Positions 1 through 64,000 of a stretch of 64,000 bases of DNA are shown piece after piece (positions within the stretch are counted from its first letter, which is position 1; each line of letters starts with the position of its first letter). The position numbers were made by a program, and so were the translations under genes. A model generated the notes under the pieces. It was not told where the DNA came from. It did no database searches and saw only the letters and a program-made list of their open reading frames with translations. Location: positions 3,286,001-3,350,000 of the forward strand of contig NZ_JAPEMA010000001.1 of NCBI RefSeq assembly GCF_026343185.1, given 5' to 3'. The DNA comes from Streptomyces sp. NBC_00091 (GTDB taxonomy: Bacteria > Actinomycetota > Actinomycetes > Streptomycetales > Streptomycetaceae).

Positions 1-468
1 GGTGGTGGCCCCGCCGCCGAGCCGGACGTCCTTGCCCTGCGCCGCGTCCCGCGCCAGTGCGAGGACCGCGGCCGGGTCGCCGTCGACGAAGTGGAACGTG
101 GTGTCGGACAGGGTGAACGACGGACGCCCGTGGTGGGTCATGACGAACACCGGGGTGTGGAACGGCGGCTCGTCCCCCCACCAGCCGCGCCAGTCGTGGT
201 CGAGCCAGGGCCCGCGCTGGGGCCCGAACTTGTTGCGGCCCATGATCTCGGCGCCGATGTTGCGCGCGAAGTCCCGTGTGAAGTAGTCGTCGAGGCCGCG
301 GCTCCCCCCGGGGTCGGTGCGCATGGGCCAGCTCGCCGTGGCGCCGGCCCAGGCGAACATCTCCCCCGGGTCGGCGTCACCGAACGGCCTCTCCAGGCTC
401 TGGTGCTCACCGGCACCGAACCCGTCGCTCGAGACGTTGAAGTTCATGACTCTCAGCAGCTGTTCCAC
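1..468 (-). CDS. Dihydrofolate reductase family protein (RibD C-terminal-like), partial
   Basis: The reading frame runs off the left edge, so only the N-terminal ~156 residues are visible. The start is taken as GTG at 468 because AGGAGGAAC lies five bases before it; a later ATG at 447 has no such site. The N-terminus (LLRVMNFNVSSDGFGAG) and the later EIMGRNKFGPQRG and PVFVMTHHGRP segments are typical of the DHFR/RibD-C fold found in small NADPH-dependent reductases. Most members have no proven substrate. The gene follows the M6 protease on the same strand after ~140 bp. The family is recognised from motifs; the substrate is unknown. Confidence 0.75.
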   Translation of the reverse strand, partial: MEQLLRVMNFNVSSDGFGAGEHQSLERPFGDADPGEMFAWAGATASWPMRTDPGGSRGLDDYFTRDFARNIGAEIMGRNKFGPQRGPWLDHDWRGWWGDEPPFHTPVFVMTHHGRPSFTLSDTTFHFVDGDPAAVLALARDAAQGKDVRLGGGATT

Positions 469-606
469 GCGTTCCTCCTGCGGGTGTCGACAACGATGAG
501 ACTCCCCGGGCCGGGCAGACTCATCGGTGCCGCGCCAGGCGGTCCGGCGAAACCTCGCCGGACCGGGGCAGCGGCGCCCGTCGGACCCCCATCGGGGTGT
601 GAGAGG

Positions 607-1884
607 TCAGGGCCGGGTCACGCGCACCTGGTACTTGCCGCCCGGCAGCTCGCCCAGCACGGAGATGCCGATGCCCGCCTTCTCGTCGGTGAAGGTCTCG
701 CCCGGCCGGAACGGCGCGTCCGACAGCTCCGCGTGCACATTGGGCCGCCGCGTGCAGCCGCCGCTCCCGCTCGCGCTGTCCGAGACGGTGACCGGCCCGC
801 GCCCGGTGTCCACGTCCGAGTCGACCTTGTAGATGAGCACCCCGGGTTTGCAGACGGCCTCGTCGTTCCCGGCCCGGGTGCGGACCTCCACCGCGTAGCC
901 GGCGCTCTCCGAGAGGGGGACGAAGGCCAGCTTCGTGCCGCCCTCCACGGCCAGCGGGGTCAGGAGGTGGTCGCTGGTCCCGGAGGTGGAGGCGCAGCTG
1001 ACCTGGCTGCCGTCGAGCCAGCCCAGCTTCCACTTGTGCCAGCCGAGGAGGTCGTTGTTGGCACCCCAGTCCTCGCTCATGATGTCCCAGTGCCCGACCG
1101 TGCCGCCGCCGTCGGCGGTGTACAGGTCGGGCAGCCCGAAGACGTGCCCGTTCTCGTGCGGGAGGACCCGGTAGCCGGTCTCCCGGTAGGAGCCGGAGCC
1201 GTCGTCCTGCCGGCTGTAGACGAAGGACGTGTTCGCGAGCGGCACCCCGTCGGCCATCGGCGCCTCTCCGTTGCCGGAGAAGGTGACCGACAGGACGGTG
1301 TCCAGTGCGGACGGTCCCGCGTTCGGGGTGACCAGGATGTTGATCAGGTCGTACCGGCTGAAGTCCACCTCGGAGTCGGCGGCCTTCGCGATGTGCTCGA
1401 CGAGCTGCCGGTAGCCCGGCTCGTAGGCGGAGCCGCGCTCGATCCCGTACGCCGCGAAGGGCATCGGCATCCGCAGCCAGTTCCGTACGGGTGACTCGGC
1501 GCGGTAGGCGAGGCGTCCGTAGGAGCTGGTGCGGAACCAGTCGGAGGTCTGGGGGAAGAACTCCGCCAGCCGGTCCATGGCCGTGCCCTCGCCCTTGGCG
1601 TCGGGGAAGTCGATCATCAGGTTCAGCGCGCGGACCTCGCCGGTGGAGCGTGAGTACCCGGGCGGGGTGGGCAGGCCCTCCGACATCTGGACGCCCATGG
1701 TCCCGGTGATCCGGCACGGAGCCAGCACCGACTCGGCGCTGGTGGCCACGGGCCCGGAGGCCGAGTGGCCGCGGCCGGATATCCCGCCGCTGGCGGTGGC
1801 GGTGACGCCCAGGGCCAGTGCGGTGAGGCCGATGAACGCGCTGGTGCGGCAGGGTCTGCGTATCCGGTGGCGGGTCTGCGGCAT
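607..1884 (-). CDS. Secreted M6-family metalloprotease domain protein
   Basis: A 425-residue protein starting at ATG 1884, with an N-terminal arginine-rich hydrophobic signal (about residues 1-35). The zinc motif HENGHVFGLPD (His243, Glu244, His247, Asp253) and the downstream GHWDIMSED turn (about 265-272) match M6/immune-inhibitor-A-like peptidases, which are extracellular zinc endoproteases. The open frame extends further upstream, but only into the divergent TetR gene. GTG codons just upstream are possible alternative starts but lack well-spaced ribosome sites. The gene is divergent from the TetR gene across an operator-rich 280-bp spacer, so control by that regulator is plausible. Substrate unknown. 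Confidence 0.8.
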   Translation of the reverse strand: MPQTRHRIRRPCRTSAFIGLTALALGVTATASGGISGRGHSASGPVATSAESVLAPCRITGTMGVQMSEGLPTPPGYSRSTGEVRALNLMIDFPDAKGEGTAMDRLAEFFPQTSDWFRTSSYGRLAYRAESPVRNWLRMPMPFAAYGIERGSAYEPGYRQLVEHIAKAADSEVDFSRYDLINILVTPNAGPSALDTVLSVTFSGNGEAPMADGVPLANTSFVYSRQDDGSGSYRETGYRVLPHENGHVFGLPDLYTADGGGTVGHWDIMSEDWGANNDLLGWHKWKLGWLDGSQVSCASTSGTSDHLLTPLAVEGGTKLAFVPLSESAGYAVEVRTRAGNDEAVCKPGVLIYKVDSDVDTGRGPVTVSDSASGSGGCTRRPNVHAELSDAPFRPGETFTDEKAGIGISVLGELPGGKYQVRVTRP

Positions 1885-2055
1885 GGAGATCGCCTTCGGG
1901 TCCGCGGCAGCCGGCCGGGTCCGGACTGCTCTCTGTGCGCTCACCCTCCGACGGTTGCGACACGCCCGCGCGTCGAAAGCGTCCGAATGTGACCCAACCG
2001 GGGCAAATACCCCTCTCCCGTGTGTGACGCAGCTCACACGGACGAGTGAAATAAC

Positions 2056-2110
2056 CGGGGACTGGATCCCCGTTTGAACAAGAGTCCCCGAAGCGGGGAC
2101 CAGCTCCCCG
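2056..2110. promoter_or_regulatory. Paired inverted-repeat operator candidates between M6 protease and TetR genes
   Basis: Two copies of CGGGGA-N5-TCCCCG lie at 2056-2072 and 2094-2110, with centres 38 bp apart. The second copy shares its left arm with GTCCCCG-AAG-CGGGGAC at 2084-2100. Placement between divergent genes, one of them a TetR regulator, fits an autoregulatory operator. Assignment to that regulator is inference. Confidence 0.55.
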
Positions 2111-2161
2111 GTTAGGGGCGGCTGCACGAGCCGAAGCCGTACGCTCCGAGGAGGCCCCGGA

Positions 2162-2863
2162 ATGAAGAGCCCCGCCAGCACGCCGGCGGCCGCCCCCCGG
2201 GCGGACGTGGACCTCGCGGCCACCGCCGCCCCCACCCGGGTCCCGAAGCCGCGCGCCGACGCGGTGCGCAACCGGGAGCGGATCCTCGTGGCGGCGCGCG
2301 AGATGCTCGTGGAGTTCGGCGCGGACGCCCCCCTCGACGAGATCGCCCGCAGGGCCGGCGTCGGCAACGCCACCCTCTACCGGCACTTCCCGGACCGGGC
2401 CGCCCTCGTCCACCACGTGGTGCTCTACGTGATGGACCGGGTCACCGCCCTCGCCGAGGACTCGCTCGCGCAGGAGCCGGACGCCTTCGCGGCGCTCTGC
2501 CGCTTCACGCACGCCGCGGCCGACGAGCGGATCGGCGCCCTGTGCCCGATGCTCTCGGACGGCTTCGACCACGACCACCCCGAACTCCTCGCCGCCCGCG
2601 ACGCGCTGGGGGTGGCGGTCGAGACCCTGGTCGCCGCCGGCCAGGACGGCGGCCTGCTGCGCGCCGACATCGGCGTGGGGGACCTGATGATCGCGCTGTC
2701 CCAGCTCAGCCGCCCCCTGCCGGGGACCGACTGCCTGGCCGTCGAGCGGTTCGCCCACCGCCACCTCCAGCTCTTCCTCGACGGCCTGCGGGCCCCGGCC
2801 CGCTCCGAACTCCCCGGCACGGCAGCCACGTTGGAAGACCTCAGGCGCGTGGCCCAGGCTTAA
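2162..2863 (+). CDS. TetR/AcrR family transcriptional regulator
   Basis: A 233-residue protein with a GAGGAGG ribosome site before ATG 2162. After a ~30-residue Ala/Pro-rich tail, residues ~35-90 form the TetR helix-turn-helix (RERILVAAREMLVEFG, then LDEIARRAGVGNATLYRHFPDRAAL). The C-terminal part (about 95-210) is the variable ligand-binding domain. It lies 103 bp upstream of a co-directional EmrB/QacA-type exporter and is divergent from the M6 protease. It most likely represses one or both neighbours in response to a small molecule. The regulator class is firm; ligand and targets are inferred. Confidence 0.9.
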   Translation: MKSPASTPAAAPRADVDLAATAAPTRVPKPRADAVRNRERILVAAREMLVEFGADAPLDEIARRAGVGNATLYRHFPDRAALVHHVVLYVMDRVTALAEDSLAQEPDAFAALCRFTHAAADERIGALCPMLSDGFDHDHPELLAARDALGVAVETLVAAGQDGGLLRADIGVGDLMIALSQLSRPLPGTDCLAVERFAHRHLQLFLDGLRAPARSELPGTAATLEDLRRVAQA

Positions 2864-2917
2864 AACCAGATGACGGCCCGCCCCCGGACTGCATAGCCTT
2901 AAACCGCACTTTTTCCA

Positions 2918-2944
2918 GTCATTTCTCGTCATTTCCAATCATTC
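2918..2944. repeat. Three 10-bp-phased TCATT direct repeats upstream of the MFS gene
   Basis: GTCATTT at 2918 and 2928 and ATCATTC at 2938 recur every 10 bp in the AT-richer leader of the exporter gene. One-turn phasing could place a protein on one DNA face. No known regulator is assigned. Confidence 0.4.
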
Positions 2945-2966
2945 GCACAGTGAAGTGGGTACCCCC

Positions 2967-4508
2967 ATGTCAAAAACGGCCGCGACCGCCTCGCCGGCTG
3001 CCGTCGATCCCAGCCGATGGAAGGCCCTGGTCTTCATCGCGCTGGCGCAGCTGATGGTCGTCCTCGACGCGACCATCGTGAACATCGCCCTCCCCTCCGC
3101 CCAGACCGACCTCGGCATCTCGGACGGAAACCGCCAGTGGGTGATCACCGCCTACGCGCTGGCCTTCGGCGGACTCCTCCTCTTCGGCGGCCGCATCGCC
3201 GACAAGTGGGGCCGCAAGAACGCCTTCGTCATCGGCCTGATCGGCTTCGCCCTGGCCTCCGCGCTGGGCGGCGCCGCGACCGGTGAGGCGATGATGCTGG
3301 GCGCCCGCGCCCTCCAGGGTGCCTTCGGCGCGCTGCTCGCCCCGGCCGCGCTCTCCCTGCTGGCGGTGACCTTCACCGACGCCAAGGAGCGCGCCAAGGC
3401 CTTCGGCATCTACGGTGCGATCGCGGGCGGCGGCGGCGCCGTCGGCCTGATCCTCGGCGGCTTCCTGACCGAGTACCTGAACTGGCGCTGGACCTTCTTC
3501 GTCAACATCCCCTTCGCGATCGTCGCGGCCGCCGGTGCCTGGATGGTCATCCGCGAGCCGGCCGGCTCCCGCAACAGCGCGCGCCTGGACGTCCCCGGTG
3601 TGATCCTCTCGACGCTGGGTCTGGTCGCGCTCGTCTACGGCTTCACGCGCGCCGAGTCCGCGGGCTGGTCGGACGAGGTCACCGTGGGGCTGTTCGTCGG
3701 CTCCGCGGTGCTGCTCGCGGCCTTCGTGTTCGTCGAGTCCAAGGTGAAGTCCCCGCTGCTGCCGCTGCGCGTCCTGCTGGAGCGCAACCGCGGCGGTGTC
3801 TACCTCTCGCTGGGCCTGGCCGTCATCTCGATGTTCGGCCTGTTCCTCTTCCTCACGTACTACCTCCAGGTCGTGAAGGGCTTCTCGCCCGTCAAGACCG
3901 GCTTCGCCTTCCTGCCGATGATCGCGGGCATGATCGCGGGCTCCACCCAGATCGGCGCCCGCCTGATGACCCGGGTCGCGCCGCGGCTGCTCATGGGCCC
4001 GGGCTTCCTGCTCGCCGGCGCCGGCATGCTGATGCTGACCCAGCTGGAGGTCGGCTCCTCCTACCCGGCGCTGATCCTGCCGGCGCAGCTGCTGCTGGGC
4101 CTCGGCATGGGTACGGCCTTCATGCCGGCCATGTCCCTGTCCACGTACGGGGTGGACCCGGCCGACGCCGGCGTGGCTTCGGCCATGGTCAACACCTCGC
4201 AGCAGGTGGGCGGCGCGATCGGCACCGCCCTGCTGAACACCATCGCCGCCTCGGCGACCACCGCGTACCTGACCGACCACGCGGCCGAGGCCGCGGCGGG
4301 CGGCGCCGCGGGGAAGCTGGTGCAGGCGCAGGCCATGGTCGAGGGCTACGCGTCCGCGATCTGGTGGGCCGTCGGCATCCTCGTGGTCAGCGCGGGCATC
4401 GCCTTCGCGCTGATCAACACCGGCCGTCCGGGCTCGGGCGGGCCGGTGGCCTCCGGATCGGGCGCGGCCGAGGACTCCGAGATCAAGGTCCCGGTGATCG
4501 CCCACTGA
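2967..4508 (+). CDS. MFS drug exporter, DHA2/EmrB-QacA type
   Basis: ATG 2967 gives 513 residues; an in-frame GTG at 2955 would add four. The protein is hydrophobic throughout and begins WKALVFIALAQLMVVLDATIVNIALP, the TM1 segment of the 14-helix H+-antiporting drug exporters. The loop GGRIADKWGRKNAF is the MFS motif A. The short hydrophilic C-terminus ends in IKVPVIAH. Co-direction with the TetR gene upstream suggests substrate-inducible efflux at the cytoplasmic membrane. A 36-bp palindrome follows the stop codon. Transported compound unknown. Confidence 0.88.
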   Translation: MSKTAATASPAAVDPSRWKALVFIALAQLMVVLDATIVNIALPSAQTDLGISDGNRQWVITAYALAFGGLLLFGGRIADKWGRKNAFVIGLIGFALASALGGAATGEAMMLGARALQGAFGALLAPAALSLLAVTFTDAKERAKAFGIYGAIAGGGGAVGLILGGFLTEYLNWRWTFFVNIPFAIVAAAGAWMVIREPAGSRNSARLDVPGVILSTLGLVALVYGFTRAESAGWSDEVTVGLFVGSAVLLAAFVFVESKVKSPLLPLRVLLERNRGGVYLSLGLAVISMFGLFLFLTYYLQVVKGFSPVKTGFAFLPMIAGMIAGSTQIGARLMTRVAPRLLMGPGFLLAGAGMLMLTQLEVGSSYPALILPAQLLLGLGMGTAFMPAMSLSTYGVDPADAGVASAMVNTSQQVGGAIGTALLNTIAASATTAYLTDHAAEAAAGGAAGKLVQAQAMVEGYASAIWWAVGILVVSAGIAFALINTGRPGSGGPVASGSGAAEDSEIKVPVIAH

Positions 4509-4536
4509 CGGGGGCGTGCGTGCGGGAATGACTGAG

Positions 4537-4572
4537 AACCCCGCTTCGTTCAAATTTGAACGAAGCGGGGTT
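4537..4572. terminator. Perfect 36-bp palindrome (terminator and/or operator)
   Basis: The two 18-bp halves (4537-4554 and 4555-4572) are exact reverse complements with no spacer; the centre reads TTCAAATTTGAA. It starts 28 bp after the MFS stop and is followed by AGTCTTTTCG, as in an intrinsic terminator. It also lies 44 bp before the dioxygenase start, where an operator would sit. Sequence alone does not separate the two roles. Confidence 0.6.
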
Positions 4573-4615
4573 AGTCTTTTCGTGGGACCCCGCACCGACG
4601 ACCGAGGAGCGCCCC

Positions 4616-5431
4616 GTGACCCCCGACACCCCCCGCATGCCGGCGCTCTACCTCAGTCACGGGGCTCCGCCGCTCGCCGACGACCCGCTCTGGCCGTCCG
4701 AGCTCGCCGCCTGGTCCGCGGGGCTGCCCCGGCCGCGCGCGATCCTGATGGTCTCCGCCCACTGGGAGGAGGCCCCGCTGGCCCTGGGGGCCACCGAGCC
4801 CGTCCCGCTCGTCCACGACTTCTGGGGCTTCCCGGAGCACTACTACCGGGTCCGCTACGGGGCCCCGGGCGCGCCGGAGCTCGCCGCCTCGGTCCGCGCC
4901 CTGCTCAAGGCGCCCGGCACCCCGGTCCAGGACATCCCGGACCGCGGCCTGGACCACGGGGCGTACGTGCCCCTCGTGGAGATGTACCCGGAGGCCGACA
5001 TACCGGTGCTCCAGATCTCCATGCCCACGCTGGACCCGGCCCGGCTGATGGACATCGGCCGCAAGCTCGCCCCCCTGCGCGACGAGGGCGTCCTGATCGT
5101 CGGCAGCGGGTTCTTCACCCACAACCTGGCCGCGCTGCGGCACCCGGGACCCGGGGTGCCCGGCTGGTCGGCCGAGTTCGACCACTGGGGCCGCGAGGCG
5201 CTGGCCGCCTGCGACATCGACGCCCTGGTCGACTTCGAGGCCAAGTCCCCGGCGGGCCGCCTGGCCCACCCGCGCACGGAGCACTTCGCCCCGCTCTTCG
5301 TCACCCTCGGCGCCGCCGGATCCGACCTCACCGCGCAGCACACCCCGGTGGACGGCTTCTGGATGGGCCTCTCGAAGCGCTCCCTCCAGTTCGGCGGCCA
5401 AGCGGTCAAGGGGTCCGCGGCGGCCCGGTGA
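4616..5431 (+). CDS. DODA-type extradiol ring-cleavage dioxygenase (class III, LigB superfamily)
   Basis: Start GTG 4616 is chosen because GAGGAG lies six bases upstream; the product is 271 residues. The family cleaves catechol-like rings, for example DOPA 4,5-extradiol cleavage by plant DODA and E. coli YgiD. Likely metal ligands are His in LYLSHGAP (about residue 15), SAHW (about 48) and GFFTHN, with HFAPLF near the C-terminus. It is single-domain and cytoplasmic. Its 3' end overlaps the convergent Uma2 gene by 26 bp. The palindrome just upstream may bind a regulator. True substrate unknown. Confidence 0.85.
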   Translation: MTPDTPRMPALYLSHGAPPLADDPLWPSELAAWSAGLPRPRAILMVSAHWEEAPLALGATEPVPLVHDFWGFPEHYYRVRYGAPGAPELAASVRALLKAPGTPVQDIPDRGLDHGAYVPLVEMYPEADIPVLQISMPTLDPARLMDIGRKLAPLRDEGVLIVGSGFFTHNLAALRHPGPGVPGWSAEFDHWGREALAACDIDALVDFEAKSPAGRLAHPRTEHFAPLFVTLGAAGSDLTAQHTPVDGFWMGLSKRSLQFGGQAVKGSAAAR

Positions 5432-6017
5432 TCTCCTCGCCGATCACGAAGCCCCGCGCGGGCCCCTCGGGGACGGCCACCCCGGTCCCGTAGGGCGCGC
5501 GCACCTCCGACGCGTACCGCGCCTCGTCGGGGACGGGGCCGGTCAGCACGCTGACCGTGCCGTGGCCGTCGTAGTCGTCGACGATCACGTACACCGGGAT
5601 CCCGGCCCGGGCGTACGCGCGGCGTTTGCGGACGCGGTCCCGCGCGATGTCCTGCGGGCCGGGCGCCACGACCTCGGCGACCAGGGGCACGCTCGAGGCC
5701 TTGATCCCGAGCTCGCCCCGGGCGGCGTGCCCGGTGAGGTCCTCCGGCGCGAGGAGCACGTCGGGGGCCCAGGCCTGGTAGCCGCCGACCACGTACATCG
5801 CCATGTAGGGGGCGTACGGACCGCCGGCCAGGTGGGAGGCCAGCCGGGCCCGCATCCGGTTCGCGGTGAGGGCGTGCGTGAACGGCCGCCCCACGCGCCA
5901 CATCTCGATCAGCCCCTCCACGATCTCCACGCGGAAGGTCTCGGGAGGGTCGATGGCCTGCCAGGCGCGCCACAGGGCCTGGTCCAGATCGGGGTCGGGT
6001 TCGGGACTGGCGCTCAT
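5406..6017 (-). CDS. Uma2 family endonuclease (DUF820)
   Basis: About 203 residues from ATG 6017; an in-frame GTG at 6056 is also possible, and neither has a strong ribosome site. The fold is that of the PD-(D/E)XK-like Uma2/DUF820 family, with segments YQAWAPDVLLAPEDL, VPLVAEVVAPG and DRVRKRRAYARAGIPVYVIVDD. The central Asp, Glu and Lys-rich positions are those expected for the nuclease core. Streptomyces carry many copies of unknown role. It converges on the dioxygenase gene with a 26-bp overlap. Confidence 0.82.
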   Translation of the reverse strand: MSASPEPDPDLDQALWRAWQAIDPPETFRVEIVEGLIEMWRVGRPFTHALTANRMRARLASHLAGGPYAPYMAMYVVGGYQAWAPDVLLAPEDLTGHAARGELGIKASSVPLVAEVVAPGPQDIARDRVRKRRAYARAGIPVYVIVDDYDGHGTVSVLTGPVPDEARYASEVRAPYGTGVAVPEGPARGFVIGEEITGPPRTP

Positions 6018-6108
6018 CGGCGCGCTGCGGGACGGCCGCGGGATGTGTGCGATCACTCCCGGCACGCTACGGCCGGGCCGTGGCATGCCGACGGAATATG
6101 CCCCCGCT

Positions 6109-6393
6109 TCACCCGGACGGGGGCGGAATCACCCGGACGGCCGCCCCGCCGAAGAGGTGTGCGCCGGTTTGATGGCCAAATGGCCTGCTTGTCGCGTATC
6201 CAGCGATTCGATCGCCAGTCCAGGCAACCAGAAGCCGGTGGGGCCCGTCTTCAGGGTGGGAGTGCGGCCACGGGCGGCGCCGTTCCGGGGTGAACGGCAC
6301 CGTGCCGAGTGTGACGGCGGTCTCACCGGCCTGGCGGTCGTGCGGGTCGGCGAGCGCCTCCGGAGCGGCCTTCATTCCGGGCCTGACCTGCAC
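6109..6393 (-). pseudogene. Decayed GNAT acetyltransferase fragment (phosphinothricin-acetyltransferase-like)
   Basis: On the minus strand, residues after GTG 6393 read VQVRPGMKA, then GETAVTLGTVPFTPERRRPW, then HPEDGPHRLLVAWTGDRIAGYATSRPF. This is the N-terminal half of PAT/bar-type GNATs (VRETAVTF..EPFTPE.RRPW..HP.DGPHRLLVA..G..VGYATS.PF). The frame then loses similarity and the acetyl-CoA-binding RGxGxG region is absent. The usual LYNHYV segment also appears scrambled. This is a truncated relic upstream of hrdD and is unlikely to give an active enzyme. Confidence 0.6.
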
Positions 6394-6483
6394 CTCTTCG
6401 GGTTCTCGCAGTGCGCCTGATCCTCCGCCTCCGCGGTGGGCGGGGCAGGATACTGCAAGATCTCGAAAAAGGGAGAGCGGCGT

Positions 6484-6511
6484 GGGAATTCTGTCCCGAT
6501 TCCAGTCGTTG
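6484..6511 (+). promoter_or_regulatory. SigR-type (thiol-stress) promoter of hrdD
   Basis: GGGAAT at 6484-6489, exactly 18 bp, then GTTG at 6508-6511. This matches the published SigR consensus GGGAAY-N18-GTTR. It lies 80 bp before the hrdD-like start codon. In S. coelicolor hrdD is known to be a SigR target, so both motif and context agree. Confidence 0.8.
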
Positions 6512-6590
6512 TTCCCTTTCGGAAGCGGGCACTCGGAAGAGTGTCCGAGGACGCACCGCGACCGATTCATCGCATCGCAAGGGAGCACGC

Positions 6591-7568
6591 ATGGCAACCC
6601 GCGCCGTCGCCCGTCGTCAGTCCACGAGCAGCGCCCGAGCCATGGGCGGGGAGATCGTCGACCGCGATCTGGTCGGGATGTACCTCGACGAGATCGCGCG
6701 CACCCCGCTGCTCGACGCCGCCAGGGAAGTGGAGCTCTCGCAGATCATCGAGGCGGGCGTGTACGCCCAGCAGATCCTCGACGGTGCGATAGAGCGCGAG
6801 GGGAACACCCTCGACCGCGAGGAGCTGGAAGCCCTGGCCGCCGAAGGCGAGCGCGCCAAGGAAGTCTTCATCCGTTCCAACCTCCGCCTGGTCGTGGCCG
6901 TCGCCCGCCGCTATCCGCGCAGCGGCCTGCCCCTCCTCGACCTCATCCAGGAGGGCAACGCCGGCCTGGTCCGCGCCGTCGAGAAGTTCGACTACGCCAA
7001 GGGCTTCAAGTTCTCCACGTACGCCACGTGGTGGATCCGCCAGGCCATCACCCGCTCCATCGCCGACCAGTCCCGCACCATCCGCCTCCCCGTCCACCTG
7101 GTCGAGGAACTGGGCCGGATCCGCCGGATCCAGCGCGAGTTCAACCGGGAGCACGGCCGGGACCCGGAGCACGCCGAGATCGCCGCCGAGCTCGACTCGA
7201 CGGAGAAGCGCGTCGGTGACGTACTGGACTGGGCGCGCGACCCGGTCAGCCTCAACATGGGGGTCGACGACGAAGGCGACACGCAGTTCGGCGACCTGCT
7301 GGAGGACACCTCCGCGATCTCGCCCGAGCAGTCCGTGCTCTCGCTGCTGCGCAGCGAGGAGCTGGAGGACCTCCTCGGCAAGCTGGACCAGCGCACGGCG
7401 TCCATCATCAAGATGCGCTACGGCATCGAGGACGGCCGCGAGCGGACCCTGACCGAGGTCGGCAAGCAGCACGGCCTCACCCGCGAGCGGATCCGCCAGA
7501 TCGAGAAGCACGCGCTGCTCGAACTCAAGCGCATGGCCCGCGACACCGGCTTCGACGCCGTGGCCTGA
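6591..7568 (+). CDS. hrdD: RNA polymerase sigma factor, HrdD-type (group 2 sigma-70)
   Basis: ATG 6591 is preceded by AAGGGAG and gives 325 residues. Region 1.2/2 includes DLVGMYLDEIARTPLLDA and the core-binding and -10 region SNLRLVVAVARRYPRSG through FSTYATWWIRQAI. Region 4.2 ends in GLTRERIRQIEKHALLELKR. The short N-terminus beginning MATRAVARRQ and the length match streptomycete HrdD rather than the longer essential HrdB. It is a non-essential primary-like sigma factor that programs RNA polymerase. A SigR-type promoter lies upstream and a hairpin terminator follows the stop. Confidence 0.88.
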   Translation: MATRAVARRQSTSSARAMGGEIVDRDLVGMYLDEIARTPLLDAAREVELSQIIEAGVYAQQILDGAIEREGNTLDREELEALAAEGERAKEVFIRSNLRLVVAVARRYPRSGLPLLDLIQEGNAGLVRAVEKFDYAKGFKFSTYATWWIRQAITRSIADQSRTIRLPVHLVEELGRIRRIQREFNREHGRDPEHAEIAAELDSTEKRVGDVLDWARDPVSLNMGVDDEGDTQFGDLLEDTSAISPEQSVLSLLRSEELEDLLGKLDQRTASIIKMRYGIEDGRERTLTEVGKQHGLTRERIRQIEKHALLELKRMARDTGFDAVA

Positions 7569-7593
7569 CCGGCCCGCGTCCCGCCCCCCGAAC

Positions 7594-7630
7594 GAGCCCC
7601 GGTACCTATCCCCCCCAGGTGCCGGGGCTC
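7594..7630 (+). terminator. Hairpin terminator after hrdD
   Basis: GAGCCCCGGTACCT (7594-7607) pairs with AGGTGCCGGGGCTC (7617-7630), 14 bp with one G-T wobble. It starts 26 bp after the hrdD stop and also lies downstream of the convergent WYL gene, so it may act in both directions. Confidence 0.75.
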
Positions 7631-7687
7631 TCTCCTGTCCGGGCCCCCGCCTCCCGGTTCCCCGCCTCCCGGTTCCCCGCCGGCGCG

Positions 7688-8647
7688 TCACGCCGGGCCG
7701 GACGGCTCCCCGCCGGCCCCCGCCAGCCGTGCGCCCAGCTCCCGCGCGGCGGCCGCCAGGAACTCCGGCCCGCGCACGGTGAAGGGCACCCCCGTCAGGG
7801 CCATCCGGCCCGCCAGCCACTCCGGCGCGTCCCCGCTCTCGAAGCGGACCCGGGCGCCCCCCGCCTCCGCGACGGCCGCCTCGCCCAGCCACGCCGGCAG
7901 CTCCTGCGGCGGCGCGGCGAAGAAGGCGTCGACCGGGTACGTCTGCGCGCCCCGCAGCCCGCGCCGGACGAACTCGGCCGCCTCCATCGGCAGCTGCCGC
8001 GGGGCGAACCGGGCCCCCGTCGCGAAGGGCTCGCTCACCCGGTCCACCCGGAAGGTGCGCCAGTCCTCCCGCTCCAGGTCGTAGGCGACGAGGTACCAGC
8101 GGCTGCCCGTGCTCACGAGCCGGTACGGCTCCACCAGCCGCCGCGAGTCCACCCCGTCCCGCGACCGGTACGCGAACCGCAGCCGCTCCGGCCCCGCCAC
8201 CGCCCCCGCCATCGTCGTCAGCGTCCGCGGGTCCACGCTCGGCCCGTCCCCCCGGGTCACCGCCACCGTGGCCGACTGCAGGGCGCCCACCCGGTGGCGC
8301 AGCCGGGCCGGCAGGACCTGCTCCAGCTTCGCGAGGGCGCGTACGGAGGCCTCCTCCACCCCCTCGATGGCATGGCCGGCCCCGGCCCGCAGCCCCACCG
8401 CGATCGCCACGGCCTCCTCGTCGTCGAGCAGCAGCGGCGGCATCGCCGCCCCCGCCACCAGCCGGTACCCGCCCTCCGCGCCCAGCGTGGCCTCCACCGG
8501 GTACCCCAGTTCCCGCAGCCGCTCGATGTCGCGCCGGATGGTCCGTGAGCTCACCCGCAGCCGCTCCGCCAGCTCGCTGCCCGGCCATTCGCGCGGGGTC
8601 TGGAGCAGGGACAGCAGGGTGAGCAGCCGCGCCGGGGTGTCGTTCAT
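7688..8647 (-). CDS. WYL-domain transcriptional regulator (YafY/DeoR-like HTH)
   Basis: ATG 8647 gives 319 residues. The N-terminal winged helix-turn-helix (LLTLLSLLQTPREWPGSELAERLRVSSRTIRRDIERLRELGYPV) is followed by a WYL domain with SRDGVDSRRLVEPYRLVSTGSRWYLVAYD near the middle and a C-terminal extension module. WYL proteins sense ligands, often nucleotides or nucleic acids, and control neighbouring genes. It is divergent from an MFS exporter across 63 bp containing a CCTAGA/TCTAGG inverted repeat, so local control of the exporter is likely. Confidence 0.88.
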   Translation of the reverse strand: MNDTPARLLTLLSLLQTPREWPGSELAERLRVSSRTIRRDIERLRELGYPVEATLGAEGGYRLVAGAAMPPLLLDDEEAVAIAVGLRAGAGHAIEGVEEASVRALAKLEQVLPARLRHRVGALQSATVAVTRGDGPSVDPRTLTTMAGAVAGPERLRFAYRSRDGVDSRRLVEPYRLVSTGSRWYLVAYDLEREDWRTFRVDRVSEPFATGARFAPRQLPMEAAEFVRRGLRGAQTYPVDAFFAAPPQELPAWLGEAAVAEAGGARVRFESGDAPEWLAGRMALTGVPFTVRGPEFLAAAARELGARLAGAGGEPSGPA

Positions 8648-8684
8648 GGGATCCACATTGCCAGGGAAGTAGGACACCGATTGA

Positions 8685-8701
8685 CCTAGATCCCGTCTAG
8701 G
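8685..8701. promoter_or_regulatory. Operator candidate CCTAGA-N5-TCTAGG
   Basis: A perfect 6-bp-arm inverted repeat begins within TTGACC (a -35-like hexamer at 8681-8686) and ends 9 bp before the MFS ATG. The only regulator in the gap is the divergent WYL protein. Binding by it is inferred. Confidence 0.5.
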
Positions 8702-8710
8702 TTTCTCTCC

Positions 8711-10270
8711 ATGAGCACCGAGACGTCCAAGACATCGCCCGAAAGAGAAACCGGGCCCGTACGAGAAGAGCGGAACGCACCCGCGCCCCAAGCAGCCGCA
8801 GCAGCCGCGCCCCAGGCCGCGGACCCGGACCGCCGCCGCTGGCTGGCGCTCGCCATCGTGATGACCGCGTCCTTCATGGACCTGGTCGACGTCACGATCG
8901 TCAACATCGCGATACCCAGCATGCGCCAGGACTTCGGCGCCTCGACCAGCGCGATCCAGTGGATCACCGCCGGCTATGCCCTCGCCTTCGCCGCCGGCCT
9001 GATCACCGGTGGCCGTCTCGGTGACATCTACGGCCGCAAGCGCCTCTTCCTCATCGGCGTCGCCGGCTTCACCGCGGCCTCGCTGCTCTGCGGAATCGCG
9101 GCCGACCCCTCCATGCTCGTCGCCTCCCGCCTCCTCCAGGGCGCCATGGCGGCCCTGATGGTCCCGCAGGTCCTGGCGATCATCCACGTCACCTTCCCGC
9201 AGCACGAGCGCGGCAAGGTCTTCGGCATGTTCGGCGCGATCGTCGGCCTCGGTGCCGTCTCGGGCCCGATGCTCGGCGCGCTGCTCACCGAGTGGAACCT
9301 CTTCGGTCTCGAATGGCGCACGATCTTCCTGATCAACCTGCCCGTCGGCATCGCGGGCGTGATCCTGGGCCGCAAGTTCATCTCCGAGTCCAAGGCCCCG
9401 CAGGCCCTGCGGCTCGACCTGGTCGGCGTCGTGCTCGCCACCCTCGCCCTGGTCATGCTGATCTTCCCGCTCACCCAGGGCCGGGAGAACGACTGGCCGC
9501 TGTGGGGCTTCGTCTGCATGATCGCGTCGCCCTTCGTCTTCGCCGCCTTCATCGCGTACGAGAAGTACAAGATCAAGAAGGACGGCTCCCCGCTCGTCGA
9601 GCTCTCCCTCTTCAAGGTCAAGAGCTTCGCCGGCGGCATCGCCGTCCAGCTGACCTTCGGCCTCGCGACCGGCATCTTCTTCCTGGTCTGGACGCTCTAC
9701 ATGCAGATGGGCCTCGGCTGGAGCGCCCTGCGAGCCGGCACCACCGGCATCCCCTTCTCCATCGCCGTCTCGGTCGCCGCCGGGCTCTCGGTCGAGAAGC
9801 TCACTCCGCGCTTCGGCCGCAAGGTGCTCCAGGCCGGTGCGCTGACCATGGCCGCCGGCCTGCTCCTCTACATCTGGGAGTCCGAGCACTACGGCATGGA
9901 GATCGCCTCCTGGCAGATGGCGGCCCCGCTGGTCGTCATGGGCATCGGCATGGGCCTGATCGTGGCCCCGCTCAACGACACCATCCTGTCCCAGGTGCCG
10001 CGCGAGCACGCCGGCTCGGCCTCCGGCCTGATCAACACCACCGGCCAGATGGGCAACGCGCTCGGTCTCGCCCTGACCTCCGTGGTCTTCTTCGGGTCGA
10101 TCGAGGACGACATGGTCCTCGGCGCGCCGTACGTCGAGGCCTTCCGCGGGGCGCTGTGGTGGGTCGTGGCGGTGCTCGTCGTGATCTTCACCGTGATGTT
10201 CATGCTGCCGCGCAAGCAGATCCCGCTCGCGGAACGCGAGGGAGCCGTCGAGCCGGCCCCTGCGGTCTGA
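8711..10270 (+). CDS. MFS drug exporter, DHA2 type
   Basis: A 519-residue protein from ATG 8711. A ~40-residue Ala/Pro-rich cytoplasmic tail precedes WLALAIVMTASFMDLVDVTIVNIAIP (TM1). The loop GGRLGDIYGRKRLF is MFS motif A. The layout resembles the exporter at 2967 but the sequence is clearly distinct, so it is a second, independent drug:H+ antiporter. It is divergent from the WYL regulator and ends in a strong 16-bp-stem terminator. Substrate unknown. Confidence 0.88.
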   Translation: MSTETSKTSPERETGPVREERNAPAPQAAAAAAPQAADPDRRRWLALAIVMTASFMDLVDVTIVNIAIPSMRQDFGASTSAIQWITAGYALAFAAGLITGGRLGDIYGRKRLFLIGVAGFTAASLLCGIAADPSMLVASRLLQGAMAALMVPQVLAIIHVTFPQHERGKVFGMFGAIVGLGAVSGPMLGALLTEWNLFGLEWRTIFLINLPVGIAGVILGRKFISESKAPQALRLDLVGVVLATLALVMLIFPLTQGRENDWPLWGFVCMIASPFVFAAFIAYEKYKIKKDGSPLVELSLFKVKSFAGGIAVQLTFGLATGIFFLVWTLYMQMGLGWSALRAGTTGIPFSIAVSVAAGLSVEKLTPRFGRKVLQAGALTMAAGLLLYIWESEHYGMEIASWQMAAPLVVMGIGMGLIVAPLNDTILSQVPREHAGSASGLINTTGQMGNALGLALTSVVFFGSIEDDMVLGAPYVEAFRGALWWVVAVLVVIFTVMFMLPRKQIPLAEREGAVEPAPAV

Positions 10271-10303
10271 GCCCCGGCGGCCCGGTCTCCCGGGCCCCGA
10301 TGT

Positions 10304-10340
10304 ACGGACATACCCGCTCCCCGTGAGCGGGTATGTCCGT
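10304..10340 (+). terminator. Intrinsic terminator after MFS gene
   Basis: A perfect 16-bp stem (10304-10319 with 10325-10340) closes a CCCGT loop and is followed by TTTCCTTTGTTTTC. This is an unusually canonical rho-independent terminator for a high-GC genome. Confidence 0.9.
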
Positions 10341-10459
10341 TTTCCTTTGTTTTCTCCCGCGCCCAGGCGTACGGTAGGGAAGAACCGCAGAACCCGGCAT
10401 CGAACGGACACAAACCCACACGCGGCGTACGCGGCCGCCGGTACGGAAGTTGCGCTCGG

Positions 10460-11398
10460 ATGATCCTCACCGTCACCCCCAACCCCTCCCTCGACCGGAC
10501 CTACGAGGTCCCCTCGCTGGACCGCGGCGGGGTGCTCCGGGCCGCCGGGGAGCGGGTCGACCCCGGCGGGAAGGGGGTCAACGTCTCCCGGGCCGTCGCG
10601 GCGGCGGGCGTACCCACCACCGCGGTGCTCCCGCTCGGCGGCCCGGCCGGAGCGATGCTCGCCGAACTCCTGGGCGCGCAGGGCGTGGACGTCACCGCCG
10701 TCTCGATCGCCGGGCAGACCCGCTCGAACATCTCCGTCGTGGAACCGGACGGCACCCTGACGAAGATCAACGCGGCGGGCCCGGAACTCTCCGCGCAGGA
10801 GTCGGCCCTCCTCCTCGACACCGTCCGCGGCTCGGCCAGCGCCGCCTGGATCGCCTGCTGCGGCAGCCTGCCGCCCGGCCTGGAGCCCAGCTGGTACGCC
10901 GAACTCGTCGCCCGCGCCCACGAAGCGGGCGCCCGCGTCGCCCTGGACACCTCCGGCCCCGCCCTGGCGGCGGCCCTGCCCGCCCGCCCGGACGTCATCA
11001 AGCCGAACGCGGCGGAACTCGCCGAAGCGGTGGGCCGCCCGCTCGCCACCCTCGGGGACGCGGTCAAGGCCGCCGAGGAGCTGATCGGGCGCGGCGCGGG
11101 CGCGGTCCTGGCCTCCCTCGGCGCGACCGGACAGCTCCTGGTCGGCGCCGAGGGTGCCTACTACGGCACGGCGCCGGTCACGGCGGTCCGCAGCGACGTC
11201 GGGGCGGGCGACGCCGCCCTGGCCGGCTTCCTGATCGCCGGGGGCACCGGCCCCGCCGCCCTCGCCTCCGCCCTGGCCCACGCTGCGGCCGCCGTACAGC
11301 TGCCCGGCAGCGCCATGCCGGCCCCGGCGGACCTGCGCCCCGAGGCGGTCCACCTCACCCAGGACCTGCCCCTGGACCTCCCGCTGGCCCGGGCCTGA
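10460..11398 (+). CDS. 1-phosphofructokinase family hexose kinase (PfkB)
   Basis: A 312-residue protein beginning MILTVTPNPSLDRTYEV, the N-terminus typical of FruK/LacC-type PfkB kinases. The substrate-binding stretch DPGGKGVNVSRA sits at about residues 35-46. The C-terminal VGAGDAALAGF carries the catalytic Asp of the GAGD anion hole. FruK phosphorylates fructose-1-phosphate with ATP after PTS import, but the usual fruR and fruA genes are not adjacent. It could therefore be a tagatose-6-phosphate or general hexose-phosphate kinase. The gene stands alone on the plus strand. Confidence 0.82.
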   Translation: MILTVTPNPSLDRTYEVPSLDRGGVLRAAGERVDPGGKGVNVSRAVAAAGVPTTAVLPLGGPAGAMLAELLGAQGVDVTAVSIAGQTRSNISVVEPDGTLTKINAAGPELSAQESALLLDTVRGSASAAWIACCGSLPPGLEPSWYAELVARAHEAGARVALDTSGPALAAALPARPDVIKPNAAELAEAVGRPLATLGDAVKAAEELIGRGAGAVLASLGATGQLLVGAEGAYYGTAPVTAVRSDVGAGDAALAGFLIAGGTGPAALASALAHAAAAVQLPGSAMPAPADLRPEAVHLTQDLPLDLPLARA

Positions 11399-11418
11399 GG
11401 GTCACCGCCCCGCGGGCC

Positions 11419-12195
11419 TCACCGCACCCGGGCGCGCAGTTCCATCGCCCCGCGCGCGGCGGCCTCGCTCTCGTAGACCTCGCACATGTGCCGCCCGTCC
11501 GGCGTGGCGGTGTGCTCGACCTCCCACAGGCTGAACTCGCTCCCGTCCAGCAGGACGAAGGCGTGCTCGTACAGGCTGAATCCGGCATCCCGCCCGTCGG
11601 CCAGGCACTGCCGGCCGCCGAACGCCTGGGTGATGTGGTGCGCGTACGCCGAGCGCAGCAGCGTCGCCACCCCCTCACCGGGTCGGTCGGCGTTCTCCGC
11701 GCGGCGCAGCACCCGGCGGGCGTGGTCGGCGGACTGCTGGACCGTGTACTCGCGGCGGCGCTGCCGGGGCGCCGAGGCGGCGAACAGCGCGCTCAGCACC
11801 GCCAGATCGCCCTCCATCCCCTCCTCCCCCTCGCCCGGGTCGTGAGAGGGGTGCGGCACCGCCTCGGTCGGGGCCTCGCCGAACAGCCGGGCCACCGCCA
11901 GCCCGAGCTCGCTCTTGCTCGCGAAGACCTCGCAGCGGGTGCTCCGGTCGCCCTTCAGGCGGTAGGCCAGCTCCCACAGGGAGGCCGAACCGCCGTCGGA
12001 CAGCAGGTAGGTGTGCCGGTGGGTCTCCCGCCACAGCCCCGCCGACGGGCTGTGGTGCGTGGTGTAGAGCGAAGAGCTGTGGGCGAGCGCCGTGCCGAGG
12101 CGCTCGACCAACCGGTCCGGCAGGTCGAAGGAGTTGAGGGCGCGGCCCAGGAGTCGCTCGAGGTGCGCCTCGGTTGTCTCGTACGGATCGCTCAA
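11419..12195 (-). CDS. DUF6227 family protein (uncharacterised)
   Basis: A 258-residue soluble protein with no signal peptide or membrane segment. The N-terminus MSDPYETTEAHLERLLGRALNSF is a hallmark of the streptomycete DUF6227 family. Two similar halves are visible: HTYLLSDGGSASLWELAY...CEVFASKSE and HAFVLLDGSEFSLWEVEH...CEVYESEAA, so the protein appears to be an internal duplication of a ~100-residue unit. Function unknown. It ends 20 bp from the convergent PfkB stop. Confidence 0.7.
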   Translation of the reverse strand: MSDPYETTEAHLERLLGRALNSFDLPDRLVERLGTALAHSSSLYTTHHSPSAGLWRETHRHTYLLSDGGSASLWELAYRLKGDRSTRCEVFASKSELGLAVARLFGEAPTEAVPHPSHDPGEGEEGMEGDLAVLSALFAASAPRQRRREYTVQQSADHARRVLRRAENADRPGEGVATLLRSAYAHHITQAFGGRQCLADGRDAGFSLYEHAFVLLDGSEFSLWEVEHTATPDGRHMCEVYESEAAARGAMELRARVR

Positions 12196-12387
12196 GGTGG
12201 GTCTCCAGGCCGTCGCAGCTTGTTACTTCGCGGAAGCTCAACGTAGCCCCTGGCTCTGACATCACGTCCGGGATTCGGTAAAACGTCCGGGAAGCATCAG
12301 GGGTTCCCGCCACACCTTCAGGTCAAGTTGCGTACGGATGGCCATGGTTCGCGGCGGTCTGTTGCGTTACGCGGGACCATGGGCGGT

Positions 12388-13026
12388 ATGGCAACGAACA
12401 CAGTGGGCGTCCCCCGCCAGCAGGGCCGCCCCCGCACCCGCCCCGAGGGCGAACAGGGCGCCTCCCGGGGGCTGGCCTGGCTGCTGGTGGTCACCGGCGC
12501 CGCCGGGCTGCTGGCCTCCTGGGTGATCACCCTCGACAAGTTCCTGCTGCTGGAGGACCCGGACTTCAAGCCCGCCTGCAGCCTCAACCCCGTGGTGTCC
12601 TGCGGCAGCGTCATGCAGAGCGAACAGGCCGCCGCCTTCGGCTTCCCCAACCCCATGCTCGGGCTGGCGACCTACGGGGTCGTGGTCTGCGTCGGCGCGG
12701 GCCTGCTGGCCGGCGCCCGCCACCGCGGCTGGTTCTGGCTGGGACTGAACGCCGGGACGCTCTTCGGCACCGGCTTCTGCGCCTGGCTGATGGTCCAGTC
12801 GCTGTACGAGATCAACGCCCTGTGCCTGTGGTGCTGCCTGGCCTGGGTGGCGACCCTGCTGATGTTCTGGGCGGTCACGGCCCACAACGTCGCCGTCGGC
12901 GTCCTGCCGGCGCCCGGCCCGCTGCGGGTCCTGTTCACCGAGTTCGGCTGGGCCCCGCCCGCCCTGCACCTCGGGGTGATCGGGATGCTGGTCCTGACCC
13001 GGTGGTGGGATTTCTGGACGAGTTGA
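12388..13026 (+). CDS. Vitamin K epoxide reductase (VKOR) family membrane protein
   Basis: About 212 residues from ATG 12388; ATG 12379 would add three. The VKOR four-helix bundle is visible. Segment CSLNPVVSCGSVM carries the loop cysteines and CLWCCLAWV carries the CxxC active site in a membrane helix. Bacterial VKOR homologues reoxidise a DsbA-like partner with quinone, supporting disulfide formation in secreted proteins. That could matter for the chaplins and rodlins that follow, which carry conserved paired cysteines. A terminator hairpin follows the stop. Confidence 0.85.
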   Translation: MATNTVGVPRQQGRPRTRPEGEQGASRGLAWLLVVTGAAGLLASWVITLDKFLLLEDPDFKPACSLNPVVSCGSVMQSEQAAAFGFPNPMLGLATYGVVVCVGAGLLAGARHRGWFWLGLNAGTLFGTGFCAWLMVQSLYEINALCLWCCLAWVATLLMFWAVTAHNVAVGVLPAPGPLRVLFTEFGWAPPALHLGVIGMLVLTRWWDFWTS

Positions 13027-13050
13027 GCGGCGGCGCCGTACCCGCACGTA

Positions 13051-13087
13051 CGAGGGCCCCGGCGGCTGGATGCCAGCGGGGCCCTCG
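13051..13087. terminator. Terminator between VKOR and rodlin genes
   Basis: CGAGGGCCCC (13051-13060) pairs with GGGGCCCTCG (13078-13087), with a further GCTGG/CCAGC pairing inside. It lies between convergent genes and probably serves both. Confidence 0.75.
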
Positions 13088-13143
13088 TCACTTCGCTCCA
13101 CGGGCACCAGCGGCCCTGACCGGAAGGGGTCGAGCGGAAAAGA

Positions 13144-13554
13144 TCAGCTGCCGATGGAGCCGTTGCCCGACAGGATCGGGATGTTGCTGAGGATGTGCGA
13201 GAGCGCCTCGTCACCCTTGGCCTGGGTGGAGTTCTCGGTGCACTGCTGGTTCTGCGGGCTCGACAGGACGTTGATGTCCTGGACGCCGATGTTGAGCGCG
13301 GAGAGGACCGACTGGACGTTGACCTTCGCGGGCAGGCCGACGCAGGGCTTGTTGAGGGTGCCCTGGACCAGGCTGAGCTGGGGGCTCAGGTCGCCGGTGG
13401 TCTTCTGGTTGCCGTAGATCTGCTGGGCACCGTTGCCGTTGACGGTGTTGATCCCGTTGTCGTTGCCGATGGCCATGGCCGGGGCAGCAGCGGCAGCGCC
13501 CGCGCCGAGCGCAACGGCGGAGACCGCGGCAGCGGTCATGATCTTCTTGAGCAT
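13144..13554 (-). CDS. Rodlin (aerial-hypha rodlet protein), copy 1
   Basis: 136 residues from ATG 13554; AAAGGA is better spaced to this ATG than to the ATG at 13557. A signal peptide (about 1-28, ending AAPAMA) precedes IGNDNGINTVNGN. The C-terminal half SSPQNQQCTENSTQAKGDEALSHIL is the rodlin signature shared with RdlA/RdlB of S. coelicolor. Two cysteines (in NKPCVGLP and NQQCTEN) probably pair. Rodlins organise chaplin fibrils into the rodlet layer of hydrophobic aerial hyphae and spores. A second copy lies at 17149-17559, and the two upstream regions share conserved boxes at the same spacing. Confidence 0.93.
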   Translation of the reverse strand: MLKKIMTAAAVSAVALGAGAAAAAPAMAIGNDNGINTVNGNGAQQIYGNQKTTGDLSPQLSLVQGTLNKPCVGLPAKVNVQSVLSALNIGVQDINVLSSPQNQQCTENSTQAKGDEALSHILSNIPILSGNGSIGS

Positions 13555-13577
13555 CATTGATCCTTTTGTCGCACGAG

Positions 13578-13638
13578 TGCCCGCTAGTGGAGCGCCCTGA
13601 TCAACCGGGCCACCGCGGGGTTGGTTCCGCTGCTTCAC
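13578..13638 (-). promoter_or_regulatory. Rodlin copy 1 upstream boxes (shared with copy 2)
   Basis: Reading toward the gene: GTGAAG (13638-13633), 39 bp, then GCTCCACTAGCGGGCA (13593-13578), 23 bp before the ATG. Rodlin copy 2 has the same two boxes with the same 39-bp gap, plus a shared GTTGATC between them. Conservation in otherwise diverged DNA argues for a promoter or activator site; the sigma factor is not assigned. Confidence 0.6.
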
Positions 13639-13837
13639 TCAAACGGCCCGCCGGGGGTGGACTTTTCCCCAGCGTGGGTGAGGCCGCTCCGGACGCCTGC
13701 GCGAAGCCCGTACGCAGCCCCCAGGGCCCGGCCTCCCCGTTCAAGATCCTGTTGCGCTCCGTAGAAGGTGTTCGCACGGTGGGTGAGGAAGCGGATTGTT
13801 CCCGTCCGTTTTTGTGCGACCACCGAAGGAAGCCCCT

Positions 13838-14338
13838 ATGCACCGCACCAAGCCGTCCCGCCTCCGCGTCCTCGTCCCGTCGGCCCTCGCCGTCGTCATA
13901 CTGTCCGGCGCGGCCGCTCCCGCGAGCGCCGTGGACGGTGGCAGTGCCGCAGCCCTCGAGAAGCGGGCGGCTGCCGTGCAGGAGCAGATCGAGCGGATCG
14001 AGGAGATCGCGGCGGCCCCCGAACGGGCCCCGGCCGGTCCGATCGACGACCTCATCAACGGCCTCACCAAGACGCTCACGGACCTGCTGAAGTCCCTCAC
14101 GGGCCTGCTGCCCGCCGGGGTGACGCTGCCGCCGATCCAGCTGCCGAAGATCCCCGAGATCAAGCTGCCGGAGCTGCCCGGAGTGACCCTCCCGCCGATC
14201 AACCTCCCGGCGCTGCCGGGGCTGCCGGCCCCGGCCGTTCCGGCGGTCCCGCCGGCGAACGGGGTGGTCCCCGCCCTCCCGGCGATCCCCGAGATCCCCG
14301 ACATCCCCGACATCCCCGAGATTCCCATCCACCGCTAG
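13838..14338 (+). CDS. Secreted proline-rich hypothetical protein
   Basis: 166 residues from ATG 13838 with a clear signal peptide (SALAVVILSGAAAPASA, cleavage near residue 31). A short charged helix (LEKRAAAVQEQIERIEEIAAAPE) and an amphipathic stretch follow. The last ~75 residues are a quasi-periodic Pro/hydrophobic repeat (LPPIQLPKIPEIKLPELPG, later PEIPDIPDIPEIPI) with Pro about every third position. There are no cysteines and no anchor. It lies between a rodlin and a chaplin, so a structural coat role is plausible. No characterised family is recognised. Confidence 0.7.
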   Translation: MHRTKPSRLRVLVPSALAVVILSGAAAPASAVDGGSAAALEKRAAAVQEQIERIEEIAAAPERAPAGPIDDLINGLTKTLTDLLKSLTGLLPAGVTLPPIQLPKIPEIKLPELPGVTLPPINLPALPGLPAPAVPAVPPANGVVPALPAIPEIPDIPDIPEIPIHR

Positions 14339-14504
14339 GCGGCGGCAGCGGAGTCCAACGGACGGCATGGTTACGACTATTGGGCCGAACGGGTCTGATT
14401 CGGCTCCGATTCGGCCCGTGGCCGTGTCGTCCGGGAAGCTGGACCGTTTCGCTTCGTGTGAGCCCCGGATCGGGGCAGGACATCGAAGAGAAGGTGCACT
14501 CCCC

Positions 14505-14747
14505 ATGAACTCTGCTGCCAAGAAGGCCGCTGTGGCCCTGGCCTCCGCTGGTCTCGCTGTGGCCGGTGCCGCGGGCGCCGCCTCCGCCGACTCCTCGGCC
14601 GAGGGTGCGGCCGTGGGTTCCCCCGGTGTTCTCTCGGGCAACCTGGTCCAGGTCCCGGTGCACATCCCGATCAACGTTTGCGGCAACTCCGTGAACCTCG
14701 TCGGCGCGCTGAACCCCGCGTTCGGCAACGTCTGCATCAACGACTGA
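14505..14747 (+). CDS. Short chaplin
   Basis: 80 residues from ATG 14505 with an N-terminal signal (about 1-28). One chaplin domain follows: GSPGVLSGNLVQVPVHIPIN, then CGNSV and GALNPAFGNVC, with the conserved Cys59 and Cys77. Short chaplins self-assemble into amyloid-like fibrils that lower surface tension and coat aerial hyphae. It reads away from rodlin copy 1 and ends at a very strong hairpin. Which S. coelicolor short chaplin (ChpD-H) it corresponds to cannot be fixed by eye. Confidence 0.93.
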   Translation: MNSAAKKAAVALASAGLAVAGAAGAASADSSAEGAAVGSPGVLSGNLVQVPVHIPINVCGNSVNLVGALNPAFGNVCIND

Positions 14748-14768
14748 CGTACGTCGCAGTCGGCACAC

Positions 14769-14813
14769 ACGACTGTGGGCGCCCCCGGCATCGCCGGGGG
14801 CGCCCACAGTCGT
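14769..14813. terminator. Bidirectional terminator, 21-bp stem
   Basis: A perfect 21-bp stem (14769-14789 with 14793-14813) closes a 3-nt loop, between the chaplin stop (14747) and the convergent secreted-protein stop (14825). TCCGGGGCTTTT follows on the plus strand. Confidence 0.9.
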
Positions 14814-14824
14814 TCCGGGGCTTT

Positions 14825-15169
14825 TCAGTTGGCGCCGCCGTTGAGCTGCACTCCGCCGAGCATCGGGGAGAGCTTCGTCGCCCCGTTGGCCAGGCCCAGC
14901 ACCTCGCCGGGGGCGTTGTTGCGGATCTTGTTGACCCCCTGGGCGGTGCCGACGACCTTGTTGAGGGTTTCGCCCTGCTCGGCGAGGGCACTGCCCAGGG
15001 TCTCGGGGGCCGAGGCGATGACGGGTTCGACGGCGCTCAGCACCGTGTTCCATCCGGCCGACACGCTCATGGGGGGTCCTGCGGGAGCCTCGGCCGCGAA
15101 GGCGGGTGCCGTCGCACCAAGGGCGGCGACGGAGCCGGCGACGACAGCGGCGGCCTGGGAGAGCTTCAT
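14825..15169 (-). CDS. Small secreted hypothetical protein in coat locus
   Basis: 114 residues from ATG 15169. The signal peptide AAAVVAGSVAALGATAPAFA ends near residue 25. The mature part is ~90 residues without cysteines, rich in Val, Ala, Leu and Asn, with a likely amphipathic region SAGWNTVLSAVEPVIASAPETLGSAL-type. It is neither chaplin nor rodlin. The leader contains CAGAGGCGT (15197-15205, plus-strand orientation), also found before the chaplin at 16677. Location implies developmental co-expression. Function unknown. Confidence 0.7.
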   Translation of the reverse strand: MKLSQAAAVVAGSVAALGATAPAFAAEAPAGPPMSVSAGWNTVLSAVEPVIASAPETLGSALAEQGETLNKVVGTAQGVNKIRNNAPGEVLGLANGATKLSPMLGGVQLNGGAN

Positions 15170-15287
15170 TATCGAAAATCCTCTTCTTTTCGTGGACAGA
15201 GGCGTCAGCGGCGACCGTCGCGCCGCTTTCGACCTGGCTAACGATTCCCGGCCGATACGGAAACGCGTGTGCCGGGGCGCACGGCAG

Positions 15288-15321
15288 CGGCCGGAGAATC
15301 CGACAAGGGATTCTCCGGCCG
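15288..15321. terminator. Terminator downstream of sortase-type chaplin
   Basis: A perfect 14-bp stem (15288-15301 with 15308-15321) with a GACAAG loop, 30 bp beyond the minus-strand chaplin stop. Confidence 0.8.
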
Positions 15322-15350
15322 ATATTTCTTCTGATTACCGGTATTCCCGG

Positions 15351-16556
15351 TCAGGCGATCCGGGACCGCCGGTACAGAATCGCTCCGCCGAGGATCAGGG
15401 CCGAGGCGAGCGCCGCCGCGGCCGAGGTCTGGCCCGCTCCGGTCGCCGCCAGCTGCGGCGCCGTGGCGAGGGCGGGCGCGGGCGCGGGCGGCGCGGCTTC
15501 GGGAGCCGGGGCCGGGGCGGGCGCGGGAGCCGCGGGCAGGTGCACCGGGAGGTCACCGGCCGGGGCCGCCGGGGGCTGGTCGGCCGGGCGGACGACCTCC
15601 GGTACGGGGGCGGGCGCCGGAGCGGGCTGCTGCGGCTGGCTGCCGTGCGGCGGCCGGGGTGCCGGAGCCTCCGCGGCGGGCGGCAGGGCCTCGGGAGCCG
15701 GGGCCGGGGCGGGCTGCACCTCGGGCTGCGGGGCCGGGGCCGGGAGCGGGACGGGCGCCGGGAGCGTGTGCGGCTGCTCCTCGGGCTGCGGGGCCGGCTG
15801 CGGCGCGGGGGCCTCGGCCTCCGGCGTCTGCGGCGGGGGAGCGGGCGCCGGTGCCGGTACGGGAACGGGCGCGGGGGCCGGGGCGGGGAGCGGCGCCGGG
15901 TGCTCCGCGACGGGCTCCGGCTTCGGCCTGGGCTCCGGCTTCGGGTGCGGCCTGGGGGCGGGCGGTGCCGGGTGGGGCGCCGGGCGCTCGGCGTGGGGCG
16001 CGGGCTGCGGGGGGTGGTCGTCGCACTCCTCCTCGCCCTCGCCGGAGCCGCCGTAGCCGCCCTCGTCGCGGCCGTCCTCGTGCCGGGGCGCCGGTGCCGC
16101 GTGGCGCGGCGTCTCCTGGCGGGGCGCCGCGTGCCGGGGGGTGTGGGCGCGGGGCTCCTCGTAGCCCCGTTCCTCCTCCTGGCGCTGGCGGGGCAGTGCG
16201 TGCCGGCCGCCCTGCTGCTCGTCGAGGTAGCGCTCGAAGGCCTCGGCGTGCTCGGGGCTCAGGTAGCGGTGGTAGTCGTGGCCGGCGTCGGACGATCCGG
16301 TGGAGTTGACGCAGGTGTTCCCCATCGTGGGGTTGAGCGCCGCGCCCCCGTCCACGCTGTTGCCGCACAGGTTCGGTGCGAAGGTGATCGGTACCGAGAC
16401 GCTGTTGCCGGACACCACGCCCGGCGAATGCGAGGCCTCTGCCATCGCTCCGGGATGCGCGCAGGCCGCGCCGGTCGCGATCGACAGCAGGCTCGAGGCG
16501 GCCGCGGCCGTGAGCACTCCCTTGCCCAGTACCTGTCGGCTCAGTACCTGTCGCAT
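15351..16556 (-). CDS. Sortase-anchored long chaplin with a single chaplin domain
   Basis: 401 residues from ATG 16556, with AAGGA three bases upstream. A signal peptide (about 1-33) is followed by one chaplin domain (about 43-85, Cys64 and Cys82). Then come ~280 residues extremely rich in Pro, Ala and Glu, including a His/Arg-rich stretch and PAPAPAPV-type repeats. The C-terminus is a cell-wall sorting signal: LAATG at about 369-373, a hydrophobic helix and YRRSRIA. LAXTG is the motif of streptomycete class E sortases. Long chaplins ChpA-C of S. coelicolor carry two chaplin domains; this protein has one plus a long wall-spanning spacer. Confidence 0.9.
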   Translation of the reverse strand: MRQVLSRQVLGKGVLTAAAASSLLSIATGAACAHPGAMAEASHSPGVVSGNSVSVPITFAPNLCGNSVDGGAALNPTMGNTCVNSTGSSDAGHDYHRYLSPEHAEAFERYLDEQQGGRHALPRQRQEEERGYEEPRAHTPRHAAPRQETPRHAAPAPRHEDGRDEGGYGGSGEGEEECDDHPPQPAPHAERPAPHPAPPAPRPHPKPEPRPKPEPVAEHPAPLPAPAPAPVPVPAPAPAPPPQTPEAEAPAPQPAPQPEEQPHTLPAPVPLPAPAPQPEVQPAPAPAPEALPPAAEAPAPRPPHGSQPQQPAPAPAPVPEVVRPADQPPAAPAGDLPVHLPAAPAPAPAPAPEAAPPAPAPALATAPQLAATGAGQTSAAAALASALILGGAILYRRSRIA

Positions 16557-16601
16557 GGGTCCTTCCCTGTCTACCGGCGCGGGGGCCGGTGCTGAATCGA
16601 A

Positions 16602-16641
16602 GGTGGCCCCGGAGTGCACCGCCGTGCACTCCGAGGCCACC
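16602..16641. terminator. Terminator after short chaplin (16677 gene)
   Basis: GGTGGCC (16602) and CGGAGTGCAC (16610) pair with GTGCACTCCG (16624) and GGCCACC (16635), a 17-bp stem with one internal mismatch and a CGCC loop. It lies between the short chaplin stop and the start of the sortase-type chaplin, insulating two co-directional coat genes. Confidence 0.85.
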
Positions 16642-16676
16642 TCGAGGAGGTCTGCCCTTGCGGGCGCAGCGCTTCG

Positions 16677-16910
16677 TCAGGCGTTGACGCAGGTGTTGCC
16701 GAAGGCCGGGTTCAGCAGCGCGATGATGTCGACGGTGTTGCCGCAGACGTTGACCGGGACGTGCACGGGAACCTGGACGAGGTTGCCGGACAGGACGCCG
16801 GGGGAGTCCTTGGCGACACCGCCGGCCGTCGCGTCGGCCATGGCGGGGGAGGCGACACCGGCGGCCATCAGCGCGCCGGCGGCCAGCACCACTGCCTTCT
16901 TGTACTTCAT
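16677..16910 (-). CDS. Short chaplin
   Basis: 77 residues from ATG 16910. Signal peptide about 1-25 (AVVLAAGALMAAGVASPAMA), then one chaplin domain DSPGVLSGNLVQVPVHVPVN, with CGNTV and LLNPAFGNTC (Cys56 and Cys74). It closely resembles the chaplin at 14505, suggesting duplication, but is on the opposite strand. It has its own promoter space upstream and a hairpin downstream, so it is probably monocistronic. Confidence 0.93.
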   Translation of the reverse strand: MKYKKAVVLAAGALMAAGVASPAMADATAGGVAKDSPGVLSGNLVQVPVHVPVNVCGNTVDIIALLNPAFGNTCVNA

Positions 16911-17061
16911 TTGTTTTCGATCCTTCCCGCAGAGGCGTATCCGCTGCACAAATAACAACGAGTGGGTCCGGGAAAAGCAACCGCGAATTTCCGGGGGGTT
17001 CCGGTCAATTCACTCCGATGCTCCAGACGCAACCGACCGGGAATTCGGGCCCGGATTTAAA

Positions 17062-17132
17062 GGGCGCCCGGAATTTTCCGGGCGCCCGGCATGCGGCGAG
17101 GCCGCCGCGACCCGTGGGTGCGACGGCCTCGC
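17062..17132 (-). terminator. Two hairpins downstream of rodlin copy 2
   Basis: GCGAGGCCG/CGGCCTCGC (17096-17104 with 17124-17132) comes first after the rodlin stop. GGGCGCCCGG/CCGGGCGCCC (17062-17071 with 17078-17087, loop AATTTT) is next. Tandem terminators fit a very highly expressed gene. Confidence 0.75.
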
Positions 17133-17148
17133 TCGGCGCGGTGCGCGA

Positions 17149-17559
17149 TCAGCTGCCGGCGGAGACGTTGCCGGAGAGGATCGGGATGTTGTCCAGGATG
17201 TGCGAGAGGGCTTCGTCGCCCTTGGCCTGGGTGGAGTTCTCGGTGCACTGCTGGTTCTGCGGGCTCGACAGCACCGGGATGTCCTGGACGCCGATGTTGA
17301 CGGCGGACAGGAGCGACTGGGCGTTGACCTTGGCCGGCAGGGCGATGCAGGGCTTGTTGAAGGAGCCCTGGATCAGCGCCATCTGCGGGCTCATGTTGCC
17401 GTAGGTGGCCTGGTTGCCGTAGATCTGCGCGGAGTTGTTGCCGTTGACGGTGTTGATGCCGTTGTCGTTCCCGATGGCCATCGCCTGCGGGGCCATGGCG
17501 GCACCGAGGCCCACGGTGGAGGCGGCAACCGCTGCGCCGGCCACGAACTTCTTGATCAT
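17149..17559 (-). CDS. Rodlin (aerial-hypha rodlet protein), copy 2
   Basis: 136 residues from ATG 17559 with a signal peptide ending APQAMA near residue 28. It shares with copy 1 the IGNDNGINTVNGN start of the mature protein and the C-terminal block SSPQNQQCTENSTQAKGDEALSHIL. The N-terminal MIKKFVAGAAVAAS is closer to RdlA/RdlB of S. coelicolor. The two rodlins flank the chaplins in the same orientation 3.6 kb apart, rather than lying side by side as rdlA/rdlB do in S. coelicolor. Confidence 0.93.
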   Translation of the reverse strand: MIKKFVAGAAVAASTVGLGAAMAPQAMAIGNDNGINTVNGNNSAQIYGNQATYGNMSPQMALIQGSFNKPCIALPAKVNAQSLLSAVNIGVQDIPVLSSPQNQQCTENSTQAKGDEALSHILDNIPILSGNVSAGS

Positions 17560-17581
17560 TGCTGTCCCTTTTTTGCAGGAT

Positions 17582-17642
17582 TGCCCGGTACTGGAGCACC
17601 AGGATCAACGGCCCGGCCCTCGCTCGGGTTGCGTGACTTCAC
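17582..17642 (-). promoter_or_regulatory. Rodlin copy 2 upstream boxes
   Basis: GTGAAG (17642-17637), 39 bp, then GCTCCAGTACCGGGCA (17597-17582), 22 bp before the ATG: the same architecture as rodlin copy 1. The rest of the 17560-17910 gap holds no convincing gene; it is the shared divergent promoter region for rodlin 2 and the polysaccharide operon. Confidence 0.6.
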
Positions 17643-17910
17643 CCGGATGCCGCCGTTTCGGACGCCACGGTTGACGCTCAGGCGTTCACGCGGGCGCTGA
17701 CCGCGTTGCCGCCCGGCGCTGTCGGGGGAGCCGACGGCGCTTTTCCATATCGGTTCGAACAATGGTGCAACCACATAACGACCCGCCCACGGAGAGGGTG
17801 CGTGCCTTCGCCCAAAAGGCCGTACGAGCGAGTCCGACGTGATTTCCAGCCCGATTTCTGACAAAGTTCACTCCTGTTTTGTCCCCTTGATCGAAAATGG
17901 AGACAGGCTC

Positions 17911-19014
17911 ATGGGTTCCTCCCGCAGAATCCTCGGCACACTCGGCCTGCTGTCCTGCCTCACGCTTTCCGCACACGTCCCCGAGGCGGGCGCCGCGGCG
18001 CCCGCCGGAGTGCGTGAATTGCCCAGGGTGCCCTTCACCCAGCGCTACCAGGCCGTCCAGCACGGCGGGCTGGTCCGGGCCTCCAACTCCGCCATCAGCT
18101 GCCGCCGGGAGGAGTCCGACCAGGCCGAGCCGTGCGCCGAGGTCAAGAAGGGCGCCGCGGGGGTCAACGGCGACTTCGAGATGTTCTACGACGAGGTCGA
18201 CAAGGATCCGGACACCTACAACTCCACCCGGGCCGAGCTGAAGGTCCCGCAGGGCGCGAAGGTCTCGTACGCCCGTCTCTACTGGGGCGGGAACCTGCGG
18301 GTGGGGGAGCAGAAGCCGCCGCAGGACAACGGCCGGGTGCTGGTCTCCGAGCCCGGGGGCGCGTACAAGGCGGTGCTGGCCGACACCGTGATCGGGCACC
18401 ACACCGACGACGGCAGCGACGCCTACCAGGCCTCGGCCGATGTCACCCCGCTGGTGCGCAAGGGCGGCGCGGGGATGTGGACCGTGGCTCAGCTCAACGT
18501 CGCCATGGGGCATTCGGAGGTGGGCGCCTGGGGCGGGTGGACGCTGGTGGTCGCCTACGAGCACCCGCAGGAGCCGCTGCGCCGGATCTCGCTGTGGGAC
18601 GGCTTCGAGTCGCTGGCCGCCGGCGCCGGCGAGGCCGCCGGGGAGACGGTCGAGGTCACCGGCCTGGACGTGGCGCCCGGCGCCACGGGGCGGGCCGGAG
18701 TGGTCGCGTACGACGGGGACCGGGGGACCCTCGGTGACTCACTCACCGTGACCGCCGACAGTGGCCGCCGGGTCAACGTCAGCGATGCAGAAAATCCTTT
18801 TAATGATGTTATGAATTCCACGATCACGGAATTCGGACGTCCCTCGTTCGTGCGACAGCCCGAACATATGAATAATCTCGGATATGACGCGGACGTGTTC
18901 GACCTGAGTCCCGCCCTGTCCGGTGGCGCCCGCAGCCTGAGCTTCAGGTTCGCGGGTGAAAGTCAGGGTCAATTCCTCGGTGTGCTCTTCGTTCAGACAG
19001 ACGCGCGCCGCTGA
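17911..19014 (+). CDS. Secreted DUF3344-like protein heading the polysaccharide cluster
   Basis: 367 residues from ATG 17911. The signal peptide (about 1-30) ends near EAGAAAPAG. The body resembles DUF3344-type bacterial surface domains: AKVSYARLYWGGNL, VTPLVRKGGAGMWTVAQLNVAMG, GWTLVVAYEHPQEPLRRISLWDGFESL, then a C-terminal jelly-roll-like half ending LSFRFAGESQGQFLGVLFVQTD. No membrane anchor. It lies 19 bp before a glycosyltransferase start and probably opens the operon. A patch at 18785-18890 uses many AT-ending codons unlike its surroundings. It may bind or organise extracellular glycan; not demonstrated. Confidence 0.72.
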   Translation: MGSSRRILGTLGLLSCLTLSAHVPEAGAAAPAGVRELPRVPFTQRYQAVQHGGLVRASNSAISCRREESDQAEPCAEVKKGAAGVNGDFEMFYDEVDKDPDTYNSTRAELKVPQGAKVSYARLYWGGNLRVGEQKPPQDNGRVLVSEPGGAYKAVLADTVIGHHTDDGSDAYQASADVTPLVRKGGAGMWTVAQLNVAMGHSEVGAWGGWTLVVAYEHPQEPLRRISLWDGFESLAAGAGEAAGETVEVTGLDVAPGATGRAGVVAYDGDRGTLGDSLTVTADSGRRVNVSDAENPFNDVMNSTITEFGRPSFVRQPEHMNNLGYDADVFDLSPALSGGARSLSFRFAGESQGQFLGVLFVQTDARR

Positions 19015-19033
19015 ACGCAGGAGACCACTCCCC

Positions 19034-20236
19034 GTGCCGAAACACCCCTCGCCGGATCCGTCCCCGGCCGGCTACCCCTTCACCGTCCTCCACCTCGTCC
19101 AGCCCGTTGACGGGGGTGTCGCCCGCGTCGTCACCGACCTCGTACGGGCGCAGGCCGCCGCCGGGCTGCGGGTCATCGTCGGCTGCCCGCGCGGCGGCGC
19201 CCTCTCCGACGCCGCCCGGGCCGCCGGGGCCGAGGTGCGCACCTGGCGCGCCGGGCGGTCCCCCGGTCCCGGGCTGCCCGCCGAAGTCCTCGGCGCCGCC
19301 CGGCTGATCCGCCGCGCCCGCCCCGACCTGCTGCACGCCCACAGCGCCAAGGCGGGACTGGCCGGCCGGCTCGCCGTACGGGGCTCCGTGCCGACGGTGT
19401 TCCAGCCCCACGCCTGGTCCTTCGACGCCGTCGGCGGGGCCACCGCCGCGCTCGCGCTGCGCTGGGAGCGGGCCGGCGCCCGCTGGGCCGACCGGGTGCT
19501 CTGCGTCAGCGAGGCCGAACGCCGGGCCGGCGAATCCGAAGGGATCACCGCCCGCTGGTCGGTGATCCGCAACGGGGTCGACCTCGAACACTTCCGCCCC
19601 GCCCGGGGCGGCGGCGACCAGGGCCGCGCCGAGGCCCGGGCCGCACTCCCGCTGCCCGCCGCCCTGCGGGACGGGGGGCCGCTCGCCGTCTGCGTCGGCC
19701 GGCTCTGCCCGCAGAAGGGCCAGGACATCCTGCTGCGCGCCTGGCCCGAGGTGCTGGGCACCCTCCCCGACGCCCGCCTCGCCCTGGTCGGCGACGGCCC
19801 CGACGCCGAGCGGCTGCGTCGCACCGCACCGCCCGGGGTGCACTTCGCGGGCGCCGCCACCGACATCCGACCGTGGCTTCGGGCCGCCGATCTCGTTGTA
19901 CTGCCGTCGCGGTGGGAAGGCATGGCGCTCGCCCCGCTCGAAGCCATGGCCTGTGGCCGCCCGGTCCTGGTCTCCGACGTCAGCGGTGCCCGGGAGAGCC
20001 TGCCGTCCGGCCAGGGACGGCTCTGCCTGGTGCCACCGGAGGACCCGACGGCGCTGGCCAAGGCCCTGGGACGGCTGCTCGCCGAACCGCGGCTGCTCAC
20101 CGAACTCGGGGAGCAGGCCCAGCAGCACGCCCGGACGGAGTTCGACGTGCGGCGGACCACGGACGCGGTCACCGGCCTGTACCACGAACTGCTGGGCAGG
20201 CCCCGGCCCTTGAACCAGGAGCGCATCAGCCGATGA
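19034..20236 (+). CDS. GT-B glycosyltransferase (GT4 family)
   Basis: 400 residues from GTG 19034, with GCAGGAGA nine bases upstream. The N-terminal acceptor domain has VLHLVQPVDGGVARVVTDL and LLHAHSAKAGLAGRLA. The C-terminal donor domain has LCVGRLCPQKGQDILLRAW-like, LVGDGPDAERLR and the nucleotide-sugar motif LPSRWEGMALAPLEAMACG with the GT4 E-x7-E glutamates. It adds a sugar from an NDP or UDP donor to the growing lipid-linked repeat on the cytoplasmic face. Its TGA overlaps the next ATG (ATGA), so the genes are translationally coupled. Confidence 0.87.
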   Translation: MPKHPSPDPSPAGYPFTVLHLVQPVDGGVARVVTDLVRAQAAAGLRVIVGCPRGGALSDAARAAGAEVRTWRAGRSPGPGLPAEVLGAARLIRRARPDLLHAHSAKAGLAGRLAVRGSVPTVFQPHAWSFDAVGGATAALALRWERAGARWADRVLCVSEAERRAGESEGITARWSVIRNGVDLEHFRPARGGGDQGRAEARAALPLPAALRDGGPLAVCVGRLCPQKGQDILLRAWPEVLGTLPDARLALVGDGPDAERLRRTAPPGVHFAGAATDIRPWLRAADLVVLPSRWEGMALAPLEAMACGRPVLVSDVSGARESLPSGQGRLCLVPPEDPTALAKALGRLLAEPRLLTELGEQAQQHARTEFDVRRTTDAVTGLYHELLGRPRPLNQERISR

Positions 20237-21759
20237 CGATGGACAGCGCACCCGCCCGGCACACCGGGCAGGGCGGCACGGGGCACGCCGGCGGCAGCGC
20301 CTTCGCCCCGGCGGCTCCCGCCGAAGCCCGCCGTGCCGTGACCGCCATCCACCCCCCGCGCGGCCCCCGCGCCGACCAGGCCCGCGCCGCCGTCCGGCCG
20401 CGGCGGGTCCGCCGCCGCGAAGGCCTCGCCGCGCTGCTGACCGCCGACGCGCTGGCCGCCGTCGCCACCGCGACCGCCCTGCCCGGCGAGGCCCTGCCGC
20501 CCCAGGCGGCGCTGCCCGCCGCCGTCCTGCTCACCGCCCTGCACGCGCAGGCCGGGCTCTACCGGCCCCGCCTCGCGCCCTCCGCCCTGCTCGAACTGCC
20601 CGCGCTGGCCGGGCGGGCCGCCGTGCTGTGGTGCGGGGCCGCCGCCGTGCTCGCCGCCGCCGCACCCGAGCGCGCCCTCGGCTGGAGCGTCCTGCTCGGC
20701 GCCGTCTGCCTCCAGGTCGTACTGGCGTGCGCGGGACGCGGGTTCGTGAACCGGCTCCGCCGCCGCTCCGCCGTGCGCCGGCCCGTCTCGGCGCTCGTGG
20801 TCGGCCTAGGCGAGGGCACCGGCGCCGTCGCCGCCGCCCTGCACGGACGCCCCGAGTACGGGCTGCGGCCGGTCGGGATCGCCGACACCGCGACCCCCGC
20901 CGACGGGGACGGCGGCCCGCTCCCGGTGCTCGCCACCCACGAGGACATCCGGCGCGCCGTCATCCAGAACTCCGTCCGGCACGCGGTGTTCACCTGTCCG
21001 CCCGAGGCCGACGAGCGCACCGCCTCCCTGGTGCGGCTCTTCCACGACCACGGCTGCCGGCTCTGGCTCGCCGACCCCGCCGGGACCGCCAAGGTCACCG
21101 GCATGCGCGTCGCGCAGCCCGCCGACCAGCTGTGGGGGTACGCCGTACAGCCGCTGCTGCCGCGCCCCGCCCGGCCCCTGGAGCGGTACGCGAAGCGGGC
21201 CATCGACTCCCTGCTCGCCGCGCTCGCGCTGCTCGCCGCGGCCCCCGTGATGGGCGCCTGCGCCCTGGCCGTCCGGCTCTCCGACGGCCCCGGGGTGATC
21301 TTCCGGCAGGAGCGGGTCGGCCTGTACGGGAGGCCCTTCACCCTGCTGAAGTTCCGCACCCTGCGCGCCGACGAGCACGAGTCCGCCACCCGCTGGACGG
21401 TGGCCGGCGACCGCCGGATGAGCCCCGTCGGCTCCTTCCTGCGCAAGTCCTCGCTGGACGAGCTGCCGCAGCTGTGGAACGTCGTACGGGGTGACATGAG
21501 CCTGGTCGGCCCCCGCCCCGAACGCCCCTTCTTCGTCGCCAAGTTCAGCAGCGTCCACCCCGGCTACGAGGCCCGCCACCGGATGCCCGTCGGCATCACC
21601 GGACTCGCCCAGATCAACGGACTGCGCGGGGACACCTCCATCGAGGACCGGGCCCGCTTCGACAACCACTACATCGACACCTGGTCGCTGTGGCAGGACC
21701 TGTGGATCCTGGCCCGGACCGCGGCCTCCTTCTTCCGCTTCCGGCTGGGGGGCAGCTGA
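20233..21759 (+). CDS. Polyprenyl-phosphate sugar-1-phosphate transferase (WbaP/initiating type)
   Basis: 508 residues. The N-terminal ~200 residues hold membrane segments and a nucleotide-binding-like linker domain (VVGLGEGTGAVAAALHGRPEYGL). The C-terminal bacterial sugar-transferase domain has VIFRQERVGLYGRPFTLLKFRT, then SLDELPQLWNVVRGDMSLVGPRPE and GITGLAQINGLRGD. This enzyme class starts repeat-unit synthesis by moving a sugar phosphate from a UDP sugar onto undecaprenyl phosphate. It is the committing step of the cluster. The start ATG overlaps the preceding stop. Confidence 0.9.
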   Translation: MTMDSAPARHTGQGGTGHAGGSAFAPAAPAEARRAVTAIHPPRGPRADQARAAVRPRRVRRREGLAALLTADALAAVATATALPGEALPPQAALPAAVLLTALHAQAGLYRPRLAPSALLELPALAGRAAVLWCGAAAVLAAAAPERALGWSVLLGAVCLQVVLACAGRGFVNRLRRRSAVRRPVSALVVGLGEGTGAVAAALHGRPEYGLRPVGIADTATPADGDGGPLPVLATHEDIRRAVIQNSVRHAVFTCPPEADERTASLVRLFHDHGCRLWLADPAGTAKVTGMRVAQPADQLWGYAVQPLLPRPARPLERYAKRAIDSLLAALALLAAAPVMGACALAVRLSDGPGVIFRQERVGLYGRPFTLLKFRTLRADEHESATRWTVAGDRRMSPVGSFLRKSSLDELPQLWNVVRGDMSLVGPRPERPFFVAKFSSVHPGYEARHRMPVGITGLAQINGLRGDTSIEDRARFDNHYIDTWSLWQDLWILARTAASFFRFRLGGS

Positions 21760-21761
21760 GC

Positions 21762-23147
21762 ATGAGCCTCGCCGCAACCGGATCCCCGCGTCCGGTCGAC
21801 CTCGGCCCGCTGCGCCGGCACTGGCCGCTGCTGCCGCTCGCCGCGACCGTCCTGTTCCTCCTCGCCCCGCTCCCGGCGGGCGACGCGACCGCCTCCGGCA
21901 AGGTCGGCCCCGCCGACGCCGCCTCCCTGCTGCTCGCCCTCGTCTGCGGGGTCCAGGCCCTGCGCGGCCGGGTGCGGACGCTGACCCCGCTGGGCGTCCT
22001 CGTCCTCGGAGCCCCCGGCGTCGGGCTCGCGGTGGCCACGATGACCGCCGGGGACCCGTACGCCGCCCTGCCCGGCTTCGTCCGCTACCTCCAGGTCTTC
22101 GTACTGGTCCCGGCGGCCGTGGTGCTGCTGGTGCGCGACGCCCGCGAGTTCCGGCTGGCCGCCGGGTGCTTCGTGGTGCTCGCGCTGGTGCAGGGAGCGG
22201 TGGGGGTCGTGCAGTACGCGACCCACACCGGGGCCTCGTACCAGGGCGAGAACGTCCGGGCCGTGGGCACCTTCGGCCCCGGCGACGTGATGGGCATGGC
22301 CACCGTCGTCGCGTACGGGCTGGTCGTCGCCACCGCCGCCGCGCTCGCGCCCGCGCTCCCGAAGCGGGTCCGGCGGATCGCCGGGGGCTGCGCCCTGGCG
22401 CTGGTGCTGCCGCTGGTGCTGTCCTTCAGCCGCGGCGCCTGGATCGCCACCTTCGGGGCGGCGGTGCTGGTGATGGCCATGGCCGGGATCCGGCGGGCCC
22501 TGCGGGTGCTGGTCGCGCTGGCCGCCGTGGGCGTGGTGCTGGTCGGCGGGCTCGGGGTGGGCTCCGAGATGGTCGCGGAGCGGCTGACCTCGATCACCCA
22601 GGTCTCCAGCGCCCCCGACCAGTCGGTGACCGACCGCTACACGATGTGGGCCGCCGCCGAGTCGATGTGGCGGGAGCGGCCGGCGGTGGGGGTGGGCCTC
22701 AAGGGCTTCCCCGCCCACCGGGACGGGCACTCCTCGCTGGGGCTGTCCTCCGGCAGCGACACCGCCGGCGCAGGCCAGGCCTTCATCAAGCAGCCGCTGC
22801 TGTCCCCGCACAACATGTACCTGCTCATCCTCAGCGAGCAGGGCCTGACCGGCCTGCTCGCGCTGGCGGGCGGCTGGGCCGCGCTGCTGGTCGCCGGCCT
22901 GCGGCGGTGCGCCGTCGGGACCGACCCGGGGATCCGGGACTGCGGGCTGATCGCCACCGGGCTGTTCGTGTGGCAGCTGACCGATTTCCTGTACGCGGAC
23001 ATCGGCGGGCCCTCCACCGTGCTCACCGGGGTGATCATCGGACTCGCGGCGTGGTGGGCCCTGCCCTCCGGGGGCTTCGCGGCCCGGGCGGACTCCTCCC
23101 CTTCCTCCTTCGGCGGCCCGGCCGCTGAGGGGCCGGCCCCCCGGTGA
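21762..23147 (+). CDS. O-antigen ligase/polymerase-like membrane protein
   Basis: 461 residues from ATG 21762, two bases after the previous stop. About ten or more hydrophobic segments are visible. A large extracellular loop around residues 270-350 (SVTDRYTMWAAAESMWRERPAVGVGLKGF through SPHNMYLLILSEQGLTGLLAL) carries the PHN.yL motif of the WaaL/Wzy family. In a Gram-positive this would polymerise repeat units or ligate them to an acceptor outside the membrane. Its TGA overlaps the next GTG. Confidence 0.85.
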   Translation: MSLAATGSPRPVDLGPLRRHWPLLPLAATVLFLLAPLPAGDATASGKVGPADAASLLLALVCGVQALRGRVRTLTPLGVLVLGAPGVGLAVATMTAGDPYAALPGFVRYLQVFVLVPAAVVLLVRDAREFRLAAGCFVVLALVQGAVGVVQYATHTGASYQGENVRAVGTFGPGDVMGMATVVAYGLVVATAAALAPALPKRVRRIAGGCALALVLPLVLSFSRGAWIATFGAAVLVMAMAGIRRALRVLVALAAVGVVLVGGLGVGSEMVAERLTSITQVSSAPDQSVTDRYTMWAAAESMWRERPAVGVGLKGFPAHRDGHSSLGLSSGSDTAGAGQAFIKQPLLSPHNMYLLILSEQGLTGLLALAGGWAALLVAGLRRCAVGTDPGIRDCGLIATGLFVWQLTDFLYADIGGPSTVLTGVIIGLAAWWALPSGGFAARADSSPSSFGGPAAEGPAPR

Positions 23148-25162
23148 CCGATACGACTCCCTGGCGGCGGCCCGCGGCCGCGGCGACCGAAGTCGCCGCG
23201 GCCGCGGGCTCCGCCGGTTCGCCCGTGGACCGTACGGGCCCGGGCGCCGGCGCCGCAGGGGGCTCCGCCGGTCCCGCGGGTTCCGCCGCGGCCGGACCCG
23301 GCCCGGCCGCACCGGGGACCGCCCGGGGCCGGTGCGAACCCGGCGCGAAGAACGAGGGCGGCGCGCCCGGCCCTGCGGGCCGGGGGCCGGTGCTGGCCAG
23401 GACAGGCGGGGCCGCCCGGGCCGTGCCGGCCGGGCGCGGCCGTGCCGCGCGGGCGGCCGGCGGGCCGGGCGGGAGTACGGGGACGGGCGGATCCGGGCCC
23501 GGCCCGGGGAACCCCGGCGGCAGCGGGGCGGCTCCGCTCGGCCGGTTCCTCGCCAAGGCCGCCGCCATCACCGCCGGACTGACCGCGGCCGGGGCCGTGT
23601 TCGGGCTCGTACGGGACCAGACCATTGCGCACCTCTTCGGCGCCGGGCACGACAGCGACGCCTTCCTGATCGCCTGGACCGTGCCCGAGATGGCCTCGAC
23701 CCTGCTGATCGAGGACGCCATGGCCCTGCTGATGGTGCCCGCCTTCAGCCACGCCCTCGCCCGGCGGGCCGCCAGCCGGGCCGGGCTCACCCGCCAGGAA
23801 GCCCGCGCGGCCGATCCCGTACGCCTGCTCGTCGGGGCGACCCTGCCCCGGCTCGCCGTGCTCCTCGCCGCCGTGGCCTCCGTGCTCATCGTGGCCGCGC
23901 CGCTCGTCGTCGCCCTGCTCGCACCCGGCCTGCCCGACCCCGCACTGGCCGTCCAGTGCACCCGGCTGACCGCGCTCACCGTGATCACCTTCGGCATCGC
24001 CGGATACTTCAGCGCCGCCCTGCGCGCGCACCGCTCCTTCCTGCCGCCCGCCGCGATCTACGTCTCCTACAACGTCGGCATCATCGGCACCATGGTCGCC
24101 CTCCACACCCTGTGGGGGGTACGGGCCGCCGCCGCCGGGGTCGCCGTCGGCGGGCTGCTGATGGTCCTCGTCCAACTGCCCGCCTTCATCCGCAACGTGG
24201 GCTTCGGGCGGACCCGCGCCAAGGGCGCCCCGCGCAGCCAGCGCGACCGCGACCGGCCCACCCTCATCGCCTTCGGGGTCATCGCCCCCGTGATCTTCTT
24301 CGCCGTCTTCCGGCAGTCCCAGGTACTCGTCGAACGCTTCCTCGCCGCCTCCCTGCCGCCCGGCGCCATCTCGCACCTGAACTACGCGCAGAAGGTCGCG
24401 CAGATGCCGATGGTGCTCTCCCTGATGATCTGCACCGTCACCTTCCCGGTGGTGGCCAAGGCCATGGCCGACGGGGAACGCGAGAAGGCCCGCCGCCGGG
24501 TCGAGCAGGACCTCGCCCTGGCCTCCCTCGCCGTCCTGATGGGCAGCGCACTCGTCATCGGCTACGCCCCGCAGATCATCCAGGTCCTCTTCGAACGCGG
24601 GGCCTTCACCCACCAGGACACCCTCGCCACCGCGTCCGTGATGCGGGTCTACGGCCTCGGACTCCTCGGCCACTGCCTCGTCGGGGCGCTGTCCCGGCCC
24701 TTCTTCTCGACCGCCCGGCCCACCTGGTTCCCGGCGCTCGCGATGGGCGCCGGACTGCTCGTCAACATCGTGGCCGGAGCCCTCGCCGTCGGCTGGTGGG
24801 GCACCTACGGCATCGCCGCCGCCAACGCCGCCGGCATCACCACCACCGCGGCCCTGCTCCTCACCGGCCTCGGCTCCCGCATCATCGCCATCCAGGTCCG
24901 CCGGGTCGCCCTCAGCATGGGCCGCCTCGCCGTCGCGGCCGCCGCCGCCTGCGCCACCGGCTGGCTCGCCGGCCCGATGGTCCCCGACCCCCTGGTCAGC
25001 GCCGCGCTCGGCTGCCTGCTGGTCCCCGCCATGTTCGGGGCCACCGGCATGGCCATACGGGCGCTGGAGATCACCGCCCTGCCCGGCCAGATCTCCCAGC
25101 TCGGCTCCCACACCGCCACCCGGATCACCCAGCACACCCAGAGGTTCCGCAATGTCCGCTGA
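23144..25162 (+). CDS. MurJ/MviN-like lipid-linked oligosaccharide flippase with long disordered N-terminus
   Basis: 672 residues from GTG 23144 (GTGA overlap). The first ~130 residues are Ala/Gly/Pro/Arg-rich and probably disordered; in-frame later starts cannot be excluded. The MOP-superfamily core runs from about residue 135: AKAAAITAGLTAAGAVFGLVRDQTIAHLFGAG, DSDAFLIAWTVPEM, later LIQVLFERGAFTHQDT-like and YGLGLLGHCLVGALSRPFFS. Fourteen helices are expected. Context makes it the Wzx-equivalent flippase of this pathway rather than the housekeeping lipid II flippase. Confidence 0.85.
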   Translation: MTDTTPWRRPAAAATEVAAAAGSAGSPVDRTGPGAGAAGGSAGPAGSAAAGPGPAAPGTARGRCEPGAKNEGGAPGPAGRGPVLARTGGAARAVPAGRGRAARAAGGPGGSTGTGGSGPGPGNPGGSGAAPLGRFLAKAAAITAGLTAAGAVFGLVRDQTIAHLFGAGHDSDAFLIAWTVPEMASTLLIEDAMALLMVPAFSHALARRAASRAGLTRQEARAADPVRLLVGATLPRLAVLLAAVASVLIVAAPLVVALLAPGLPDPALAVQCTRLTALTVITFGIAGYFSAALRAHRSFLPPAAIYVSYNVGIIGTMVALHTLWGVRAAAAGVAVGGLLMVLVQLPAFIRNVGFGRTRAKGAPRSQRDRDRPTLIAFGVIAPVIFFAVFRQSQVLVERFLAASLPPGAISHLNYAQKVAQMPMVLSLMICTVTFPVVAKAMADGEREKARRRVEQDLALASLAVLMGSALVIGYAPQIIQVLFERGAFTHQDTLATASVMRVYGLGLLGHCLVGALSRPFFSTARPTWFPALAMGAGLLVNIVAGALAVGWWGTYGIAAANAAGITTTAALLLTGLGSRIIAIQVRRVALSMGRLAVAAAAACATGWLAGPMVPDPLVSAALGCLLVPAMFGATGMAIRALEITALPGQISQLGSHTATRITQHTQRFRNVR

Positions 25163-25928
25163 CACCGACACGGCGCCCGCCGCCGTGACGGGCCCCGCCC
25201 GCCGGACCGCATCCCCGTGGGTCCTGATGTACCACTCGGTCGCCGAGTTCACCGACCCCGCCGAGGACCCGTACGGGATCACCGTCACCCCGGGCGCCCT
25301 GGAAGCCCAGCTGCTGTGGCTGCGCGCCCGGAAACTGCGCGGGGTCGGGGTCGGCGAACTGCTGCGGGCCCGCGCGGCCGGAAAGGGCCGCGGGCTCGTC
25401 GGACTCACCTTCGACGACGGCTACACCGACTTCCTGACCCGCGCCCTGCCCCTGCTGCGCCGCCACGACTGCACGGCCACCCTCTTCGTACTGCCGGGGC
25501 GGCTCGGCGTGGACAACGTGTGGGACCCGCTGGGCCCGCGCAAATCCCTGCTCACCGCCGAGCAGATCCGCGAAGTCGCCGCCGCCGGACAGGAGATCGG
25601 CTCGCACGGGCTGCTCCACCAGGACCTCACCGCCGCACCCGACGACGTACTCCAACAGGAGCTGCGCGGCAGCCGCGACCTGCTGCGCGAACTCACCGGC
25701 ACCCTGCCCGAGGGGTTCTGCTACCCGTACGGGCACCTCGACGCCCGGGTCGTCGAAGCCACCCGCGCCGCCGGCTACGACTACGCCTGCGCGATCTCCC
25801 CCGGGCGGCTCGCGGGCCGCCACGCCCTGCCCCGCACCCACGTCAGCCAGGCCGACGGCCCCGCACGGCTGCGCGTCAAGCAGCTGCGCCACCAGGTGCG
25901 CGAGCTGCGCAGGAAGGTACTGCGGTGA
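25152..25928 (+). CDS. Polysaccharide deacetylase (CE4, NodB domain)
   Basis: 258 residues from ATG 25152, overlapping the flippase by 11 bp. The NodB core is complete: TFDDGY with Asp88-Asp89, then the metal His pair SHGLLHQDL (His152 and His156), and FCYPYG. CE4 enzymes remove N-acetyl groups from GlcNAc-type sugars. No signal peptide or membrane anchor is visible, so it probably acts on a cytoplasmic, lipid-linked or nucleotide-linked intermediate. This hints that the polymer contains an N-acetylated amino sugar that becomes cationic. Confidence 0.85.
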   Translation: MSADTDTAPAAVTGPARRTASPWVLMYHSVAEFTDPAEDPYGITVTPGALEAQLLWLRARKLRGVGVGELLRARAAGKGRGLVGLTFDDGYTDFLTRALPLLRRHDCTATLFVLPGRLGVDNVWDPLGPRKSLLTAEQIREVAAAGQEIGSHGLLHQDLTAAPDDVLQQELRGSRDLLRELTGTLPEGFCYPYGHLDARVVEATRAAGYDYACAISPGRLAGRHALPRTHVSQADGPARLRVKQLRHQVRELRRKVLR

Positions 25929-27283
25929 AGGACGTCAAGGCCCTGCACATCATCACCGGGCTCGGCGTCGGCGGCGCCGAACAGCAACTGCGGCTGCTGC
26001 TGCGGCACATGCCGATGCGCTGCGACGTGCTGACGCTCACCAACCCCGGGCCGGTGGCCGAGGGGCTGCGGGCCGACGGGGTCCGCGTCGTGCACCTGGG
26101 CATGCGGGGCAACCGCGACCTGGGCGCGCTGCCGAGGCTGGTGCGGTTCGTCCGGCGCGGCCGCTACGACCTGGTCCACACGCACCTGTACCGGGCCTGC
26201 GTCTACGGGCGCCTCGCGGCCCGGCTCGCCGGGGTGGGGGCCACGGTGGCCACCGAACACTCCCTGGGCGAGGGCGAGATCGAGGGCCGGCCGCTGACCC
26301 GCGGGGTACGGGCCCTGTACCTGGCGAGCGAGCGGCTCGGCGCGGCCACGGTCGCGGTGTCCGACACCGTCGCCGCCCGGCTGGAGGCGTGGGGGGTGCC
26401 CGCCGCCCGGGTGCACGTGGTCCCGAACGGGATCGAGGCCGTCCGCTTCCGCTTCGACGAGGGCGTGCGCCGCGCCACCCGGGCCCGGACCGGGCTGCCG
26501 GAACGGGCCTTCGTGGTGGGCGGGGTCGGGCGCCTGGTGCCGGGCAAGCGGTTCGACGTACTCGTCAGGGCGGTCGCGGCACTGCCGGGCGCACACCTGC
26601 TGCTGGCCGGGGACGGCCCCGAACGGGCCGCGCTGCGGCTGCTCGCCGCCGAACTGGGCGCGCAGAGCCGGATCCACCTGCTGGGCGAGCGGGACCCGCT
26701 GGGCGACAGCGCCGACGGGCGCACCCCCGGGATCCCCGCCCTGCTGGCCGCCATGGACGTCTTCGTGTCCCCATCGCGGGAGGAGGCCTTCGGGCTCGCC
26801 GTCGTCGAGGCGCTGGCCGCCGGGCTGCCGGTGCTGCACGTCACCTGCCCCGCCATCGACGACCTCCCCGCCACGCAGGCGCCGGGGGCGCGGAGGATCG
26901 GCACGGGCACGGAGGAACTGGTCGCCGCGCTGCGCGGGCACATGGAGGCGGGCGCGCGCCGGCTGCCGCCACCGCCGGTGGTGCGGCGGTACGACATCGC
27001 GCGCAGCGCGCGGCAGCTGCTCGACGTCTACGCCCTTGCGCTGGCCGCGCCGGTACCGGGGCCGCCCGTGGGCCCCGGGCCCGAGGCGGCTCCGGCTCCT
27101 GCGGGGTCGGCGCCTGCGGCGGGGCCGCGGGGCTCCGCCCCGGACCCCGCGCCTCAAACGCCGGCGGGGCTGGATTCGGCTGGGCCCGGCTGCGCCGGCG
27201 CCGGCCGGGAGTCCGCGCCCCCAAATCCGGCGGGGCTGGATGTGGCTGAGCCCGGCTCCGTTGGCGCCGGGGGCAGCGGCTGA
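25925..27283 (+). CDS. GT-B glycosyltransferase (GT4) with repeat-derived C-terminal tail
   Basis: 452 residues from GTG 25925 (GTGA overlap). The N-terminus LHIITGLGVGGAEQQLRLLL and the donor domain VGGVGRLVPGKRFDVLVRAV, LLLAGDGPERAAL and SPSREEAFGLAVVEALAAGLPV define a GT4 enzyme. The core ends near residue 375. The last ~70 residues (PGPEAAPAPAGSAP onward) are low-complexity and encoded by a dispersed-repeat-like sequence (27127-27272). The tail is therefore probably an accidental extension rather than a domain. Confidence 0.87.
   Translation: MKDVKALHIITGLGVGGAEQQLRLLLRHMPMRCDVLTLTNPGPVAEGLRADGVRVVHLGMRGNRDLGALPRLVRFVRRGRYDLVHTHLYRACVYGRLAARLAGVGATVATEHSLGEGEIEGRPLTRGVRALYLASERLGAATVAVSDTVAARLEAWGVPAARVHVVPNGIEAVRFRFDEGVRRATRARTGLPERAFVVGGVGRLVPGKRFDVLVRAVAALPGAHLLLAGDGPERAALRLLAAELGAQSRIHLLGERDPLGDSADGRTPGIPALLAAMDVFVSPSREEAFGLAVVEALAAGLPVLHVTCPAIDDLPATQAPGARRIGTGTEELVAALRGHMEAGARRLPPPPVVRRYDIARSARQLLDVYALALAAPVPGPPVGPGPEAAPAPAGSAPAAGPRGSAPDPAPQTPAGLDSAGPGCAGAGRESAPPNPAGLDVAEPGSVGAGGSG
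27127..27272. repeat. Streptomyces intergenic-type repeat overlapping a glycosyltransferase 3' end
   Basis: The stretch beginning GGGGCTCCGCCCCGGACCCC and CGCGCCTCAAACGCCGGCGG looks like a dispersed element usually seen between Streptomyces genes. Two imperfect ~57-bp units are visible (about 27148-27204 and 27214-27271), each ending in GGCTGG/GGCTGA-GCCCGGCT and an inverted GCGCCGG. Here the element is translated. Confidence 0.6.
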
Positions 27284-27356
27284 TCACGATCCACACCCCC
27301 GGCCAGGGGAACGGCCGGGTCGTACGAACTCCCCTCCACCCAGGAAGGCACCGCAC

Positions 27357-28052
27357 ATGGCCGACACCGCCGACCAGAAGAAGTCCGACCACCGCTCGGA
27401 GAAGAAGCGCCGGCTCCCGCGGCCGCCCGCGTGGTGGCCGTTGCCCGCCTGCGCCCTGCTCGGGCTGGCCGCGGGCGGGGCGTACGGGGTGCTCAAGGCC
27501 CCCGAGTACGCCGCCACCAGCTACGTCGTCGCCGTACCGAACGAGACCACCGAACCGGCGACCGCCCTCGGCTTCGCCCAGGCCTACGGCCGGATCGCGA
27601 CCAGCAGCTCCACCCTCGCCTACGCCCAGCCGCGCGCGGGCATCGACGCCCGGCAGCTGCGCACCCAGGTCCGCGCCGAGACCTCCCCCGACTCCCCGAT
27701 GATCGCCATCACCGGGACCTCCACGAGTGCCTCCGAGGCCGCCGACATCGCCAACGCCGTCGCCGACGCCCTCTCGCTGAGCAGCAACCAGGCCGCGAAG
27801 AACACCGGTGTGCAGCTGCTGCTGTTCAACCAGGCCGTCGCGCCGAGCGACCCCGCCTCCCCGTCCGCCCCCGTCAGCGGCGCCGTCGGGCTGTGCGCGG
27901 GCGGGCTCCTCGGCGGGCTGTGGATGCTCGCCCGGCCCGCCCGCCGCAAGGAGGAGAAGGAGGAGGAGTCCCACCCGGCGGTGGAGGAGTACCCCTCGCT
28001 GCCCGCCCAGGGTGAGCACTCCGAGACCAAGGAGAAGGAGTCGGTGCGATGA
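27357..28052 (+). CDS. Wzz/YveK-like polysaccharide co-polymerase (chain-length type)
   Basis: 231 residues from ATG 27357 with AGGAAGG nine bases upstream. A basic cytoplasmic tail precedes TM1 (WWPLPACALLGLAAGGAYGVL). An extracellular domain of ~130 residues (YAATSYVVAVPNETTEPATALGFAQAYGRI onward) leads to TM2 (VSGAVGLCAGGLLGGLWML). A charged C-terminus follows with no kinase domain. The topology matches Wzz/CapA-type proteins that set chain length. Its stop overlaps the next ATG. Confidence 0.75.
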   Translation: MADTADQKKSDHRSEKKRRLPRPPAWWPLPACALLGLAAGGAYGVLKAPEYAATSYVVAVPNETTEPATALGFAQAYGRIATSSSTLAYAQPRAGIDARQLRTQVRAETSPDSPMIAITGTSTSASEAADIANAVADALSLSSNQAAKNTGVQLLLFNQAVAPSDPASPSAPVSGAVGLCAGGLLGGLWMLARPARRKEEKEEESHPAVEEYPSLPAQGEHSETKEKESVR

Positions 28053-29191
28053 CGCATGGCTCCACCGGGGCCCTGTCGGTGACGCTGTGCCGAGACCCCC
28101 GGCAGTTCGCCGCGCTGGAGGAGTCCTGGAACCGGCTGCTCCGGAGCTGTCCCACCGCCACCCCCTTCCAGAGCCACGCCTGGCTGCACTCCTGGTGGCT
28201 GTCGTACGGGAAGGACGGCCGGCTCCGGGTCCTGCTCGTGCGGCGCGGCGAGGAGCTGGTCGGCGCGGCCGCGCTGATGCTCGTACACCGGCCGCTGCCG
28301 CGGCTGGTGCCGCTCGGCGGCGGGATCACCGACTACTTCGACGTGCTCGTCGCCTCCGAGCACGCCGCCCAGGTCGTGCCCGCCCTGGCCAACGGGCTGC
28401 ACCGGGCCGCCCGCAGCGCCGTCGTCGACCTGCGCGAGGTCCGGCCGGGGGCCGTCGCCGAGGAGGTGTACGCGGCGTGGCCCGGGGTGAGCAGCAGGCT
28501 CACCGACTCCACCTGCATGGAGCTGCCCGCGCTGCCGTTCGACGAGCTCGTCAAGCGGATGCCGGCCTCGGGCGCCCAGCGGGTGCGGGCCAAGCTGCGC
28601 AAGACCGACGCCGCCGGGATCGAGGAGCGCGAGGTCACCGAGCGGGAGGTGCCGCAGGCCGTACGGACCCTGCTGCGGCTCCACGAGAAGCAGTGGCGCG
28701 GTCGCGGGGTGACCCCCGAACACCTCAAGCCGCGCTTCGCCGAGCACCTGACCCGGGCCACCCGGCGGATGGTGCGGGCCGGGGAGGGCCGGCTGACGGA
28801 GTTCCGGCTGGACGGGAAGGTGGTGGCGGCCAACGTCACCCTGCTGTCCGCCGCGCTGAGCGGCGGCTACCTGTACGGCGCCGATCCGGACCTGCGGGAG
28901 CGGAAGGTGGACGTGGCGACGCTGCTGCTGCGCTACGAGGCGGGCCGGGCCCTCGCGGAGGGCCGGCCGGTGGTGAGCTTCCTGCGCGGCAACGAGCCGT
29001 ACAAGAACCACTGGCGGCCCGAGACGGTGGTCAACCAGCGGCTGCTGCTGGCCACGCACGCGCTCGCGCCCCTGCTGCGGCTGCACGAGTCGCAGGTCAC
29101 GGGGCGCGAGCGGGCGGTGGACGCGCTGCGCGAGGCGCTGCCGGCCGCCCGGGACTGGCGGGCGCGGCTGAACGAACTGCGGGTGCGATGA
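28049..29191 (+). CDS. GNAT/FemAB-type acyltransferase (BioF2-like, CelD-like)
   Basis: 380 residues from ATG 28049 (ATGA overlap). Two tandem GNAT-like halves are expected in this family; the second carries KTDAAGIEEREVTE, LLRLHEKQWRGRGVTPEHLK and GGYLYGADPDLRERKVDVATLLLRYEAGRAL. EPYKNHWRPE near the end is typical of the BioF2/CelD group in polysaccharide clusters. It is cytoplasmic and may acylate a sugar or lipid-linked intermediate. It ends the plus-strand run 5 bp before the convergent GH26 stop. Confidence 0.82.
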   Translation: MTHGSTGALSVTLCRDPRQFAALEESWNRLLRSCPTATPFQSHAWLHSWWLSYGKDGRLRVLLVRRGEELVGAAALMLVHRPLPRLVPLGGGITDYFDVLVASEHAAQVVPALANGLHRAARSAVVDLREVRPGAVAEEVYAAWPGVSSRLTDSTCMELPALPFDELVKRMPASGAQRVRAKLRKTDAAGIEEREVTEREVPQAVRTLLRLHEKQWRGRGVTPEHLKPRFAEHLTRATRRMVRAGEGRLTEFRLDGKVVAANVTLLSAALSGGYLYGADPDLRERKVDVATLLLRYEAGRALAEGRPVVSFLRGNEPYKNHWRPETVVNQRLLLATHALAPLLRLHESQVTGRERAVDALREALPAARDWRARLNELRVR

Positions 29192-29196
29192 CCCGA

Positions 29197-30780
29197 CTAG
29201 AAGGGCCAGAAGCCGGAGTCCTCGCCCCAGTCGAAGCGGACGCAGACCGTCTGGTTGCCGACGAGTGCGTTCAGCCACTCGCCGAAGTTGAGCGGGACGC
29301 ACCACTGCCTGCTGTTGTTGGGCTGGGGCTTCGGTTCGGGCTTCGGCTGGGGCTGGGGCTGGGGCTTGGGCGCCAGCGGGCTCGGGGACGGGGACGCGGG
29401 TGCGGGGACCGAGACCTCCGGGGAGGGCGCCGGCGGGAGCACGGGCGGCACCGAGACCTCGGGGGAGGGGACGACGGGCGAGGGCGCGACGGGCGACGGG
29501 CTGACGGGCTCGGGGACGACCGGGGTGGGCTCGACGGGCGTGGGGTCGACCGGGGTGGGTTCCACCGGGGTCGGTTCGACCGGCGGGACCGAGACCTCGG
29601 GGCTCGGGGTCGGGGTGGGCGTCGGCACCTGCGGCGCCGGTGCGACCGGCGGGACGGAGGCCTCGGGCGTCGGGAACTTCGGCGTCGGCACGACCGGCGC
29701 GGGCCCGACCGGCGACGGGATGACGGGCGTGGGGGTCACGGGCACGGGGGTCACGGGCGCGGGGGTCACCGGGGTCGGGGCCACCGGCGTCGGTTCGACC
29801 GGTTCCTGCCCGGCCAGCGCCTCGCGGAAGACCTTCGCCGACTGCGGGTTCTGCTTGCACCGCCAGACGCCGTGCGGGCAGTAGTCGGTGATGGTGTGGT
29901 AGAGCGGCTTGTGCTGCTCGATCCACTTCAGCATGCGTCGTACGTACTCCGGGTTGTCCCCGTTGCGGAACAGCCCCCACTCCGGGTACGAGATCTCCTT
30001 GCCGTGTGCTTTCGCGAAGTCGACTTGCTGCTGGAGCCCGTACGGCTGGCTGACGTGGTCCTCGAAGGTCCGGCCGGGCCCCTGGTCGTACGAATCCATG
30101 CCGATGACGTCGACCACGTCGTCGCCCGGGTAGCACTTGGTCCAGGCGATCGCGTCCGTCCCCCGGTTGGGGGCGAAGTCGAACTTGAACTCCTGCCCGG
30201 ACACGGAGCGCATCGTGTTGACGACACGCCTCCAGTACGCCTTCCAGTGCTCCGGGTCGGGCCCGCACCGGTGGGTGTACGTGGTGCCGTTCATCTCCCA
30301 GCCGAGCACGATCACCGTGTCCGGCACGCCCAGGGCCACCAGCCGCTCGGCGAGCTTGCGGAAGTGCCGGTCGTACTGGCCCTCCGCGCCGGCCCGGATC
30401 AGCTGGGCCACCTGCCAGTCGGGCACCCGGTCCTCGTTGCGGGCCTGCATGGGCACGTTGAGCACGAACATCCGGTCGTCCTCGGCCCGGCGCCACTCGG
30501 CCCAGTCCGCGAGGAAGTTCACGTCGCCCTCGACGCCCGCCCACTGGTCGCCGGGCAGGTAGGTGTGCCCGACCCGGATCTCCCTGCCGCCCAGCCAGTG
30601 CGACAGGTACGGGATCCGGGCGACCCCGGGCGGCCCGTAGCCGAGGTAGGCGCCCATGGCGATGTCGGAGCCCCGCGGCGCCTCGTCGTCCGGGGCGGCG
30701 AGCGCGGCGCCCGTGGCGAGCAGCCCGGCCGTGACCGTACCGACGCAGGTGCTCACCAGTCGGTGGCGGGGTCTGGGCAT
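29197..30780 (-). CDS. Secreted GH26-like glycoside hydrolase with Pro/Thr-rich linker
   Basis: 527 residues from ATG 30780 with a signal peptide (about 1-29). The catalytic TIM barrel (about 40-330) has VIVLGWEMNG (acid/base Glu162) and KEISYPEWGLF (nucleophile Glu267), as in GH26 mannanase-like enzymes. Residues ~335-480 are a PTPV/PSPEVSVPP repeat linker. The C-terminus is a ~40-residue Trp- and Cys-containing module (QWCVPLNFGEWLNALVG to SGFWPF) of unknown binding role. It reads toward the polysaccharide operon, so it may trim or release that polymer. Confidence 0.82.
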   Translation of the reverse strand: MPRPRHRLVSTCVGTVTAGLLATGAALAAPDDEAPRGSDIAMGAYLGYGPPGVARIPYLSHWLGGREIRVGHTYLPGDQWAGVEGDVNFLADWAEWRRAEDDRMFVLNVPMQARNEDRVPDWQVAQLIRAGAEGQYDRHFRKLAERLVALGVPDTVIVLGWEMNGTTYTHRCGPDPEHWKAYWRRVVNTMRSVSGQEFKFDFAPNRGTDAIAWTKCYPGDDVVDVIGMDSYDQGPGRTFEDHVSQPYGLQQQVDFAKAHGKEISYPEWGLFRNGDNPEYVRRMLKWIEQHKPLYHTITDYCPHGVWRCKQNPQSAKVFREALAGQEPVEPTPVAPTPVTPAPVTPVPVTPTPVIPSPVGPAPVVPTPKFPTPEASVPPVAPAPQVPTPTPTPSPEVSVPPVEPTPVEPTPVDPTPVEPTPVVPEPVSPSPVAPSPVVPSPEVSVPPVLPPAPSPEVSVPAPASPSPSPLAPKPQPQPQPKPEPKPQPNNSRQWCVPLNFGEWLNALVGNQTVCVRFDWGEDSGFWPF

Positions 30781-30841
30781 GGCGTCTCCCGAGCTGCTTT
30801 GAACCGGTGTGCTTGTAAAAGACGTTAGGCATCAGATCTGA

Positions 30842-30879
30842 CGAATGGCCTGCCCGGTGGCCGCTGCGTAGGCCATTCG
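30842..30879. promoter_or_regulatory. Inverted repeat between GH26 and ATP-grasp genes
   Basis: CGAATGGCC (30842-30850) and GGCCATTCG (30871-30879) form 9-bp arms separated by 20 bp in the divergent promoter gap. A smaller TCAGATCTGA palindrome lies just before. Possibly a shared operator. Confidence 0.4.
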
Positions 30880-30930
30880 CAGCTGCGCATCATCTCTGCT
30901 TGGTCCGACTAGGTGAAAGACACCGTTCCC

Positions 30931-32301
30931 ATGTACGCGTTCGACGGCCATGTGCCCGCTGTTCTGCTCAGACTCGATCGGAATCCGTTCCACCACGGAA
31001 CCCTCGGCGCCGTCAGATCCCTGGGGCGCAAGGGCGTGGAGGTCCATGCCGTCGTCGAAGCCGGGGGAGGTCCCGTGGGGCGTTCGCGCTATCTGCACGC
31101 GGTGCACGCCGGGCCCGCCGGGGGGTTGGACCCCGAGGCGCCCGAGGCGTTGCTGGAGTGCCTGGTCGGGGTGTCGGAGCGGATCGGGCGGCCGGCGGTG
31201 CTCGTGGCCATGGACGACCTGAGTGCCATCGCCGTGTCCCGGGTCGCCCCGATGCTGACGGACCGTTTCCGGATTCCCCATCAGCCCGACGGCCTGCCCG
31301 AGCGGGTGGCGGACAAGGCGGAGCTGTCACGGCTCTGCGCCCGCTGGGACGTCCCGCACCCGGAGACGGTGATCCCGGCGAGCGGGGGCGAGGCGGCGCG
31401 GGCCGCCTGGCGGCTCGGGCTGCCGGTGGTGGCGAAGTGGAGCCGTCCGTGGCTGCTGCCCGCCGGCGGCGGGCTGCGGAGCACCACGCTGGTGAACACC
31501 GCCGCCGAGGCGCGGCGGTTGTACGAGCGCAGCGCCGAGGCCGGGAGCCGGCTGCTGCTCCAGCGGTTCCTGCCCGCCGGGCCGGACACCGACTGGTTCT
31601 TCCACGGCGCCTTCGCCCGGGGCGGGCGGCCGCTGCTCGCCGGGTCGGGGCGCAAGGAGCTGTCCTGGCCGGTGCGTACGGGGCTGACGGCGGTGGGGCG
31701 GTGGCTGGCGGACCCGGCGGTGGAGGAGTCGGGGCTGCGGCTCGCCGAACGGCTCGGCTACCAGGGGATCCTGGACCTCGACTTCCGCCGGGACGAGCGC
31801 GGCACCTTCCGGCTGGTGGACTTCAACCCGCGCCCGGGCGCGCAGTTCCGGCTGTTCACCGACGACTCGGGGCTGGACGTGGTCCAGGCCATGTACCTGG
31901 ACCTGACGGGTCAGCGGGTGCCGACGCCCTCGGGCGGCCCCGGGCGGGTCTTCGTGGCGGAGAACTACGCGCTGCTGGCCGCCGTACGGGCGGGCTCGCG
32001 GCCCGGCCCGGTACGGACGGTGCCGCGCGGGGAGCGGGGGCGGACGGAGGCGGCCTGGTTCGCCCTTGACGACCTGTTGCCGTTCCTGGCGATGCTCGGC
32101 GCCTTCCTGGGGCGCGGCCTGGGCAAGGGCGCCCGGGTCCTGCGCGGTGTCCCCGCGCAGGGGCGGCGTACGGTCCGCGCGGTGCGGGCCCCGCGCCAGC
32201 GCGGCGGCGAACGGGCGTGGCCGCGGCCGCAGCCCTCCGGGCCGGCGCACGGGGCGCCGCCGGAGGCCTCGGCGGAGCCGGACGAACTGGTGACGCGGTG
32301 A
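30931..32301 (+). CDS. ATP-grasp domain protein
   Basis: 456 residues from ATG 30931 (GTG 30913 would add six). The N-terminal preATP-grasp part begins VPAVLLRLDRNPFHHGTLGAVRSLGRKGVEVH. The ATP-grasp core includes LPVVAKWSRPW, RLLLQRFLPAGPDTDWFFHG and the metal-binding stretch LDLDFRRDERGTFRLVDFNPRPGAQF. The ~110-residue tail is basic and Pro-rich. ATP-grasp ligases join a carboxylate to an amine or thiol through an acyl phosphate. It is followed after ~100 bp by an FAD oxygenase, suggesting a two-enzyme tailoring pair. Substrates unknown. Confidence 0.8.
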   Translation: MYAFDGHVPAVLLRLDRNPFHHGTLGAVRSLGRKGVEVHAVVEAGGGPVGRSRYLHAVHAGPAGGLDPEAPEALLECLVGVSERIGRPAVLVAMDDLSAIAVSRVAPMLTDRFRIPHQPDGLPERVADKAELSRLCARWDVPHPETVIPASGGEAARAAWRLGLPVVAKWSRPWLLPAGGGLRSTTLVNTAAEARRLYERSAEAGSRLLLQRFLPAGPDTDWFFHGAFARGGRPLLAGSGRKELSWPVRTGLTAVGRWLADPAVEESGLRLAERLGYQGILDLDFRRDERGTFRLVDFNPRPGAQFRLFTDDSGLDVVQAMYLDLTGQRVPTPSGGPGRVFVAENYALLAAVRAGSRPGPVRTVPRGERGRTEAAWFALDDLLPFLAMLGAFLGRGLGKGARVLRGVPAQGRRTVRAVRAPRQRGGERAWPRPQPSGPAHGAPPEASAEPDELVTR

Positions 32302-32383
32302 CGTGGTGATGTGGCGGCTCGGCGGTCCGGCGGTTCGGTGACGCGGTGACTCGGCGGTCCGGTGACGTGGTGGCTCGGTGACG
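32289..32383. repeat. GGTGACGCGGTGAC-type imperfect tandem repeat
   Basis: The gap between the ATP-grasp and FAD genes consists of imperfect repeats of GGTGACG(C/T)GGTG and CTCGGCGGTCCGG, starting within the last codons of the ATP-grasp gene. It looks like slippage-derived DNA. Confidence 0.6.
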
Positions 32384-32404
32384 ATCTAGTTGGGAGGAGT
32401 GGCC

Positions 32405-33691
32405 GTGAGGCGGATGGACGATCTCGTGGTGGTCGGCGCTGGCCCGTACGGGCTGTCGATCGCCGCGCACGCGGCGGCGGCCGGGCTCGGCGTGCGGGTA
32501 CTGGGCCGGCCCATGGCGTCCTGGCGGGACCACATGCCCGAGGGCATGTACCTCAAGTCGGAGCCGTGGTCCTCCAACCTCTCCGCGCCCGACGGCCGCT
32601 ACACCCTGGCCGACTACTGCGCCACCCGGGGCCTGACCGCCGAGCACGGCAACCCGCTGCCGATCGGCACGTTCAGCGCGTACGGGCTCTGGTTCGCCCG
32701 GCACGCGGGCCTGCCCGAGGTGGAGGAGGCCACCGTCACCGAGGTCACCCCGCAGGGCGACGGCTTCCGCGTCCGCACCGCCGAGGGGCCGCCGCTGCTG
32801 GCCCGTACGGTGGCCCTGGCCGTCGGGGTGATGCCCTTCACGCACTACCCCGGGGCGCTGCGCGACCTGCCCCCGGAGCACTACTCGCACAGCAGCGGCC
32901 ACCGCGACCTGTCCCGCTTCGCCGGGCGCGAGGTGGCCGTCCTGGGGGCCGGGCAGGCTGCGCTGGAGACGGCGGCGCTGCTCGCCGAGTCGGGGGCCCG
33001 GCCCTGTCTGGTGGCCAGGCGGTCCCGGCTGAACTGGAACACCGTCCCGCAGCCGCTGGAGCGGCCCCCGCTGCGGGCGCTGCGGGACCCGCACAGCGGT
33101 CTGGGCACCGGATGGCGCAGCTGGGTGTGGTCGGAGCTGCCGTGGGCGGTGCGGCGGCTGCCCGCGCCGAAGCGGGAGCGGATCGCCGCCACGGCGCTGG
33201 GGCCCGCCGGGGCGTGGTGGCTGCGGGACCGCTTCGAGCGTCGGGTGCCCGCGCTCATGGGGCACCGGCTGCACCGGGCGGTGGCGGTGGGCGGCCGGAC
33301 CCGGCTCGGGCTGACCACGGCGGCCGGGGAGTCCGTCGTACTGGACACCGCGCACGTCATCGCCGCGACCGGGTTCGCCCCGCACCTGGACCGGCTGGAA
33401 CTGCTCGACGCACGCCTGCGGGCCGCGCTGGTCACCGTGGGCGGGAGCGGGACGCCGGAGCTGAGCCCGGGCTTCGAGTCCTCCTGGCCGGGGCTGTTCT
33501 TCGCGGGGCTGCTGACGGCTCCCTCATTCGGACCTTCCATGCGATTCGTGCACGGTGCGGGGTTCACGGCGGGGAGACTGGTGAAGGGAGTCCGCAAGCG
33601 CCTCGGCGCGCGGGGTCCGCTGCCGGGCTCCTCCGGCGGTGTCCGGCCGGTCCGGGCCGCCGCCGGGCGTCCGGAGACGTATCTACGCTGA
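32405..33691 (+). CDS. FAD/NAD(P)-dependent monooxygenase-like oxidoreductase
   Basis: 428 residues; GTG 32405 is chosen because GGGAGGAG lies just upstream. Two Rossmann sites are visible: VVVGAGPYGLSIAAHAAAAG (FAD, about residues 7-26) and VAVLGAGQAALETAALLAESG (NADPH, about 180-200). VIAATGFAPHLDRLELL is the ATG-type motif of flavin monooxygenases. It resembles lysine/ornithine N-oxygenase-like and FMO enzymes. Proximity to the ATP-grasp gene suggests joint modification of an amine or amino acid. Confidence 0.82.
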   Translation: MRRMDDLVVVGAGPYGLSIAAHAAAAGLGVRVLGRPMASWRDHMPEGMYLKSEPWSSNLSAPDGRYTLADYCATRGLTAEHGNPLPIGTFSAYGLWFARHAGLPEVEEATVTEVTPQGDGFRVRTAEGPPLLARTVALAVGVMPFTHYPGALRDLPPEHYSHSSGHRDLSRFAGREVAVLGAGQAALETAALLAESGARPCLVARRSRLNWNTVPQPLERPPLRALRDPHSGLGTGWRSWVWSELPWAVRRLPAPKRERIAATALGPAGAWWLRDRFERRVPALMGHRLHRAVAVGGRTRLGLTTAAGESVVLDTAHVIAATGFAPHLDRLELLDARLRAALVTVGGSGTPELSPGFESSWPGLFFAGLLTAPSFGPSMRFVHGAGFTAGRLVKGVRKRLGARGPLPGSSGGVRPVRAAAGRPETYLR

Positions 33692-33714
33692 GATCCACCT
33701 GAGAGGGGTCCGCG

Positions 33715-34050
33715 ATGGGCGCGGAGCGAGCACAGGGCGGCCGTGGCTGGGTGCGCATCCCCGCCAGCCGCGGGGAGCAGCCCACGGCCCGGGCGGCCAC
33801 GGGATCACCGCACGGTTTCCGGCCCACCGGCGCTTCCGGTCCTTCCGGCCCTTCCGGTCCCTCCGTCCCTCCTGGCGCCTCCGCCCCTTCCGCCTATTCC
33901 GCCCCTTCCGGCCCCTTCGGGTCCGGCGACCAGGCCGCGATCTACCTCTCCCTCGTCAAGCGCTGGCGGGAGGCCGGACGCACCCTTCCGGGGCATCCTG
34001 ACGAGGAGTGGGAGCGGCTCATCTCCCAGCCGTGCTGGCCAGGCCGTTAG
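33715..34050 (+). CDS. Small hypothetical protein with GPS-rich collagen-like middle
   Basis: 111 residues from ATG 33715 with GAGAGG upstream. The middle (about 38-70) is Gly/Pro/Ser-rich (ASGPSGPSGPSVPPGASAPS), encoded by 9-bp repeats of CCTTCCGGC type. The C-terminal ~40 residues are a likely folded segment: DQAAIYLSLVKRWREAGRTLPG, then HPDEEWERLISQPCW. No signal peptide. It ends 14 bp before the SpoIIE phosphatase start, so the two are probably co-transcribed. Function unknown. Confidence 0.6.
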   Translation: MGAERAQGGRGWVRIPASRGEQPTARAATGSPHGFRPTGASGPSGPSGPSVPPGASAPSAYSAPSGPFGSGDQAAIYLSLVKRWREAGRTLPGHPDEEWERLISQPCWPGR

Positions 34051-34064
34051 GTGGTGTGTCTCTC

Positions 34065-36152
34065 ATGGCAGCGGCGGAGCGCGACGAACCGGGGCAGGGT
34101 GCTCCCGGCCCCGTGACGGGCCCGGGCGAGCGGCTCGCGCTCAACGGCATGGGCAGCTTCGAATGGGACCTGGACGCGGGCACCCTCAGCCTCGACGAGG
34201 CCGGCCTGGCCGTCTTCGACCTGGAGGCGGAGGAGTTCGACGGGACCCCCGCGGGCCTCGCGGCGCGGATCCCGGCCGATGACGCGGCCCGGCTCTCGGA
34301 CACCGTGACCGGGGTGCTGGACGGCGGCGGGGCGACGTACGGCTCGTACTTCACGGTGCGCCGGCGCGACGGCCGCGACCAGTGGACCCACACCACGGGC
34401 CGGGTGCTGCGCGACGCCGACGGGCGGCCCCTGCGGATCGTCGGGATCGTCCGGGACGCGACCGCCGAACTCGCCCACGCGACGGTGCTGCGGAAGCTGG
34501 AGAACGCGCGCACCCAGCAGGCCGCGATCGTGCTGCGCACCACGGAGGCCCTGTCGCGGGCGGTGACCGTCGACGACGTGACGGCCGCCCTGACCGGAGC
34601 GGGCGCGCTGGAGCGGCTCGGCGCGGACGGGCTGGCCCTGGGCCTGGTCGAGAACGGCACCATCAAGATCATCGCGCTGAGCGGGGAGACCCTGGAGATC
34701 CTCAGCGAGCGGAAGTTCACCCGCCTGGACGGCTCGCTGCCGCTGTCCCAGGCGGTCCTCACCCGCAAGGCGCGCTTCGTCACCTCCCTCACCGAGCTGG
34801 CCGGCGAGTTCCCGCTGCTCGCCGACTACCTGGGCCGGATCAGCTACGACGCGGCCGCCTACCTCCCCCTCATCGCCCAGGCCAAGGCCATCGGCGGGCT
34901 CGTGCTCTTCTACCGCCGGCGCAGCGACTTCAGCCCGGAGGAACGCAACCTGTGCCTGGGCCTGGCCGGCATCGTCGCCCAGTCCCTCCAGCGGGCGCTC
35001 CTCTTCGACCAGGAACGGGAGTTCGCCACCGGCCTCCAGGCCGCCATGCTGCCCCGCCGGATCCCCGAGATCAGCGGCGGGGAGATCGCCGTCCGCTACC
35101 ACTCCGCGTGGAGCGGGCGGGAGGTCGGCGGGGACTGGTACGACGTGATCGCCCTGCCCCGCAACCGGGTCGGCATCGTGGTGGGCGACGTACAGGGACA
35201 CGACACGCACGCGGCGGCCATCATGGGCCAGCTCCGCATCGCGCTGCGCGCGTACGCCGGCGAGGGCCACCCGCCGTCCACCGTGCTGGCGCGGGCCTCG
35301 CGCTTCCTCGCCGAACTGGACACCGAGCGCTTCGCGACCTGCATGTACGCACAGGTCGACCTGGAGACCGGAGGCGTACGGGCGGTCCGCGCGGGCCACC
35401 TCGGCCCGCTGATCCGGCACACGGACGGGCGTACGGGCTGGCCCAACGTACGCGGCGGCCTGCCGCTCGGGCTGGCCTCCGTCTTCGAGCAGGAGGACTT
35501 CCCCGAGACCCGCCTCGACCTGGTGCCCGGCGAGACGCTCGTGCTGTGCACCGACGGGCTGGTGGAGGAGCCCGGGACCGCCATCACCACCGGCATGGAG
35601 GCCCTGGCCCACGCGGTGCGCAGCGGGCCCCAGGGCGCCGGGGCGCTCGCCGACCACCTCTCCGACCGGCTCTGGGAGCGCTGGGGCTCCGGCGACGACG
35701 TGGCCCTGCTGGTGCTGCGCCGGGCCCCCGACCCGGGCACGCACCGGGCGCCCCGCATCCACCAGTACGTCCACCAGGCCGACCCGGAGGGGCTGTCGGA
35801 GGCCCGCTACGCCCTGCGGCAGGCCCTGCGCGACTGGGGCATGGCCGAGCTGGCCGACGACGTCGAGCTGGCGGCGGGGGAGCTGCTGGTCAACGCCCTG
35901 CTGCACACCGATGGCGGGGCGGTGCTGACGATGGAGGTGCTGCCGGAGCCCGTGCGGCGGATCCGGCTGTGGGTCAAGGACCGCTCCAGCGTGTGGCCGC
36001 GCCGGCGCACCCCGGGCGAGGCGGCCACCACGGGGCGCGGGCTGCTGCTGGTGGACGCCCTGGCCACGCACTGGGGGGTGGAGTCCCGGGGGGACGGGAA
36101 GGCCGTCTGGTGCGAGTTCGACGCCGGCGGGAGCCCGCGCGGCACGGGGTGA
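34065..36152 (+). CDS. PAS-GAF-SpoIIE (PP2C)-HATPase multidomain protein phosphatase
   Basis: 695 residues from ATG 34065; GTG 34056 is possible. The domain order is PAS (about 25-120, FEWDLDAGTLSLDEAGLAVF), GAF (about 150-300, FYRRRSDFSPEERNLCLGLAGIVAQSL), SpoIIE/PP2C (about 330-545, GREVGGDWYDVIALP and VGDVQGHD supplying metal aspartates) and a C-terminal HATPase anti-sigma-like kinase domain (about 560-690, ELAAGELLVNALLHTDGG and TTGRGLLLVDAL). Such proteins control anti-anti-sigma phosphorylation in Streptomyces stress and development. No receiver or membrane segment is seen, so the signal is probably cytoplasmic. Confidence 0.88.
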   Translation: MAAAERDEPGQGAPGPVTGPGERLALNGMGSFEWDLDAGTLSLDEAGLAVFDLEAEEFDGTPAGLAARIPADDAARLSDTVTGVLDGGGATYGSYFTVRRRDGRDQWTHTTGRVLRDADGRPLRIVGIVRDATAELAHATVLRKLENARTQQAAIVLRTTEALSRAVTVDDVTAALTGAGALERLGADGLALGLVENGTIKIIALSGETLEILSERKFTRLDGSLPLSQAVLTRKARFVTSLTELAGEFPLLADYLGRISYDAAAYLPLIAQAKAIGGLVLFYRRRSDFSPEERNLCLGLAGIVAQSLQRALLFDQEREFATGLQAAMLPRRIPEISGGEIAVRYHSAWSGREVGGDWYDVIALPRNRVGIVVGDVQGHDTHAAAIMGQLRIALRAYAGEGHPPSTVLARASRFLAELDTERFATCMYAQVDLETGGVRAVRAGHLGPLIRHTDGRTGWPNVRGGLPLGLASVFEQEDFPETRLDLVPGETLVLCTDGLVEEPGTAITTGMEALAHAVRSGPQGAGALADHLSDRLWERWGSGDDVALLVLRRAPDPGTHRAPRIHQYVHQADPEGLSEARYALRQALRDWGMAELADDVELAAGELLVNALLHTDGGAVLTMEVLPEPVRRIRLWVKDRSSVWPRRRTPGEAATTGRGLLLVDALATHWGVESRGDGKAVWCEFDAGGSPRGTG

Positions 36153-36291
36153 CCGGGCGCTCACTCCGGGTTGTGGGGTGCGGGGGGTGGGGTGATGATG
36201 CGGCCATGAAACGGATGCTGGTTCTTCGGGACGCGCTGGTTCTCCGGGGCGTCCGGCTGGTCGTGGGCGTCCCGCTGCTTGTGGACGTACG

Positions 36292-36468
36292 GTGCGCCGC
36301 CTGACCAGGGGTGCGGTCACGGGCATCGTGGCGACGCTGGCGGTGCTGCTGCTGGCGGCCGGGGGCCAGGCGGTCGTCGACCGGACGACGGGGCGTCCGC
36401 ACACGGACCCCGGATGCCAGACGGTCGCGTTCATGTCGATGACGGGCGTCGCGCCCGAGTGCCGGTAG
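36292..36468 (+). CDS. Small signal-anchored hypothetical protein
   Basis: A 58-residue frame from GTG 36292. It reads RRLTRGAVTGIVATLAVLLLAAGG, a basic N-terminus plus a hydrophobic helix, then a short mature part with two cysteines (PGCQTVAFM and PECR). This matches the look of small secreted or anchored streptomycete proteins. No strong ribosome site is present. The alternative 32-codon frame at 36206-36304 overlaps it and looks less protein-like. Confidence 0.45.
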   Translation: MRRLTRGAVTGIVATLAVLLLAAGGQAVVDRTTGRPHTDPGCQTVAFMSMTGVAPECR

Positions 36469-36503
36469 CGGCGGCCACCGGACCTGCGGGGCGGCCCACC
36501 CGG

Positions 36504-36944
36504 CTACCGGTGGTCGGCCACCACCTCGATGTCCTGGGTGTCCTGCGCGACGGTGTCGACGGAGCGCGGGAACAGGCCCTGGAGGTGGATCTCCTGGAGC
36601 GACGCGACGGCCGTCGCGCGGCCCGGGTGGACGCTCCCGGTGATCGGGCTGTGCGCCACCCATTCGTGCTCGGCGCCGTCGCAGACGACCTCACCCGCGC
36701 CGATGCTCAGCTGCGAACCGTCCTGGATGACGGTGGCCTTGATCTGAACCGCCCCTCCGAGTGACGCGGCCTCGCAGTGGTAGGTGCCGGAAAGGGTGAT
36801 TCCGCCGTCCTCGGCGATGTGAGCTTCCGACTGTACGGAAATTCCCTGATTGAAAACGGTGGCGTGGGCGGGAGCCGTGAACAGGGTCGTCGCGGCCAGG
36901 GCGGAGAAGGCCCCCAGGGCCATTCGGCGGGCGGTCGTACGCAT
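36504..36944 (-). CDS. Secreted DUF6299 family protein
   Basis: 146 residues from ATG 36944 with a textbook GGAGGAAAA ribosome site. A signal peptide (about 1-29, ending TAPAHA) precedes a compact beta-rich domain: HIAEDGGITLSGTYHCEA, VVCDGAEHEWVAHSPITG and HPGRATAVASLQEI. Two cysteines in YHCEA and VVCDGAEH probably pair. These motifs define the actinobacterial DUF6299 family. Function unknown; it is extracellular. Confidence 0.75.
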   Translation of the reverse strand: MRTTARRMALGAFSALAATTLFTAPAHATVFNQGISVQSEAHIAEDGGITLSGTYHCEAASLGGAVQIKATVIQDGSQLSIGAGEVVCDGAEHEWVAHSPITGSVHPGRATAVASLQEIHLQGLFPRSVDTVAQDTQDIEVVADHR

Positions 36945-37108
36945 TTTTCCTCCGGGTGGGTGCGGTTGGCGGGATTCTGCCGGAACGCATTGTGCTGGCA
37001 ATTGGCGGGCAACTCGCTCCGCACGCTCGTGTCGGTGTGTGCAATTCCCCGCTCGGGCGCGTGAAACTGGCCGAAATACTTCCCCGCCGGTCCGCGCCCT
37101 TCCGGTTG

Positions 37109-37184
37109 CCGTCACCGTCCCCCCCCGCAGTCCCCCCGCCGTCACCGTCACCGTCACCGTCCCCGCCGTCACCGTCCCCATCGC
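37109..37184. repeat. CCGTCA microsatellite-like tract
   Basis: Repeated CCGTCACCGTC(C) units lie in the divergent gap between the DUF6299 and DUF4352 genes. The tract is strongly strand-asymmetric (pyrimidine-rich on plus). It could change promoter spacing by slippage. Confidence 0.6.
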
Positions 37185-37214
37185 CGCCCCGAAGATCCCC
37201 GAAGGGGTTCCCGT

Positions 37215-37826
37215 ATGCGTCAGTCCGCTTCCGTCCTCGCCGCCGCCACCCTGCTGCCCGTCCTGCTGCTCACCGCCACCGCCTGCCAGAGCGCCCCCGA
37301 GGGGGCCGCGCTGGCCCCGGCCGCCGTGCCCGCCGTCCCGGTCGACGACGGGGCGCCCGGCACCGACGAGGAGCCCGCCGCCCCGGACCGGGCGGCGGGG
37401 ACGGGCGCCGCGAAGGACGCCCATGTGGGTGACTCCGTACGGGTGCAGGGCCACGAGGTGGGCCGCCACCTCCAGGTGGTGCTGGGCGCGTACGTGGACC
37501 CGGCGGTCAGCGTCGAACCGAACTACGGGCCGCCGGCCGGGAAGCGCTGGGTGGCCGCCTCCATGTCGTTCGTCAACGTCGGCGGGGCCTCGTACGGGGC
37601 GCTCGGGCGCATGTGGGCGTACGACGGCGCGGGCAAGCGCCACCCGGTGGTGCGCACCGGTGAACTGACGACCGGCAAACCGCTCGTCTTCGATTCCCTC
37701 GCGGTCGGTGAGCGGGCCGAGGGATGGGTCGTGTTCGAAATCCCGGAAAACCAGCGCATCGTGCGGCTCCAGTACCAGGACGCGAACATGCAGGCGAATT
37801 CCGGAGGGGGATTCTGGTCGGTCTAG
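37215..37826 (+). CDS. DUF4352 domain lipoprotein
   Basis: 203 residues from ATG 37215. A lipobox (LLLTATAC, Cys near residue 24) predicts a lipid-anchored exported protein. An Ala/Pro-rich linker (about 25-70) leads to an immunoglobulin-like DUF4352 domain: RHLQVVLGAYVDPAVS, KRWVAASMSFVNVGGASYGALGRMW and VGERAEGWVVFEIPENQRIVRLQYQ. Such domains are extracellular and often bind proteins or ligands. Role unknown. Confidence 0.8.
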   Translation: MRQSASVLAAATLLPVLLLTATACQSAPEGAALAPAAVPAVPVDDGAPGTDEEPAAPDRAAGTGAAKDAHVGDSVRVQGHEVGRHLQVVLGAYVDPAVSVEPNYGPPAGKRWVAASMSFVNVGGASYGALGRMWAYDGAGKRHPVVRTGELTTGKPLVFDSLAVGERAEGWVVFEIPENQRIVRLQYQDANMQANSGGGFWSV

Positions 37827-37882
37827 CCCGCCCGGGTGAAAGGCCGTGAAAGGGCCCGGCGCCGGAGCATTAAGGTGCGCGC

Positions 37883-38377
37883 ATGACTTCAACGCAAGCC
37901 GAAATCGACCGGTCCCATCTCGGCACCCTTTCCGTGCTCGCCTGGATCGGCGACCCCGCCGAGGGCCATGACATCCCGTACCTGCTCGCCTACACGCTCG
38001 GTGACGGCCCGCAGGGCCGGGAGGCGGGCGAGGCGGCCGCGCGCGGGCTGCTGGAGGAGATGGGCCTGCCCATCGGCGACGTGGTCATGGACGGCACCAT
38101 GCACCCGCAGAAGTTCGGCGTGAAGGTCATCCTCGCGGACAACCAGATCGCCCTGACCCTGCCCGGGCTGAACGCCACCTGCACCGCCCCGGACGAGTGG
38201 GTCGACGCGGCGAACGAGAGCGGCCAGGCGTACTTCCTGTTCGCCACGCGGGCCTGGCCCGAGGCCGTCCCGGGCAAGCCGGTCAGCAAGGAGCTCCTCC
38301 AGGCCTTCGCCGGCGACGAGGAGGTGCTGACCAGCAGCGCCCACTGCGTCGTCACCGTGCAGAGCCTGCAGCGCTAG
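37883..38377 (+). CDS. DUF5949 family protein
   Basis: 164 residues from ATG 37883, soluble and without a signal. The pattern LGTLSVLAWIGDP, DIPYLLAYTLGDGPQG, EAAARGLLEEMGLPIGD, ARAWPEAVPGKPVS-like (here TRAWPEAVPGKPVS) and FAGDEEVLTSSAHCVVTVQSL matches the Streptomyces DUF5949 family. Function unknown. It is convergent with the P450 gene across a tandem-repeat spacer. Confidence 0.72.
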   Translation: MTSTQAEIDRSHLGTLSVLAWIGDPAEGHDIPYLLAYTLGDGPQGREAGEAAARGLLEEMGLPIGDVVMDGTMHPQKFGVKVILADNQIALTLPGLNATCTAPDEWVDAANESGQAYFLFATRAWPEAVPGKPVSKELLQAFAGDEEVLTSSAHCVVTVQSLQR

Positions 38378-38419
38378 CGCCGGACCCCCGCCTCGCGGCA
38401 GCCGCCGCCCCTGCGGCTG

Positions 38420-38489
38420 CGGCCGCCGTGCTCCGGCCGCCGTGCTCCGGCCGCCGTGCTCCGGCCGCCGGGCCCCGGCCGCCGGGCCC
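38420..38489. repeat. Five 14-bp tandem repeats
   Basis: Three units of CGGCCGCCGTGCTC followed by two of CGGCCGCCGGGCCC, exact within each group, lie in the gap between convergent DUF5949 and P450 genes. GC is nearly 90 percent and the units can fold. A variable-number tandem repeat. Confidence 0.9.
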
Positions 38490-38548
38490 CCAGCCTGCCC
38501 GGCGGCCGGTTCTGCTGTCCGGTGCGCCCGGGGTGCGGCCGGTCGCGG

Positions 38549-39802
38549 TCAGGGGCGTTCGAAGGCGAACCGCAGCGAGCGGACGCGGTTGTCGAAGTTG
38601 GAGCCCGCCAGATCGGGCAGCCCCACCGCGCGCAGGCCCACCGGCCGGGTGAGCAGCTCGCGGAACAGTGCCTTCATCTCCACTCGGGCCAGGTGGGCGC
38701 CCAGGCAGAAGTGCGGTCCGCCGCCGCCGAAGCCCAGGTGCGGGTTGGGGGAGCGGGTGATGTCGAAGGCGTCCGGGTCGGGGAAGACCGCCTCGTCGCG
38801 GTTGGCGGAGGCGTAGTAGAGCACCACCTTGTCGCCGGGCCGGAACAGGTGCCCGCCCAGGGTGTGTTCGGCGGTGACCGTCCGGCGGAACTGGATGATC
38901 GGCGTCGAGTGCCGGATCATTTCGTCCACCGCGCCGTCCGCGTACTTCTCGAAGTCCGAGAGCAGCAGGTCCCGTTGTCCGGGGAAGTCGGTCAGCAGGG
39001 TCAGGCCGTGGCTGATGGCGTTGCGGGTGGTCTCCACCCCCGCCACCATCAGGAGGCTGAAGAAGGCGCCCAGCTGGCGGGCGCCGAGCGCCTGGCCGTC
39101 CACGTTCGCGCAGACCAGGGCCGAGATCAGGTCGTCGGTGGGGTTCTTGCGCCGCTCCCGCCCGATGCCCGCGACCATCCGCTGCATCCGGGCCAGGGCC
39201 CGCAGCCCGCGCCCCGGCATCCGCAGCCGGGCCGCCAGGCCGCGCTCCACGCCGATGTTCTCGGAGGCGTGGTTGACCCGGTCGGCGATCTCGGCGCGGT
39301 AGTGCTCCGGGATGCCCATCATGTTGCAGATGACCTCCAGCGGCAGCCGGGAGGACACCGCCGAGACGAACTCCTCGGGCTCCTCGGCCAGGACGTCGTC
39401 CACGATCCGGGCCGCGACCGCGTGGATGTCCTCCTCGGCCGCCGCCAGCAGCCGCGGCGTGAACGCCCGCTGCACGATCTTCCTCAGCTGCGCGTGGTCC
39501 GGGCCGTCCAGGTTGACCATGGAGTCCCCGAACAGCGCCCGCACCCACCGGGCCGGTTCCGGCGTGGTGACCCCGGGGGCGCTGGCGAACACCTTGGGCA
39601 GACGGCTCGCCTCCTGCACGTCCGCGTGGTGCACGAGGGCCCAGTGGCCGCTGCCCTCCGGGACGAACACCGGGGAGTCGAGCGCGCGCAGACGGGCGAA
39701 GGCCGCGAGGCGGTGGGCGGGGGGCCGCTGCCAGAAGCCCGGCTCGGCCAGCTCGCCTCCGGGGTCGGTGCCGGGGCGGTGCCGTTGTGGGGGGAGTGTC
39801 AT
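38549..39802 (-). CDS. Cytochrome P450, CYP124/CYP125-like
   Basis: 417 residues from ATG 39802, soluble. The heme loop FGGGGPHFCLGAHLAR carries the ligand Cys366. The I-helix AGVETTRNAISHG and the stretches DEMIRHSTPIIQFRRT and LYYASANRDEAVFPDPDAFDITRSPNPHLGFGG are those of actinobacterial lipid- or steroid-side-chain hydroxylases (CYP124, CYP125, CYP142). ExxR and PERF-type regions are present. No ferredoxin or reductase gene is adjacent. Substrate is a guess from family only. Confidence 0.87.
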   Translation of the reverse strand: MTLPPQRHRPGTDPGGELAEPGFWQRPPAHRLAAFARLRALDSPVFVPEGSGHWALVHHADVQEASRLPKVFASAPGVTTPEPARWVRALFGDSMVNLDGPDHAQLRKIVQRAFTPRLLAAAEEDIHAVAARIVDDVLAEEPEEFVSAVSSRLPLEVICNMMGIPEHYRAEIADRVNHASENIGVERGLAARLRMPGRGLRALARMQRMVAGIGRERRKNPTDDLISALVCANVDGQALGARQLGAFFSLLMVAGVETTRNAISHGLTLLTDFPGQRDLLLSDFEKYADGAVDEMIRHSTPIIQFRRTVTAEHTLGGHLFRPGDKVVLYYASANRDEAVFPDPDAFDITRSPNPHLGFGGGGPHFCLGAHLARVEMKALFRELLTRPVGLRAVGLPDLAGSNFDNRVRSLRFAFERP

Positions 39803-39879
39803 GGGGGCTGTCTCTTCCTGTCGCCGTTGTGCTGAGCTGCTGAACGGGTTCGGGGGCGTGGGGGTGACGGCCGCACGGG

Positions 39880-39963
39880 CGCGGGCTGCGGCTCAGGCAG
39901 CGGCTCGGGCAGCGCCTCAGGTTCCGGCTCGGGCTGCGGCTCAGGTTCCGGCTCAGGTTCCGG
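39880..39963. repeat. Seven 12-bp tandem repeats spanning the LtrA stop codon
   Basis: Units such as CTCAGGTTCCGG, CTCGGGCTGCGG and CTCAGGCAGCGG run in register. On the minus strand each unit is four codons and the TCA variant supplies TGA, so the array holds several in-frame stops for the LtrA gene. Copy-number or point change could move its C-terminus. Confidence 0.85.
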
Positions 39964-41119
39964 CGCGGGCGGGCTCCCCGCCGCGGACCGCGAGGGTCAT
40001 GCCGACCACCACCGTGGCCGTCGCGATCAGGCCCGCGTAGAGCACCGCGTACGAGCCCGCCCAGGTGCAGGCGAGCAGGGCGAGGGAGGAGACCGGCAAC
40101 ACCAGCTGCTGCGCGGTGCCGCGCTTGAAGTGCCGGGAGTGCAACAGCCACACCATCAGCAGGAACACCGCGGCCGGGACGGTCACGGCGGCGTTCGCGG
40201 CAAGCTGCGAGATGTGGGCCTTGCCGACCGCGTGCTCGACAGCGACCTCGATGCCGGCACCGATCGCCGCACCCGAGGCGAAGATCAGCAGATGGCCGTA
40301 GCCCCACGGGATCGCCTCCCGGTTGGAGGTCAGCCGCTCGTGCATCGGCACGGCGAAGTAGATCCACCACGCGGCGAACACGATCAGCAACCCGCCCGCG
40401 GCGATCGGCAGCAGATCACCCAGCGCCTCGTGCTCATCGAGGGCCGACTTCACCGCCACCGTGCTCGCCGCGATCGTCTCGCCCAGCACGATGATGGTGA
40501 ACAGGCCGTACCGCTCCACGATGTGATGGGCGTGCCAGGGCGTCTGGTGCCCCCGCTCGGCCAGCACCGGGACCATCAGCTCGGCCACCACCAGCACCAG
40601 GAACAGCCAGCGCTTCCACGCGTCCGGCGCGAACAGCAGCGCCACCCAGCCCGCCTGGCAGACCACCAGCCCCGCCGCGTACTTCAGCGCCGCCGAGCGC
40701 GCCTCGCCGCTCTCCCCGGCCGCGGCGCGCCACCACTGCGCGGTCAGCGCCACCCGCATGATCAGGTAGCCGATGACGGCCACCGTCCAGTCGTTCTGGT
40801 CGAAGGCCCGGCTCACCCCCGCCGCGTAGACGAGCACACCGGCGATCTGCACCAGCGTCGCGATCCGGTACGGCACGTCGTCGCAGTCGTAGGCGGAGGC
40901 GAACCACGTGAAGTTCATCCACGCCCACCACACGCCGAAGAAGACAAACGAGTAGCCCACCACCCCGCTCCCCGGATGGCCCTCCGCCAGCGCGTGCACC
41001 AGCCGCGCCCCGGCCTGGGCGATCGCGACGACGAAGCAGAGGTCGAAGAACAGCTCCAGCGAGGTCGCCGTCCGGTGCCCCTCGTCGCGGCTGCGGGCGG
41101 TCATCGGTACGTACGTCAT
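39953..41119 (-). CDS. Low-temperature requirement protein A (LtrA) family membrane protein
   Basis: 388 residues from ATG 41119; GTG 41131 is an alternative. It has about eleven hydrophobic segments. The signature SLELFFDLCFVVAIAQAGARL is at the N-terminus, followed by FGVWWAWMNFTWFASAYDCDD and HIVERYGLFTIIVLGETIAAS. The family is named after a Listeria gene needed for growth in the cold; biochemistry is unknown. The gene ends inside a 12-bp tandem repeat array. Confidence 0.87.
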   Translation of the reverse strand: MTYVPMTARSRDEGHRTATSLELFFDLCFVVAIAQAGARLVHALAEGHPGSGVVGYSFVFFGVWWAWMNFTWFASAYDCDDVPYRIATLVQIAGVLVYAAGVSRAFDQNDWTVAVIGYLIMRVALTAQWWRAAAGESGEARSAALKYAAGLVVCQAGWVALLFAPDAWKRWLFLVLVVAELMVPVLAERGHQTPWHAHHIVERYGLFTIIVLGETIAASTVAVKSALDEHEALGDLLPIAAGGLLIVFAAWWIYFAVPMHERLTSNREAIPWGYGHLLIFASGAAIGAGIEVAVEHAVGKAHISQLAANAAVTVPAAVFLLMVWLLHSRHFKRGTAQQLVLPVSSLALLACTWAGSYAVLYAGLIATATVVVGMTLAVRGGEPARAGT

Positions 41120-41333
41120 ACCGCCCAGCACAGCAGGGCACGGGCGCCCGGCAGGCGAGGCGCGCGGTCAGCGACGCAGCGGGTTGGCAGCTGCTGATTT
41201 GGTTGTAGGCCACTGTTGGCCGTCGGATGACTCTTTTGGGTGAACAGTGCGGCGTTGCCGGGCTTGTGTTCTTGCTGGACTGTTCGCTGTGGGGGTGGCT
41301 TTGTCCGCTGTGGCGCGTGGAGGGAGGTGGCTG

Positions 41334-43040
41334 GTGGCACGCGGTGCACGGAGGAGGCGGGAACTGCGTTCGCTGGCCGTTCCGTTCACGGTCGCGGCCC
41401 CGGCCGGTGCGCGTATCCGTGACCGGCTGCGGCTGAGTTCGGTGGATGCGGCGATCCTGACGCTCCTGGGTGAGCACCTCGGCCATCATGCCCGTGTGGA
41501 TCTGGCGGAGCGTGTCCGGTTGGGCAGGGTGGCGGTCAAGGACAATCGGCGGGCGGAGCGTAAGCGGGCGCTGACGAAGGTGTCTTCTTCACGATGGGCG
41601 GGTGCGATCACCCGGGCCAGTGAGGACCAGTTCCAGCTCAGCCTGCGATGCCTGTTCGATGAGCGGGCGTCCCTGCGCCGGGCCATCGCGAAGATCCGTA
41701 AGCGTTTGGCGGTGCCGTGCGGTGGGTGTGTGGGCGGTGTCCGCGGATATCGGGACCGGGCTGAGCGGGCGCAGAAGCAGCACCGGCTGGAAGTGCTCAC
41801 CGCACGCCTGGCCGGGGTGGAGGCGCGCATCGAGGCCGGGCATCCGGCGATCGTTGTCGGCAGCCGCCGCCTGGTCAAGACCCGGCACAACCTGGCCGCC
41901 GCCCAGCTCACCGAGGCCGAGTGGCGGGAGCGGTGGGATGCGGCCCGCTTGTTCCTGACCGCCGACGGTGAGTCGGGGGCGCCGTACGGGAACTACACGA
42001 TCAGTGTGGATCCGGCCGATGGCACGGTCACGATCGTCCTGCCCGAACCGCTCAGACATCTCGCGAACGCGCCGCGTGGCCGTTACCGGCTCGCCTGTAC
42101 CGTCACCTTCCACAACCGCCGGGACGAATGGCTGGACCGGGTCACCGCCAACCGGGCGGTGCGCTACGACATCGTGTGCGATCCAGAACGAGGCCGCTGG
42201 TATCTCGACGCCTCCTGGGCCACCAAAAAGCCCGTGCTGCCCACTCCCGCCGAGCTGGTTGTCACCGGCGTCCGGCTGCTGGGCGTGGACCTCAACGCCG
42301 GCCACCTCGCCGCCTGCGTCGTCGATGCGCACGGCAACCCGGTCGGTGAACCAGTCACCGTACCCACCGAGCTGACCGGACCCGCATCCCAGCGCGACGG
42401 CCGCTTGCGGGCCGCGATCACCGAACTCATCCAGCTTGCCAAGGCGAACGGCTGCACCGGGCTGGCGATCGAAAACCTGGGCTTTGACGACGCCCGTGCC
42501 ACCGGCCGAGAAACCATGGGACGTGGCAAACGCGGCAAGACCTTCCGGCGCACCGTCGCCGGACTGCCGACCGCCCGCTTTAGGGAACGCCTGCGCGGCA
42601 TGGCCCACCACGCGGGCCTCATCGTCGTCGCGGTCGATCCTGCCTACACCTCTCGCTGGGGCAGCCAGCACTGGAAGGCCCCACTCCAGCAGCAATGCAA
42701 GACCACCGTCGTCACCGGGCACCATGCGGCTTCGGTGGCGATCGGCAGACGTGCCCTGGGACACGGGATACGGCGTCGGCCAGGTGTGACCGCACACGAC
42801 CAGAGGATCGTTGTGCGGGGAGCCACCGGCCAGGCCGTCCCCCGCCCCAGGGGACGCGGGACCGCGAGCCCGCCTAGGACCCCAGGCACACCCCACCGGG
42901 GTGGCAAGACCTGCCGGGACCGAAGCGATCAGCTTGTGCTGTTCCCCGTCTCCAAGACCGTTCGGGAGACACCCGGCACCAGACGCCCAGCGTCCGGCCC
43001 GGTTCATGGCGAGTTGGCCGACACCGGCCAACTCGCATAG
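41334..43040 (+). CDS. TnpB-related (IS200/IS605 accessory) RuvC-like protein
   Basis: 568 residues from GTG 41334, chosen for GGAGGGAGG upstream. The C-terminal half carries RuvC-like blocks: LLGVDLNAGHLAACVVDAHGNP (Asp319), LAIENLGFDDAR (Glu380) and VAVDPAYTSRWGSQHW. The zinc finger of canonical TnpB is missing. Where relatives read RHDAA before IGRRALGH, this protein reads GHHAA (His464), so the third acidic residue appears lost. No TnpA is nearby. It sits between LtrA and a NarK fragment. The family is inferred to be RNA-guided or derived from RNA-guided nucleases; activity here is doubtful. Confidence 0.78.
   Translation: MARGARRRRELRSLAVPFTVAAPAGARIRDRLRLSSVDAAILTLLGEHLGHHARVDLAERVRLGRVAVKDNRRAERKRALTKVSSSRWAGAITRASEDQFQLSLRCLFDERASLRRAIAKIRKRLAVPCGGCVGGVRGYRDRAERAQKQHRLEVLTARLAGVEARIEAGHPAIVVGSRRLVKTRHNLAAAQLTEAEWRERWDAARLFLTADGESGAPYGNYTISVDPADGTVTIVLPEPLRHLANAPRGRYRLACTVTFHNRRDEWLDRVTANRAVRYDIVCDPERGRWYLDASWATKKPVLPTPAELVVTGVRLLGVDLNAGHLAACVVDAHGNPVGEPVTVPTELTGPASQRDGRLRAAITELIQLAKANGCTGLAIENLGFDDARATGRETMGRGKRGKTFRRTVAGLPTARFRERLRGMAHHAGLIVVAVDPAYTSRWGSQHWKAPLQQQCKTTVVTGHHAASVAIGRRALGHGIRRRPGVTAHDQRIVVRGATGQAVPRPRGRGTASPPRTPGTPHRGGKTCRDRSDQLVLFPVSKTVRETPGTRRPASGPVHGELADTGQLA
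43009..43036 (+). other. Hairpin at the 3' end of the TnpB-related gene
   Basis: A perfect 12-bp stem (43009-43020 with 43025-43036) with an ACAC loop ends 4 bp before the last base of the stop codon. IS200/IS605 right ends and omega/reRNAs have hairpins at this position. Candidate transposon end or guide-RNA scaffold. Confidence 0.55.
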
Positions 43041-43150
43041 CAACGGTACCCCGGGCGGACTCGTAGCGGCCCAGCACCGGCCGGGCCACCCGAGGTCGGC
43101 CCGGACGTACTCCGAGGTCCTGCTCCCCGTGCTCGGCATCCGCTGACCGC

Positions 43151-43600
43151 GTGACCAAGGCACTGCGGGCGGCGGGAGAAGGTCCTGCCGCCCATGCGAC
43201 GTTCGCCCCTGACGCCGGCGACCCCGGGGGCGGAGCCTGGACAGGTCAGGACTTCTGGGCCTTCTTCATCGGCTTCCTGGTGGCCTCCGCCTTCTCCGGG
43301 CTGGGCAACGGCTCGACCTTCCGGCTGATCCCGGTCATCTTCCGGGATCAGCACATGCGCCAGGCTGAGGGCCAGGGAACCCAGGAGCAGGCGGCCGCGC
43401 TGAAGCAGTCGGAGATGGAGGCGGGCGCCGTCACCGGCTTCTCCTCTGCCATCGCCGCCTACGGCTTCTTCTTCATTCCCGCGATGTTCGCCGCGATGGC
43501 GGTCACCCGCGCGCTGTGGCTGTTCATCGGCTTCTACGCGACCTGCCTCGCCGTCTGCTGGTGGTTCTACGCACGCAAGGGCGCGGAGGCTCCCCGCTGA
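43151..43600 (+). pseudogene. C-terminal remnant of a NarK-type nitrate/nitrite transporter
   Basis: The 149-residue frame contains FLVASAFSGLGNGSTFRLIPVIF and AVTGFSSAIAAYGFFFIPAMF, the two diagnostic C-terminal stretches of NarK-family MFS nitrate transporters. It ends in a normal last helix and stop. A full NarK has about 450 residues and twelve helices; here only the last ~3 remain and no N-terminal part exists in the window. The break lies within 110 bp of the TnpB-related gene, suggesting loss through insertion or a linked deletion. Confidence 0.75.
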
Positions 43601-43679
43601 CCGGAGCCGCAGCAGGGCCCGGAGCGGGGCCAGGAGCGGGGACCTGAGCCGCGGGCGTGGGCGGCCGTACCCTTGAGGC

Positions 43680-43901
43680 ATGAGCACCGCCCCCGCCTCC
43701 GACCCGCAGTCCCCGCAGCCAGAAGCCGGGGCGAAGCCCGAGACGAAGCCGAAGCCCAGGCCGAAGCTCGTCTTCGACGACCCGCTGGACCAGCAGTCCT
43801 CGGACGACACCGACCGGGGCTGGGGCGAGCGGCCGCCCGCCGGCGGAAGCGCGGCCGACCTGGCCCGCTTCCTCGACGAGAAGCCCCCGCACCACATCTG
43901 A
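43680..43901 (+). CDS. Small conserved hypothetical protein
   Basis: 73 residues from ATG 43680. A Pro/Lys-rich N-terminus precedes KLVFDDPLDQQSSDDTDRGWGERPPAGGSAADL and ARFLDEKPPHHI, a well-ordered, acidic, probably conserved C-terminus. No signal or membrane segment. It ends 13 bp from the convergent mscL stop. Function unknown. Confidence 0.65.
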   Translation: MSTAPASDPQSPQPEAGAKPETKPKPRPKLVFDDPLDQQSSDDTDRGWGERPPAGGSAADLARFLDEKPPHHI

Positions 43902-43914
43902 TCAGCCGGACCGG

Positions 43915-44424
43915 TCAGAAGGCGTCGCGCGCCCCCGGTGTCCCCGGCGCCGTGCGGCCCTCGCCGTTCCCGCTCCGCTGCGTGACCAGGGCGTCGCGGA
44001 TGTCCTTGAGGACCTCCAGCTCGGTGATCTCCATGGTCTCCTGCACGCCCTCCTTGGCCTTGCGGCGTGCCTCCTGCTTGGCGAGGTACTTCGCCATCGG
44101 CAGGACCATCAGGAAGTACACGACCGCTGCGGTGATCAGGAAGCTGAGCGTGGCGTTGAGTACGGAGCCCCACATGATGTTGACGCCGGTCGGCTCCCCC
44201 TTCGCGTCGACCCCACAAGGTGCCTTCAGACACGAGGTGTAGACATCCAGGTTCTTGGTGCCGATGGCGCCCACGAGCGGGCTGATGATCCCCTTGACGA
44301 TCGAGTTCACGATGTTCGTGAACGCCGCGCCGATGACCACGGCCACCGCCAGGTCGACGACGTTCCCGCGCATCAGGAAGGCCTTGAAGCCCGCCAGGAC
44401 GCTCTCCTTCTTCTTCTCGCTCAC
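43915..44424 (-). CDS. mscL: Large-conductance mechanosensitive channel MscL
   Basis: 169 residues from GTG 44424 (a tandem GTG at 44427 is possible), with AAAGG upstream. The MscL signature FKAFLMRGNVVDLAVAVVIGAAF forms S1 and TM1. TM2 is LSFLITAAVVYFLMVLPM. The periplasmic loop is longer than in E. coli and contains two cysteines (YTSCLKAPCGV). The C-terminal helix EARRKAKEGVQETMEITELEVLKDIRDAL bundles the pentamer. It is the emergency osmotic valve of the membrane. Confidence 0.95.
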   Translation of the reverse strand: MSEKKKESVLAGFKAFLMRGNVVDLAVAVVIGAAFTNIVNSIVKGIISPLVGAIGTKNLDVYTSCLKAPCGVDAKGEPTGVNIMWGSVLNATLSFLITAAVVYFLMVLPMAKYLAKQEARRKAKEGVQETMEITELEVLKDIRDALVTQRSGNGEGRTAPGTPGARDAF

Positions 44425-44547
44425 CACTGAGCCTTTCTTTGTGCCTGCTGTAGACGGAGCCAACGGTTCCGAAAGCTACGGCAGTCACAGCCCGGAGTGT
44501 CCAATCGGCCCCCACCCCAGGGCGACTTGACCGCTCCTCAGTGCGAA

Positions 44548-45126
44548 TCAGCACAGGGTCACCGCCAGACGCGCCACGGCGCCCGCCCCCACCAGGGCGC
44601 GCGCCGTGTCCCGGGGTACGGACAGGACCACCAGCGCCCCGCCATCCCCAACACCCGCCTCCGCGGCGGGCACTTCGGCCACCCGGGCGCCCGCCGCCAC
44701 CACCCGGGGCGGCCCGGTGCGCTCCGCCGCGACCACGTCCACCCGGTCCCCGGGACGCAGCAGCCGCACCGTGGCGGCGTCCGCGATGCGCACGGGGGCC
44801 GACACCATCCGCACCGCCGCCGGTGCCGGCTTCACCTCGGGCGGGGCCGCGCCCCGGGAGGCCTGCGCCTCCGTTCCGCCCACCGCCAGGGCGGCCGCCA
44901 CCACGGCCAGCCCGGCCGAGGCGACCCGCCGCCGGCGGCGCACCGCGCGCCGCAGCCGGCCCCCGGCCCGGCCCACGCGGAGCGGGGGGAAGGGGGGAAC
45001 GGGGCGCGCGGGGGGACACGTAGAAGAGGAGCCCGAGGGGGAGGCGGGGGAGGCAGGGGAGTTGGGGCACGAGGGGGACGAGGGGGACGAGGGGGACGAG
45101 GGGGGAACGGGAGAGGTCCTGGACAT
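44548..45126 (-). CDS. SAF-domain (CpaB/RcpC-like) exported protein
   Basis: 192 residues from ATG 45126. The N-terminal ~45 residues are Ser/Pro repeats (SSPSSPSSPSCPNSP) encoded by 9-bp GACGAGGGG-type tandem repeats at about 45068-45108. An arginine-rich stretch and one hydrophobic helix (VASAGLAVVAAALAVGG) follow. The SAF core is VSAPVRIADAATVRLLRPGDRVDVVA and ends VARLAVTLC. SAF domains occur in flp-pilus assembly and flagellar P-ring chaperones. No pilus genes are adjacent here. Confidence 0.72.
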   Translation of the reverse strand: MSRTSPVPPSSPSSPSSPSCPNSPASPASPSGSSSTCPPARPVPPFPPLRVGRAGGRLRRAVRRRRRVASAGLAVVAAALAVGGTEAQASRGAAPPEVKPAPAAVRMVSAPVRIADAATVRLLRPGDRVDVVAAERTGPPRVVAAGARVAEVPAAEAGVGDGGALVVLSVPRDTARALVGAGAVARLAVTLC

Positions 45127-45219
45127 GATGAGCACCGCCAAGCTGGTCGAGGTCCGGCATCCGGGCCCACTGCCCGGACTCCCTCACGATCCGCCGCCCC
45201 GCCGGCTTCCGCTCCGGCC

Positions 45220-45246
45220 TGTGGACAATCCCCAGGCTGTGGACAA
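45220..45246. promoter_or_regulatory. Two perfect DnaA boxes, 18 bp apart
   Basis: TGTGGACAA at 45220-45228 and 45238-45246 is the exact complement of TTGTCCACA, the preferred Streptomyces and E. coli DnaA box. Both lie in the 138-bp gap between the SAF and AhpD-like genes. No dnaA, dnaN or larger box cluster is nearby, so this is not oriC. Possible DnaA-responsive regulation or titration. Confidence 0.6.
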
Positions 45247-45264
45247 CGCCGTCACCCCCAGGGG

Positions 45265-45822
45265 TCAGCGCCCGGTCGGCACCTGGCAGGACTCCGAGAA
45301 CCCCTGGCTGGTCAGGCCGAAGGCGCTGTTGACCCGCGAGCGCCAGTTCTCCAGCGCGACCATGGCGGTGAGTTCGACGAACGCCGCCTCACCGAGCCGG
45401 GCGATCAGCTCGGCCGCCAGCTCGTCCGTGACCGTCGGCTCGGTCTCGGTCATCGCCTCGGCGTACTCCATGACCAGCAGCTCCAGCTCCGTGAACACCT
45501 CACGGGCCTCGCGCCACTGCGGCACCCGCTCGATCTTCTCCGGCGACAGCCCCTTCTCGACGCCCTCCCAGTAGCCGAAGTCCATGCACCACGAGCAGTT
45601 GATGCGCGCGGCGGAGGCCATGACCGCGAGGTGCTTGAGGCCGGCGTCGAGCTTGTTCCACTTCGCGGCCTGCTGCTCCATACGGACGTACGAGAACAGC
45701 ACGCGCGAGTTGTGGCCGTACGCCTGGCCGGGGTCGAGCACCTTGCCGTAGGTGCGCCGCGAGTACCAGGCGCCGATGCGCATGAGGAGGGTGCGGGGCG
45801 GGGTGAGCGAGATGCGCGGCAT
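45265..45822 (-). CDS. Carboxymuconolactone decarboxylase / AhpD-like protein
   Basis: 185 residues from ATG 45822. The AhpD-fold core is MEQQAAKWNKLDAGLKHLAVMASAARINCSWCMDFGYWEG, with the redox CxxC pair (CSWC) followed by Asp-Phe-Gly. The C-terminal repeat is FTELELLVMEYAEAMTETEPTVTDELAAELIARLGEAAFVELTAMVALENW. CxxC members are alkylhydroperoxidase-like disulfide reductases; others decarboxylate aromatics. The intact CxxC favours a redox role. Confidence 0.85.
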   Translation of the reverse strand: MPRISLTPPRTLLMRIGAWYSRRTYGKVLDPGQAYGHNSRVLFSYVRMEQQAAKWNKLDAGLKHLAVMASAARINCSWCMDFGYWEGVEKGLSPEKIERVPQWREAREVFTELELLVMEYAEAMTETEPTVTDELAAELIARLGEAAFVELTAMVALENWRSRVNSAFGLTSQGFSESCQVPTGR

Positions 45823-45962
45823 GACGGTCCTCTTCCGGCGCGGGGTCCCGTTGACCCCTTCGCCATGGAGACAGGACAGCCCCGCGGAATGTGACACCGC
45901 CCGGAAAGATTTTTCGCCGGGCGGTGCGGAGGGCCGGCGGCTCGAGCGAGGCTCAGCCGGTG

Positions 45963-46073
45963 CTAGGGGGTGTCCGGTGGATCAGGGTCGGATAGGCCGG
46001 GTCGTCTGGCACCGCGGCAAGCCGCGGTGCCAGGCGGGCCGGGCCCGGCCCTGATCCACCGGATACCCCCTAG
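45963..46073. mobile_element. 111-bp MITE-like palindromic element with CTAG ends
   Basis: The element begins CTAGGGGGTGTCCGGTGGAT and ends ATCCACCGGATACCCCCTAG. Terminal inverted repeats are ~24 bp with one mismatch. Inner arms also pair (GGCACCGCGGC with GCCGCGGTGCC) around a 2-nt loop, so nearly the whole element folds. It has no coding capacity. CTAG at both ends fits IS5-like insertion specificity. It abuts the MTA phosphorylase gene and supplies its TAG. Confidence 0.75.
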
Positions 46074-46903
46074 GGCAGTTCGATGCCCAGGTCCCAGCCA
46101 TCGTGGGCGTGGGTGCACAGGCAGGCGCGGGCTTCGGTCGCCGGGAGCGCCGCCACCGCGTCGAAGAGGACCTCGCGGAGCCGGCCGACGTTCTCGCCGA
46201 ACACCTTCAGGACCTCCGTGTGGGACACGCCCTCACCCGTCTCGGCGCCCGCGTCCAGGTCCGTCACCAGGGCCATCGAGGTGTAGCAGAGCCCCAGCTC
46301 GCGCGCGAGCACCGCCTCCGGGTGCCCGGTCATGCCGACCACCGACCAGCCGGCGGCCGCGTGCCACTGCGACTCCGCGCGCGTCGAGAACCGCGGCCCC
46401 TCCACGACGACCATGGTGCCGCCGTCCACCGGCTCCCACTCCCGCCCACGCGCCGCCGCGAGCGCCACCGACCGGCCCACCGGGCAGTACGGGTCGGCGA
46501 AGGTGGTGTGCACGACGTTCGGGACGGTCCCGTCCGGCAGGGGCTCACCGTCGAAGAAGGTCTGAGCACGGGACTTCGTACGGTCGACCAGCTGGTCCGG
46601 CACCAGCAGCGTGCCGGGTCCGTACTCCGTCCGCAGGCCGCCGACCGCGCAGGGGCCCAGCACCTGGCGGACACCGACCGAGCGCAGTGCCCACAGGTTG
46701 GCCCGGTAGTTGATCTTGTGCGGCGGCACCGTGTGGCTGCGCCCGTGCCTCGGCAGGAACGCCACCTGCCGTCCGGCCAGCTCACCCAGGTACAGGGAGT
46801 CGCTCGGGGGCCCGTACGGGGTCTCCACCTGGATCTCGGAGACGTCCTCCAGGAAGGAGTAGAAGCCCGACCCGCCGATTACACCGATCTCTGCGTTCAC
46901 CAT
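46070..46903 (-). CDS. S-methyl-5'-thioadenosine phosphorylase (MTAP family)
   Basis: 277 residues from ATG 46903. The family signature is complete: IGVIGGSGFYSFL (phosphate loop), RHGRSHTVPPHKINYRANLWAL, then VVVEGPRFSTRAES and GMTGHPEAVLARELGLCYTSMALVTDLDAG. It cleaves methylthioadenosine with phosphate to adenine and methylthioribose-1-phosphate in methionine salvage. The stop codon TAG lies inside the CTAG end of a MITE-like element, so the original C-terminus may have been altered by insertion. Confidence 0.92.
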   Translation of the reverse strand: MVNAEIGVIGGSGFYSFLEDVSEIQVETPYGPPSDSLYLGELAGRQVAFLPRHGRSHTVPPHKINYRANLWALRSVGVRQVLGPCAVGGLRTEYGPGTLLVPDQLVDRTKSRAQTFFDGEPLPDGTVPNVVHTTFADPYCPVGRSVALAAARGREWEPVDGGTMVVVEGPRFSTRAESQWHAAAGWSVVGMTGHPEAVLARELGLCYTSMALVTDLDAGAETGEGVSHTEVLKVFGENVGRLREVLFDAVAALPATEARACLCTHAHDGWDLGIELP

Positions 46904-46927
46904 GTCCTCACCCTAACGGGGGACGCA

Positions 46928-46964
46928 CAAGGCCCCGCCGCCCAAGAGGGCGTACGGGGCCTTG
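46928..46964 (-). terminator. Hairpin between FmdB and MTAP genes
   Basis: CAAGGCCCCG (46928-46937) pairs with CGGGGCCTTG (46955-46964), with an inner CGCCC/GGGCG helix. It lies downstream of the FmdB stop (46988) and upstream of the MTAP start. Confidence 0.8.
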
Positions 46965-46987
46965 CGGAAAGCGGAAGACGTACGAGG

Positions 46988-47299
46988 TCAGGCAGCCGAG
47001 GTGGAGCTGCTGCCCGTGCTCGACGAAGCCGAGGAGGTCGAAGCGGCAGGGGCGGCAGCGGTCGACGTCGTCGTGGACGACGAGGACGAGGACTTCGAGG
47101 CAGGGGTGCTGCTCGACGAAGCGCCACGGCTGTCGTTCCGGTAGAAACCGGAACCCTTGAATACGATGCCGACCGCGGAGAACACCTTCTTCAGGCGTCC
47201 GTCACAGCTCGGGCACACGGTCAGTGCGTCATCGGTGAACTTCTGCACGGCCTCAAGGCCCTCACCGCACTCGGTGCACTGGTACTGGTAGGTCGGCAC
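46988..47299 (-). CDS. FmdB family zinc-ribbon protein
   Basis: 103 residues from GTG 47299 with GGAGGAA upstream. The N-terminal zinc ribbon PTYQYQCTECGEGLEAVQKF, with a second CPSCDG pair, holds four Cys ligands. VFSAVGIVFKGSGFYRND is the conserved end of the domain. The last ~45 residues are almost only Ser, Thr and Ala. FmdB_N proteins are named from a putative regulator of amidase genes; most are uncharacterised. Confidence 0.87.
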   Translation of the reverse strand: MPTYQYQCTECGEGLEAVQKFTDDALTVCPSCDGRLKKVFSAVGIVFKGSGFYRNDSRGASSSSTPASKSSSSSSTTTSTAAAPAASTSSASSSTGSSSTSAA

Positions 47300-47366
47300 G
47301 AATTTCCTCCTGGCACTCTGACTCAATGAGTGCTAACGACGCTCCATGGTGACGTATTCCGGCGGA

Positions 47367-48677
47367 TCAGTCCACCGTCACAGGCGTGCGGTGACCGATC
47401 CCACGCTCGCTCGCCGTGTTCCGGGTGACCGGAGCGGACGAGTTCACGATGCGGCTCGGGGCCTTCGGGGCCAGCTTCGCACGCAGCGCCACCAGGGTGG
47501 CGAGGGCGAGCACGGTGGCCACCAGGGGCACCAGGAAGCCGTACGAGGATCCGTGCGCGTCCGTCAGGCGGCCGGCCAGGGTCACCGCGGCGGCCTGCCC
47601 GAAGGCGACCGCTCCGGTCAGCCAGGTGAAGGCCTCGGTCCGCGAGGCGGCCGGGACCAGCTGCTCGATCATGGTGTAGCCGGTGATCAGCGCGGGGGCG
47701 ATGCACAGGCCGACGACCAGGCCGAGCGCACCCAGCAGGACCACGGAGTGGGCGGCCCACAGCACCGAGGCGGCGGCCGTGAGGCCGATGTAGCCCAGGA
47801 TCAGGCGGCGGCGCGGGCCGATCTTCCAGGCGACGGCGCCCATCGTGATGCCGGCGATCATGTTGCCGGCCGCGAAGATGCCGTACAGCAGGCCGTTGGC
47901 GCCCGGGTTGCCGATCTCGTTGGAGAAGGCAGCGAGCGAGACCTGCATGCCGCCGAAGACGGCGCCGATGCCGATGAAGGCGACGATCAGGACGCGCAGG
48001 CCGGGGAAGGACAGTGCGGACTGGTGCTTGCCGTCGGCCGCCGAGAGCGGGGCGGCCTTCGGCTCGGTGGCCCGCTGCGCGGCGAAGAACAGGCCGCCGA
48101 GCAGGGTCAGGGCCGCTTCGGTGGCCAGACCGGCCGCCGGGTGGACACCGGTGCACAGCGCGGTGGCGAGCACCGGGCCGACGACGAAGGTGAACTCGTC
48201 GGTGACGGACTCGAACGCGGCGGCCGTCGGCAGCAGCGGGGAGCCCTCGAGCTTGGCCGCCCAGCGGGAGCGGACCATGGGCCCGACCTGCGGGACGGAG
48301 GCGCCGGCCGGGACGGCGGCCAGCGCGAGCGCCCACAGTGGGGCGCCGAGGAGGGCCAGCGCGGTCAGGGCGCAGACCGCGGCGGCGTGTACGAGGACGG
48401 CCGGCACGAGGACGGCGCTCTGGCCGCGGCGGTCGGTGAGCTTGCCCATGACCGGGGCGAACAGGGCCATGGAGACGCCGGTGACGGCGGCGACGATCCC
48501 CGCGTCGCCGTAGGAGCCGGTGGCGTGCTGGACGAGCAGCAGGATGCTGATGGTCAGCATGCCGAACGGCAGGCGGGCGGCGAAGCCGGGGAGGACGAAG
48601 GAGAGGGCGCCGGGCGTGCGCAGCAGCTGCCCGTAGCCGGGTCGGGCGGACTTGTCGGTCGTGACCGCGGATGTCAC
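47367..48677 (-). CDS. MFS transporter (12-TM type)
   Basis: 436 residues from GTG 48677, preceded by GGAAAGG. The open frame extends further upstream but lacks membrane-protein character there. The start VTSAVTTDKSARPGYGQLLRTPGALSFVLPGF leads into TM1. MGKLTDRRGQSAVLV is a motif-A-like loop and GRLTDAHGSSYGF lies near the C-terminus. The overall pattern is of an uncharacterised actinobacterial efflux MFS. It is not related to the two DHA2 pumps at the left side. Confidence 0.82.
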   Translation of the reverse strand: MTSAVTTDKSARPGYGQLLRTPGALSFVLPGFAARLPFGMLTISILLLVQHATGSYGDAGIVAAVTGVSMALFAPVMGKLTDRRGQSAVLVPAVLVHAAAVCALTALALLGAPLWALALAAVPAGASVPQVGPMVRSRWAAKLEGSPLLPTAAAFESVTDEFTFVVGPVLATALCTGVHPAAGLATEAALTLLGGLFFAAQRATEPKAAPLSAADGKHQSALSFPGLRVLIVAFIGIGAVFGGMQVSLAAFSNEIGNPGANGLLYGIFAAGNMIAGITMGAVAWKIGPRRRLILGYIGLTAAASVLWAAHSVVLLGALGLVVGLCIAPALITGYTMIEQLVPAASRTEAFTWLTGAVAFGQAAAVTLAGRLTDAHGSSYGFLVPLVATVLALATLVALRAKLAPKAPSRIVNSSAPVTRNTASERGIGHRTPVTVD

Positions 48678-49125
48678 GGCCTGGCCTTTCCGCTGCCTGG
48701 TAGAGCGTCCCCGTCTGCGGACGGTGGGCCGCCTTGTGAGCGACCGCACCCGTACATGTGGGAGCCCCGAGAGCTGTCCTCTTGCGCAGAACCGAGTGAT
48801 ACCTGGGCGCCCACTGCGGGAGGGTGCCACGGCCGCTTTGCGGTCGCGCCAGCTCTGCGTCAGGCAGAGTTGGTTCGATGTGGTGTGCCTTCATCGTACA
48901 GGGGGATCCACTACCACGCCCTGTGATTACGGCGACAGGGCATGTCTTCACCTGCGATTAACTGGAACTTCGCATTCCCTTTCGCCTGAAATGGGGGCAA
49001 GTCCGGTCACACACCAGCGAAAATGGCCGAATTAGAATGCCGCTCTAACCGGAAATGATCATTCCAGCGCGGTTCCGGCGCGGTTCCAGCTCAGTTCCAG
49101 CGCAGATCCAGGCACTCTCCGACAC
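48678..49125. other. Intergenic region without a convincing gene
   Basis: About 450 bp between the MFS start and the antiporter stop. It is lower in GC than its surroundings, especially 48940-49060. Short frames exist but show no codon bias, signal peptide or ribosome site that I trust. The right end holds an 11-bp tandem repeat (49060-49114). Confidence 0.6.
49060..49114. repeat. Five 11-bp imperfect tandem repeats
   Basis: Units such as GGTTCCGGCGC, GGTTCCAGCTC and AGTTCCAGCGC repeat every 11 bp just beyond the stop of the antiporter gene. Possibly slippage-derived. Confidence 0.7.
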
Positions 49126-50631
49126 CTAGAGCGACGTTCCGCCACCGGTGCCCAGCCACCCCGCCAGCTTGCCGCCGCGCGCCACCGCCCGCAGCCGGGC
49201 CTCCGCCGCGTCCCGCACCGGATCCGTGGCCACCACCAGCAGCTCGTCCCCCCGGCGCAGCACGGTCGACGGCGCCGGTACGAAGCTCTTCGCGTCCCGC
49301 ACCACCAGCGTCACCGACGCCCCCGCCGGCAGCCGCAGCTCGCCGACCTCGACGCCGTGCATCCGCGAGGCGGGCGGGATCGCGAAGGACAGCAGGTGTC
49401 CGCGCAGCTTCTCCAGCGGCGCCGACTCGATCCCGAGGTCCGCGGCGGCCTCGTCGGTGTCGCGGAGGTTCAGCTTGCGCGCCAGCCACGGCAGGGTCGG
49501 CCCCTGCACCAGCGTGTAGACGACCACGAGCACGAAGACGATGTTGAAGACCCGGTCGCTGCCCTCGATCCCGGTCACCATGGGGATCGTCGCCAGGATG
49601 ATGGGCACGGCGCCGCGCAGGCCGGCCCACGACATCAGGGCCTGCTCCTGCCACGGGATCCGGAAGGGCAGCAGGCTGACGAAGACCTCCAGCGGCCGCG
49701 CCACCATCGTCAGCACCAGCCCGATGATCACGGCGGGCCAGAAGTCGTGCACCAGCTCGTGCGGGGTGACCAGCAGGCCCAGCAGCACGAACATGCCGAT
49801 CTGCGCGATCCAGCCGAGCCCGTCCGCGAACCCGCGCGTGGCCGGCCAGTGCGGCAGCTTCGCGTTCCCCAGCACCATCGCCGCCAGGTACACCGCGAGG
49901 AAGCCGGAGCCGTGCGCCATGGCGCCGGCCGCGTACGCCGTCACGGCTATCGCCATCACCGCGATCGGGTACAGGCCCGAGGCGGGCAGCGCCACGTGCC
50001 GCAGTCCGTACGCCCCCAGGAAGCCCACCGTCAGGCCGATCGCGGCGCCGATCGCCAGCTCCAGCGCGATCTTGCCGACCAGCATGTACCACTCGTCCAC
50101 CGGTCCGACCGCCGCGAAGGCCACCACCAGGATGACGACCGGGGCGTCGTTGAAGCCGGACTCCGCCTCCAGCACGCCCGTCACCCGCGAGGGCAGCGGG
50201 ACCTTGCGCAGCACGGAGAAGACGGCCGCCGCGTCGGTCGAGGAGACGACCGCGCCGATCAGCAGCGCCTGGCGCCACTCCAGCCCGACCAGGTAGTGCG
50301 CGCCCGCCGCCGTCACGCCCACGCTGACCGCGACGCCGACCAGCGACAGGACGACCGCGGCCGGCAGTGCCGGCTTGATCTCTTTCCACTTGGTGCCCAG
50401 ACCGCCCTCGGCGAGGATGACGACGAGCGCGGCATAACCGATGACCTGCGTCAGCTCGGCGTTGTCGAATACGACGTTGCCGATGCCGTCCTGGCCTATC
50501 GCTATGCCTATGCCGAGGTAGATGAGCAGGCTGGGGAGGCCGCTGCGTGAGGAGACGCGCACCGCCGCGACCGCGACGAGCAGCACGAGCGAGCAGACCA
50601 GCAGTAGCTCATTGAGCGTGTGGACAGTCAG
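49126..50631 (-). CDS. K+/H+ antiporter, CPA1 family (NhaP2/CvrA-like) with TrkA-C domain
   Basis: 501 residues if started at CTG 50631. About twelve membrane helices precede a C-terminal cytosolic TrkA-C (RCK-C) domain (AIPPASRMHGVEVGELRLPAGASVTLVVRD to LLVVATDP). Core motifs are SSTDAAAVFSVLRK, LEAESGFNDAPVVILV and SWAGLRGAVPI. The first in-frame ATG/GTG/TTG is GTG 50586, but this cuts TM1 and has no ribosome site. CTG 50631 is preceded by AGGAAAGGG and restores LTVHTLNELLLVCSLVLLV. It exchanges monovalent cations for protons in osmotic and pH control. Confidence 0.9.
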   Translation of the reverse strand: MTVHTLNELLLVCSLVLLVAVAAVRVSSRSGLPSLLIYLGIGIAIGQDGIGNVVFDNAELTQVIGYAALVVILAEGGLGTKWKEIKPALPAAVVLSLVGVAVSVGVTAAGAHYLVGLEWRQALLIGAVVSSTDAAAVFSVLRKVPLPSRVTGVLEAESGFNDAPVVILVVAFAAVGPVDEWYMLVGKIALELAIGAAIGLTVGFLGAYGLRHVALPASGLYPIAVMAIAVTAYAAGAMAHGSGFLAVYLAAMVLGNAKLPHWPATRGFADGLGWIAQIGMFVLLGLLVTPHELVHDFWPAVIIGLVLTMVARPLEVFVSLLPFRIPWQEQALMSWAGLRGAVPIILATIPMVTGIEGSDRVFNIVFVLVVVYTLVQGPTLPWLARKLNLRDTDEAAADLGIESAPLEKLRGHLLSFAIPPASRMHGVEVGELRLPAGASVTLVVRDAKSFVPAPSTVLRRGDELLVVATDPVRDAAEARLRAVARGGKLAGWLGTGGGTSL

Positions 50632-50867
50632 CGGGCGGCCCTTTCCTCAGAGCGCTCCTGGCGGATCGTTCCTCCGGCGGCGCATTCGGCAAGTACTTCG
50701 TTACCTTACCTAATCTTTGACGGACTCTTTACGCGATAACCACATTGTGAAACGCCTGTTCCCGCCTGTCCTACGGACCTCGACCCCTGCCGGATCAACG
50801 AAGGCGGTCCTGCGCCTATGGTTGCTCCCAGTACTCCCAGGACCACCCTGCCCCTCTAAGGACAGCG

Positions 50868-53786
50868 ATGCCCGCCAATGAATCCGGACCTTCCGCCAAG
50901 AAGAAGGGACGACGCGCACGCCTGATCGTGCTCGTCATGGTCCTGGCGCTCTTGGCGGGCCTCGGCTACGGCGCGTACTGGAGCGTGGACACCGTGCGCG
51001 CCTCCTTCCCGCAGACCACCGGCTCCCTCAAGGTCCCCGGCCTGACCGGGACCGTCGACGTCAAGCGCGACGAGCACGGCATTCCGCAGCTCTACGCCGA
51101 CAACGACGAGGACCTCTTCCGCGCGCAGGGCTTCGTGCACGCGCAGGACCGGTTCTGGGAGATGGACGTACGCCGCCACATGACCTCCGGCCGCCTGTCG
51201 GAGATGTTCGGCTCCGGCCAGGTCGAGACCGACGCCTTCCTGCGTACGCTCGGCTGGCGCCACGTCGCGCAGGAGGAGTACGACAAGAAGCTCTCGCCCG
51301 AGACGAAGAAGTACCTCCAGGCCTACGCCGACGGGGTCAACGCGTACCTGAAGGGGAAGTCCGGCAAGGACCTCTCCGTCGAGCACGCCGCCCTCAAGCT
51401 GAGCGACAGCTACCAGCCCGAGCGGTGGTCGCCGGTGGACTCGGTGGCCTGGCTCAAGGCGATGGCCTGGGACCTGCGCGGCAACATGCAGGACGAGATC
51501 GACCGCTCGCTGATGACGAACAAGCTCTCGCAGGCGCAGATCGACGAGCTCTACCCGCCGTACCCCTTCGACCGGAACAAGCCGATCGTCGAGGGCGGCA
51601 CCGTCGCGGGCGGCAAGTACGCGCCCCAGGGCACCCCCGGCGCCGGCTCGACCGGCACGGGCAAGGGCACCGGTACTGGCACCGGCACGGGAGCCGGCGC
51701 CGGTGCGAACACGGGTGCGGGCACCGGCACGGCCACCGGCACCGGCACCGGCTCGCAGACCGCCCCCAACGGCGGCAGCACGGCCACCCCCACCGGCCTC
51801 GCCGACAACGCCACCGCCCAGGGCGCGACCGTGGGCCTGCGCACGCAGCTCGGCTCCCTCGCCAAGACCCTGGACGAGATCCCGGCCATCCTCGGCCCCA
51901 ACGGCAGCGGCATCGGTTCGAACTCCTGGGTCGTCTCGGGCCAGTACACGACCACCGGCAAGCCGCTCCTCGCGAACGACCCGCACCTCTCCCCGCAGCT
52001 GCCCTCGGTCTGGTACCAGATGGGCCTGCACTGCCGCGCCGCCTCGCCCCAGTGCCAGTACGACGTGGCCGGCTACACCTTCTCCGGCATGCCCGGTGTG
52101 GTCATCGGCCACAACGCCGACATCGCCTGGGGCATGACCAACCTCGGCGCCGACGTCACCGACCTCTACCTCGAGCAGGTCAGGCCCGAGGGCTACGTCT
52201 ACGACAACAAGGTCGTCCCCTTCACCACCCGTGAAGAGGAGATCAAGGTCGCGGGCGGCAAGAGCAAGACGATCACCGTCCGCACCACCAACAACGGACC
52301 GCTGATCTCCGACCGCAGCGACGAGCTCGAGACCGTCGGCTCCCGCGCCCCCGTCCCCAGCTCGGCCCCCGACCGCGGCAACGGCTACGCCGTCGCCCTG
52401 CGCTGGACCGCGCTGGACCCCGGCAAGTCGATGGACGCGGTGTTCAAGCTCGACCGGGCCAAGGACTTCAACAGCTTCCGCGCCGCGGCCGCCGACTTCG
52501 AGGTCCCGTCGCAGAACCTGATCTACGCCGACAACAAGGGCGCCAACGGCAACATCGGCTACCAGGCCCCGGGCCGCATCCCCGTCCGCAACCAGGGCGA
52601 CGGCCGCCTGCCGGCGCCCGGCTGGGACCCCAAGTACACCTGGAAGGGCGGCCGGGACGGCAACGCCGGCTACATCCCGCAGAACGAGATGCCCTGGGAG
52701 CTGAACCCGGCGCGCGGCTACATCGTCACCGCCAACCAGGCCGTCACCGAGTCCGGCACCGGCGCGGGCAAGTACCCGTACGTGCTGACCACCGACTGGG
52801 GATACGGGGCCCGCAGCCAGCGGATCAACGACCTCATCGAGGCGAAGACCAAGGACAACGGCAAGATCTCCACCGATGACATGCGGACCATGCAGATGGA
52901 CAACAGCAGCGAGATCGCCGCGCTGCTGACCCCGATGCTGGCCAAGATCCAGGTCTCGGACCCGGACGTGCGCTCGGCGCAGAAGCTGCTGGAGGGCTGG
53001 AACTACACGCAGGAGCCCGATTCGGCGGCGGCCGCGTACTTCAACGCGGTCTGGCGCAACATCCTCAAGCTGGCCTTCGGCGACAAGATGCCGAAGGAGC
53101 TGCGGGTCGAGGGCAGCTGCATGAACGTCCGCGAGGAGAGCACCGGCCCGAACGACGACCTCGCCAAGACGGTCCGCGAGTGCGGTACGCGCGGTCCCGA
53201 CTCGGCTCAGCCGGACGGCGGCGACCGCTGGTTCGAGGTGGTCCGCCGCCTGGTCAAGGACGAGAAGTCGCAGTGGTGGAAGGCCACCCCGAAGACCGTC
53301 CACGACAAGCCGATCACCACCCGCGACGAGCTCTTCGCCCGGGCCATGGAGGACGCCCGCTGGGAGCTCACCGCCAAGCTCGGCAAGGACCAGTCGACCT
53401 GGAGCTGGGGCCGGCTGCACCAGCTGACGCTGAAGAACCAGACCATCGGCAAGGAGGGCCCGGGCTTCATGCAGTGGCTCCTCAACCGAGGCCCCTGGAA
53501 CGTGGGCGGCGGCGAGGCCACCGTCAATGCCACCGGCTGGAACGCCTCCAGCGGGTACGAGGTCACCTGGGTGCCGTCGATGCGGATGGTCGTCAACCTC
53601 GGCGACCTGGACAAGTCCCGCTGGATCAACCTGACCGGCGCCTCGGGCCACGCGTACGACAGCGCGTACACGGACCAGACGGCGCTGTGGGCCAAGGGTG
53701 AACTGCTGGACTGGCCCTTCGGAAAGGACGCTGTCGACAAGTCGACGGTCGATACCCTGACGCTCAAGCCGGCCGGCTCGAACTAG
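50868..53786 (+). CDS. Penicillin acylase family (Ntn-hydrolase) protein
   Basis: 972 residues from ATG 50868. One N-terminal membrane helix (LIVLVMVLALLAGLGYGAYW) suggests export or anchoring. The alpha part begins VPGLTGTVDVKRDEHGIPQLYADNDEDLFRAQGFVHAQDRFWEMD. A low-complexity TGTGTGTGAGAGA linker (about 258-320) precedes the processing site GIGSNSWVV. Ser351 would become the new N-terminal nucleophile. YGARSQRINDLIEA and WSWGRLHQLTLKN are beta-chain motifs. Substrates of such Streptomyces enzymes include acyl-homoserine lactones, lipopeptides and beta-lactams; which applies is unknown. Its stop shares CTAG with the convergent gene. Confidence 0.9.
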   Translation: MPANESGPSAKKKGRRARLIVLVMVLALLAGLGYGAYWSVDTVRASFPQTTGSLKVPGLTGTVDVKRDEHGIPQLYADNDEDLFRAQGFVHAQDRFWEMDVRRHMTSGRLSEMFGSGQVETDAFLRTLGWRHVAQEEYDKKLSPETKKYLQAYADGVNAYLKGKSGKDLSVEHAALKLSDSYQPERWSPVDSVAWLKAMAWDLRGNMQDEIDRSLMTNKLSQAQIDELYPPYPFDRNKPIVEGGTVAGGKYAPQGTPGAGSTGTGKGTGTGTGTGAGAGANTGAGTGTATGTGTGSQTAPNGGSTATPTGLADNATAQGATVGLRTQLGSLAKTLDEIPAILGPNGSGIGSNSWVVSGQYTTTGKPLLANDPHLSPQLPSVWYQMGLHCRAASPQCQYDVAGYTFSGMPGVVIGHNADIAWGMTNLGADVTDLYLEQVRPEGYVYDNKVVPFTTREEEIKVAGGKSKTITVRTTNNGPLISDRSDELETVGSRAPVPSSAPDRGNGYAVALRWTALDPGKSMDAVFKLDRAKDFNSFRAAAADFEVPSQNLIYADNKGANGNIGYQAPGRIPVRNQGDGRLPAPGWDPKYTWKGGRDGNAGYIPQNEMPWELNPARGYIVTANQAVTESGTGAGKYPYVLTTDWGYGARSQRINDLIEAKTKDNGKISTDDMRTMQMDNSSEIAALLTPMLAKIQVSDPDVRSAQKLLEGWNYTQEPDSAAAAYFNAVWRNILKLAFGDKMPKELRVEGSCMNVREESTGPNDDLAKTVRECGTRGPDSAQPDGGDRWFEVVRRLVKDEKSQWWKATPKTVHDKPITTRDELFARAMEDARWELTAKLGKDQSTWSWGRLHQLTLKNQTIGKEGPGFMQWLLNRGPWNVGGGEATVNATGWNASSGYEVTWVPSMRMVVNLGDLDKSRWINLTGASGHAYDSAYTDQTALWAKGELLDWPFGKDAVDKSTVDTLTLKPAGSN

Positions 53787-54406
53787 CCGAAGCGCACCAC
53801 CCCCGACGGGGTGGCCACCGCCTGGACGGGGTGGTCGTGCGGTTCCTCCGGGACCCGCGCGACCACCTCTTCGTCGTAGAGGAGCACCACCAGCGCCGGA
53901 TGCGCGCCGGCGCGCTCCAGCCGCGCCAGCACCCGGTCGTACGAGCCTCCGCCGCGGCCGAGCCGCATCCCGCGCCCGTCCACCGCGAGCCCGGGCAGCA
54001 GCACGGCGTCGGCGCCGGTCACCGCCTCCGGGCCGAGCGGCGCGCCGGCGGGCTCCAGCAGCCGCATCTTCCCCGGGTGCGCGGCTTCGGCGAGGCTGCC
54101 CGGGCCCTCGTACTCGGCCCAGTCGAGGTCGTTGTCGGGCAGCAACAGGGGCAGCAGCACGCGCTTGCCGGCGGCCCGTAGGGCGTCGAGCAGTTCGCGG
54201 GTGCCCGGTTCGGCGCCGACGGAGACGTACGCCGCGACCGTGCGAGCACCGGCCAGCTCGGGCAGGGCCAGGGCGGAGCGGGAGAGCGCGCGGGCCGCCG
54301 TAGCGCGGGCCTCGGGGGACAGGGCGCGGCGGGCGGCGAGGAGCTCCCGGCGCAGGGATGTCTTTTCGGGCGGGAAGGGGTGATTCCCGGGCAGTTTCTT
54401 TACCAC
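53783..54406 (-). CDS. 5-formyltetrahydrofolate cyclo-ligase
   Basis: 207 residues from GTG 54406; the ribosome site is weak, so the start is uncertain. The family pattern is clear: SLRRELLAARRALSPEARA, VAAYVSVGAEPGT, GKRVLLPLLLPDNDLDWAEYEG and LLPGLAVDGRGMRLGRGGGSYDRVLAR. It converts 5-formyl-THF to methenyl-THF with ATP, recycling folate. It is divergent from galU across ~95 bp. Its stop (53783-53785) overlaps the penicillin-acylase stop on the other strand. Confidence 0.9.
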   Translation of the reverse strand: MVKKLPGNHPFPPEKTSLRRELLAARRALSPEARATAARALSRSALALPELAGARTVAAYVSVGAEPGTRELLDALRAAGKRVLLPLLLPDNDLDWAEYEGPGSLAEAAHPGKMRLLEPAGAPLGPEAVTGADAVLLPGLAVDGRGMRLGRGGGSYDRVLARLERAGAHPALVVLLYDEEVVARVPEEPHDHPVQAVATPSGVVRFG

Positions 54407-54500
54407 AGTTGAGTCACAATCCCTTTCATATTCGGAGCAAGTCGGGCGTATTGCCCAGAGCCTCGCTGGACGCACGGTGTGACCCACTATCGTTCTGCCC

Positions 54501-55403
54501 ATGACTCAGTCGCACCCAGTGATCAAGAAGGCCGTCATCCCCGCAGCGGGTCTCGGCACTCGGTTCCTTCCGGCGACCAAGGCGACCCCCAAGGAAATGC
54601 TTCCGGTCGTTGACAAGCCGGCGATCCAGTACGTGGTCGAAGAGGCCGTCTCGGCCGGTCTGGACGACGTGCTGATGATCACAGGGCGTAACAAGCGACC
54701 GCTCGAGGACCACTTCGACCGGAACTACGAGCTCGAGTCGGCGCTGATCGCCAAGGGGGACGACGACCGCCTGAAGAAGGTCCAGGAGTCCAGCGACCTG
54801 GCCACCATGCACTACGTCCGCCAGGGCGACCCCCGCGGCCTCGGCCACGCCGTCCTGTGCGCCGAGCCGCACGTGGGCAGCGAGCCCTTCGCCGTCCTGC
54901 TCGGCGACGACCTCATCGACCCGCGCGACCCGCTGCTGCGGCAGATGGTCGACGTCCACGCGCGCACCGGCGGCACGGTCATCGCGCTGATGGAGGTCGA
55001 CCCCTCCAGCGTCCACCTCTACGGCTGCGCCGCGATCGAGCCCACCGACGAGGAGGACGTCGTCCGGATCACCGGGCTCGTCGAGAAGCCGGAGCCGGCG
55101 GAGGCGCCCAGCAACTACGCGGTCATCGGACGCTATGTCCTGCACCCGGCGATCTTCGGCATACTGCGGGAGACCGAGCCGGGCCGCGGTGGAGAGATCC
55201 AGCTCACCGACGCCCTGCAGAAGCTGGCCGCCGACGAGAGCGTGGGCGGCCCGGTGCACGGCGTGGTCTTCCGCGGCCGCCGCTACGACACCGGGGACCG
55301 GGGGGACTACCTGCGGGCCATCGTCCGACTCGCGTGCGAACGTGAGGACCTGGGCCCGGACTTCCGCACCTGGCTTCACCGTTACGTCACGGAGGAGATG
55401 TAG
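54501..55403 (+). CDS. galU: UTP-glucose-1-phosphate uridylyltransferase (GalU)
   Basis: 300 residues from ATG 54501. The nucleotidyltransferase signature GLGTRFLPATKATPKEMLP is at residues 14-35, with MLPVVDKPAIQYVVEEAV next. VEKPEPAEAPSNYAVIGRYVL and FRGRRYDTGDRGDYLRA follow. It makes UDP-glucose for cell-wall and polysaccharide synthesis and could feed the 18-29 kb cluster. It heads a run with moeA, moaC, mog and a GNAT gene, separated from moeA by 4 bp. Confidence 0.95.
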   Translation: MTQSHPVIKKAVIPAAGLGTRFLPATKATPKEMLPVVDKPAIQYVVEEAVSAGLDDVLMITGRNKRPLEDHFDRNYELESALIAKGDDDRLKKVQESSDLATMHYVRQGDPRGLGHAVLCAEPHVGSEPFAVLLGDDLIDPRDPLLRQMVDVHARTGGTVIALMEVDPSSVHLYGCAAIEPTDEEDVVRITGLVEKPEPAEAPSNYAVIGRYVLHPAIFGILRETEPGRGGEIQLTDALQKLAADESVGGPVHGVVFRGRRYDTGDRGDYLRAIVRLACEREDLGPDFRTWLHRYVTEEM

Positions 55404-55407
55404 CACC

Positions 55408-56748
55408 TTGAGCAGTTCCGCACCGCACGACACCGGCCACCACCGTCTGTGGTCGGTGGACGAGCACCTCGCGGACGTCCTCACCACCGTCCGGCCGCTG
55501 GAGCCCATCGAACTCCAGCTGCTGGACGCCCAGGGCTGTGTCCTGGTCGAGGACGTCACCGTGCCCGTCGCCCTCCCGCCCTTCGACAACAGCTCCATGG
55601 ACGGGTACGCCGTCCGCACGGCCGACGTCCAGGGTGCGAGCGAGGAGTTCCCCGCGGTGCTCGCCGTCATCGGCGACGTGGCGGCGGGCAGCGGCGAACT
55701 GCCCACCGTCGGCCCCGGCCAGGCCGCCCGCATCATGACCGGCGCCCCGCTGCCGCCCGGCGCGGAAGCCGTCGTACCGGTCGAGTGGACCGACGGCGGC
55801 ACCGGCGGCGGCGCCGCCTCCGGGATGACCCCGGCCAGCGCGGCGCCCGAGGGCGCGGGCGGCGAGGTACGGGTCCACCGCGCGGCCGAGGCCCGGGCGC
55901 ACGTCCGCGCGCGCGGAAGCGACGTACAGGCCGGCGACCTGGCGCTGGCCGCCGGCACGGTCCTCGGCCCGCCGCAGATCGCGCTGCTGGCGGCCATCGG
56001 CCGCGGCACGGTCCGGGTCCGGCCGCGCCCGCGCGTGGTCGTCCTGTCCACCGGCAGCGAACTGGTCCAGCCGGGTGAGGCGCTGGCCGCCGGCACGATC
56101 TACGACTCCAACAGCTTCGCGCTGGCCGCCGCCGCCCGCGACGCCGGCGCCATCGCCTACCGCGTCGGCGCGGTCGCCGACGACGCCGACACCCTGCGCG
56201 CCACCATCGAGGACCAGCTGATCCGGGCCGACCTGCTGGTCACCACGGGCGGGGTCAGCGTCGGCGCGTACGACGTGGTGAAGGAGGCCCTGACCGCCGC
56301 GGCGTCCGGCGGCGAGGGGGAGGCGTCCGGCGGCGTCGACTTCCGCAAGCTCGCCATGCAGCCCGGCAAGCCGCAGGGCTTCGGGACCGTCGGCCCCGAC
56401 CACACCCCGCTGATGGCCCTGCCCGGCAACCCGGTGTCCTCCTACGTCTCCTTCGAGCTGTTCGTGCGTCCCGCGATCCGGGCGCTCATGGGCCTGCCGA
56501 AGTCCGAGGTCAGCCGGCCGAGCGTGCGCGCCGTGCTGGAGGCCGACAAGCCGCTCGGCTCCCCGGCCGCCCGCCGCCAGTTCCTCCGCGGCCGGTACGA
56601 CGCCGAGACGGGCACCGTCAGCCCGGTCGGCGGATCCGGCTCTCACCTGATCGCCGCGCTGGCGCACGCCGACTCGCTGATCGTCGTACCGGAGGACGTC
56701 ACCTCGGTGGAGCCCGGGACCGAGCTGGAAGTGATCCTGCTCGGCTGA
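55408..56748 (+). CDS. moeA: Molybdopterin molybdotransferase MoeA (Glp)
   Basis: 446 residues from TTG 55408; GGAGGAG lies ~10 bases upstream inside the galU end. MoeA landmarks: PPFDNSSMDGYAVR, GQAARIMTGAPLPPGAEAVVPVE, the MPT-binding VVVLSTGSELVQPGEAL, VTTGGVSVGAYD and MALPGNPVSSYVSFELF. An Ala/Gly-rich insertion lies at about residues 130-155. It inserts molybdate into adenylylated molybdopterin. Linkage to galU is a streptomycete habit with no obvious metabolic logic. Confidence 0.94.
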   Translation: MSSSAPHDTGHHRLWSVDEHLADVLTTVRPLEPIELQLLDAQGCVLVEDVTVPVALPPFDNSSMDGYAVRTADVQGASEEFPAVLAVIGDVAAGSGELPTVGPGQAARIMTGAPLPPGAEAVVPVEWTDGGTGGGAASGMTPASAAPEGAGGEVRVHRAAEARAHVRARGSDVQAGDLALAAGTVLGPPQIALLAAIGRGTVRVRPRPRVVVLSTGSELVQPGEALAAGTIYDSNSFALAAAARDAGAIAYRVGAVADDADTLRATIEDQLIRADLLVTTGGVSVGAYDVVKEALTAAASGGEGEASGGVDFRKLAMQPGKPQGFGTVGPDHTPLMALPGNPVSSYVSFELFVRPAIRALMGLPKSEVSRPSVRAVLEADKPLGSPAARRQFLRGRYDAETGTVSPVGGSGSHLIAALAHADSLIVVPEDVTSVEPGTELEVILLG

Positions 56749-56829
56749 GGACCCGCCGGTGCGGGTAGCGTGTTGCACCACACAGGCCCCACGGCTCCAG
56801 GGGGCCCGGAGCGGGAGCGGCACGCAGAT

Positions 56830-57309
56830 ATGAGTACGCAGAGCAGGCTGACGCACATCGACGAGGCCGGCGCGGCCCGGATGGTCGACGTCTCGGAGAA
56901 GGACGTGACCACCCGGACGGCGCGCGCCAGCGGACGCGTCCTCGTCTCGCCCCGGGTGATCGAGCTGCTGCGCGGCGAGGGCGTGCCGAAGGGCGACGCC
57001 CTCGCCACCGCGCGGATCGCCGGGATCATGGGGGCCAAGAAGACCCCCGACCTGATCCCGCTCTGCCACCCGCTGGCGGTCTCCGGGGTGAAGGTGGACC
57101 TCAAGGTCGCCGACGACGCCGTCGAGATCCTCGCCACCGTCAAGACCACCGACCGCACGGGCGTCGAGATGGAGGCGCTGACCGCGGTCGCCGTCGCCGG
57201 CCTCACCGTGATCGACATGGTGAAGGCCGTCGACAAGGGCGCGGTCATCACCGACGTCCGGGTGGAGGAGAAGACCGGCGGTAAGTCCGGCGACTGGACC
57301 CGCGCGTGA
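56830..57309 (+). CDS. moaC: Cyclic pyranopterin monophosphate synthase MoaC
   Basis: 159 residues from ATG 56830. The MoaC core is complete: LTHIDEAGAARMVDVSEKDVTTRTA, AGIMGAKKTPDLIPLCHPL, then KTTDRTGVEMEALTAVAVAGLTVIDMVKAVD. It rearranges the GTP-derived intermediate to cyclic pyranopterin monophosphate in molybdenum-cofactor synthesis. The stop overlaps the mog start (GTGA). Confidence 0.95.
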   Translation: MSTQSRLTHIDEAGAARMVDVSEKDVTTRTARASGRVLVSPRVIELLRGEGVPKGDALATARIAGIMGAKKTPDLIPLCHPLAVSGVKVDLKVADDAVEILATVKTTDRTGVEMEALTAVAVAGLTVIDMVKAVDKGAVITDVRVEEKTGGKSGDWTRA

Positions 57310-57905
57310 ACGCCCCGCGCGGCGGCGAGGTGCACAGCCACCACCTGCCGCCGGCCGCCGGCGAGGACCGGGGACCGGAGCGGCCCGCCGCCGCGGCCCC
57401 CGTACCGCGCGGCCTGGTCGTCACCGCCTCGAACCGCGCCTCGCAGGGCGTGTACGCCGACAAGGGCGGCCCGCTGCTCGCGGAGGCGCTGCAGAAGCTG
57501 GGCTTCGCGGTGGACGGCCCGCGCGTCGTCCCCGACGGCGATCCGGTCGAGCAGGCGCTGCGCGAGGGCGTGGCCGCCGGCTACGACGTCATCCTGACCA
57601 CCGGCGGCACCGGCATCTCGCCGACGGACCGGACCCCGGACGCCACCGCGCGGGTGCTGGACTACGAGATCCCGGGCATCCCGCAGGCCATCCGCGCGGA
57701 GGGCCTGGCCAAGGTGGCGACCGCGGCCCTGTCGCGGGGCCTGGCGGGCGTGGCCGGCCGCACCCTGATCGTGAACCTGCCCGGTTCCACGGGCGGGGTG
57801 AAGGACGGCCTGGCGGTGCTGTCCCGGATCCTTCCGCACGCCGTCGACCAGATCCGGGGCGGCGACCACCCCAGACCTGACGCGGCGCCCGGGAGCCCGA
57901 GCTGA
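57306..57905 (+). CDS. Molybdenum cofactor biosynthesis protein, MogA/MoaB type
   Basis: 199 residues from GTG 57306 (overlapping moaC by 4 bp). A ~35-residue Pro/Ala tail precedes LVVTASNRASQGVYADKGGPLL. The molybdopterin-binding motif VILTTGGTGISPTDRTPDAT is intact. It adenylylates molybdopterin before MoeA adds molybdate. Its stop overlaps a CTG that appears to start the next gene. Confidence 0.93.
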   Translation: MNAPRGGEVHSHHLPPAAGEDRGPERPAAAAPVPRGLVVTASNRASQGVYADKGGPLLAEALQKLGFAVDGPRVVPDGDPVEQALREGVAAGYDVILTTGGTGISPTDRTPDATARVLDYEIPGIPQAIRAEGLAKVATAALSRGLAGVAGRTLIVNLPGSTGGVKDGLAVLSRILPHAVDQIRGGDHPRPDAAPGSPS

Positions 57906-58552
57906 ACGGCCCCTCCTGGCCGGTGGTACTGGTGGACGGCGATGTCACGCTCCGGCCGATAAAGCTGCGGGACCAGCGCGCCTGGCGCGAGGTCAACCGC
58001 CGCAACCGCGACTGGCTGCGGCCGTGGGAGGCCACGATCCCGCCGCCCGCGCCGTGGGGGCCGGTGATCCACCGGCCCACGTACCGGCAGATGGTCCGCC
58101 ACCTGCGGGCGGAGGCGAACGCGGGCCGGATGCTGCCCTTCGTCATCGAGTACCAGGGGCGCCTGGTCGGCCAGCTCACGGTCGCCGGGATCACCTGGGG
58201 CTCGATGTGCGCCGCCCATGTGGGCTACTGGGTGGACCGCGACGTGGCGGGCCGCGGGGTGATGCCGACGGCGGTCGCGCTCGCCGTCGACCACTGCTTC
58301 GGGAAGGTCGGACTGCACCGGATCGAGGTGTGCATCCGCCCCGAGAACGGCCCCAGCCGCCGAGTCGTGGAGAAGCTCGGCTTCCGTGAGGAGGGGCTGC
58401 GGCCGCGTTATCTACATATCGACGGGGCGTGGCGCGACCACCTGGTCTTCGCGCTCACGGCGGAGGAGGTCCCGCAGGGGCTGCTGCGCCGCTGGCACCG
58501 GACGCGGACGCGGACGCGCAAGCCGGAAAGCCCGCCGCCGGCGTCCGCGTAA
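57902..58552 (+). CDS. GNAT family N-acetyltransferase (RimJ-like)
   Basis: 216 residues if started at CTG 57902, which overlaps the mog TGA as CTGA and has GGGAG five bases upstream. The usual start GTG 57923 has no ribosome site. The body is RimJ/RimL-like: VTLRPIKLRDQRAWREVNRRNRDWL, AHVGYWVDRDVAGRGVMPTAVALAVDHCF (acetyl-CoA loop RGVMPT), and HRIEVCIRPENGPSRRVVEKLGFREEG. It probably acetylates a protein N-terminus or small amine. Fifth gene of the galU run. Confidence 0.9.
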   Translation: MNGPSWPVVLVDGDVTLRPIKLRDQRAWREVNRRNRDWLRPWEATIPPPAPWGPVIHRPTYRQMVRHLRAEANAGRMLPFVIEYQGRLVGQLTVAGITWGSMCAAHVGYWVDRDVAGRGVMPTAVALAVDHCFGKVGLHRIEVCIRPENGPSRRVVEKLGFREEGLRPRYLHIDGAWRDHLVFALTAEEVPQGLLRRWHRTRTRTRKPESPPPASA

Positions 58553-58706
58553 AGCAGGTAATCGCAAAAGCGTTCGAATTTCTGGCCGATTCGCCCATAA
58601 CCTGATCCGAAGAATCACAAAAAAAGTCCGTGATATCAGCCGGATCGTGCGACACACCGGCTCAATTGGCTGATCCCCTCGGCCGCGCCCCTCTACGGTG
58701 TGAGGT

Positions 58707-59726
58707 GTGAGCAGCAGCGGCCTCATCTACGCAGTCATTGTCGGGGCCTGGGCCGCCTACTTGGTGCCCATGTGGCTCCGGAGGCAGGACGAGCTGAACG
58801 AAGCGCGTCCGACGGAACGCTTCTCCACCGCCATCCGGCTGCTTTCCGGCCGGGCGGGAATGGAGCGCCGTTACGCCAAGGGGCTGCGTGAGCGCGGTGA
58901 AGAACAGGCGGAGGCCCAGCCCCAGGCAGACCCGGACGCGGCGACGGAAACGGTTAATTCCGTGGACGCCGACGCCCGGGCCATCGGCGTGCCCCCGACC
59001 AGAACCGAGCCGAGGTCGGCCGAGGCCGAGCGGGTCCGGCGCCAGCAGCGCCTCCAGGTGCTCGCGCGCCGCCGGCGCACCACGGCGCTCCTCTTCCTCG
59101 TCTTCAGCGGCGGCGCGGTCGCCGCGGCCGTCGGCGGGTTCCGCTACCTGTGGGCCCCGGCCGTGCCGGCCCTGCTGCTGAGCGCCTACATCGTGCACCT
59201 GCGGGTCCAGGAGCGGCGGCGCTACGAGTTCACGATGGACCGGCGCCGCGCCGAGGCGGCCGCCCGCAGCCTCCGCGAGAACCGCGCGCAGCGCCACCGC
59301 GAGCAGCCGGAGGCCGCCGTCGGCGCCGAACCGGACCCCGCGCCGCCGGTCTCCCCGCAGGAAGCCGGGCGCCGTGCGCTCGTCGAGCAGACCGACCACG
59401 CCGAGTGGGTGGACCAGCAGCGCGAGCGTGAGCGCGGCCCGGCGCGCGGCGACAGCTGGGAGCCGGTGCCGGTCCCGCTGCCGACGTACGTCACGGCCCC
59501 GGTCGCGCCCCGCGCCACCGGCCCGGCGGCCCCGGACAGCTGGAGCGCGACCCGCTCCAGCACCGCCGAGCCGACGGAACCCCGCCTGCGCGCCCAGCCG
59601 GCCCCTCCGAAGCCGGATCCCAAGCAGCAGGCAGCCCCGCCCCGCCCCCGGGGCCGCGATCTCGGCCGCACCCCGCTCTTCGACCAGTACGAGAGCGAAG
59701 ACCGCCCGCGCGCCGCGAACGAGTGA
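58707..59726 (+). CDS. sepX: SepX-like divisome membrane protein
   Basis: 339 residues from GTG 58707. The N-terminal anchor SSGLIYAVIVGAWAAYLVPMWLRRQDELNEARPTERFSTAIRLL is the SepX hallmark. Two closely spaced helices (TALLFLVFSGGAVAAAVGGFRYLWAPAVPALLLSAYIV) occur near residues 130-170. The rest is charged and disordered, ending DLGRTPLFDQYESEDRPRAANE. SepX helps organise FtsZ rings in Streptomyces vegetative septation and sporulation. It lies upstream of tRNA-Ala. Confidence 0.85.
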   Translation: MSSSGLIYAVIVGAWAAYLVPMWLRRQDELNEARPTERFSTAIRLLSGRAGMERRYAKGLRERGEEQAEAQPQADPDAATETVNSVDADARAIGVPPTRTEPRSAEAERVRRQQRLQVLARRRRTTALLFLVFSGGAVAAAVGGFRYLWAPAVPALLLSAYIVHLRVQERRRYEFTMDRRRAEAAARSLRENRAQRHREQPEAAVGAEPDPAPPVSPQEAGRRALVEQTDHAEWVDQQRERERGPARGDSWEPVPVPLPTYVTAPVAPRATGPAAPDSWSATRSSTAEPTEPRLRAQPAPPKPDPKQQAAPPRPRGRDLGRTPLFDQYESEDRPRAANE

Positions 59727-59803
59727 TCGGTGACCTGCGCGGACGCTCCGACAACCCGTTTTGGAGCACCCGCGCGGGGATGCTAATGTTTCACACGTCG
59801 CAA

Positions 59804-59877
59804 GGGCCTGTGGCGCAGTCTGGTAGCGCACCTCGTTCGCATCGAGGGGGTCTGGGGTTCAAATCCCCACAGGTCCA
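59804..59877 (+). tRNA. tRNA-Ala (anticodon CGC)
   Basis: 74 nt fold as a full cloverleaf. The acceptor GGGCCTG (59804) pairs with CAGGTCC (59870-59876) with one G-T wobble, and A59877 is the discriminator. The anticodon stem CCTCG/CGAGG holds TTCGCAT, anticodon CGC, reading GCG. The T-arm is TGGGG-TTCAAAT-CCCCA. CCA is not encoded. An integrase-like gene converges on its 3' end, typical of tRNA insertion sites. Confidence 0.95.
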
Positions 59878-60668
59878 CAGACGACAGTTCTCGAGTCGCT
59901 CTCGAGGATCGTCACGAGATCCCGTTCAGCCGAAAGGCTGGGCGGGATCTCGGCGTTTGTGGGGTGTGTTCGGATGTCCGAACGCGGGCGGGGCCCATCG
60001 GCTTGGGCGATCAGATGGTGATCGATGTGGGCGCGCATCAGCTCGACGATCCACGTCACCCGCGATCTGCCCGCCGACACAGCGGGCAACCCGTCCGGCG
60101 GCCGGTGAGAAAGGGACCAGGAGCCGATCAGGTTCTTCGAGTACTCGGTAGTCCGACGCGGGCGGAACAAGTACCCGCTGTCGGCCTGGTCCGCGAGTTC
60201 TCCCAGAACCGTGTCCCAGGCGGCGCGGGCGACGAGCGGGACCAGGCGGTCGACGGCCGTGTGCATGAGCGGCCCGTCCCGGCGCTGGCGCCGCAGATCC
60301 CGGCCCCGGCTGGCCGCCACCTCCCTCGGCGTGAGGCCGAGGCCGGCGCCGAGCCCGAGGGCGTCGGTCTTCTGCTGCCGTGGCAGATGCATAGCCCAGT
60401 GCCGCAGGCCAGCCAACTCCCCAGCGGTGTAGGGCTGATGCGGGTTCACCTCGGCGTGCATCCGCGCCGGGGCCGCCTCCCCGCGCTCGCTCCAGGCCAG
60501 AGCATCCCGCACCCGCAGCAGCCAGGTCCGATAGGTCCGCACCGACGAGCCTCGATGTCTCCGGCGCGCGAGAGCACGAACGCGTTCCGCAGCCTCGCAT
60601 GACAAGACCGCCGCTTCCTGCGAAGCGGCGGTCACTGTCACGTCGTTCCTGCTATGGGCCAGACCCAT
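59859..60668 (-). CDS. Tyrosine-recombinase/integrase-like hypothetical protein
   Basis: Up to 269 residues from ATG 60668; the start is uncertain. A helical DNA-binding-like N-terminus (SVRTYRTWLLRVRDALAW) is followed by GLGAGLGLTPREVAASRGRDL, a central HTAVDRLVPLVARAAWDTVLGELADQA and LFRPRRTTEYSKNLIGSW. This resembles degenerate site-specific recombinase relatives in actinobacteria; I cannot identify a catalytic Arg-His-Tyr set with confidence. Its last ~30 codons run through the tRNA-flanking repeat and the stop lies inside tRNA-Ala. Orientation toward the tRNA supports an integration-related origin. Confidence 0.6.
   Translation of the reverse strand: MGLAHSRNDVTVTAASQEAAVLSCEAAERVRALARRRHRGSSVRTYRTWLLRVRDALAWSERGEAAPARMHAEVNPHQPYTAGELAGLRHWAMHLPRQQKTDALGLGAGLGLTPREVAASRGRDLRRQRRDGPLMHTAVDRLVPLVARAAWDTVLGELADQADSGYLFRPRRTTEYSKNLIGSWSLSHRPPDGLPAVSAGRSRVTWIVELMRAHIDHHLIAQADGPRPRSDIRTHPTNAEIPPSLSAERDLVTILESDSRTVVCGPVGI
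59878..60000. repeat. tRNA-flanking direct repeat, copy A
   Basis: It starts with CAGACGACAGTTC directly after tRNA-Ala and ends around GATGTCCGAACGCGGGCGG. Copy B at 62461-62580 is roughly 80 percent identical by eye and in the same orientation. Each copy contains a GAAA-loop hairpin. Confidence 0.8.
59916..59951. terminator. GAAA-loop hairpin in repeat A
   Basis: A 16-bp stem (59916-59931 with 59936-59951, two G-T wobbles) closed by GAAA. It may terminate tRNA-Ala on the plus strand or the integrase-like gene on the minus strand. Confidence 0.75.
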
Positions 60669-60699
60669 TGAAGCCGGGGGCCCTTGGGTGTCACACCTG

Positions 60700-62154
60700 C
60701 TATCGGCGCCGCCTCGGCTCGCGCTCGGAGTCCGCCTTGTCGAGCGCGGCGTCGTACTTCGCCAGTGGCTTCGCCTGCGCCGGGTCGGCCAGGACCGCGG
60801 CGTCGGCGACGCCCGCCCACTCCAGGATCTTGGCAGTTGCCAGAGTCCTGTCGGATTCCGTCAGATCTGGCACGAGGATGTCGTGGTTGGCGCCGGGGCC
60901 GGTGAGGACGTAGGAGTCGCGCGAGCCCTTGCCGGGACGGAACTTCTCGGCAGCCCACGGGTCGTTCTGGCCGTAGATGAAGAGCATGTGGTCGGCATGC
61001 CGACGGATCCAGCCGTCCATGTCACGCATCACCCCGGGCTTGAACGTCATCGGGATGTCCCGCGGAACCTGTTCCCGCATGGTCGGGTAGCTGTACCGGT
61101 TCAGGCCCGCGAGGTGCGGGCTCTGGATGGTGGGCCAGCCCAACTCGGTGCCCGCCTGGTAGTAGTACGGGATGTAGAACAGGTGATCCTGGTCGGTGTA
61201 GTACAACCAACCCGAGACCAGGTCGATGATGTCGAACAGTTCCTGGTCGGAGGCGGTGGCCGCGACCGGGATCTCGCTGAGGCAGTTTGCCTCGTGGTCG
61301 TACTGCCAGAAGACCCAGGCGAAGTCCCTGACCACAGCCTCGAAGCCGCGGTCAAGGCCGCCGAGGACGTCGTAGCTGTAGCCGTTGGTGTCGGCCCACT
61401 GCTGCAACAGCCTCTCCAGCGGCTCTCGGCGGATCAGAGCCTCGCGCTCGATGGCGTTCAGCCGGTCGCGGCACTCCTGTGTGCCTACCGTCGCGAAGAA
61501 CCGGTCATACGCCGAGTCGTCGTCGTTCACCGCATCGTTGGATGCGGAGTACGCGACCACACCGTCCATGTCGTGCGGGTAGAAGCGCTCGTAGTAGGTG
61601 GCGACCATGCCGCTCTTCGAATTGCCCGTGGAGATCCACTTCTTGCCGTAGATCTTCTTCAGCGCCTGGTGGATCCGATGGTGGTCGCTTGCGCCCTGCC
61701 AGATACCTGCCTTGGTCCAGTCGACCGGATCGGGGCTTGACGGAGTGAAGAAGCGGTATTCCACGGTGACCTGGTTGCCATCGACGATCTGGGTCGGCTC
61801 CTGGCGTTCGGGCGCCGGTTCCTCGCCTTCGGGCATAAGGCCGTAACCACGCGTGTAGAACACCGTCGGACTGCTGGTGTCCTTGTGTAGCACGCTGAGC
61901 CGCTGCTGGAAGGTGCCCTTGGAGGGATCCCGGTGGTCCACCGGCTGCGTGTAGCTGAGGACGAAGAAGCGATAGCCGGGAGCCGGCTTCTCCTCGATGA
62001 GGCTCATCCCCGGGATCGCGAGGAGGCGGTCCTTGATATCGGCGGTGGGGGGCCTTTCGGCGGCGGCGGTCGTCGCTCCTGGTGTCGCTCCGGCCGCGCC
62101 CGCCGTGCCGATCAGCACGACGAGGGTAAGCAGCCATCTGAGGGTCCTGCGCAT
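60700..62154 (-). CDS. Secreted S28-family serine peptidase (PS-10-like tripeptidyl aminopeptidase)
   Basis: 484 residues from ATG 62154 with a signal peptide (about 1-24). The alpha/beta-hydrolase nucleophile region is WISTGNSKSGMVATYYERFYPHDMDG (Ser179). YGQNDPWAAEKF supplies the acid region and TGPGANHDILVP the His. S28 enzymes release N-terminal tripeptides or Pro-X peptides outside the cell. It is the only cargo-like gene between the two tRNA-flanking repeats. Confidence 0.88.
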   Translation of the reverse strand: MRRTLRWLLTLVVLIGTAGAAGATPGATTAAAERPPTADIKDRLLAIPGMSLIEEKPAPGYRFFVLSYTQPVDHRDPSKGTFQQRLSVLHKDTSSPTVFYTRGYGLMPEGEEPAPERQEPTQIVDGNQVTVEYRFFTPSSPDPVDWTKAGIWQGASDHHRIHQALKKIYGKKWISTGNSKSGMVATYYERFYPHDMDGVVAYSASNDAVNDDDSAYDRFFATVGTQECRDRLNAIEREALIRREPLERLLQQWADTNGYSYDVLGGLDRGFEAVVRDFAWVFWQYDHEANCLSEIPVAATASDQELFDIIDLVSGWLYYTDQDHLFYIPYYYQAGTELGWPTIQSPHLAGLNRYSYPTMREQVPRDIPMTFKPGVMRDMDGWIRRHADHMLFIYGQNDPWAAEKFRPGKGSRDSYVLTGPGANHDILVPDLTESDRTLATAKILEWAGVADAAVLADPAQAKPLAKYDAALDKADSEREPRRRR

Positions 62155-62460
62155 TCACGCTCCTCCGAGGTTCACAGCAGTCGCCCTGAACGTATTGGGC
62201 GAACACGCGTGCACTCGGAACCCACAACGCCGTCGGCAGAAGATCCACCCTGTTGCACCCCTGCGGACCTCACCTCGGCAATCCTCTGCCGCAGGCCCGG
62301 GGCGGAGGCGGCTTGGCGAGATGCCCGCTCGCGCTCGCACGCCGGCGCGGTGGGGGCGCCGGGCGGCGATTCCGTTTCCGGGAAACGATCACTGGCCGAC
62401 TGGGAAGCGATCTTCAGCGTCCTGTGGTGGTGCAGGTCAGCAGCACTCGTGAACAGCCCA

Positions 62461-62580
62461 CAGACGACAGTTCGCGAGTAGCTCTCGTGGACGTCACGAA
62501 ATCCCGTCCGGTCGAAAGACCGGGCGGGATTTCGGCGTTCCGGGGTGTGCTCGAGGTGATGTCCGAACGCGGGCGGAGCC
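62461..62580. repeat. tRNA-flanking direct repeat, copy B
   Basis: It begins CAGACGACAGTTC and ends near GATGTCCGAACGCGGGCGG, matching copy A in order and orientation. The tRNA 3' half is not duplicated. On the minus strand both copies also encode similar residues (NAEIPP-LS--RD-VT), so copy B looks like the 3' end of a lost integrase-like gene plus its flank. Confidence 0.75.
62498..62533. terminator. GAAA-loop hairpin in repeat B
   Basis: A 16-bp stem (62498-62513 with 62518-62533), same loop and length as copy A. Paired bases have changed in compensating fashion. It lies ~110 bp beyond the DUF1963 stop and may be its terminator. Confidence 0.75.
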
Positions 62581-62641
62581 TCGGGTGGTTGCCCAGTGTC
62601 ATCAGGGTCCTCCAACGATCCGCGCGAAGACGTGGTGCTGA

Positions 62642-63520
62642 TCAGCCGCACTGCCAGGTGAACATGGCTCGGTCAAAGCGGCGCTCGGCCAGGTCCTGTG
62701 GGCGGATGAGCCAGTACAGGACGCCGGCATCGCCCCACATCATGTCGGCGGCATCGTCACTGTCGAACTGAGCGAGCAGCACCCAATTGCCGATCTCCTT
62801 GTCGAGAGCCGGGTCGCCCCACGACACATCTCCATCCGTGACCGCTTCCGCGACCTCGATCTCCACCGGGTTCTGTATCGAGTGGGCATGACCGCCGATC
62901 TGGTGGCCCGCCTCGTCGCCGAACTCCCACACCGCGTCGAGGAAGTCCTGCCCGCACACCGGATGGTCGTACCGGTTGCCCAACGGAGCCCCGGGGGCAA
63001 AGGCGTCACGCACCTGCGGATGCCAGGGCTCGGTCGCGGTCATACCCGGCCGGGCGGCCAGTGGAACCCTGGGATAGGGCTTGAGGCCGGCGGGCGCGTC
63101 ACGCTCACCACACGTCTCGTCGGCGGTTGTGTAGAGGACGCGCGCTCCTGCCCGGCTTTCGCGATCCTCGGCCAGTACGAGAGCCTCGCCGTCATCCAGC
63201 TGACCATCGAAGTAGAAGAAGGAGAGAGTTCCCTCGGCCGGGAGCGTGATGTCCACCGCGCCCGCGGGCAGCATGGCGCAGTCCACCGAGGCAATGAACG
63301 AAAGCGGCCCATGGCCTTCCCAAGACGGCCACTCCACTTCTGCCGGCAGCTTCGGCAACCCACCGATCTGGCCCACGGCGATGTCTGAGGCCGCGGCTGT
63401 CTCCAAGCGGACAGCCGGACGGAGCAGGCCGACCCAGCGCGCTGCGACATCGGAGGGCAAGTGTTGGTGGGCGAGGGCGCTCAGGGCTTCGGGGGATCCG
63501 TACGTCATGCGCTCGATCAT
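62642..63520 (-). CDS. DUF1963 (YwqG family) protein
   Basis: 292 residues from ATG 63520; ATG 63508 is an alternative. No signal or membrane segment. The YwqG pattern is visible: DIAVGQIGGLPKLPAEVEWPSWEGHGPLSFIASVDCAML, FFYFDGQLDDGEALVL, HQIGGHAHSIQNPVE and WVLLAQFDSDDAADMMWGDAGVLYWLIRPQDL. Function is unknown across the family; some are toxin-immunity neighbours. It is divergent from the truncated TetR gene. Confidence 0.85.
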   Translation of the reverse strand: MIERMTYGSPEALSALAHQHLPSDVAARWVGLLRPAVRLETAAASDIAVGQIGGLPKLPAEVEWPSWEGHGPLSFIASVDCAMLPAGAVDITLPAEGTLSFFYFDGQLDDGEALVLAEDRESRAGARVLYTTADETCGERDAPAGLKPYPRVPLAARPGMTATEPWHPQVRDAFAPGAPLGNRYDHPVCGQDFLDAVWEFGDEAGHQIGGHAHSIQNPVEIEVAEAVTDGDVSWGDPALDKEIGNWVLLAQFDSDDAADMMWGDAGVLYWLIRPQDLAERRFDRAMFTWQCG

Positions 63521-63578
63521 GCCCCGCCCCACTGACAGCCGGTGACGCATCGTGCCGGCCGTCCGTGCGCGGCCCTTG

Positions 63579-63608
63579 TTTACCTTACGGGTCGACCCGT
63601 ATGGTAAA
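63579..63608. promoter_or_regulatory. 30-bp near-perfect operator palindrome before TetR gene
   Basis: TTTACC-T-TACGGGTC (63579-63593) faces GACCCGTA-T-GGTAAA (63594-63608); only one base pair breaks the symmetry. It ends 4 bp before the TetR ATG. Size and position are typical for TetR autorepression. Confidence 0.75.
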
Positions 63609-63612
63609 TGTC

Positions 63613-64000
63613 ATGAGCTCCTCTCCGCCCTCCAGGGGGCGTCCCAGGGATCCCCGGTCGCATGAGGCGATCGTCGGCGCGGCCGCAGAGCTGGTGGTCG
63701 AGGTCGGCTACGCCGCGACGTCGATCGGGGCGGTGGCCGCGCGGGCCGGTGTCGGCAAGGACACGATCTACCGGCGGTGGCCGGGCAAGCCGGAGTTGGT
63801 CTTCGAGGCCGTCTTCACGACCACCGACGATGCTCCGCCCCCGGACACCGGAACGCTGGCCGGGGATCTGACCGTGCTGGTGCAAGGCCTGGTCGACGAG
63901 TTCCACGCGCCCGCCGCAGCGGCGGCGCTTCCGGGGCTGCTCGCCGACTTCGCCGCCGATCCGGAACTGAAGGCGCGCATCCGCGGCGACTTCCTGGCCC
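63613..64000 (+). CDS. TetR/AcrR family regulator, 3' truncated by window edge
   Basis: About 129 residues visible from ATG 63613. The HTH is clear: RDPRSHEAIVGAAAELVVEVGYAATS, then IGAVAARAGVGKDTIYRRWPGKPELVFEAVF. The start of the ligand domain (TGTLAGDLTVLVQGLVDEF) resembles the TetR_C_33-like group. The palindrome directly upstream is its probable operator. The regulated neighbour beyond the edge is not visible. Confidence 0.9.
   Translation, partial: MSSSPPSRGRPRDPRSHEAIVGAAAELVVEVGYAATSIGAVAARAGVGKDTIYRRWPGKPELVFEAVFTTTDDAPPPDTGTLAGDLTVLVQGLVDEFHAPAAAAALPGLLADFAADPELKARIRGDFLA

What the first reader, a model, noticed from the sequence alone, without database searches (positions are those of the whole stretch)
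13144..30780. Contiguous rodlin-chaplin coat locus joined to a complete exopolysaccharide pathway
Seen: two rodlins, two short chaplins, one sortase chaplin and two unknown secreted proteins occupy 4.4 kb. Only ~350 bp later a nine-gene, mostly stop-start overlapped operon encodes initiating transferase, two GTs, polymerase/ligase-like, flippase, deacetylase, Wzz-like and acyltransferase, headed by a secreted DUF3344-like protein and faced by a secreted GH26. Known: chaplins and rodlins coat aerial hyphae and chaplin fibrils attach to cell-wall glycans. Inference: the polymer may be the glycan partner of the fibrils, making this one surface-assembly system.
Basis: partly seen in the sequence, partly recalled or inferred. 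Interest (0 to 1): 0.75.

Follow-up and report, generated by a model that had tools for sequence, protein, structure and literature searches.

The report
Streptomyces spore-coat and polysaccharide gene island
A soil bacterium keeps the genes for its water-repellent aerial coat next to genes that build and trim an unstudied surface sugar polymer, and many related species keep similar neighbours, which suggests, but does not prove, that the two form one surface.

Summary
In detail: two rodlins, two short chaplins, a sortase-type chaplin and two unnamed secreted proteins (13144-17559), then 351 bp on a nine-gene Wzy-type polysaccharide operon (17911-29191) with a convergent GH26 gene. The operon's acyltransferase is in 103 of 150 Streptomyces genomes; of 70 of these read over up to 40 kb, 70 keep GH26 and 60 have a chaplin in the tile. 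Adjacency is conserved, but mostly as inherited synteny: tyrosinase genes, a P450 and VKOR travel too, rodlins and operon do not co-occur (p = 0.84), and chaplin adjacency changes about five times on the tree. The promoter motif shared by chaplins and rodlins is not enriched at the operon (0 of 69 heads at the strict cut-off); two of its three arrangements have their own element. So 'one surface-assembly system' is partly supported: neighbours yes, shared sigma-BldN control no. Best reading: an old Streptomyces surface locus whose operon makes a heteropolysaccharide for the hyphal or spore surface, trimmed by GH26. Side finding: the VKOR oxidase beside the rodlin is an extra copy in all 33 genomes that have one there, and chaplins and rodlins nearly always carry two cysteines. 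No paper listed by our searches treats this operon. Function is untested.

The parts
12388..13026 (+). VKOR-family disulfide oxidoreductase (CLWC motif), extra paralogue linked to the coat locus
   Evidence: PF07884 139 bits for the longer ORF 12328-13026; motif; copy-number test
13144..13557 (-). rodlin 1
   Evidence: sequence NDNGINTVNGN, two Cys in the protein
13838..14338 (+). secreted Pro/Leu-rich protein of unknown family (secY in scripts)
   Evidence: no Pfam match; 10 of 70 tiles, 9 of them type A
14505..14747 (+). short chaplin
   Evidence: PF03777 97.2 bits
14825..15169 (-). secreted 114-aa protein of unnamed family (secX), with a moderate sigma-BldN-like site
   Evidence: 77 relatives, the named ones from Streptomyces; upstream site 10.4, 7 of 300 shuffles as high
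15351..16556 (-). sortase-type chaplin, one chaplin domain
   Evidence: PF03777 57.4 bits, LAATG then hydrophobic tail
16677..16910 (-). short chaplin
   Evidence: PF03777 101.7 bits
17149..17559 (-). rodlin 2
   Evidence: sequence; used as query, relatives in 111 of 150 genomes
17604..17633 (-). sigma-BldN-like promoter of rodlin 2 (CGCAACCC-N14-CCGTTGAT)
   Evidence: score 18.9, 0 of 300 shuffles as high
17677..17750 (-). scar of a third short chaplin, mostly deleted, that 8 of 10 close relatives keep here
   Evidence: alignment with G001
17811..17890 (+). conserved operon-specific upstream element; core TCTGACAAAGTTCACTCC at 17857-17874
   Evidence: core with up to 3 mismatches in 13 of 13 type A, 14 of 14 type C, 1 of 33 type B loci and G101; genome-wide near-unique
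17911..19014 (+). secreted DUF3344-like protein, first gene of the operon here, absent from many relatives
   Evidence: 36 of 70 tiles
19034..20236 (+). GT4 glycosyltransferase
   Evidence: PF13692 131 bits
20233..21759 (+). initiating polyprenyl glycosylphosphotransferase
   Evidence: PF02397 206 bits, TIGR03025 over cut-off
21762..23147 (+). Wzy-like polymerase / O-antigen ligase family
   Evidence: PF04932 66 bits
23144..25162 (+). MurJ-family flippase
   Evidence: PF03023 206 bits
25152..25928 (+). polysaccharide deacetylase
   Evidence: PF01522 96 bits; nearest solved relatives include PgaB
25925..27283 (+). GT4 glycosyltransferase
   Evidence: PF13439 89 bits
27357..28052 (+). Wzz-like chain-length protein without kinase
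   Evidence: weak TIGR01006 match
28049..29191 (+). Acetyltransf_6 acyltransferase, the marker gene used in the survey
   Evidence: PF13480 86 bits
29197..30780 (-). secreted GH26 glycosidase facing the operon
   Evidence: PF02156 29 bits; motifs GWEMN in 70 of 70 and PEWG-type in 69 of 70 relatives, the miss being a wrong-strand ORF picked for G013

Best explanation
This is the S. lavendulae/virginiae-group form of an old Streptomyces surface locus. Shown by sequence: coat proteins (chaplins, rodlins) beside one operon whose products fit starting, extending, flipping, polymerising, deacetylating and acylating a lipid-linked oligosaccharide, with a secreted GH26 facing it. Inferred: the operon makes a heteropolysaccharide of short repeats (one initiating transferase plus two GT4 enzymes suggest about three sugars), exported by the MurJ-family flippase, polymerised outside and laid on hyphae or spores; GH26 trims or loosens it. 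Chaplin and rodlin amyloids assemble at the same surface. Their genes have kept company because both serve the aerial or spore surface, but they are switched on by different promoters. Stepwise likelihood: operon makes an extracellular or surface polysaccharide 0.9; GH26 acts on that polymer 0.7; the polymer belongs to the aerial or spore surface together with chaplins 0.5; it physically holds chaplin fibrils 0.2.
For: Domains fit a Wzx/Wzy-type pathway. MurJ, deacetylase, GT4b, Wzz, acyltransferase and GH26 are in 70 of 70 loci (the acyltransferase by choice of loci); first GT4 and phosphotransferase in 68, Wzy in 67, two misses of each being cut contigs. Chaplin in 60 of 70 tiles; a random 40-kb window would hold one in about 4% of cases, from roughly 9 chaplin matches per 8.5-Mb genome (arithmetic). 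The type C operon lies near a chromosome end in several genomes (G006 7.10 of 7.24 Mb, the two rodlins listed for it 0.9 Mb away; G066 8.17 of 8.52 Mb) yet keeps a chaplin and GH26. In print, a chaplin-glycan link exists for another polymer (CslA; passages of PMC5972031), and Wzx/Wzy clusters with a glycosidase gene shape spore-bearing structures in Actinoplanes (passages of PMC13390465 and PMC12691653).
Against: No enrichment of the chaplin/rodlin promoter motif at the operon: 0 of 69 heads at 12.5. Rodlin and operon presence unrelated. All 150 genomes have chaplins but only 103 the operon. 8 loci with full flanks have the operon and no chaplin. Tyrosinase genes (53 of 70) and a P450 (30 of 70) also travel with the operon, and all 14 type C loci keep both, so synteny does not single out chaplins. 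In 6 genomes of three other genera (one of them a weak match) no chaplin hit shares a contig with the acyltransferase relative, though the contigs are drafts. Type A and C are one clade, so the cases are not independent.
Confidence: 0.5

Rival explanations
1. Neighbours by inheritance only: the operon makes a general capsule or biofilm polymer unrelated to the coat, and a block of surface genes has simply stayed together.
For: Tyrosinase, P450, VKOR, ATP-grasp and FAD genes share the block; architecture follows the tree with 8 changes; own promoter element in types A and C; rodlins and operon occur independently.
Against: In the S. globisporus/anulatus group (type C), of the surveyed neighbours only chaplin, tyrosinase genes, P450 and GH26 lie with the operon; rodlins, VKOR, ATP-grasp, FAD and DUF3344 are 0 of 14; 60 of 70 loci keep a chaplin.
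Confidence: 0.35
2. Spore-release matrix as in Actinoplanes: the operon makes a matrix round spores or spore chains and the GH26 later digests it.
For: GH26 linked in 70 of 70 loci with conserved catalytic motifs; the Actinoplanes imp cluster plus GimA/GimB hydrolases (GH5 shown next to imp), and wps-1 with a GH26 gene, are reported to matter for normal sporangia (passages).
Against: Streptomyces has no sporangium (general knowledge); the timing of the GH26 gene is unknown; GH26 also fits trimming during export.
Confidence: 0.25
3. Wall-linked glycopolymer (teichuronic-like) or anchor for sortase-fixed chaplins rather than a free exopolysaccharide.
For: A sortase chaplin lies in the locus; MurJ-family flippase and WcaJ/WbaP-like initiation are compatible.
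Against: No LCP-type ligase among the Pfam matches of the operon proteins scanned; the rest of the window and the genome were not searched for one.
Confidence: 0.15

Closest known systems
S. coelicolor chpG-chpF ... chpA-chpD region (SCO2699-SCO2717)
   Same: Tags chpG SCO2699, chpF SCO2705, chpA SCO2716 and chpD SCO2717 are in print (PMC5650626 passages); that rdlA and rdlB follow as SCO2718-2719 is recalled. Our genomes G093, G119, G134 and G137 show chaplin, melC2, melC1, chaplin, operon, GH26, ATP-grasp, long chaplin, chaplin, two rodlins, so the operon is predicted to be about SCO2706-SCO2714.
   Different: The S. coelicolor sequence itself was not read here. The window has the rodlin-chaplin set upstream of the operon, no melC match in the window, and a DUF3344 gene first.
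Actinoplanes missouriensis wps-1 and imp clusters
   Same: Wzx/Wzy-type cluster with a GH26 gene (wps-1) or an adjacent GH5 gene (imp), reported needed for normal sporangia (passages of PMC13390465 and PMC12691653). The former says that, to its authors' knowledge, no Wzx/Wzy cluster involving GH26 had been characterised.
   Different: wps-1 has sulfotransferases; genus and most other genes differ; chaplins were searched for only in the second paper, where the word does not occur.
CslA/GlxA and MatAB polymers of Streptomyces
   Same: Extracellular glycans; the CslA polymer helps anchor chaplin fimbriae (PMC5972031 passages).
   Different: Those are synthase-type systems (general knowledge); this is an oligosaccharide-lipid, Wzy-type operon.
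Bacillus subtilis TasA/BslA with the eps operon
   Same: Amyloid and hydrophobin with a polysaccharide in one surface (PMC5618241 passages).
   Different: Different protein families; there TasA and eps are both under Spo0A, here no shared promoter motif was found.

Membership tests
Wzx/Wzy-dependent polysaccharide cluster | initiating phosphotransferase, glycosyltransferases, Wzy polymerase, chain-length protein | tested here: met
   the Wzz match is weak and under its cut-off
Wzx/Wzy-dependent polysaccharide cluster | Wzx-family flippase | tested here: not met
   flippase is MurJ family, PF03023 206 bits; Polysacc_synt only 22 bits, under its cut-off. It works like such a cluster but is not a strict member by this feature
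Chaplin | PF03777 domain over cut-off | tested here: met
   three genes
Rodlin | homology to RdlA/RdlB | tested here: inconclusive
   no Pfam model hits; named from the recalled NDNGIN motif and small secreted form; relatives in 111 of 150 genomes
GH26 | profile match and both catalytic glutamates | tested here: met
   which glutamates are catalytic is recalled; activity not testable here
sigma-BldN regulon (operon) | BldN-type promoter upstream | tested here: not met
   0 of 69 heads at 12.5, 1 at 11.3, 5 at 10 against about 5 expected; the motif was learned here, its name is recalled
sigma-BldN regulon (coat genes) | BldN-type promoter upstream | tested here: inconclusive
   94 of 179 chaplins and 46 of 101 rodlins at 12.5 against 50 of 1420 random stretches, but the motif was learned on these upstreams; in the window one of seven coat genes has a strong site
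XrtA/PEP-CTERM polysaccharide loci | scores over the XrtA-specific model cut-offs | tested here: not met
   TIGR03088, 03013, 03097 and 03006 all under cut-off

The most novel reading that the evidence does not exclude
The locus is a self-contained coat-assembly island: chaplins and rodlins, a dedicated extra VKOR that drives formation of their single disulfide, and a polysaccharide operon plus GH26 that builds and remodels the layer on which they assemble. The locus VKOR would explain why chaplin cysteines matter in vivo though not in vitro.
Probability: 0.25. Interest if true: 0.75.

Novelty: new variant of a known kind. Interest (0 to 1): 0.5.

Why it matters
Chaplin and rodlin layers are textbook features of Streptomyces, yet the carbohydrate side of the aerial surface is less known. 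A polysaccharide operon kept beside coat genes in most of the operon-bearing genomes examined gives a named set of genes to delete. The linked extra VKOR makes a standing puzzle testable: cysteines of ChpH were reported to matter for fibrils in vivo although the disulfide is not needed in vitro (PMC5618249 passages).

Tried and rejected
Common regulation by sigma-BldN: looked for and not found. Because the start sites in those two calls were rough, I repeated it with starts set by alignment; same result. Regular-expression scans of 69 operon upstreams for recalled sites (found against expected): WhiG 0/0.0, sigma-BldN 0/0.2, MtrA 0/0.0, BldD 3/0.1, looser BldD 9/2.9, WhiI-BldM 1/0.1, BldM 10/2.6, WhiA 37/27.5, SigE 1/0.8, SigR 1/0.6, AdpA 48/55.4. 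On the better-placed regions the BldM excess vanished (14 against 12.9), BldD was 2 against 0.4 (two close sisters) and WhiI-BldM 1 against about 0. So developmental control by other regulators is neither shown nor excluded. DUF3344 structure: a 13-row alignment gave mean pLDDT 50 and no interpretable match, so no function is claimed. Chaplin tree to test whether the type C chaplin is the chpF or chpG copy: 54 columns, unresolved, and all type C chaplins were dropped by my filter because of longer tails; their ChpG-like tail was seen by eye and the melC neighbours by search. XrtA-type polysaccharide locus: rejected on cut-offs. Independent recruitment of a chaplin in type C: rejected as unneeded, because a chaplin next to melC lies in the type B block too.
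Full report
What is there. A third short chaplin that 8 of the 10 closest type A relatives read have between the last rodlin and the DUF3344 gene is a scar in the window.

How common. Among 150 genomes drawn from the genus, chaplins are in 150, rodlins in 111, the operon's acyltransferase at E <= 1e-40 in 103 (105 at E <= 0.001) and the DUF3344 protein at E <= 1e-40 in 55 (62 at E <= 0.001). Rodlin and operon presence are independent (77/34/26/13, p 0.84). Genomes with the operon have slightly more chaplin matches (mean 9.3 of 103 genomes against 8.0 of 47, Mann-Whitney p 0.011, not corrected for kinship).

Neighbourhood. I read up to 40 kb round the acyltransferase in 70 of the 103 genomes. 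A phmmer and profile survey gives: GH26, MurJ, deacetylase, second GT4, Wzz and acyltransferase 70 of 70; first GT4 and phosphotransferase 68; Wzy 67; chaplin 60; melC2 and melC1 53; ATP-grasp 44; rodlin 42; DUF3344 36; FAD protein 35; VKOR 33; P450 30. Three arrangements: A, rodlin-chaplin set upstream, as in the window (13); B, operon with a chaplin on one or both sides and mostly rodlins downstream (33; rodlins in 29); C, operon then chaplin, melC2, melC1, P450 and GH26, no rodlin in the tile (14); 10 without a chaplin, two of them cut by a contig end. In the 60 with a chaplin it lies 0-4.1 kb from the operon edge by a crude ORF-edge measure. A FastTree of three concatenated proteins puts A and C in one clade, needs 8 changes of arrangement and 5 of chaplin adjacency, and forbids treating the 60 as independent. 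Eighty named loci (the best 80 of 518) show type C in the S. globisporus, anulatus and microflavus group and place the window's group with S. virginiae, lavendulae and avidinii; their 10-kb flanks are too short to see the type A chaplins. Outside Streptomyces six of the genomes sampled in the order have a relative of the acyltransferase (one of them weak); no chaplin hit shares its contig in any, though the contigs are drafts.

Control of expression. A two-box motif learned from 108 non-redundant chaplin and rodlin upstreams is CGtaACC, about 13 bases, GCGTTGA. Three of six starting guesses, some chosen from recall and, reached it with a mean score of 21-22 over the best 60% of sequences, one reached a near form (19.7), two went to other motifs (14.8, 15.6); shuffled input gave 11-12. 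It agrees with the sigma-BldN consensus as I recall it, and chaplins and rodlins are reported sigma-BldN targets (PMC4125116 passages). Window included, it scores 12.5 or more in 94 of 179 chaplin, 46 of 101 rodlin and 5 of 18 secX regions, 50 of 1420 random stretches, and 0 of 69 operon heads. With starts set by alignment the operon heads give 0 of 69 at 12.5, 1 at 11.3 and 5 at 10, no more than chance (random 2.6%, 4.5% and 7.5%). In the window the site at 17633-17604(-) serves rodlin 2; the other six coat genes score 11.3 or less. The operons of types A and C share another element, TCTGNCAAAGTKCAYTYC, found with up to 3 mismatches in all 27 such loci, the window, G101 and one type B locus. 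Of 14 whole genomes searched with one mismatch allowed, 11 have it at the operon, one of them with a second site elsewhere, and three have none. So these operons have their own switch, of unknown regulator.

The VKOR. The gene at 12388-13026 lies 117 bp from rodlin 1. In the 70 genomes, 33 have a VKOR in the tile, and all 33 have at least two VKOR matches in the genome; of the other 37, 7 have two or more and 30 have one or none (Fisher 2e-13; matches at E <= 0.001, fragments counted). Chaplin domains near the operon have two cysteines in 165 of 167 parsed and rodlins in 67 of 68 parsed. Among 18 genomes without a strong acyltransferase hit but with two or more VKOR matches, chosen for that, 5 have a full-length VKOR within 3 kb of a chaplin, one a partial match, 12 none (the chaplin list was truncated; one of the five, G082, carries DUF3344 beside it). 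S. coelicolor's studied VKOR is SCO1507, outside the chaplin tags named above (PMC10433416 passages), and the coelicolor-like genomes G093, G119, G134 and G137 lack a locus VKOR, so this part is not universal.

Literature. Searches: SCO2705-SCO2716 tags (1 and 9 papers), chaplin with rodlin and exopolysaccharide (10), chaplin with glycosylphosphotransferase (0), chaplins with glycosyltransferase and polysaccharide (98, of which 20 listed), chaplin with disulfide or VKOR (53, of which 12 listed; 11, of which 10 listed, by title on human genetics or medicine). Among the papers listed I saw none that, by title, abstract start or the passages I opened, treats this operon or VKOR and chaplins; most were seen as listings only, and supplements could not be opened. 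SCO2713 appears as a control RNA (PMC9130861 passage). The library is open-access only, so this is a limited negative. Papers were seen as search listings, abstract starts, or passages, never whole.

Verdict. Real, well conserved, and undescribed in what I could search; the physical link with chaplins is firm, the functional link is plausible but rests on synteny, and shared sigma-BldN control is not supported by the promoter data.

Noticed in passing
12388-13026: VKOR beside rodlin 1 is an extra genomic copy linked to coat genes; candidate oxidase of chaplin and rodlin cysteines.
   Followed up: partly
17677-17750: Scar of a third short chaplin that relatives such as G001 keep intact between rodlin 2 and DUF3344.
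   Followed up: yes
17811-17890: Operon-specific conserved upstream element of unknown regulator, shared by types A and C.
   Followed up: partly
38549-39802: Cytochrome P450 (PF00067) whose relative lies between melC1 and GH26 in type C loci, so it travels with the operon in types A and C.
   Followed up: partly
14825-15169: Unnamed secreted 114-aa family, seen only in Streptomyces among named hits, with sigma-BldN-like sites upstream in some relatives; possible new coat component.
   Followed up: partly
54501-55403: Nucleotidyl transferase (PF00483), by its start a GalU-like sugar-nucleotide enzyme (recalled likeness), 25 kb from the operon.
   Followed up: no
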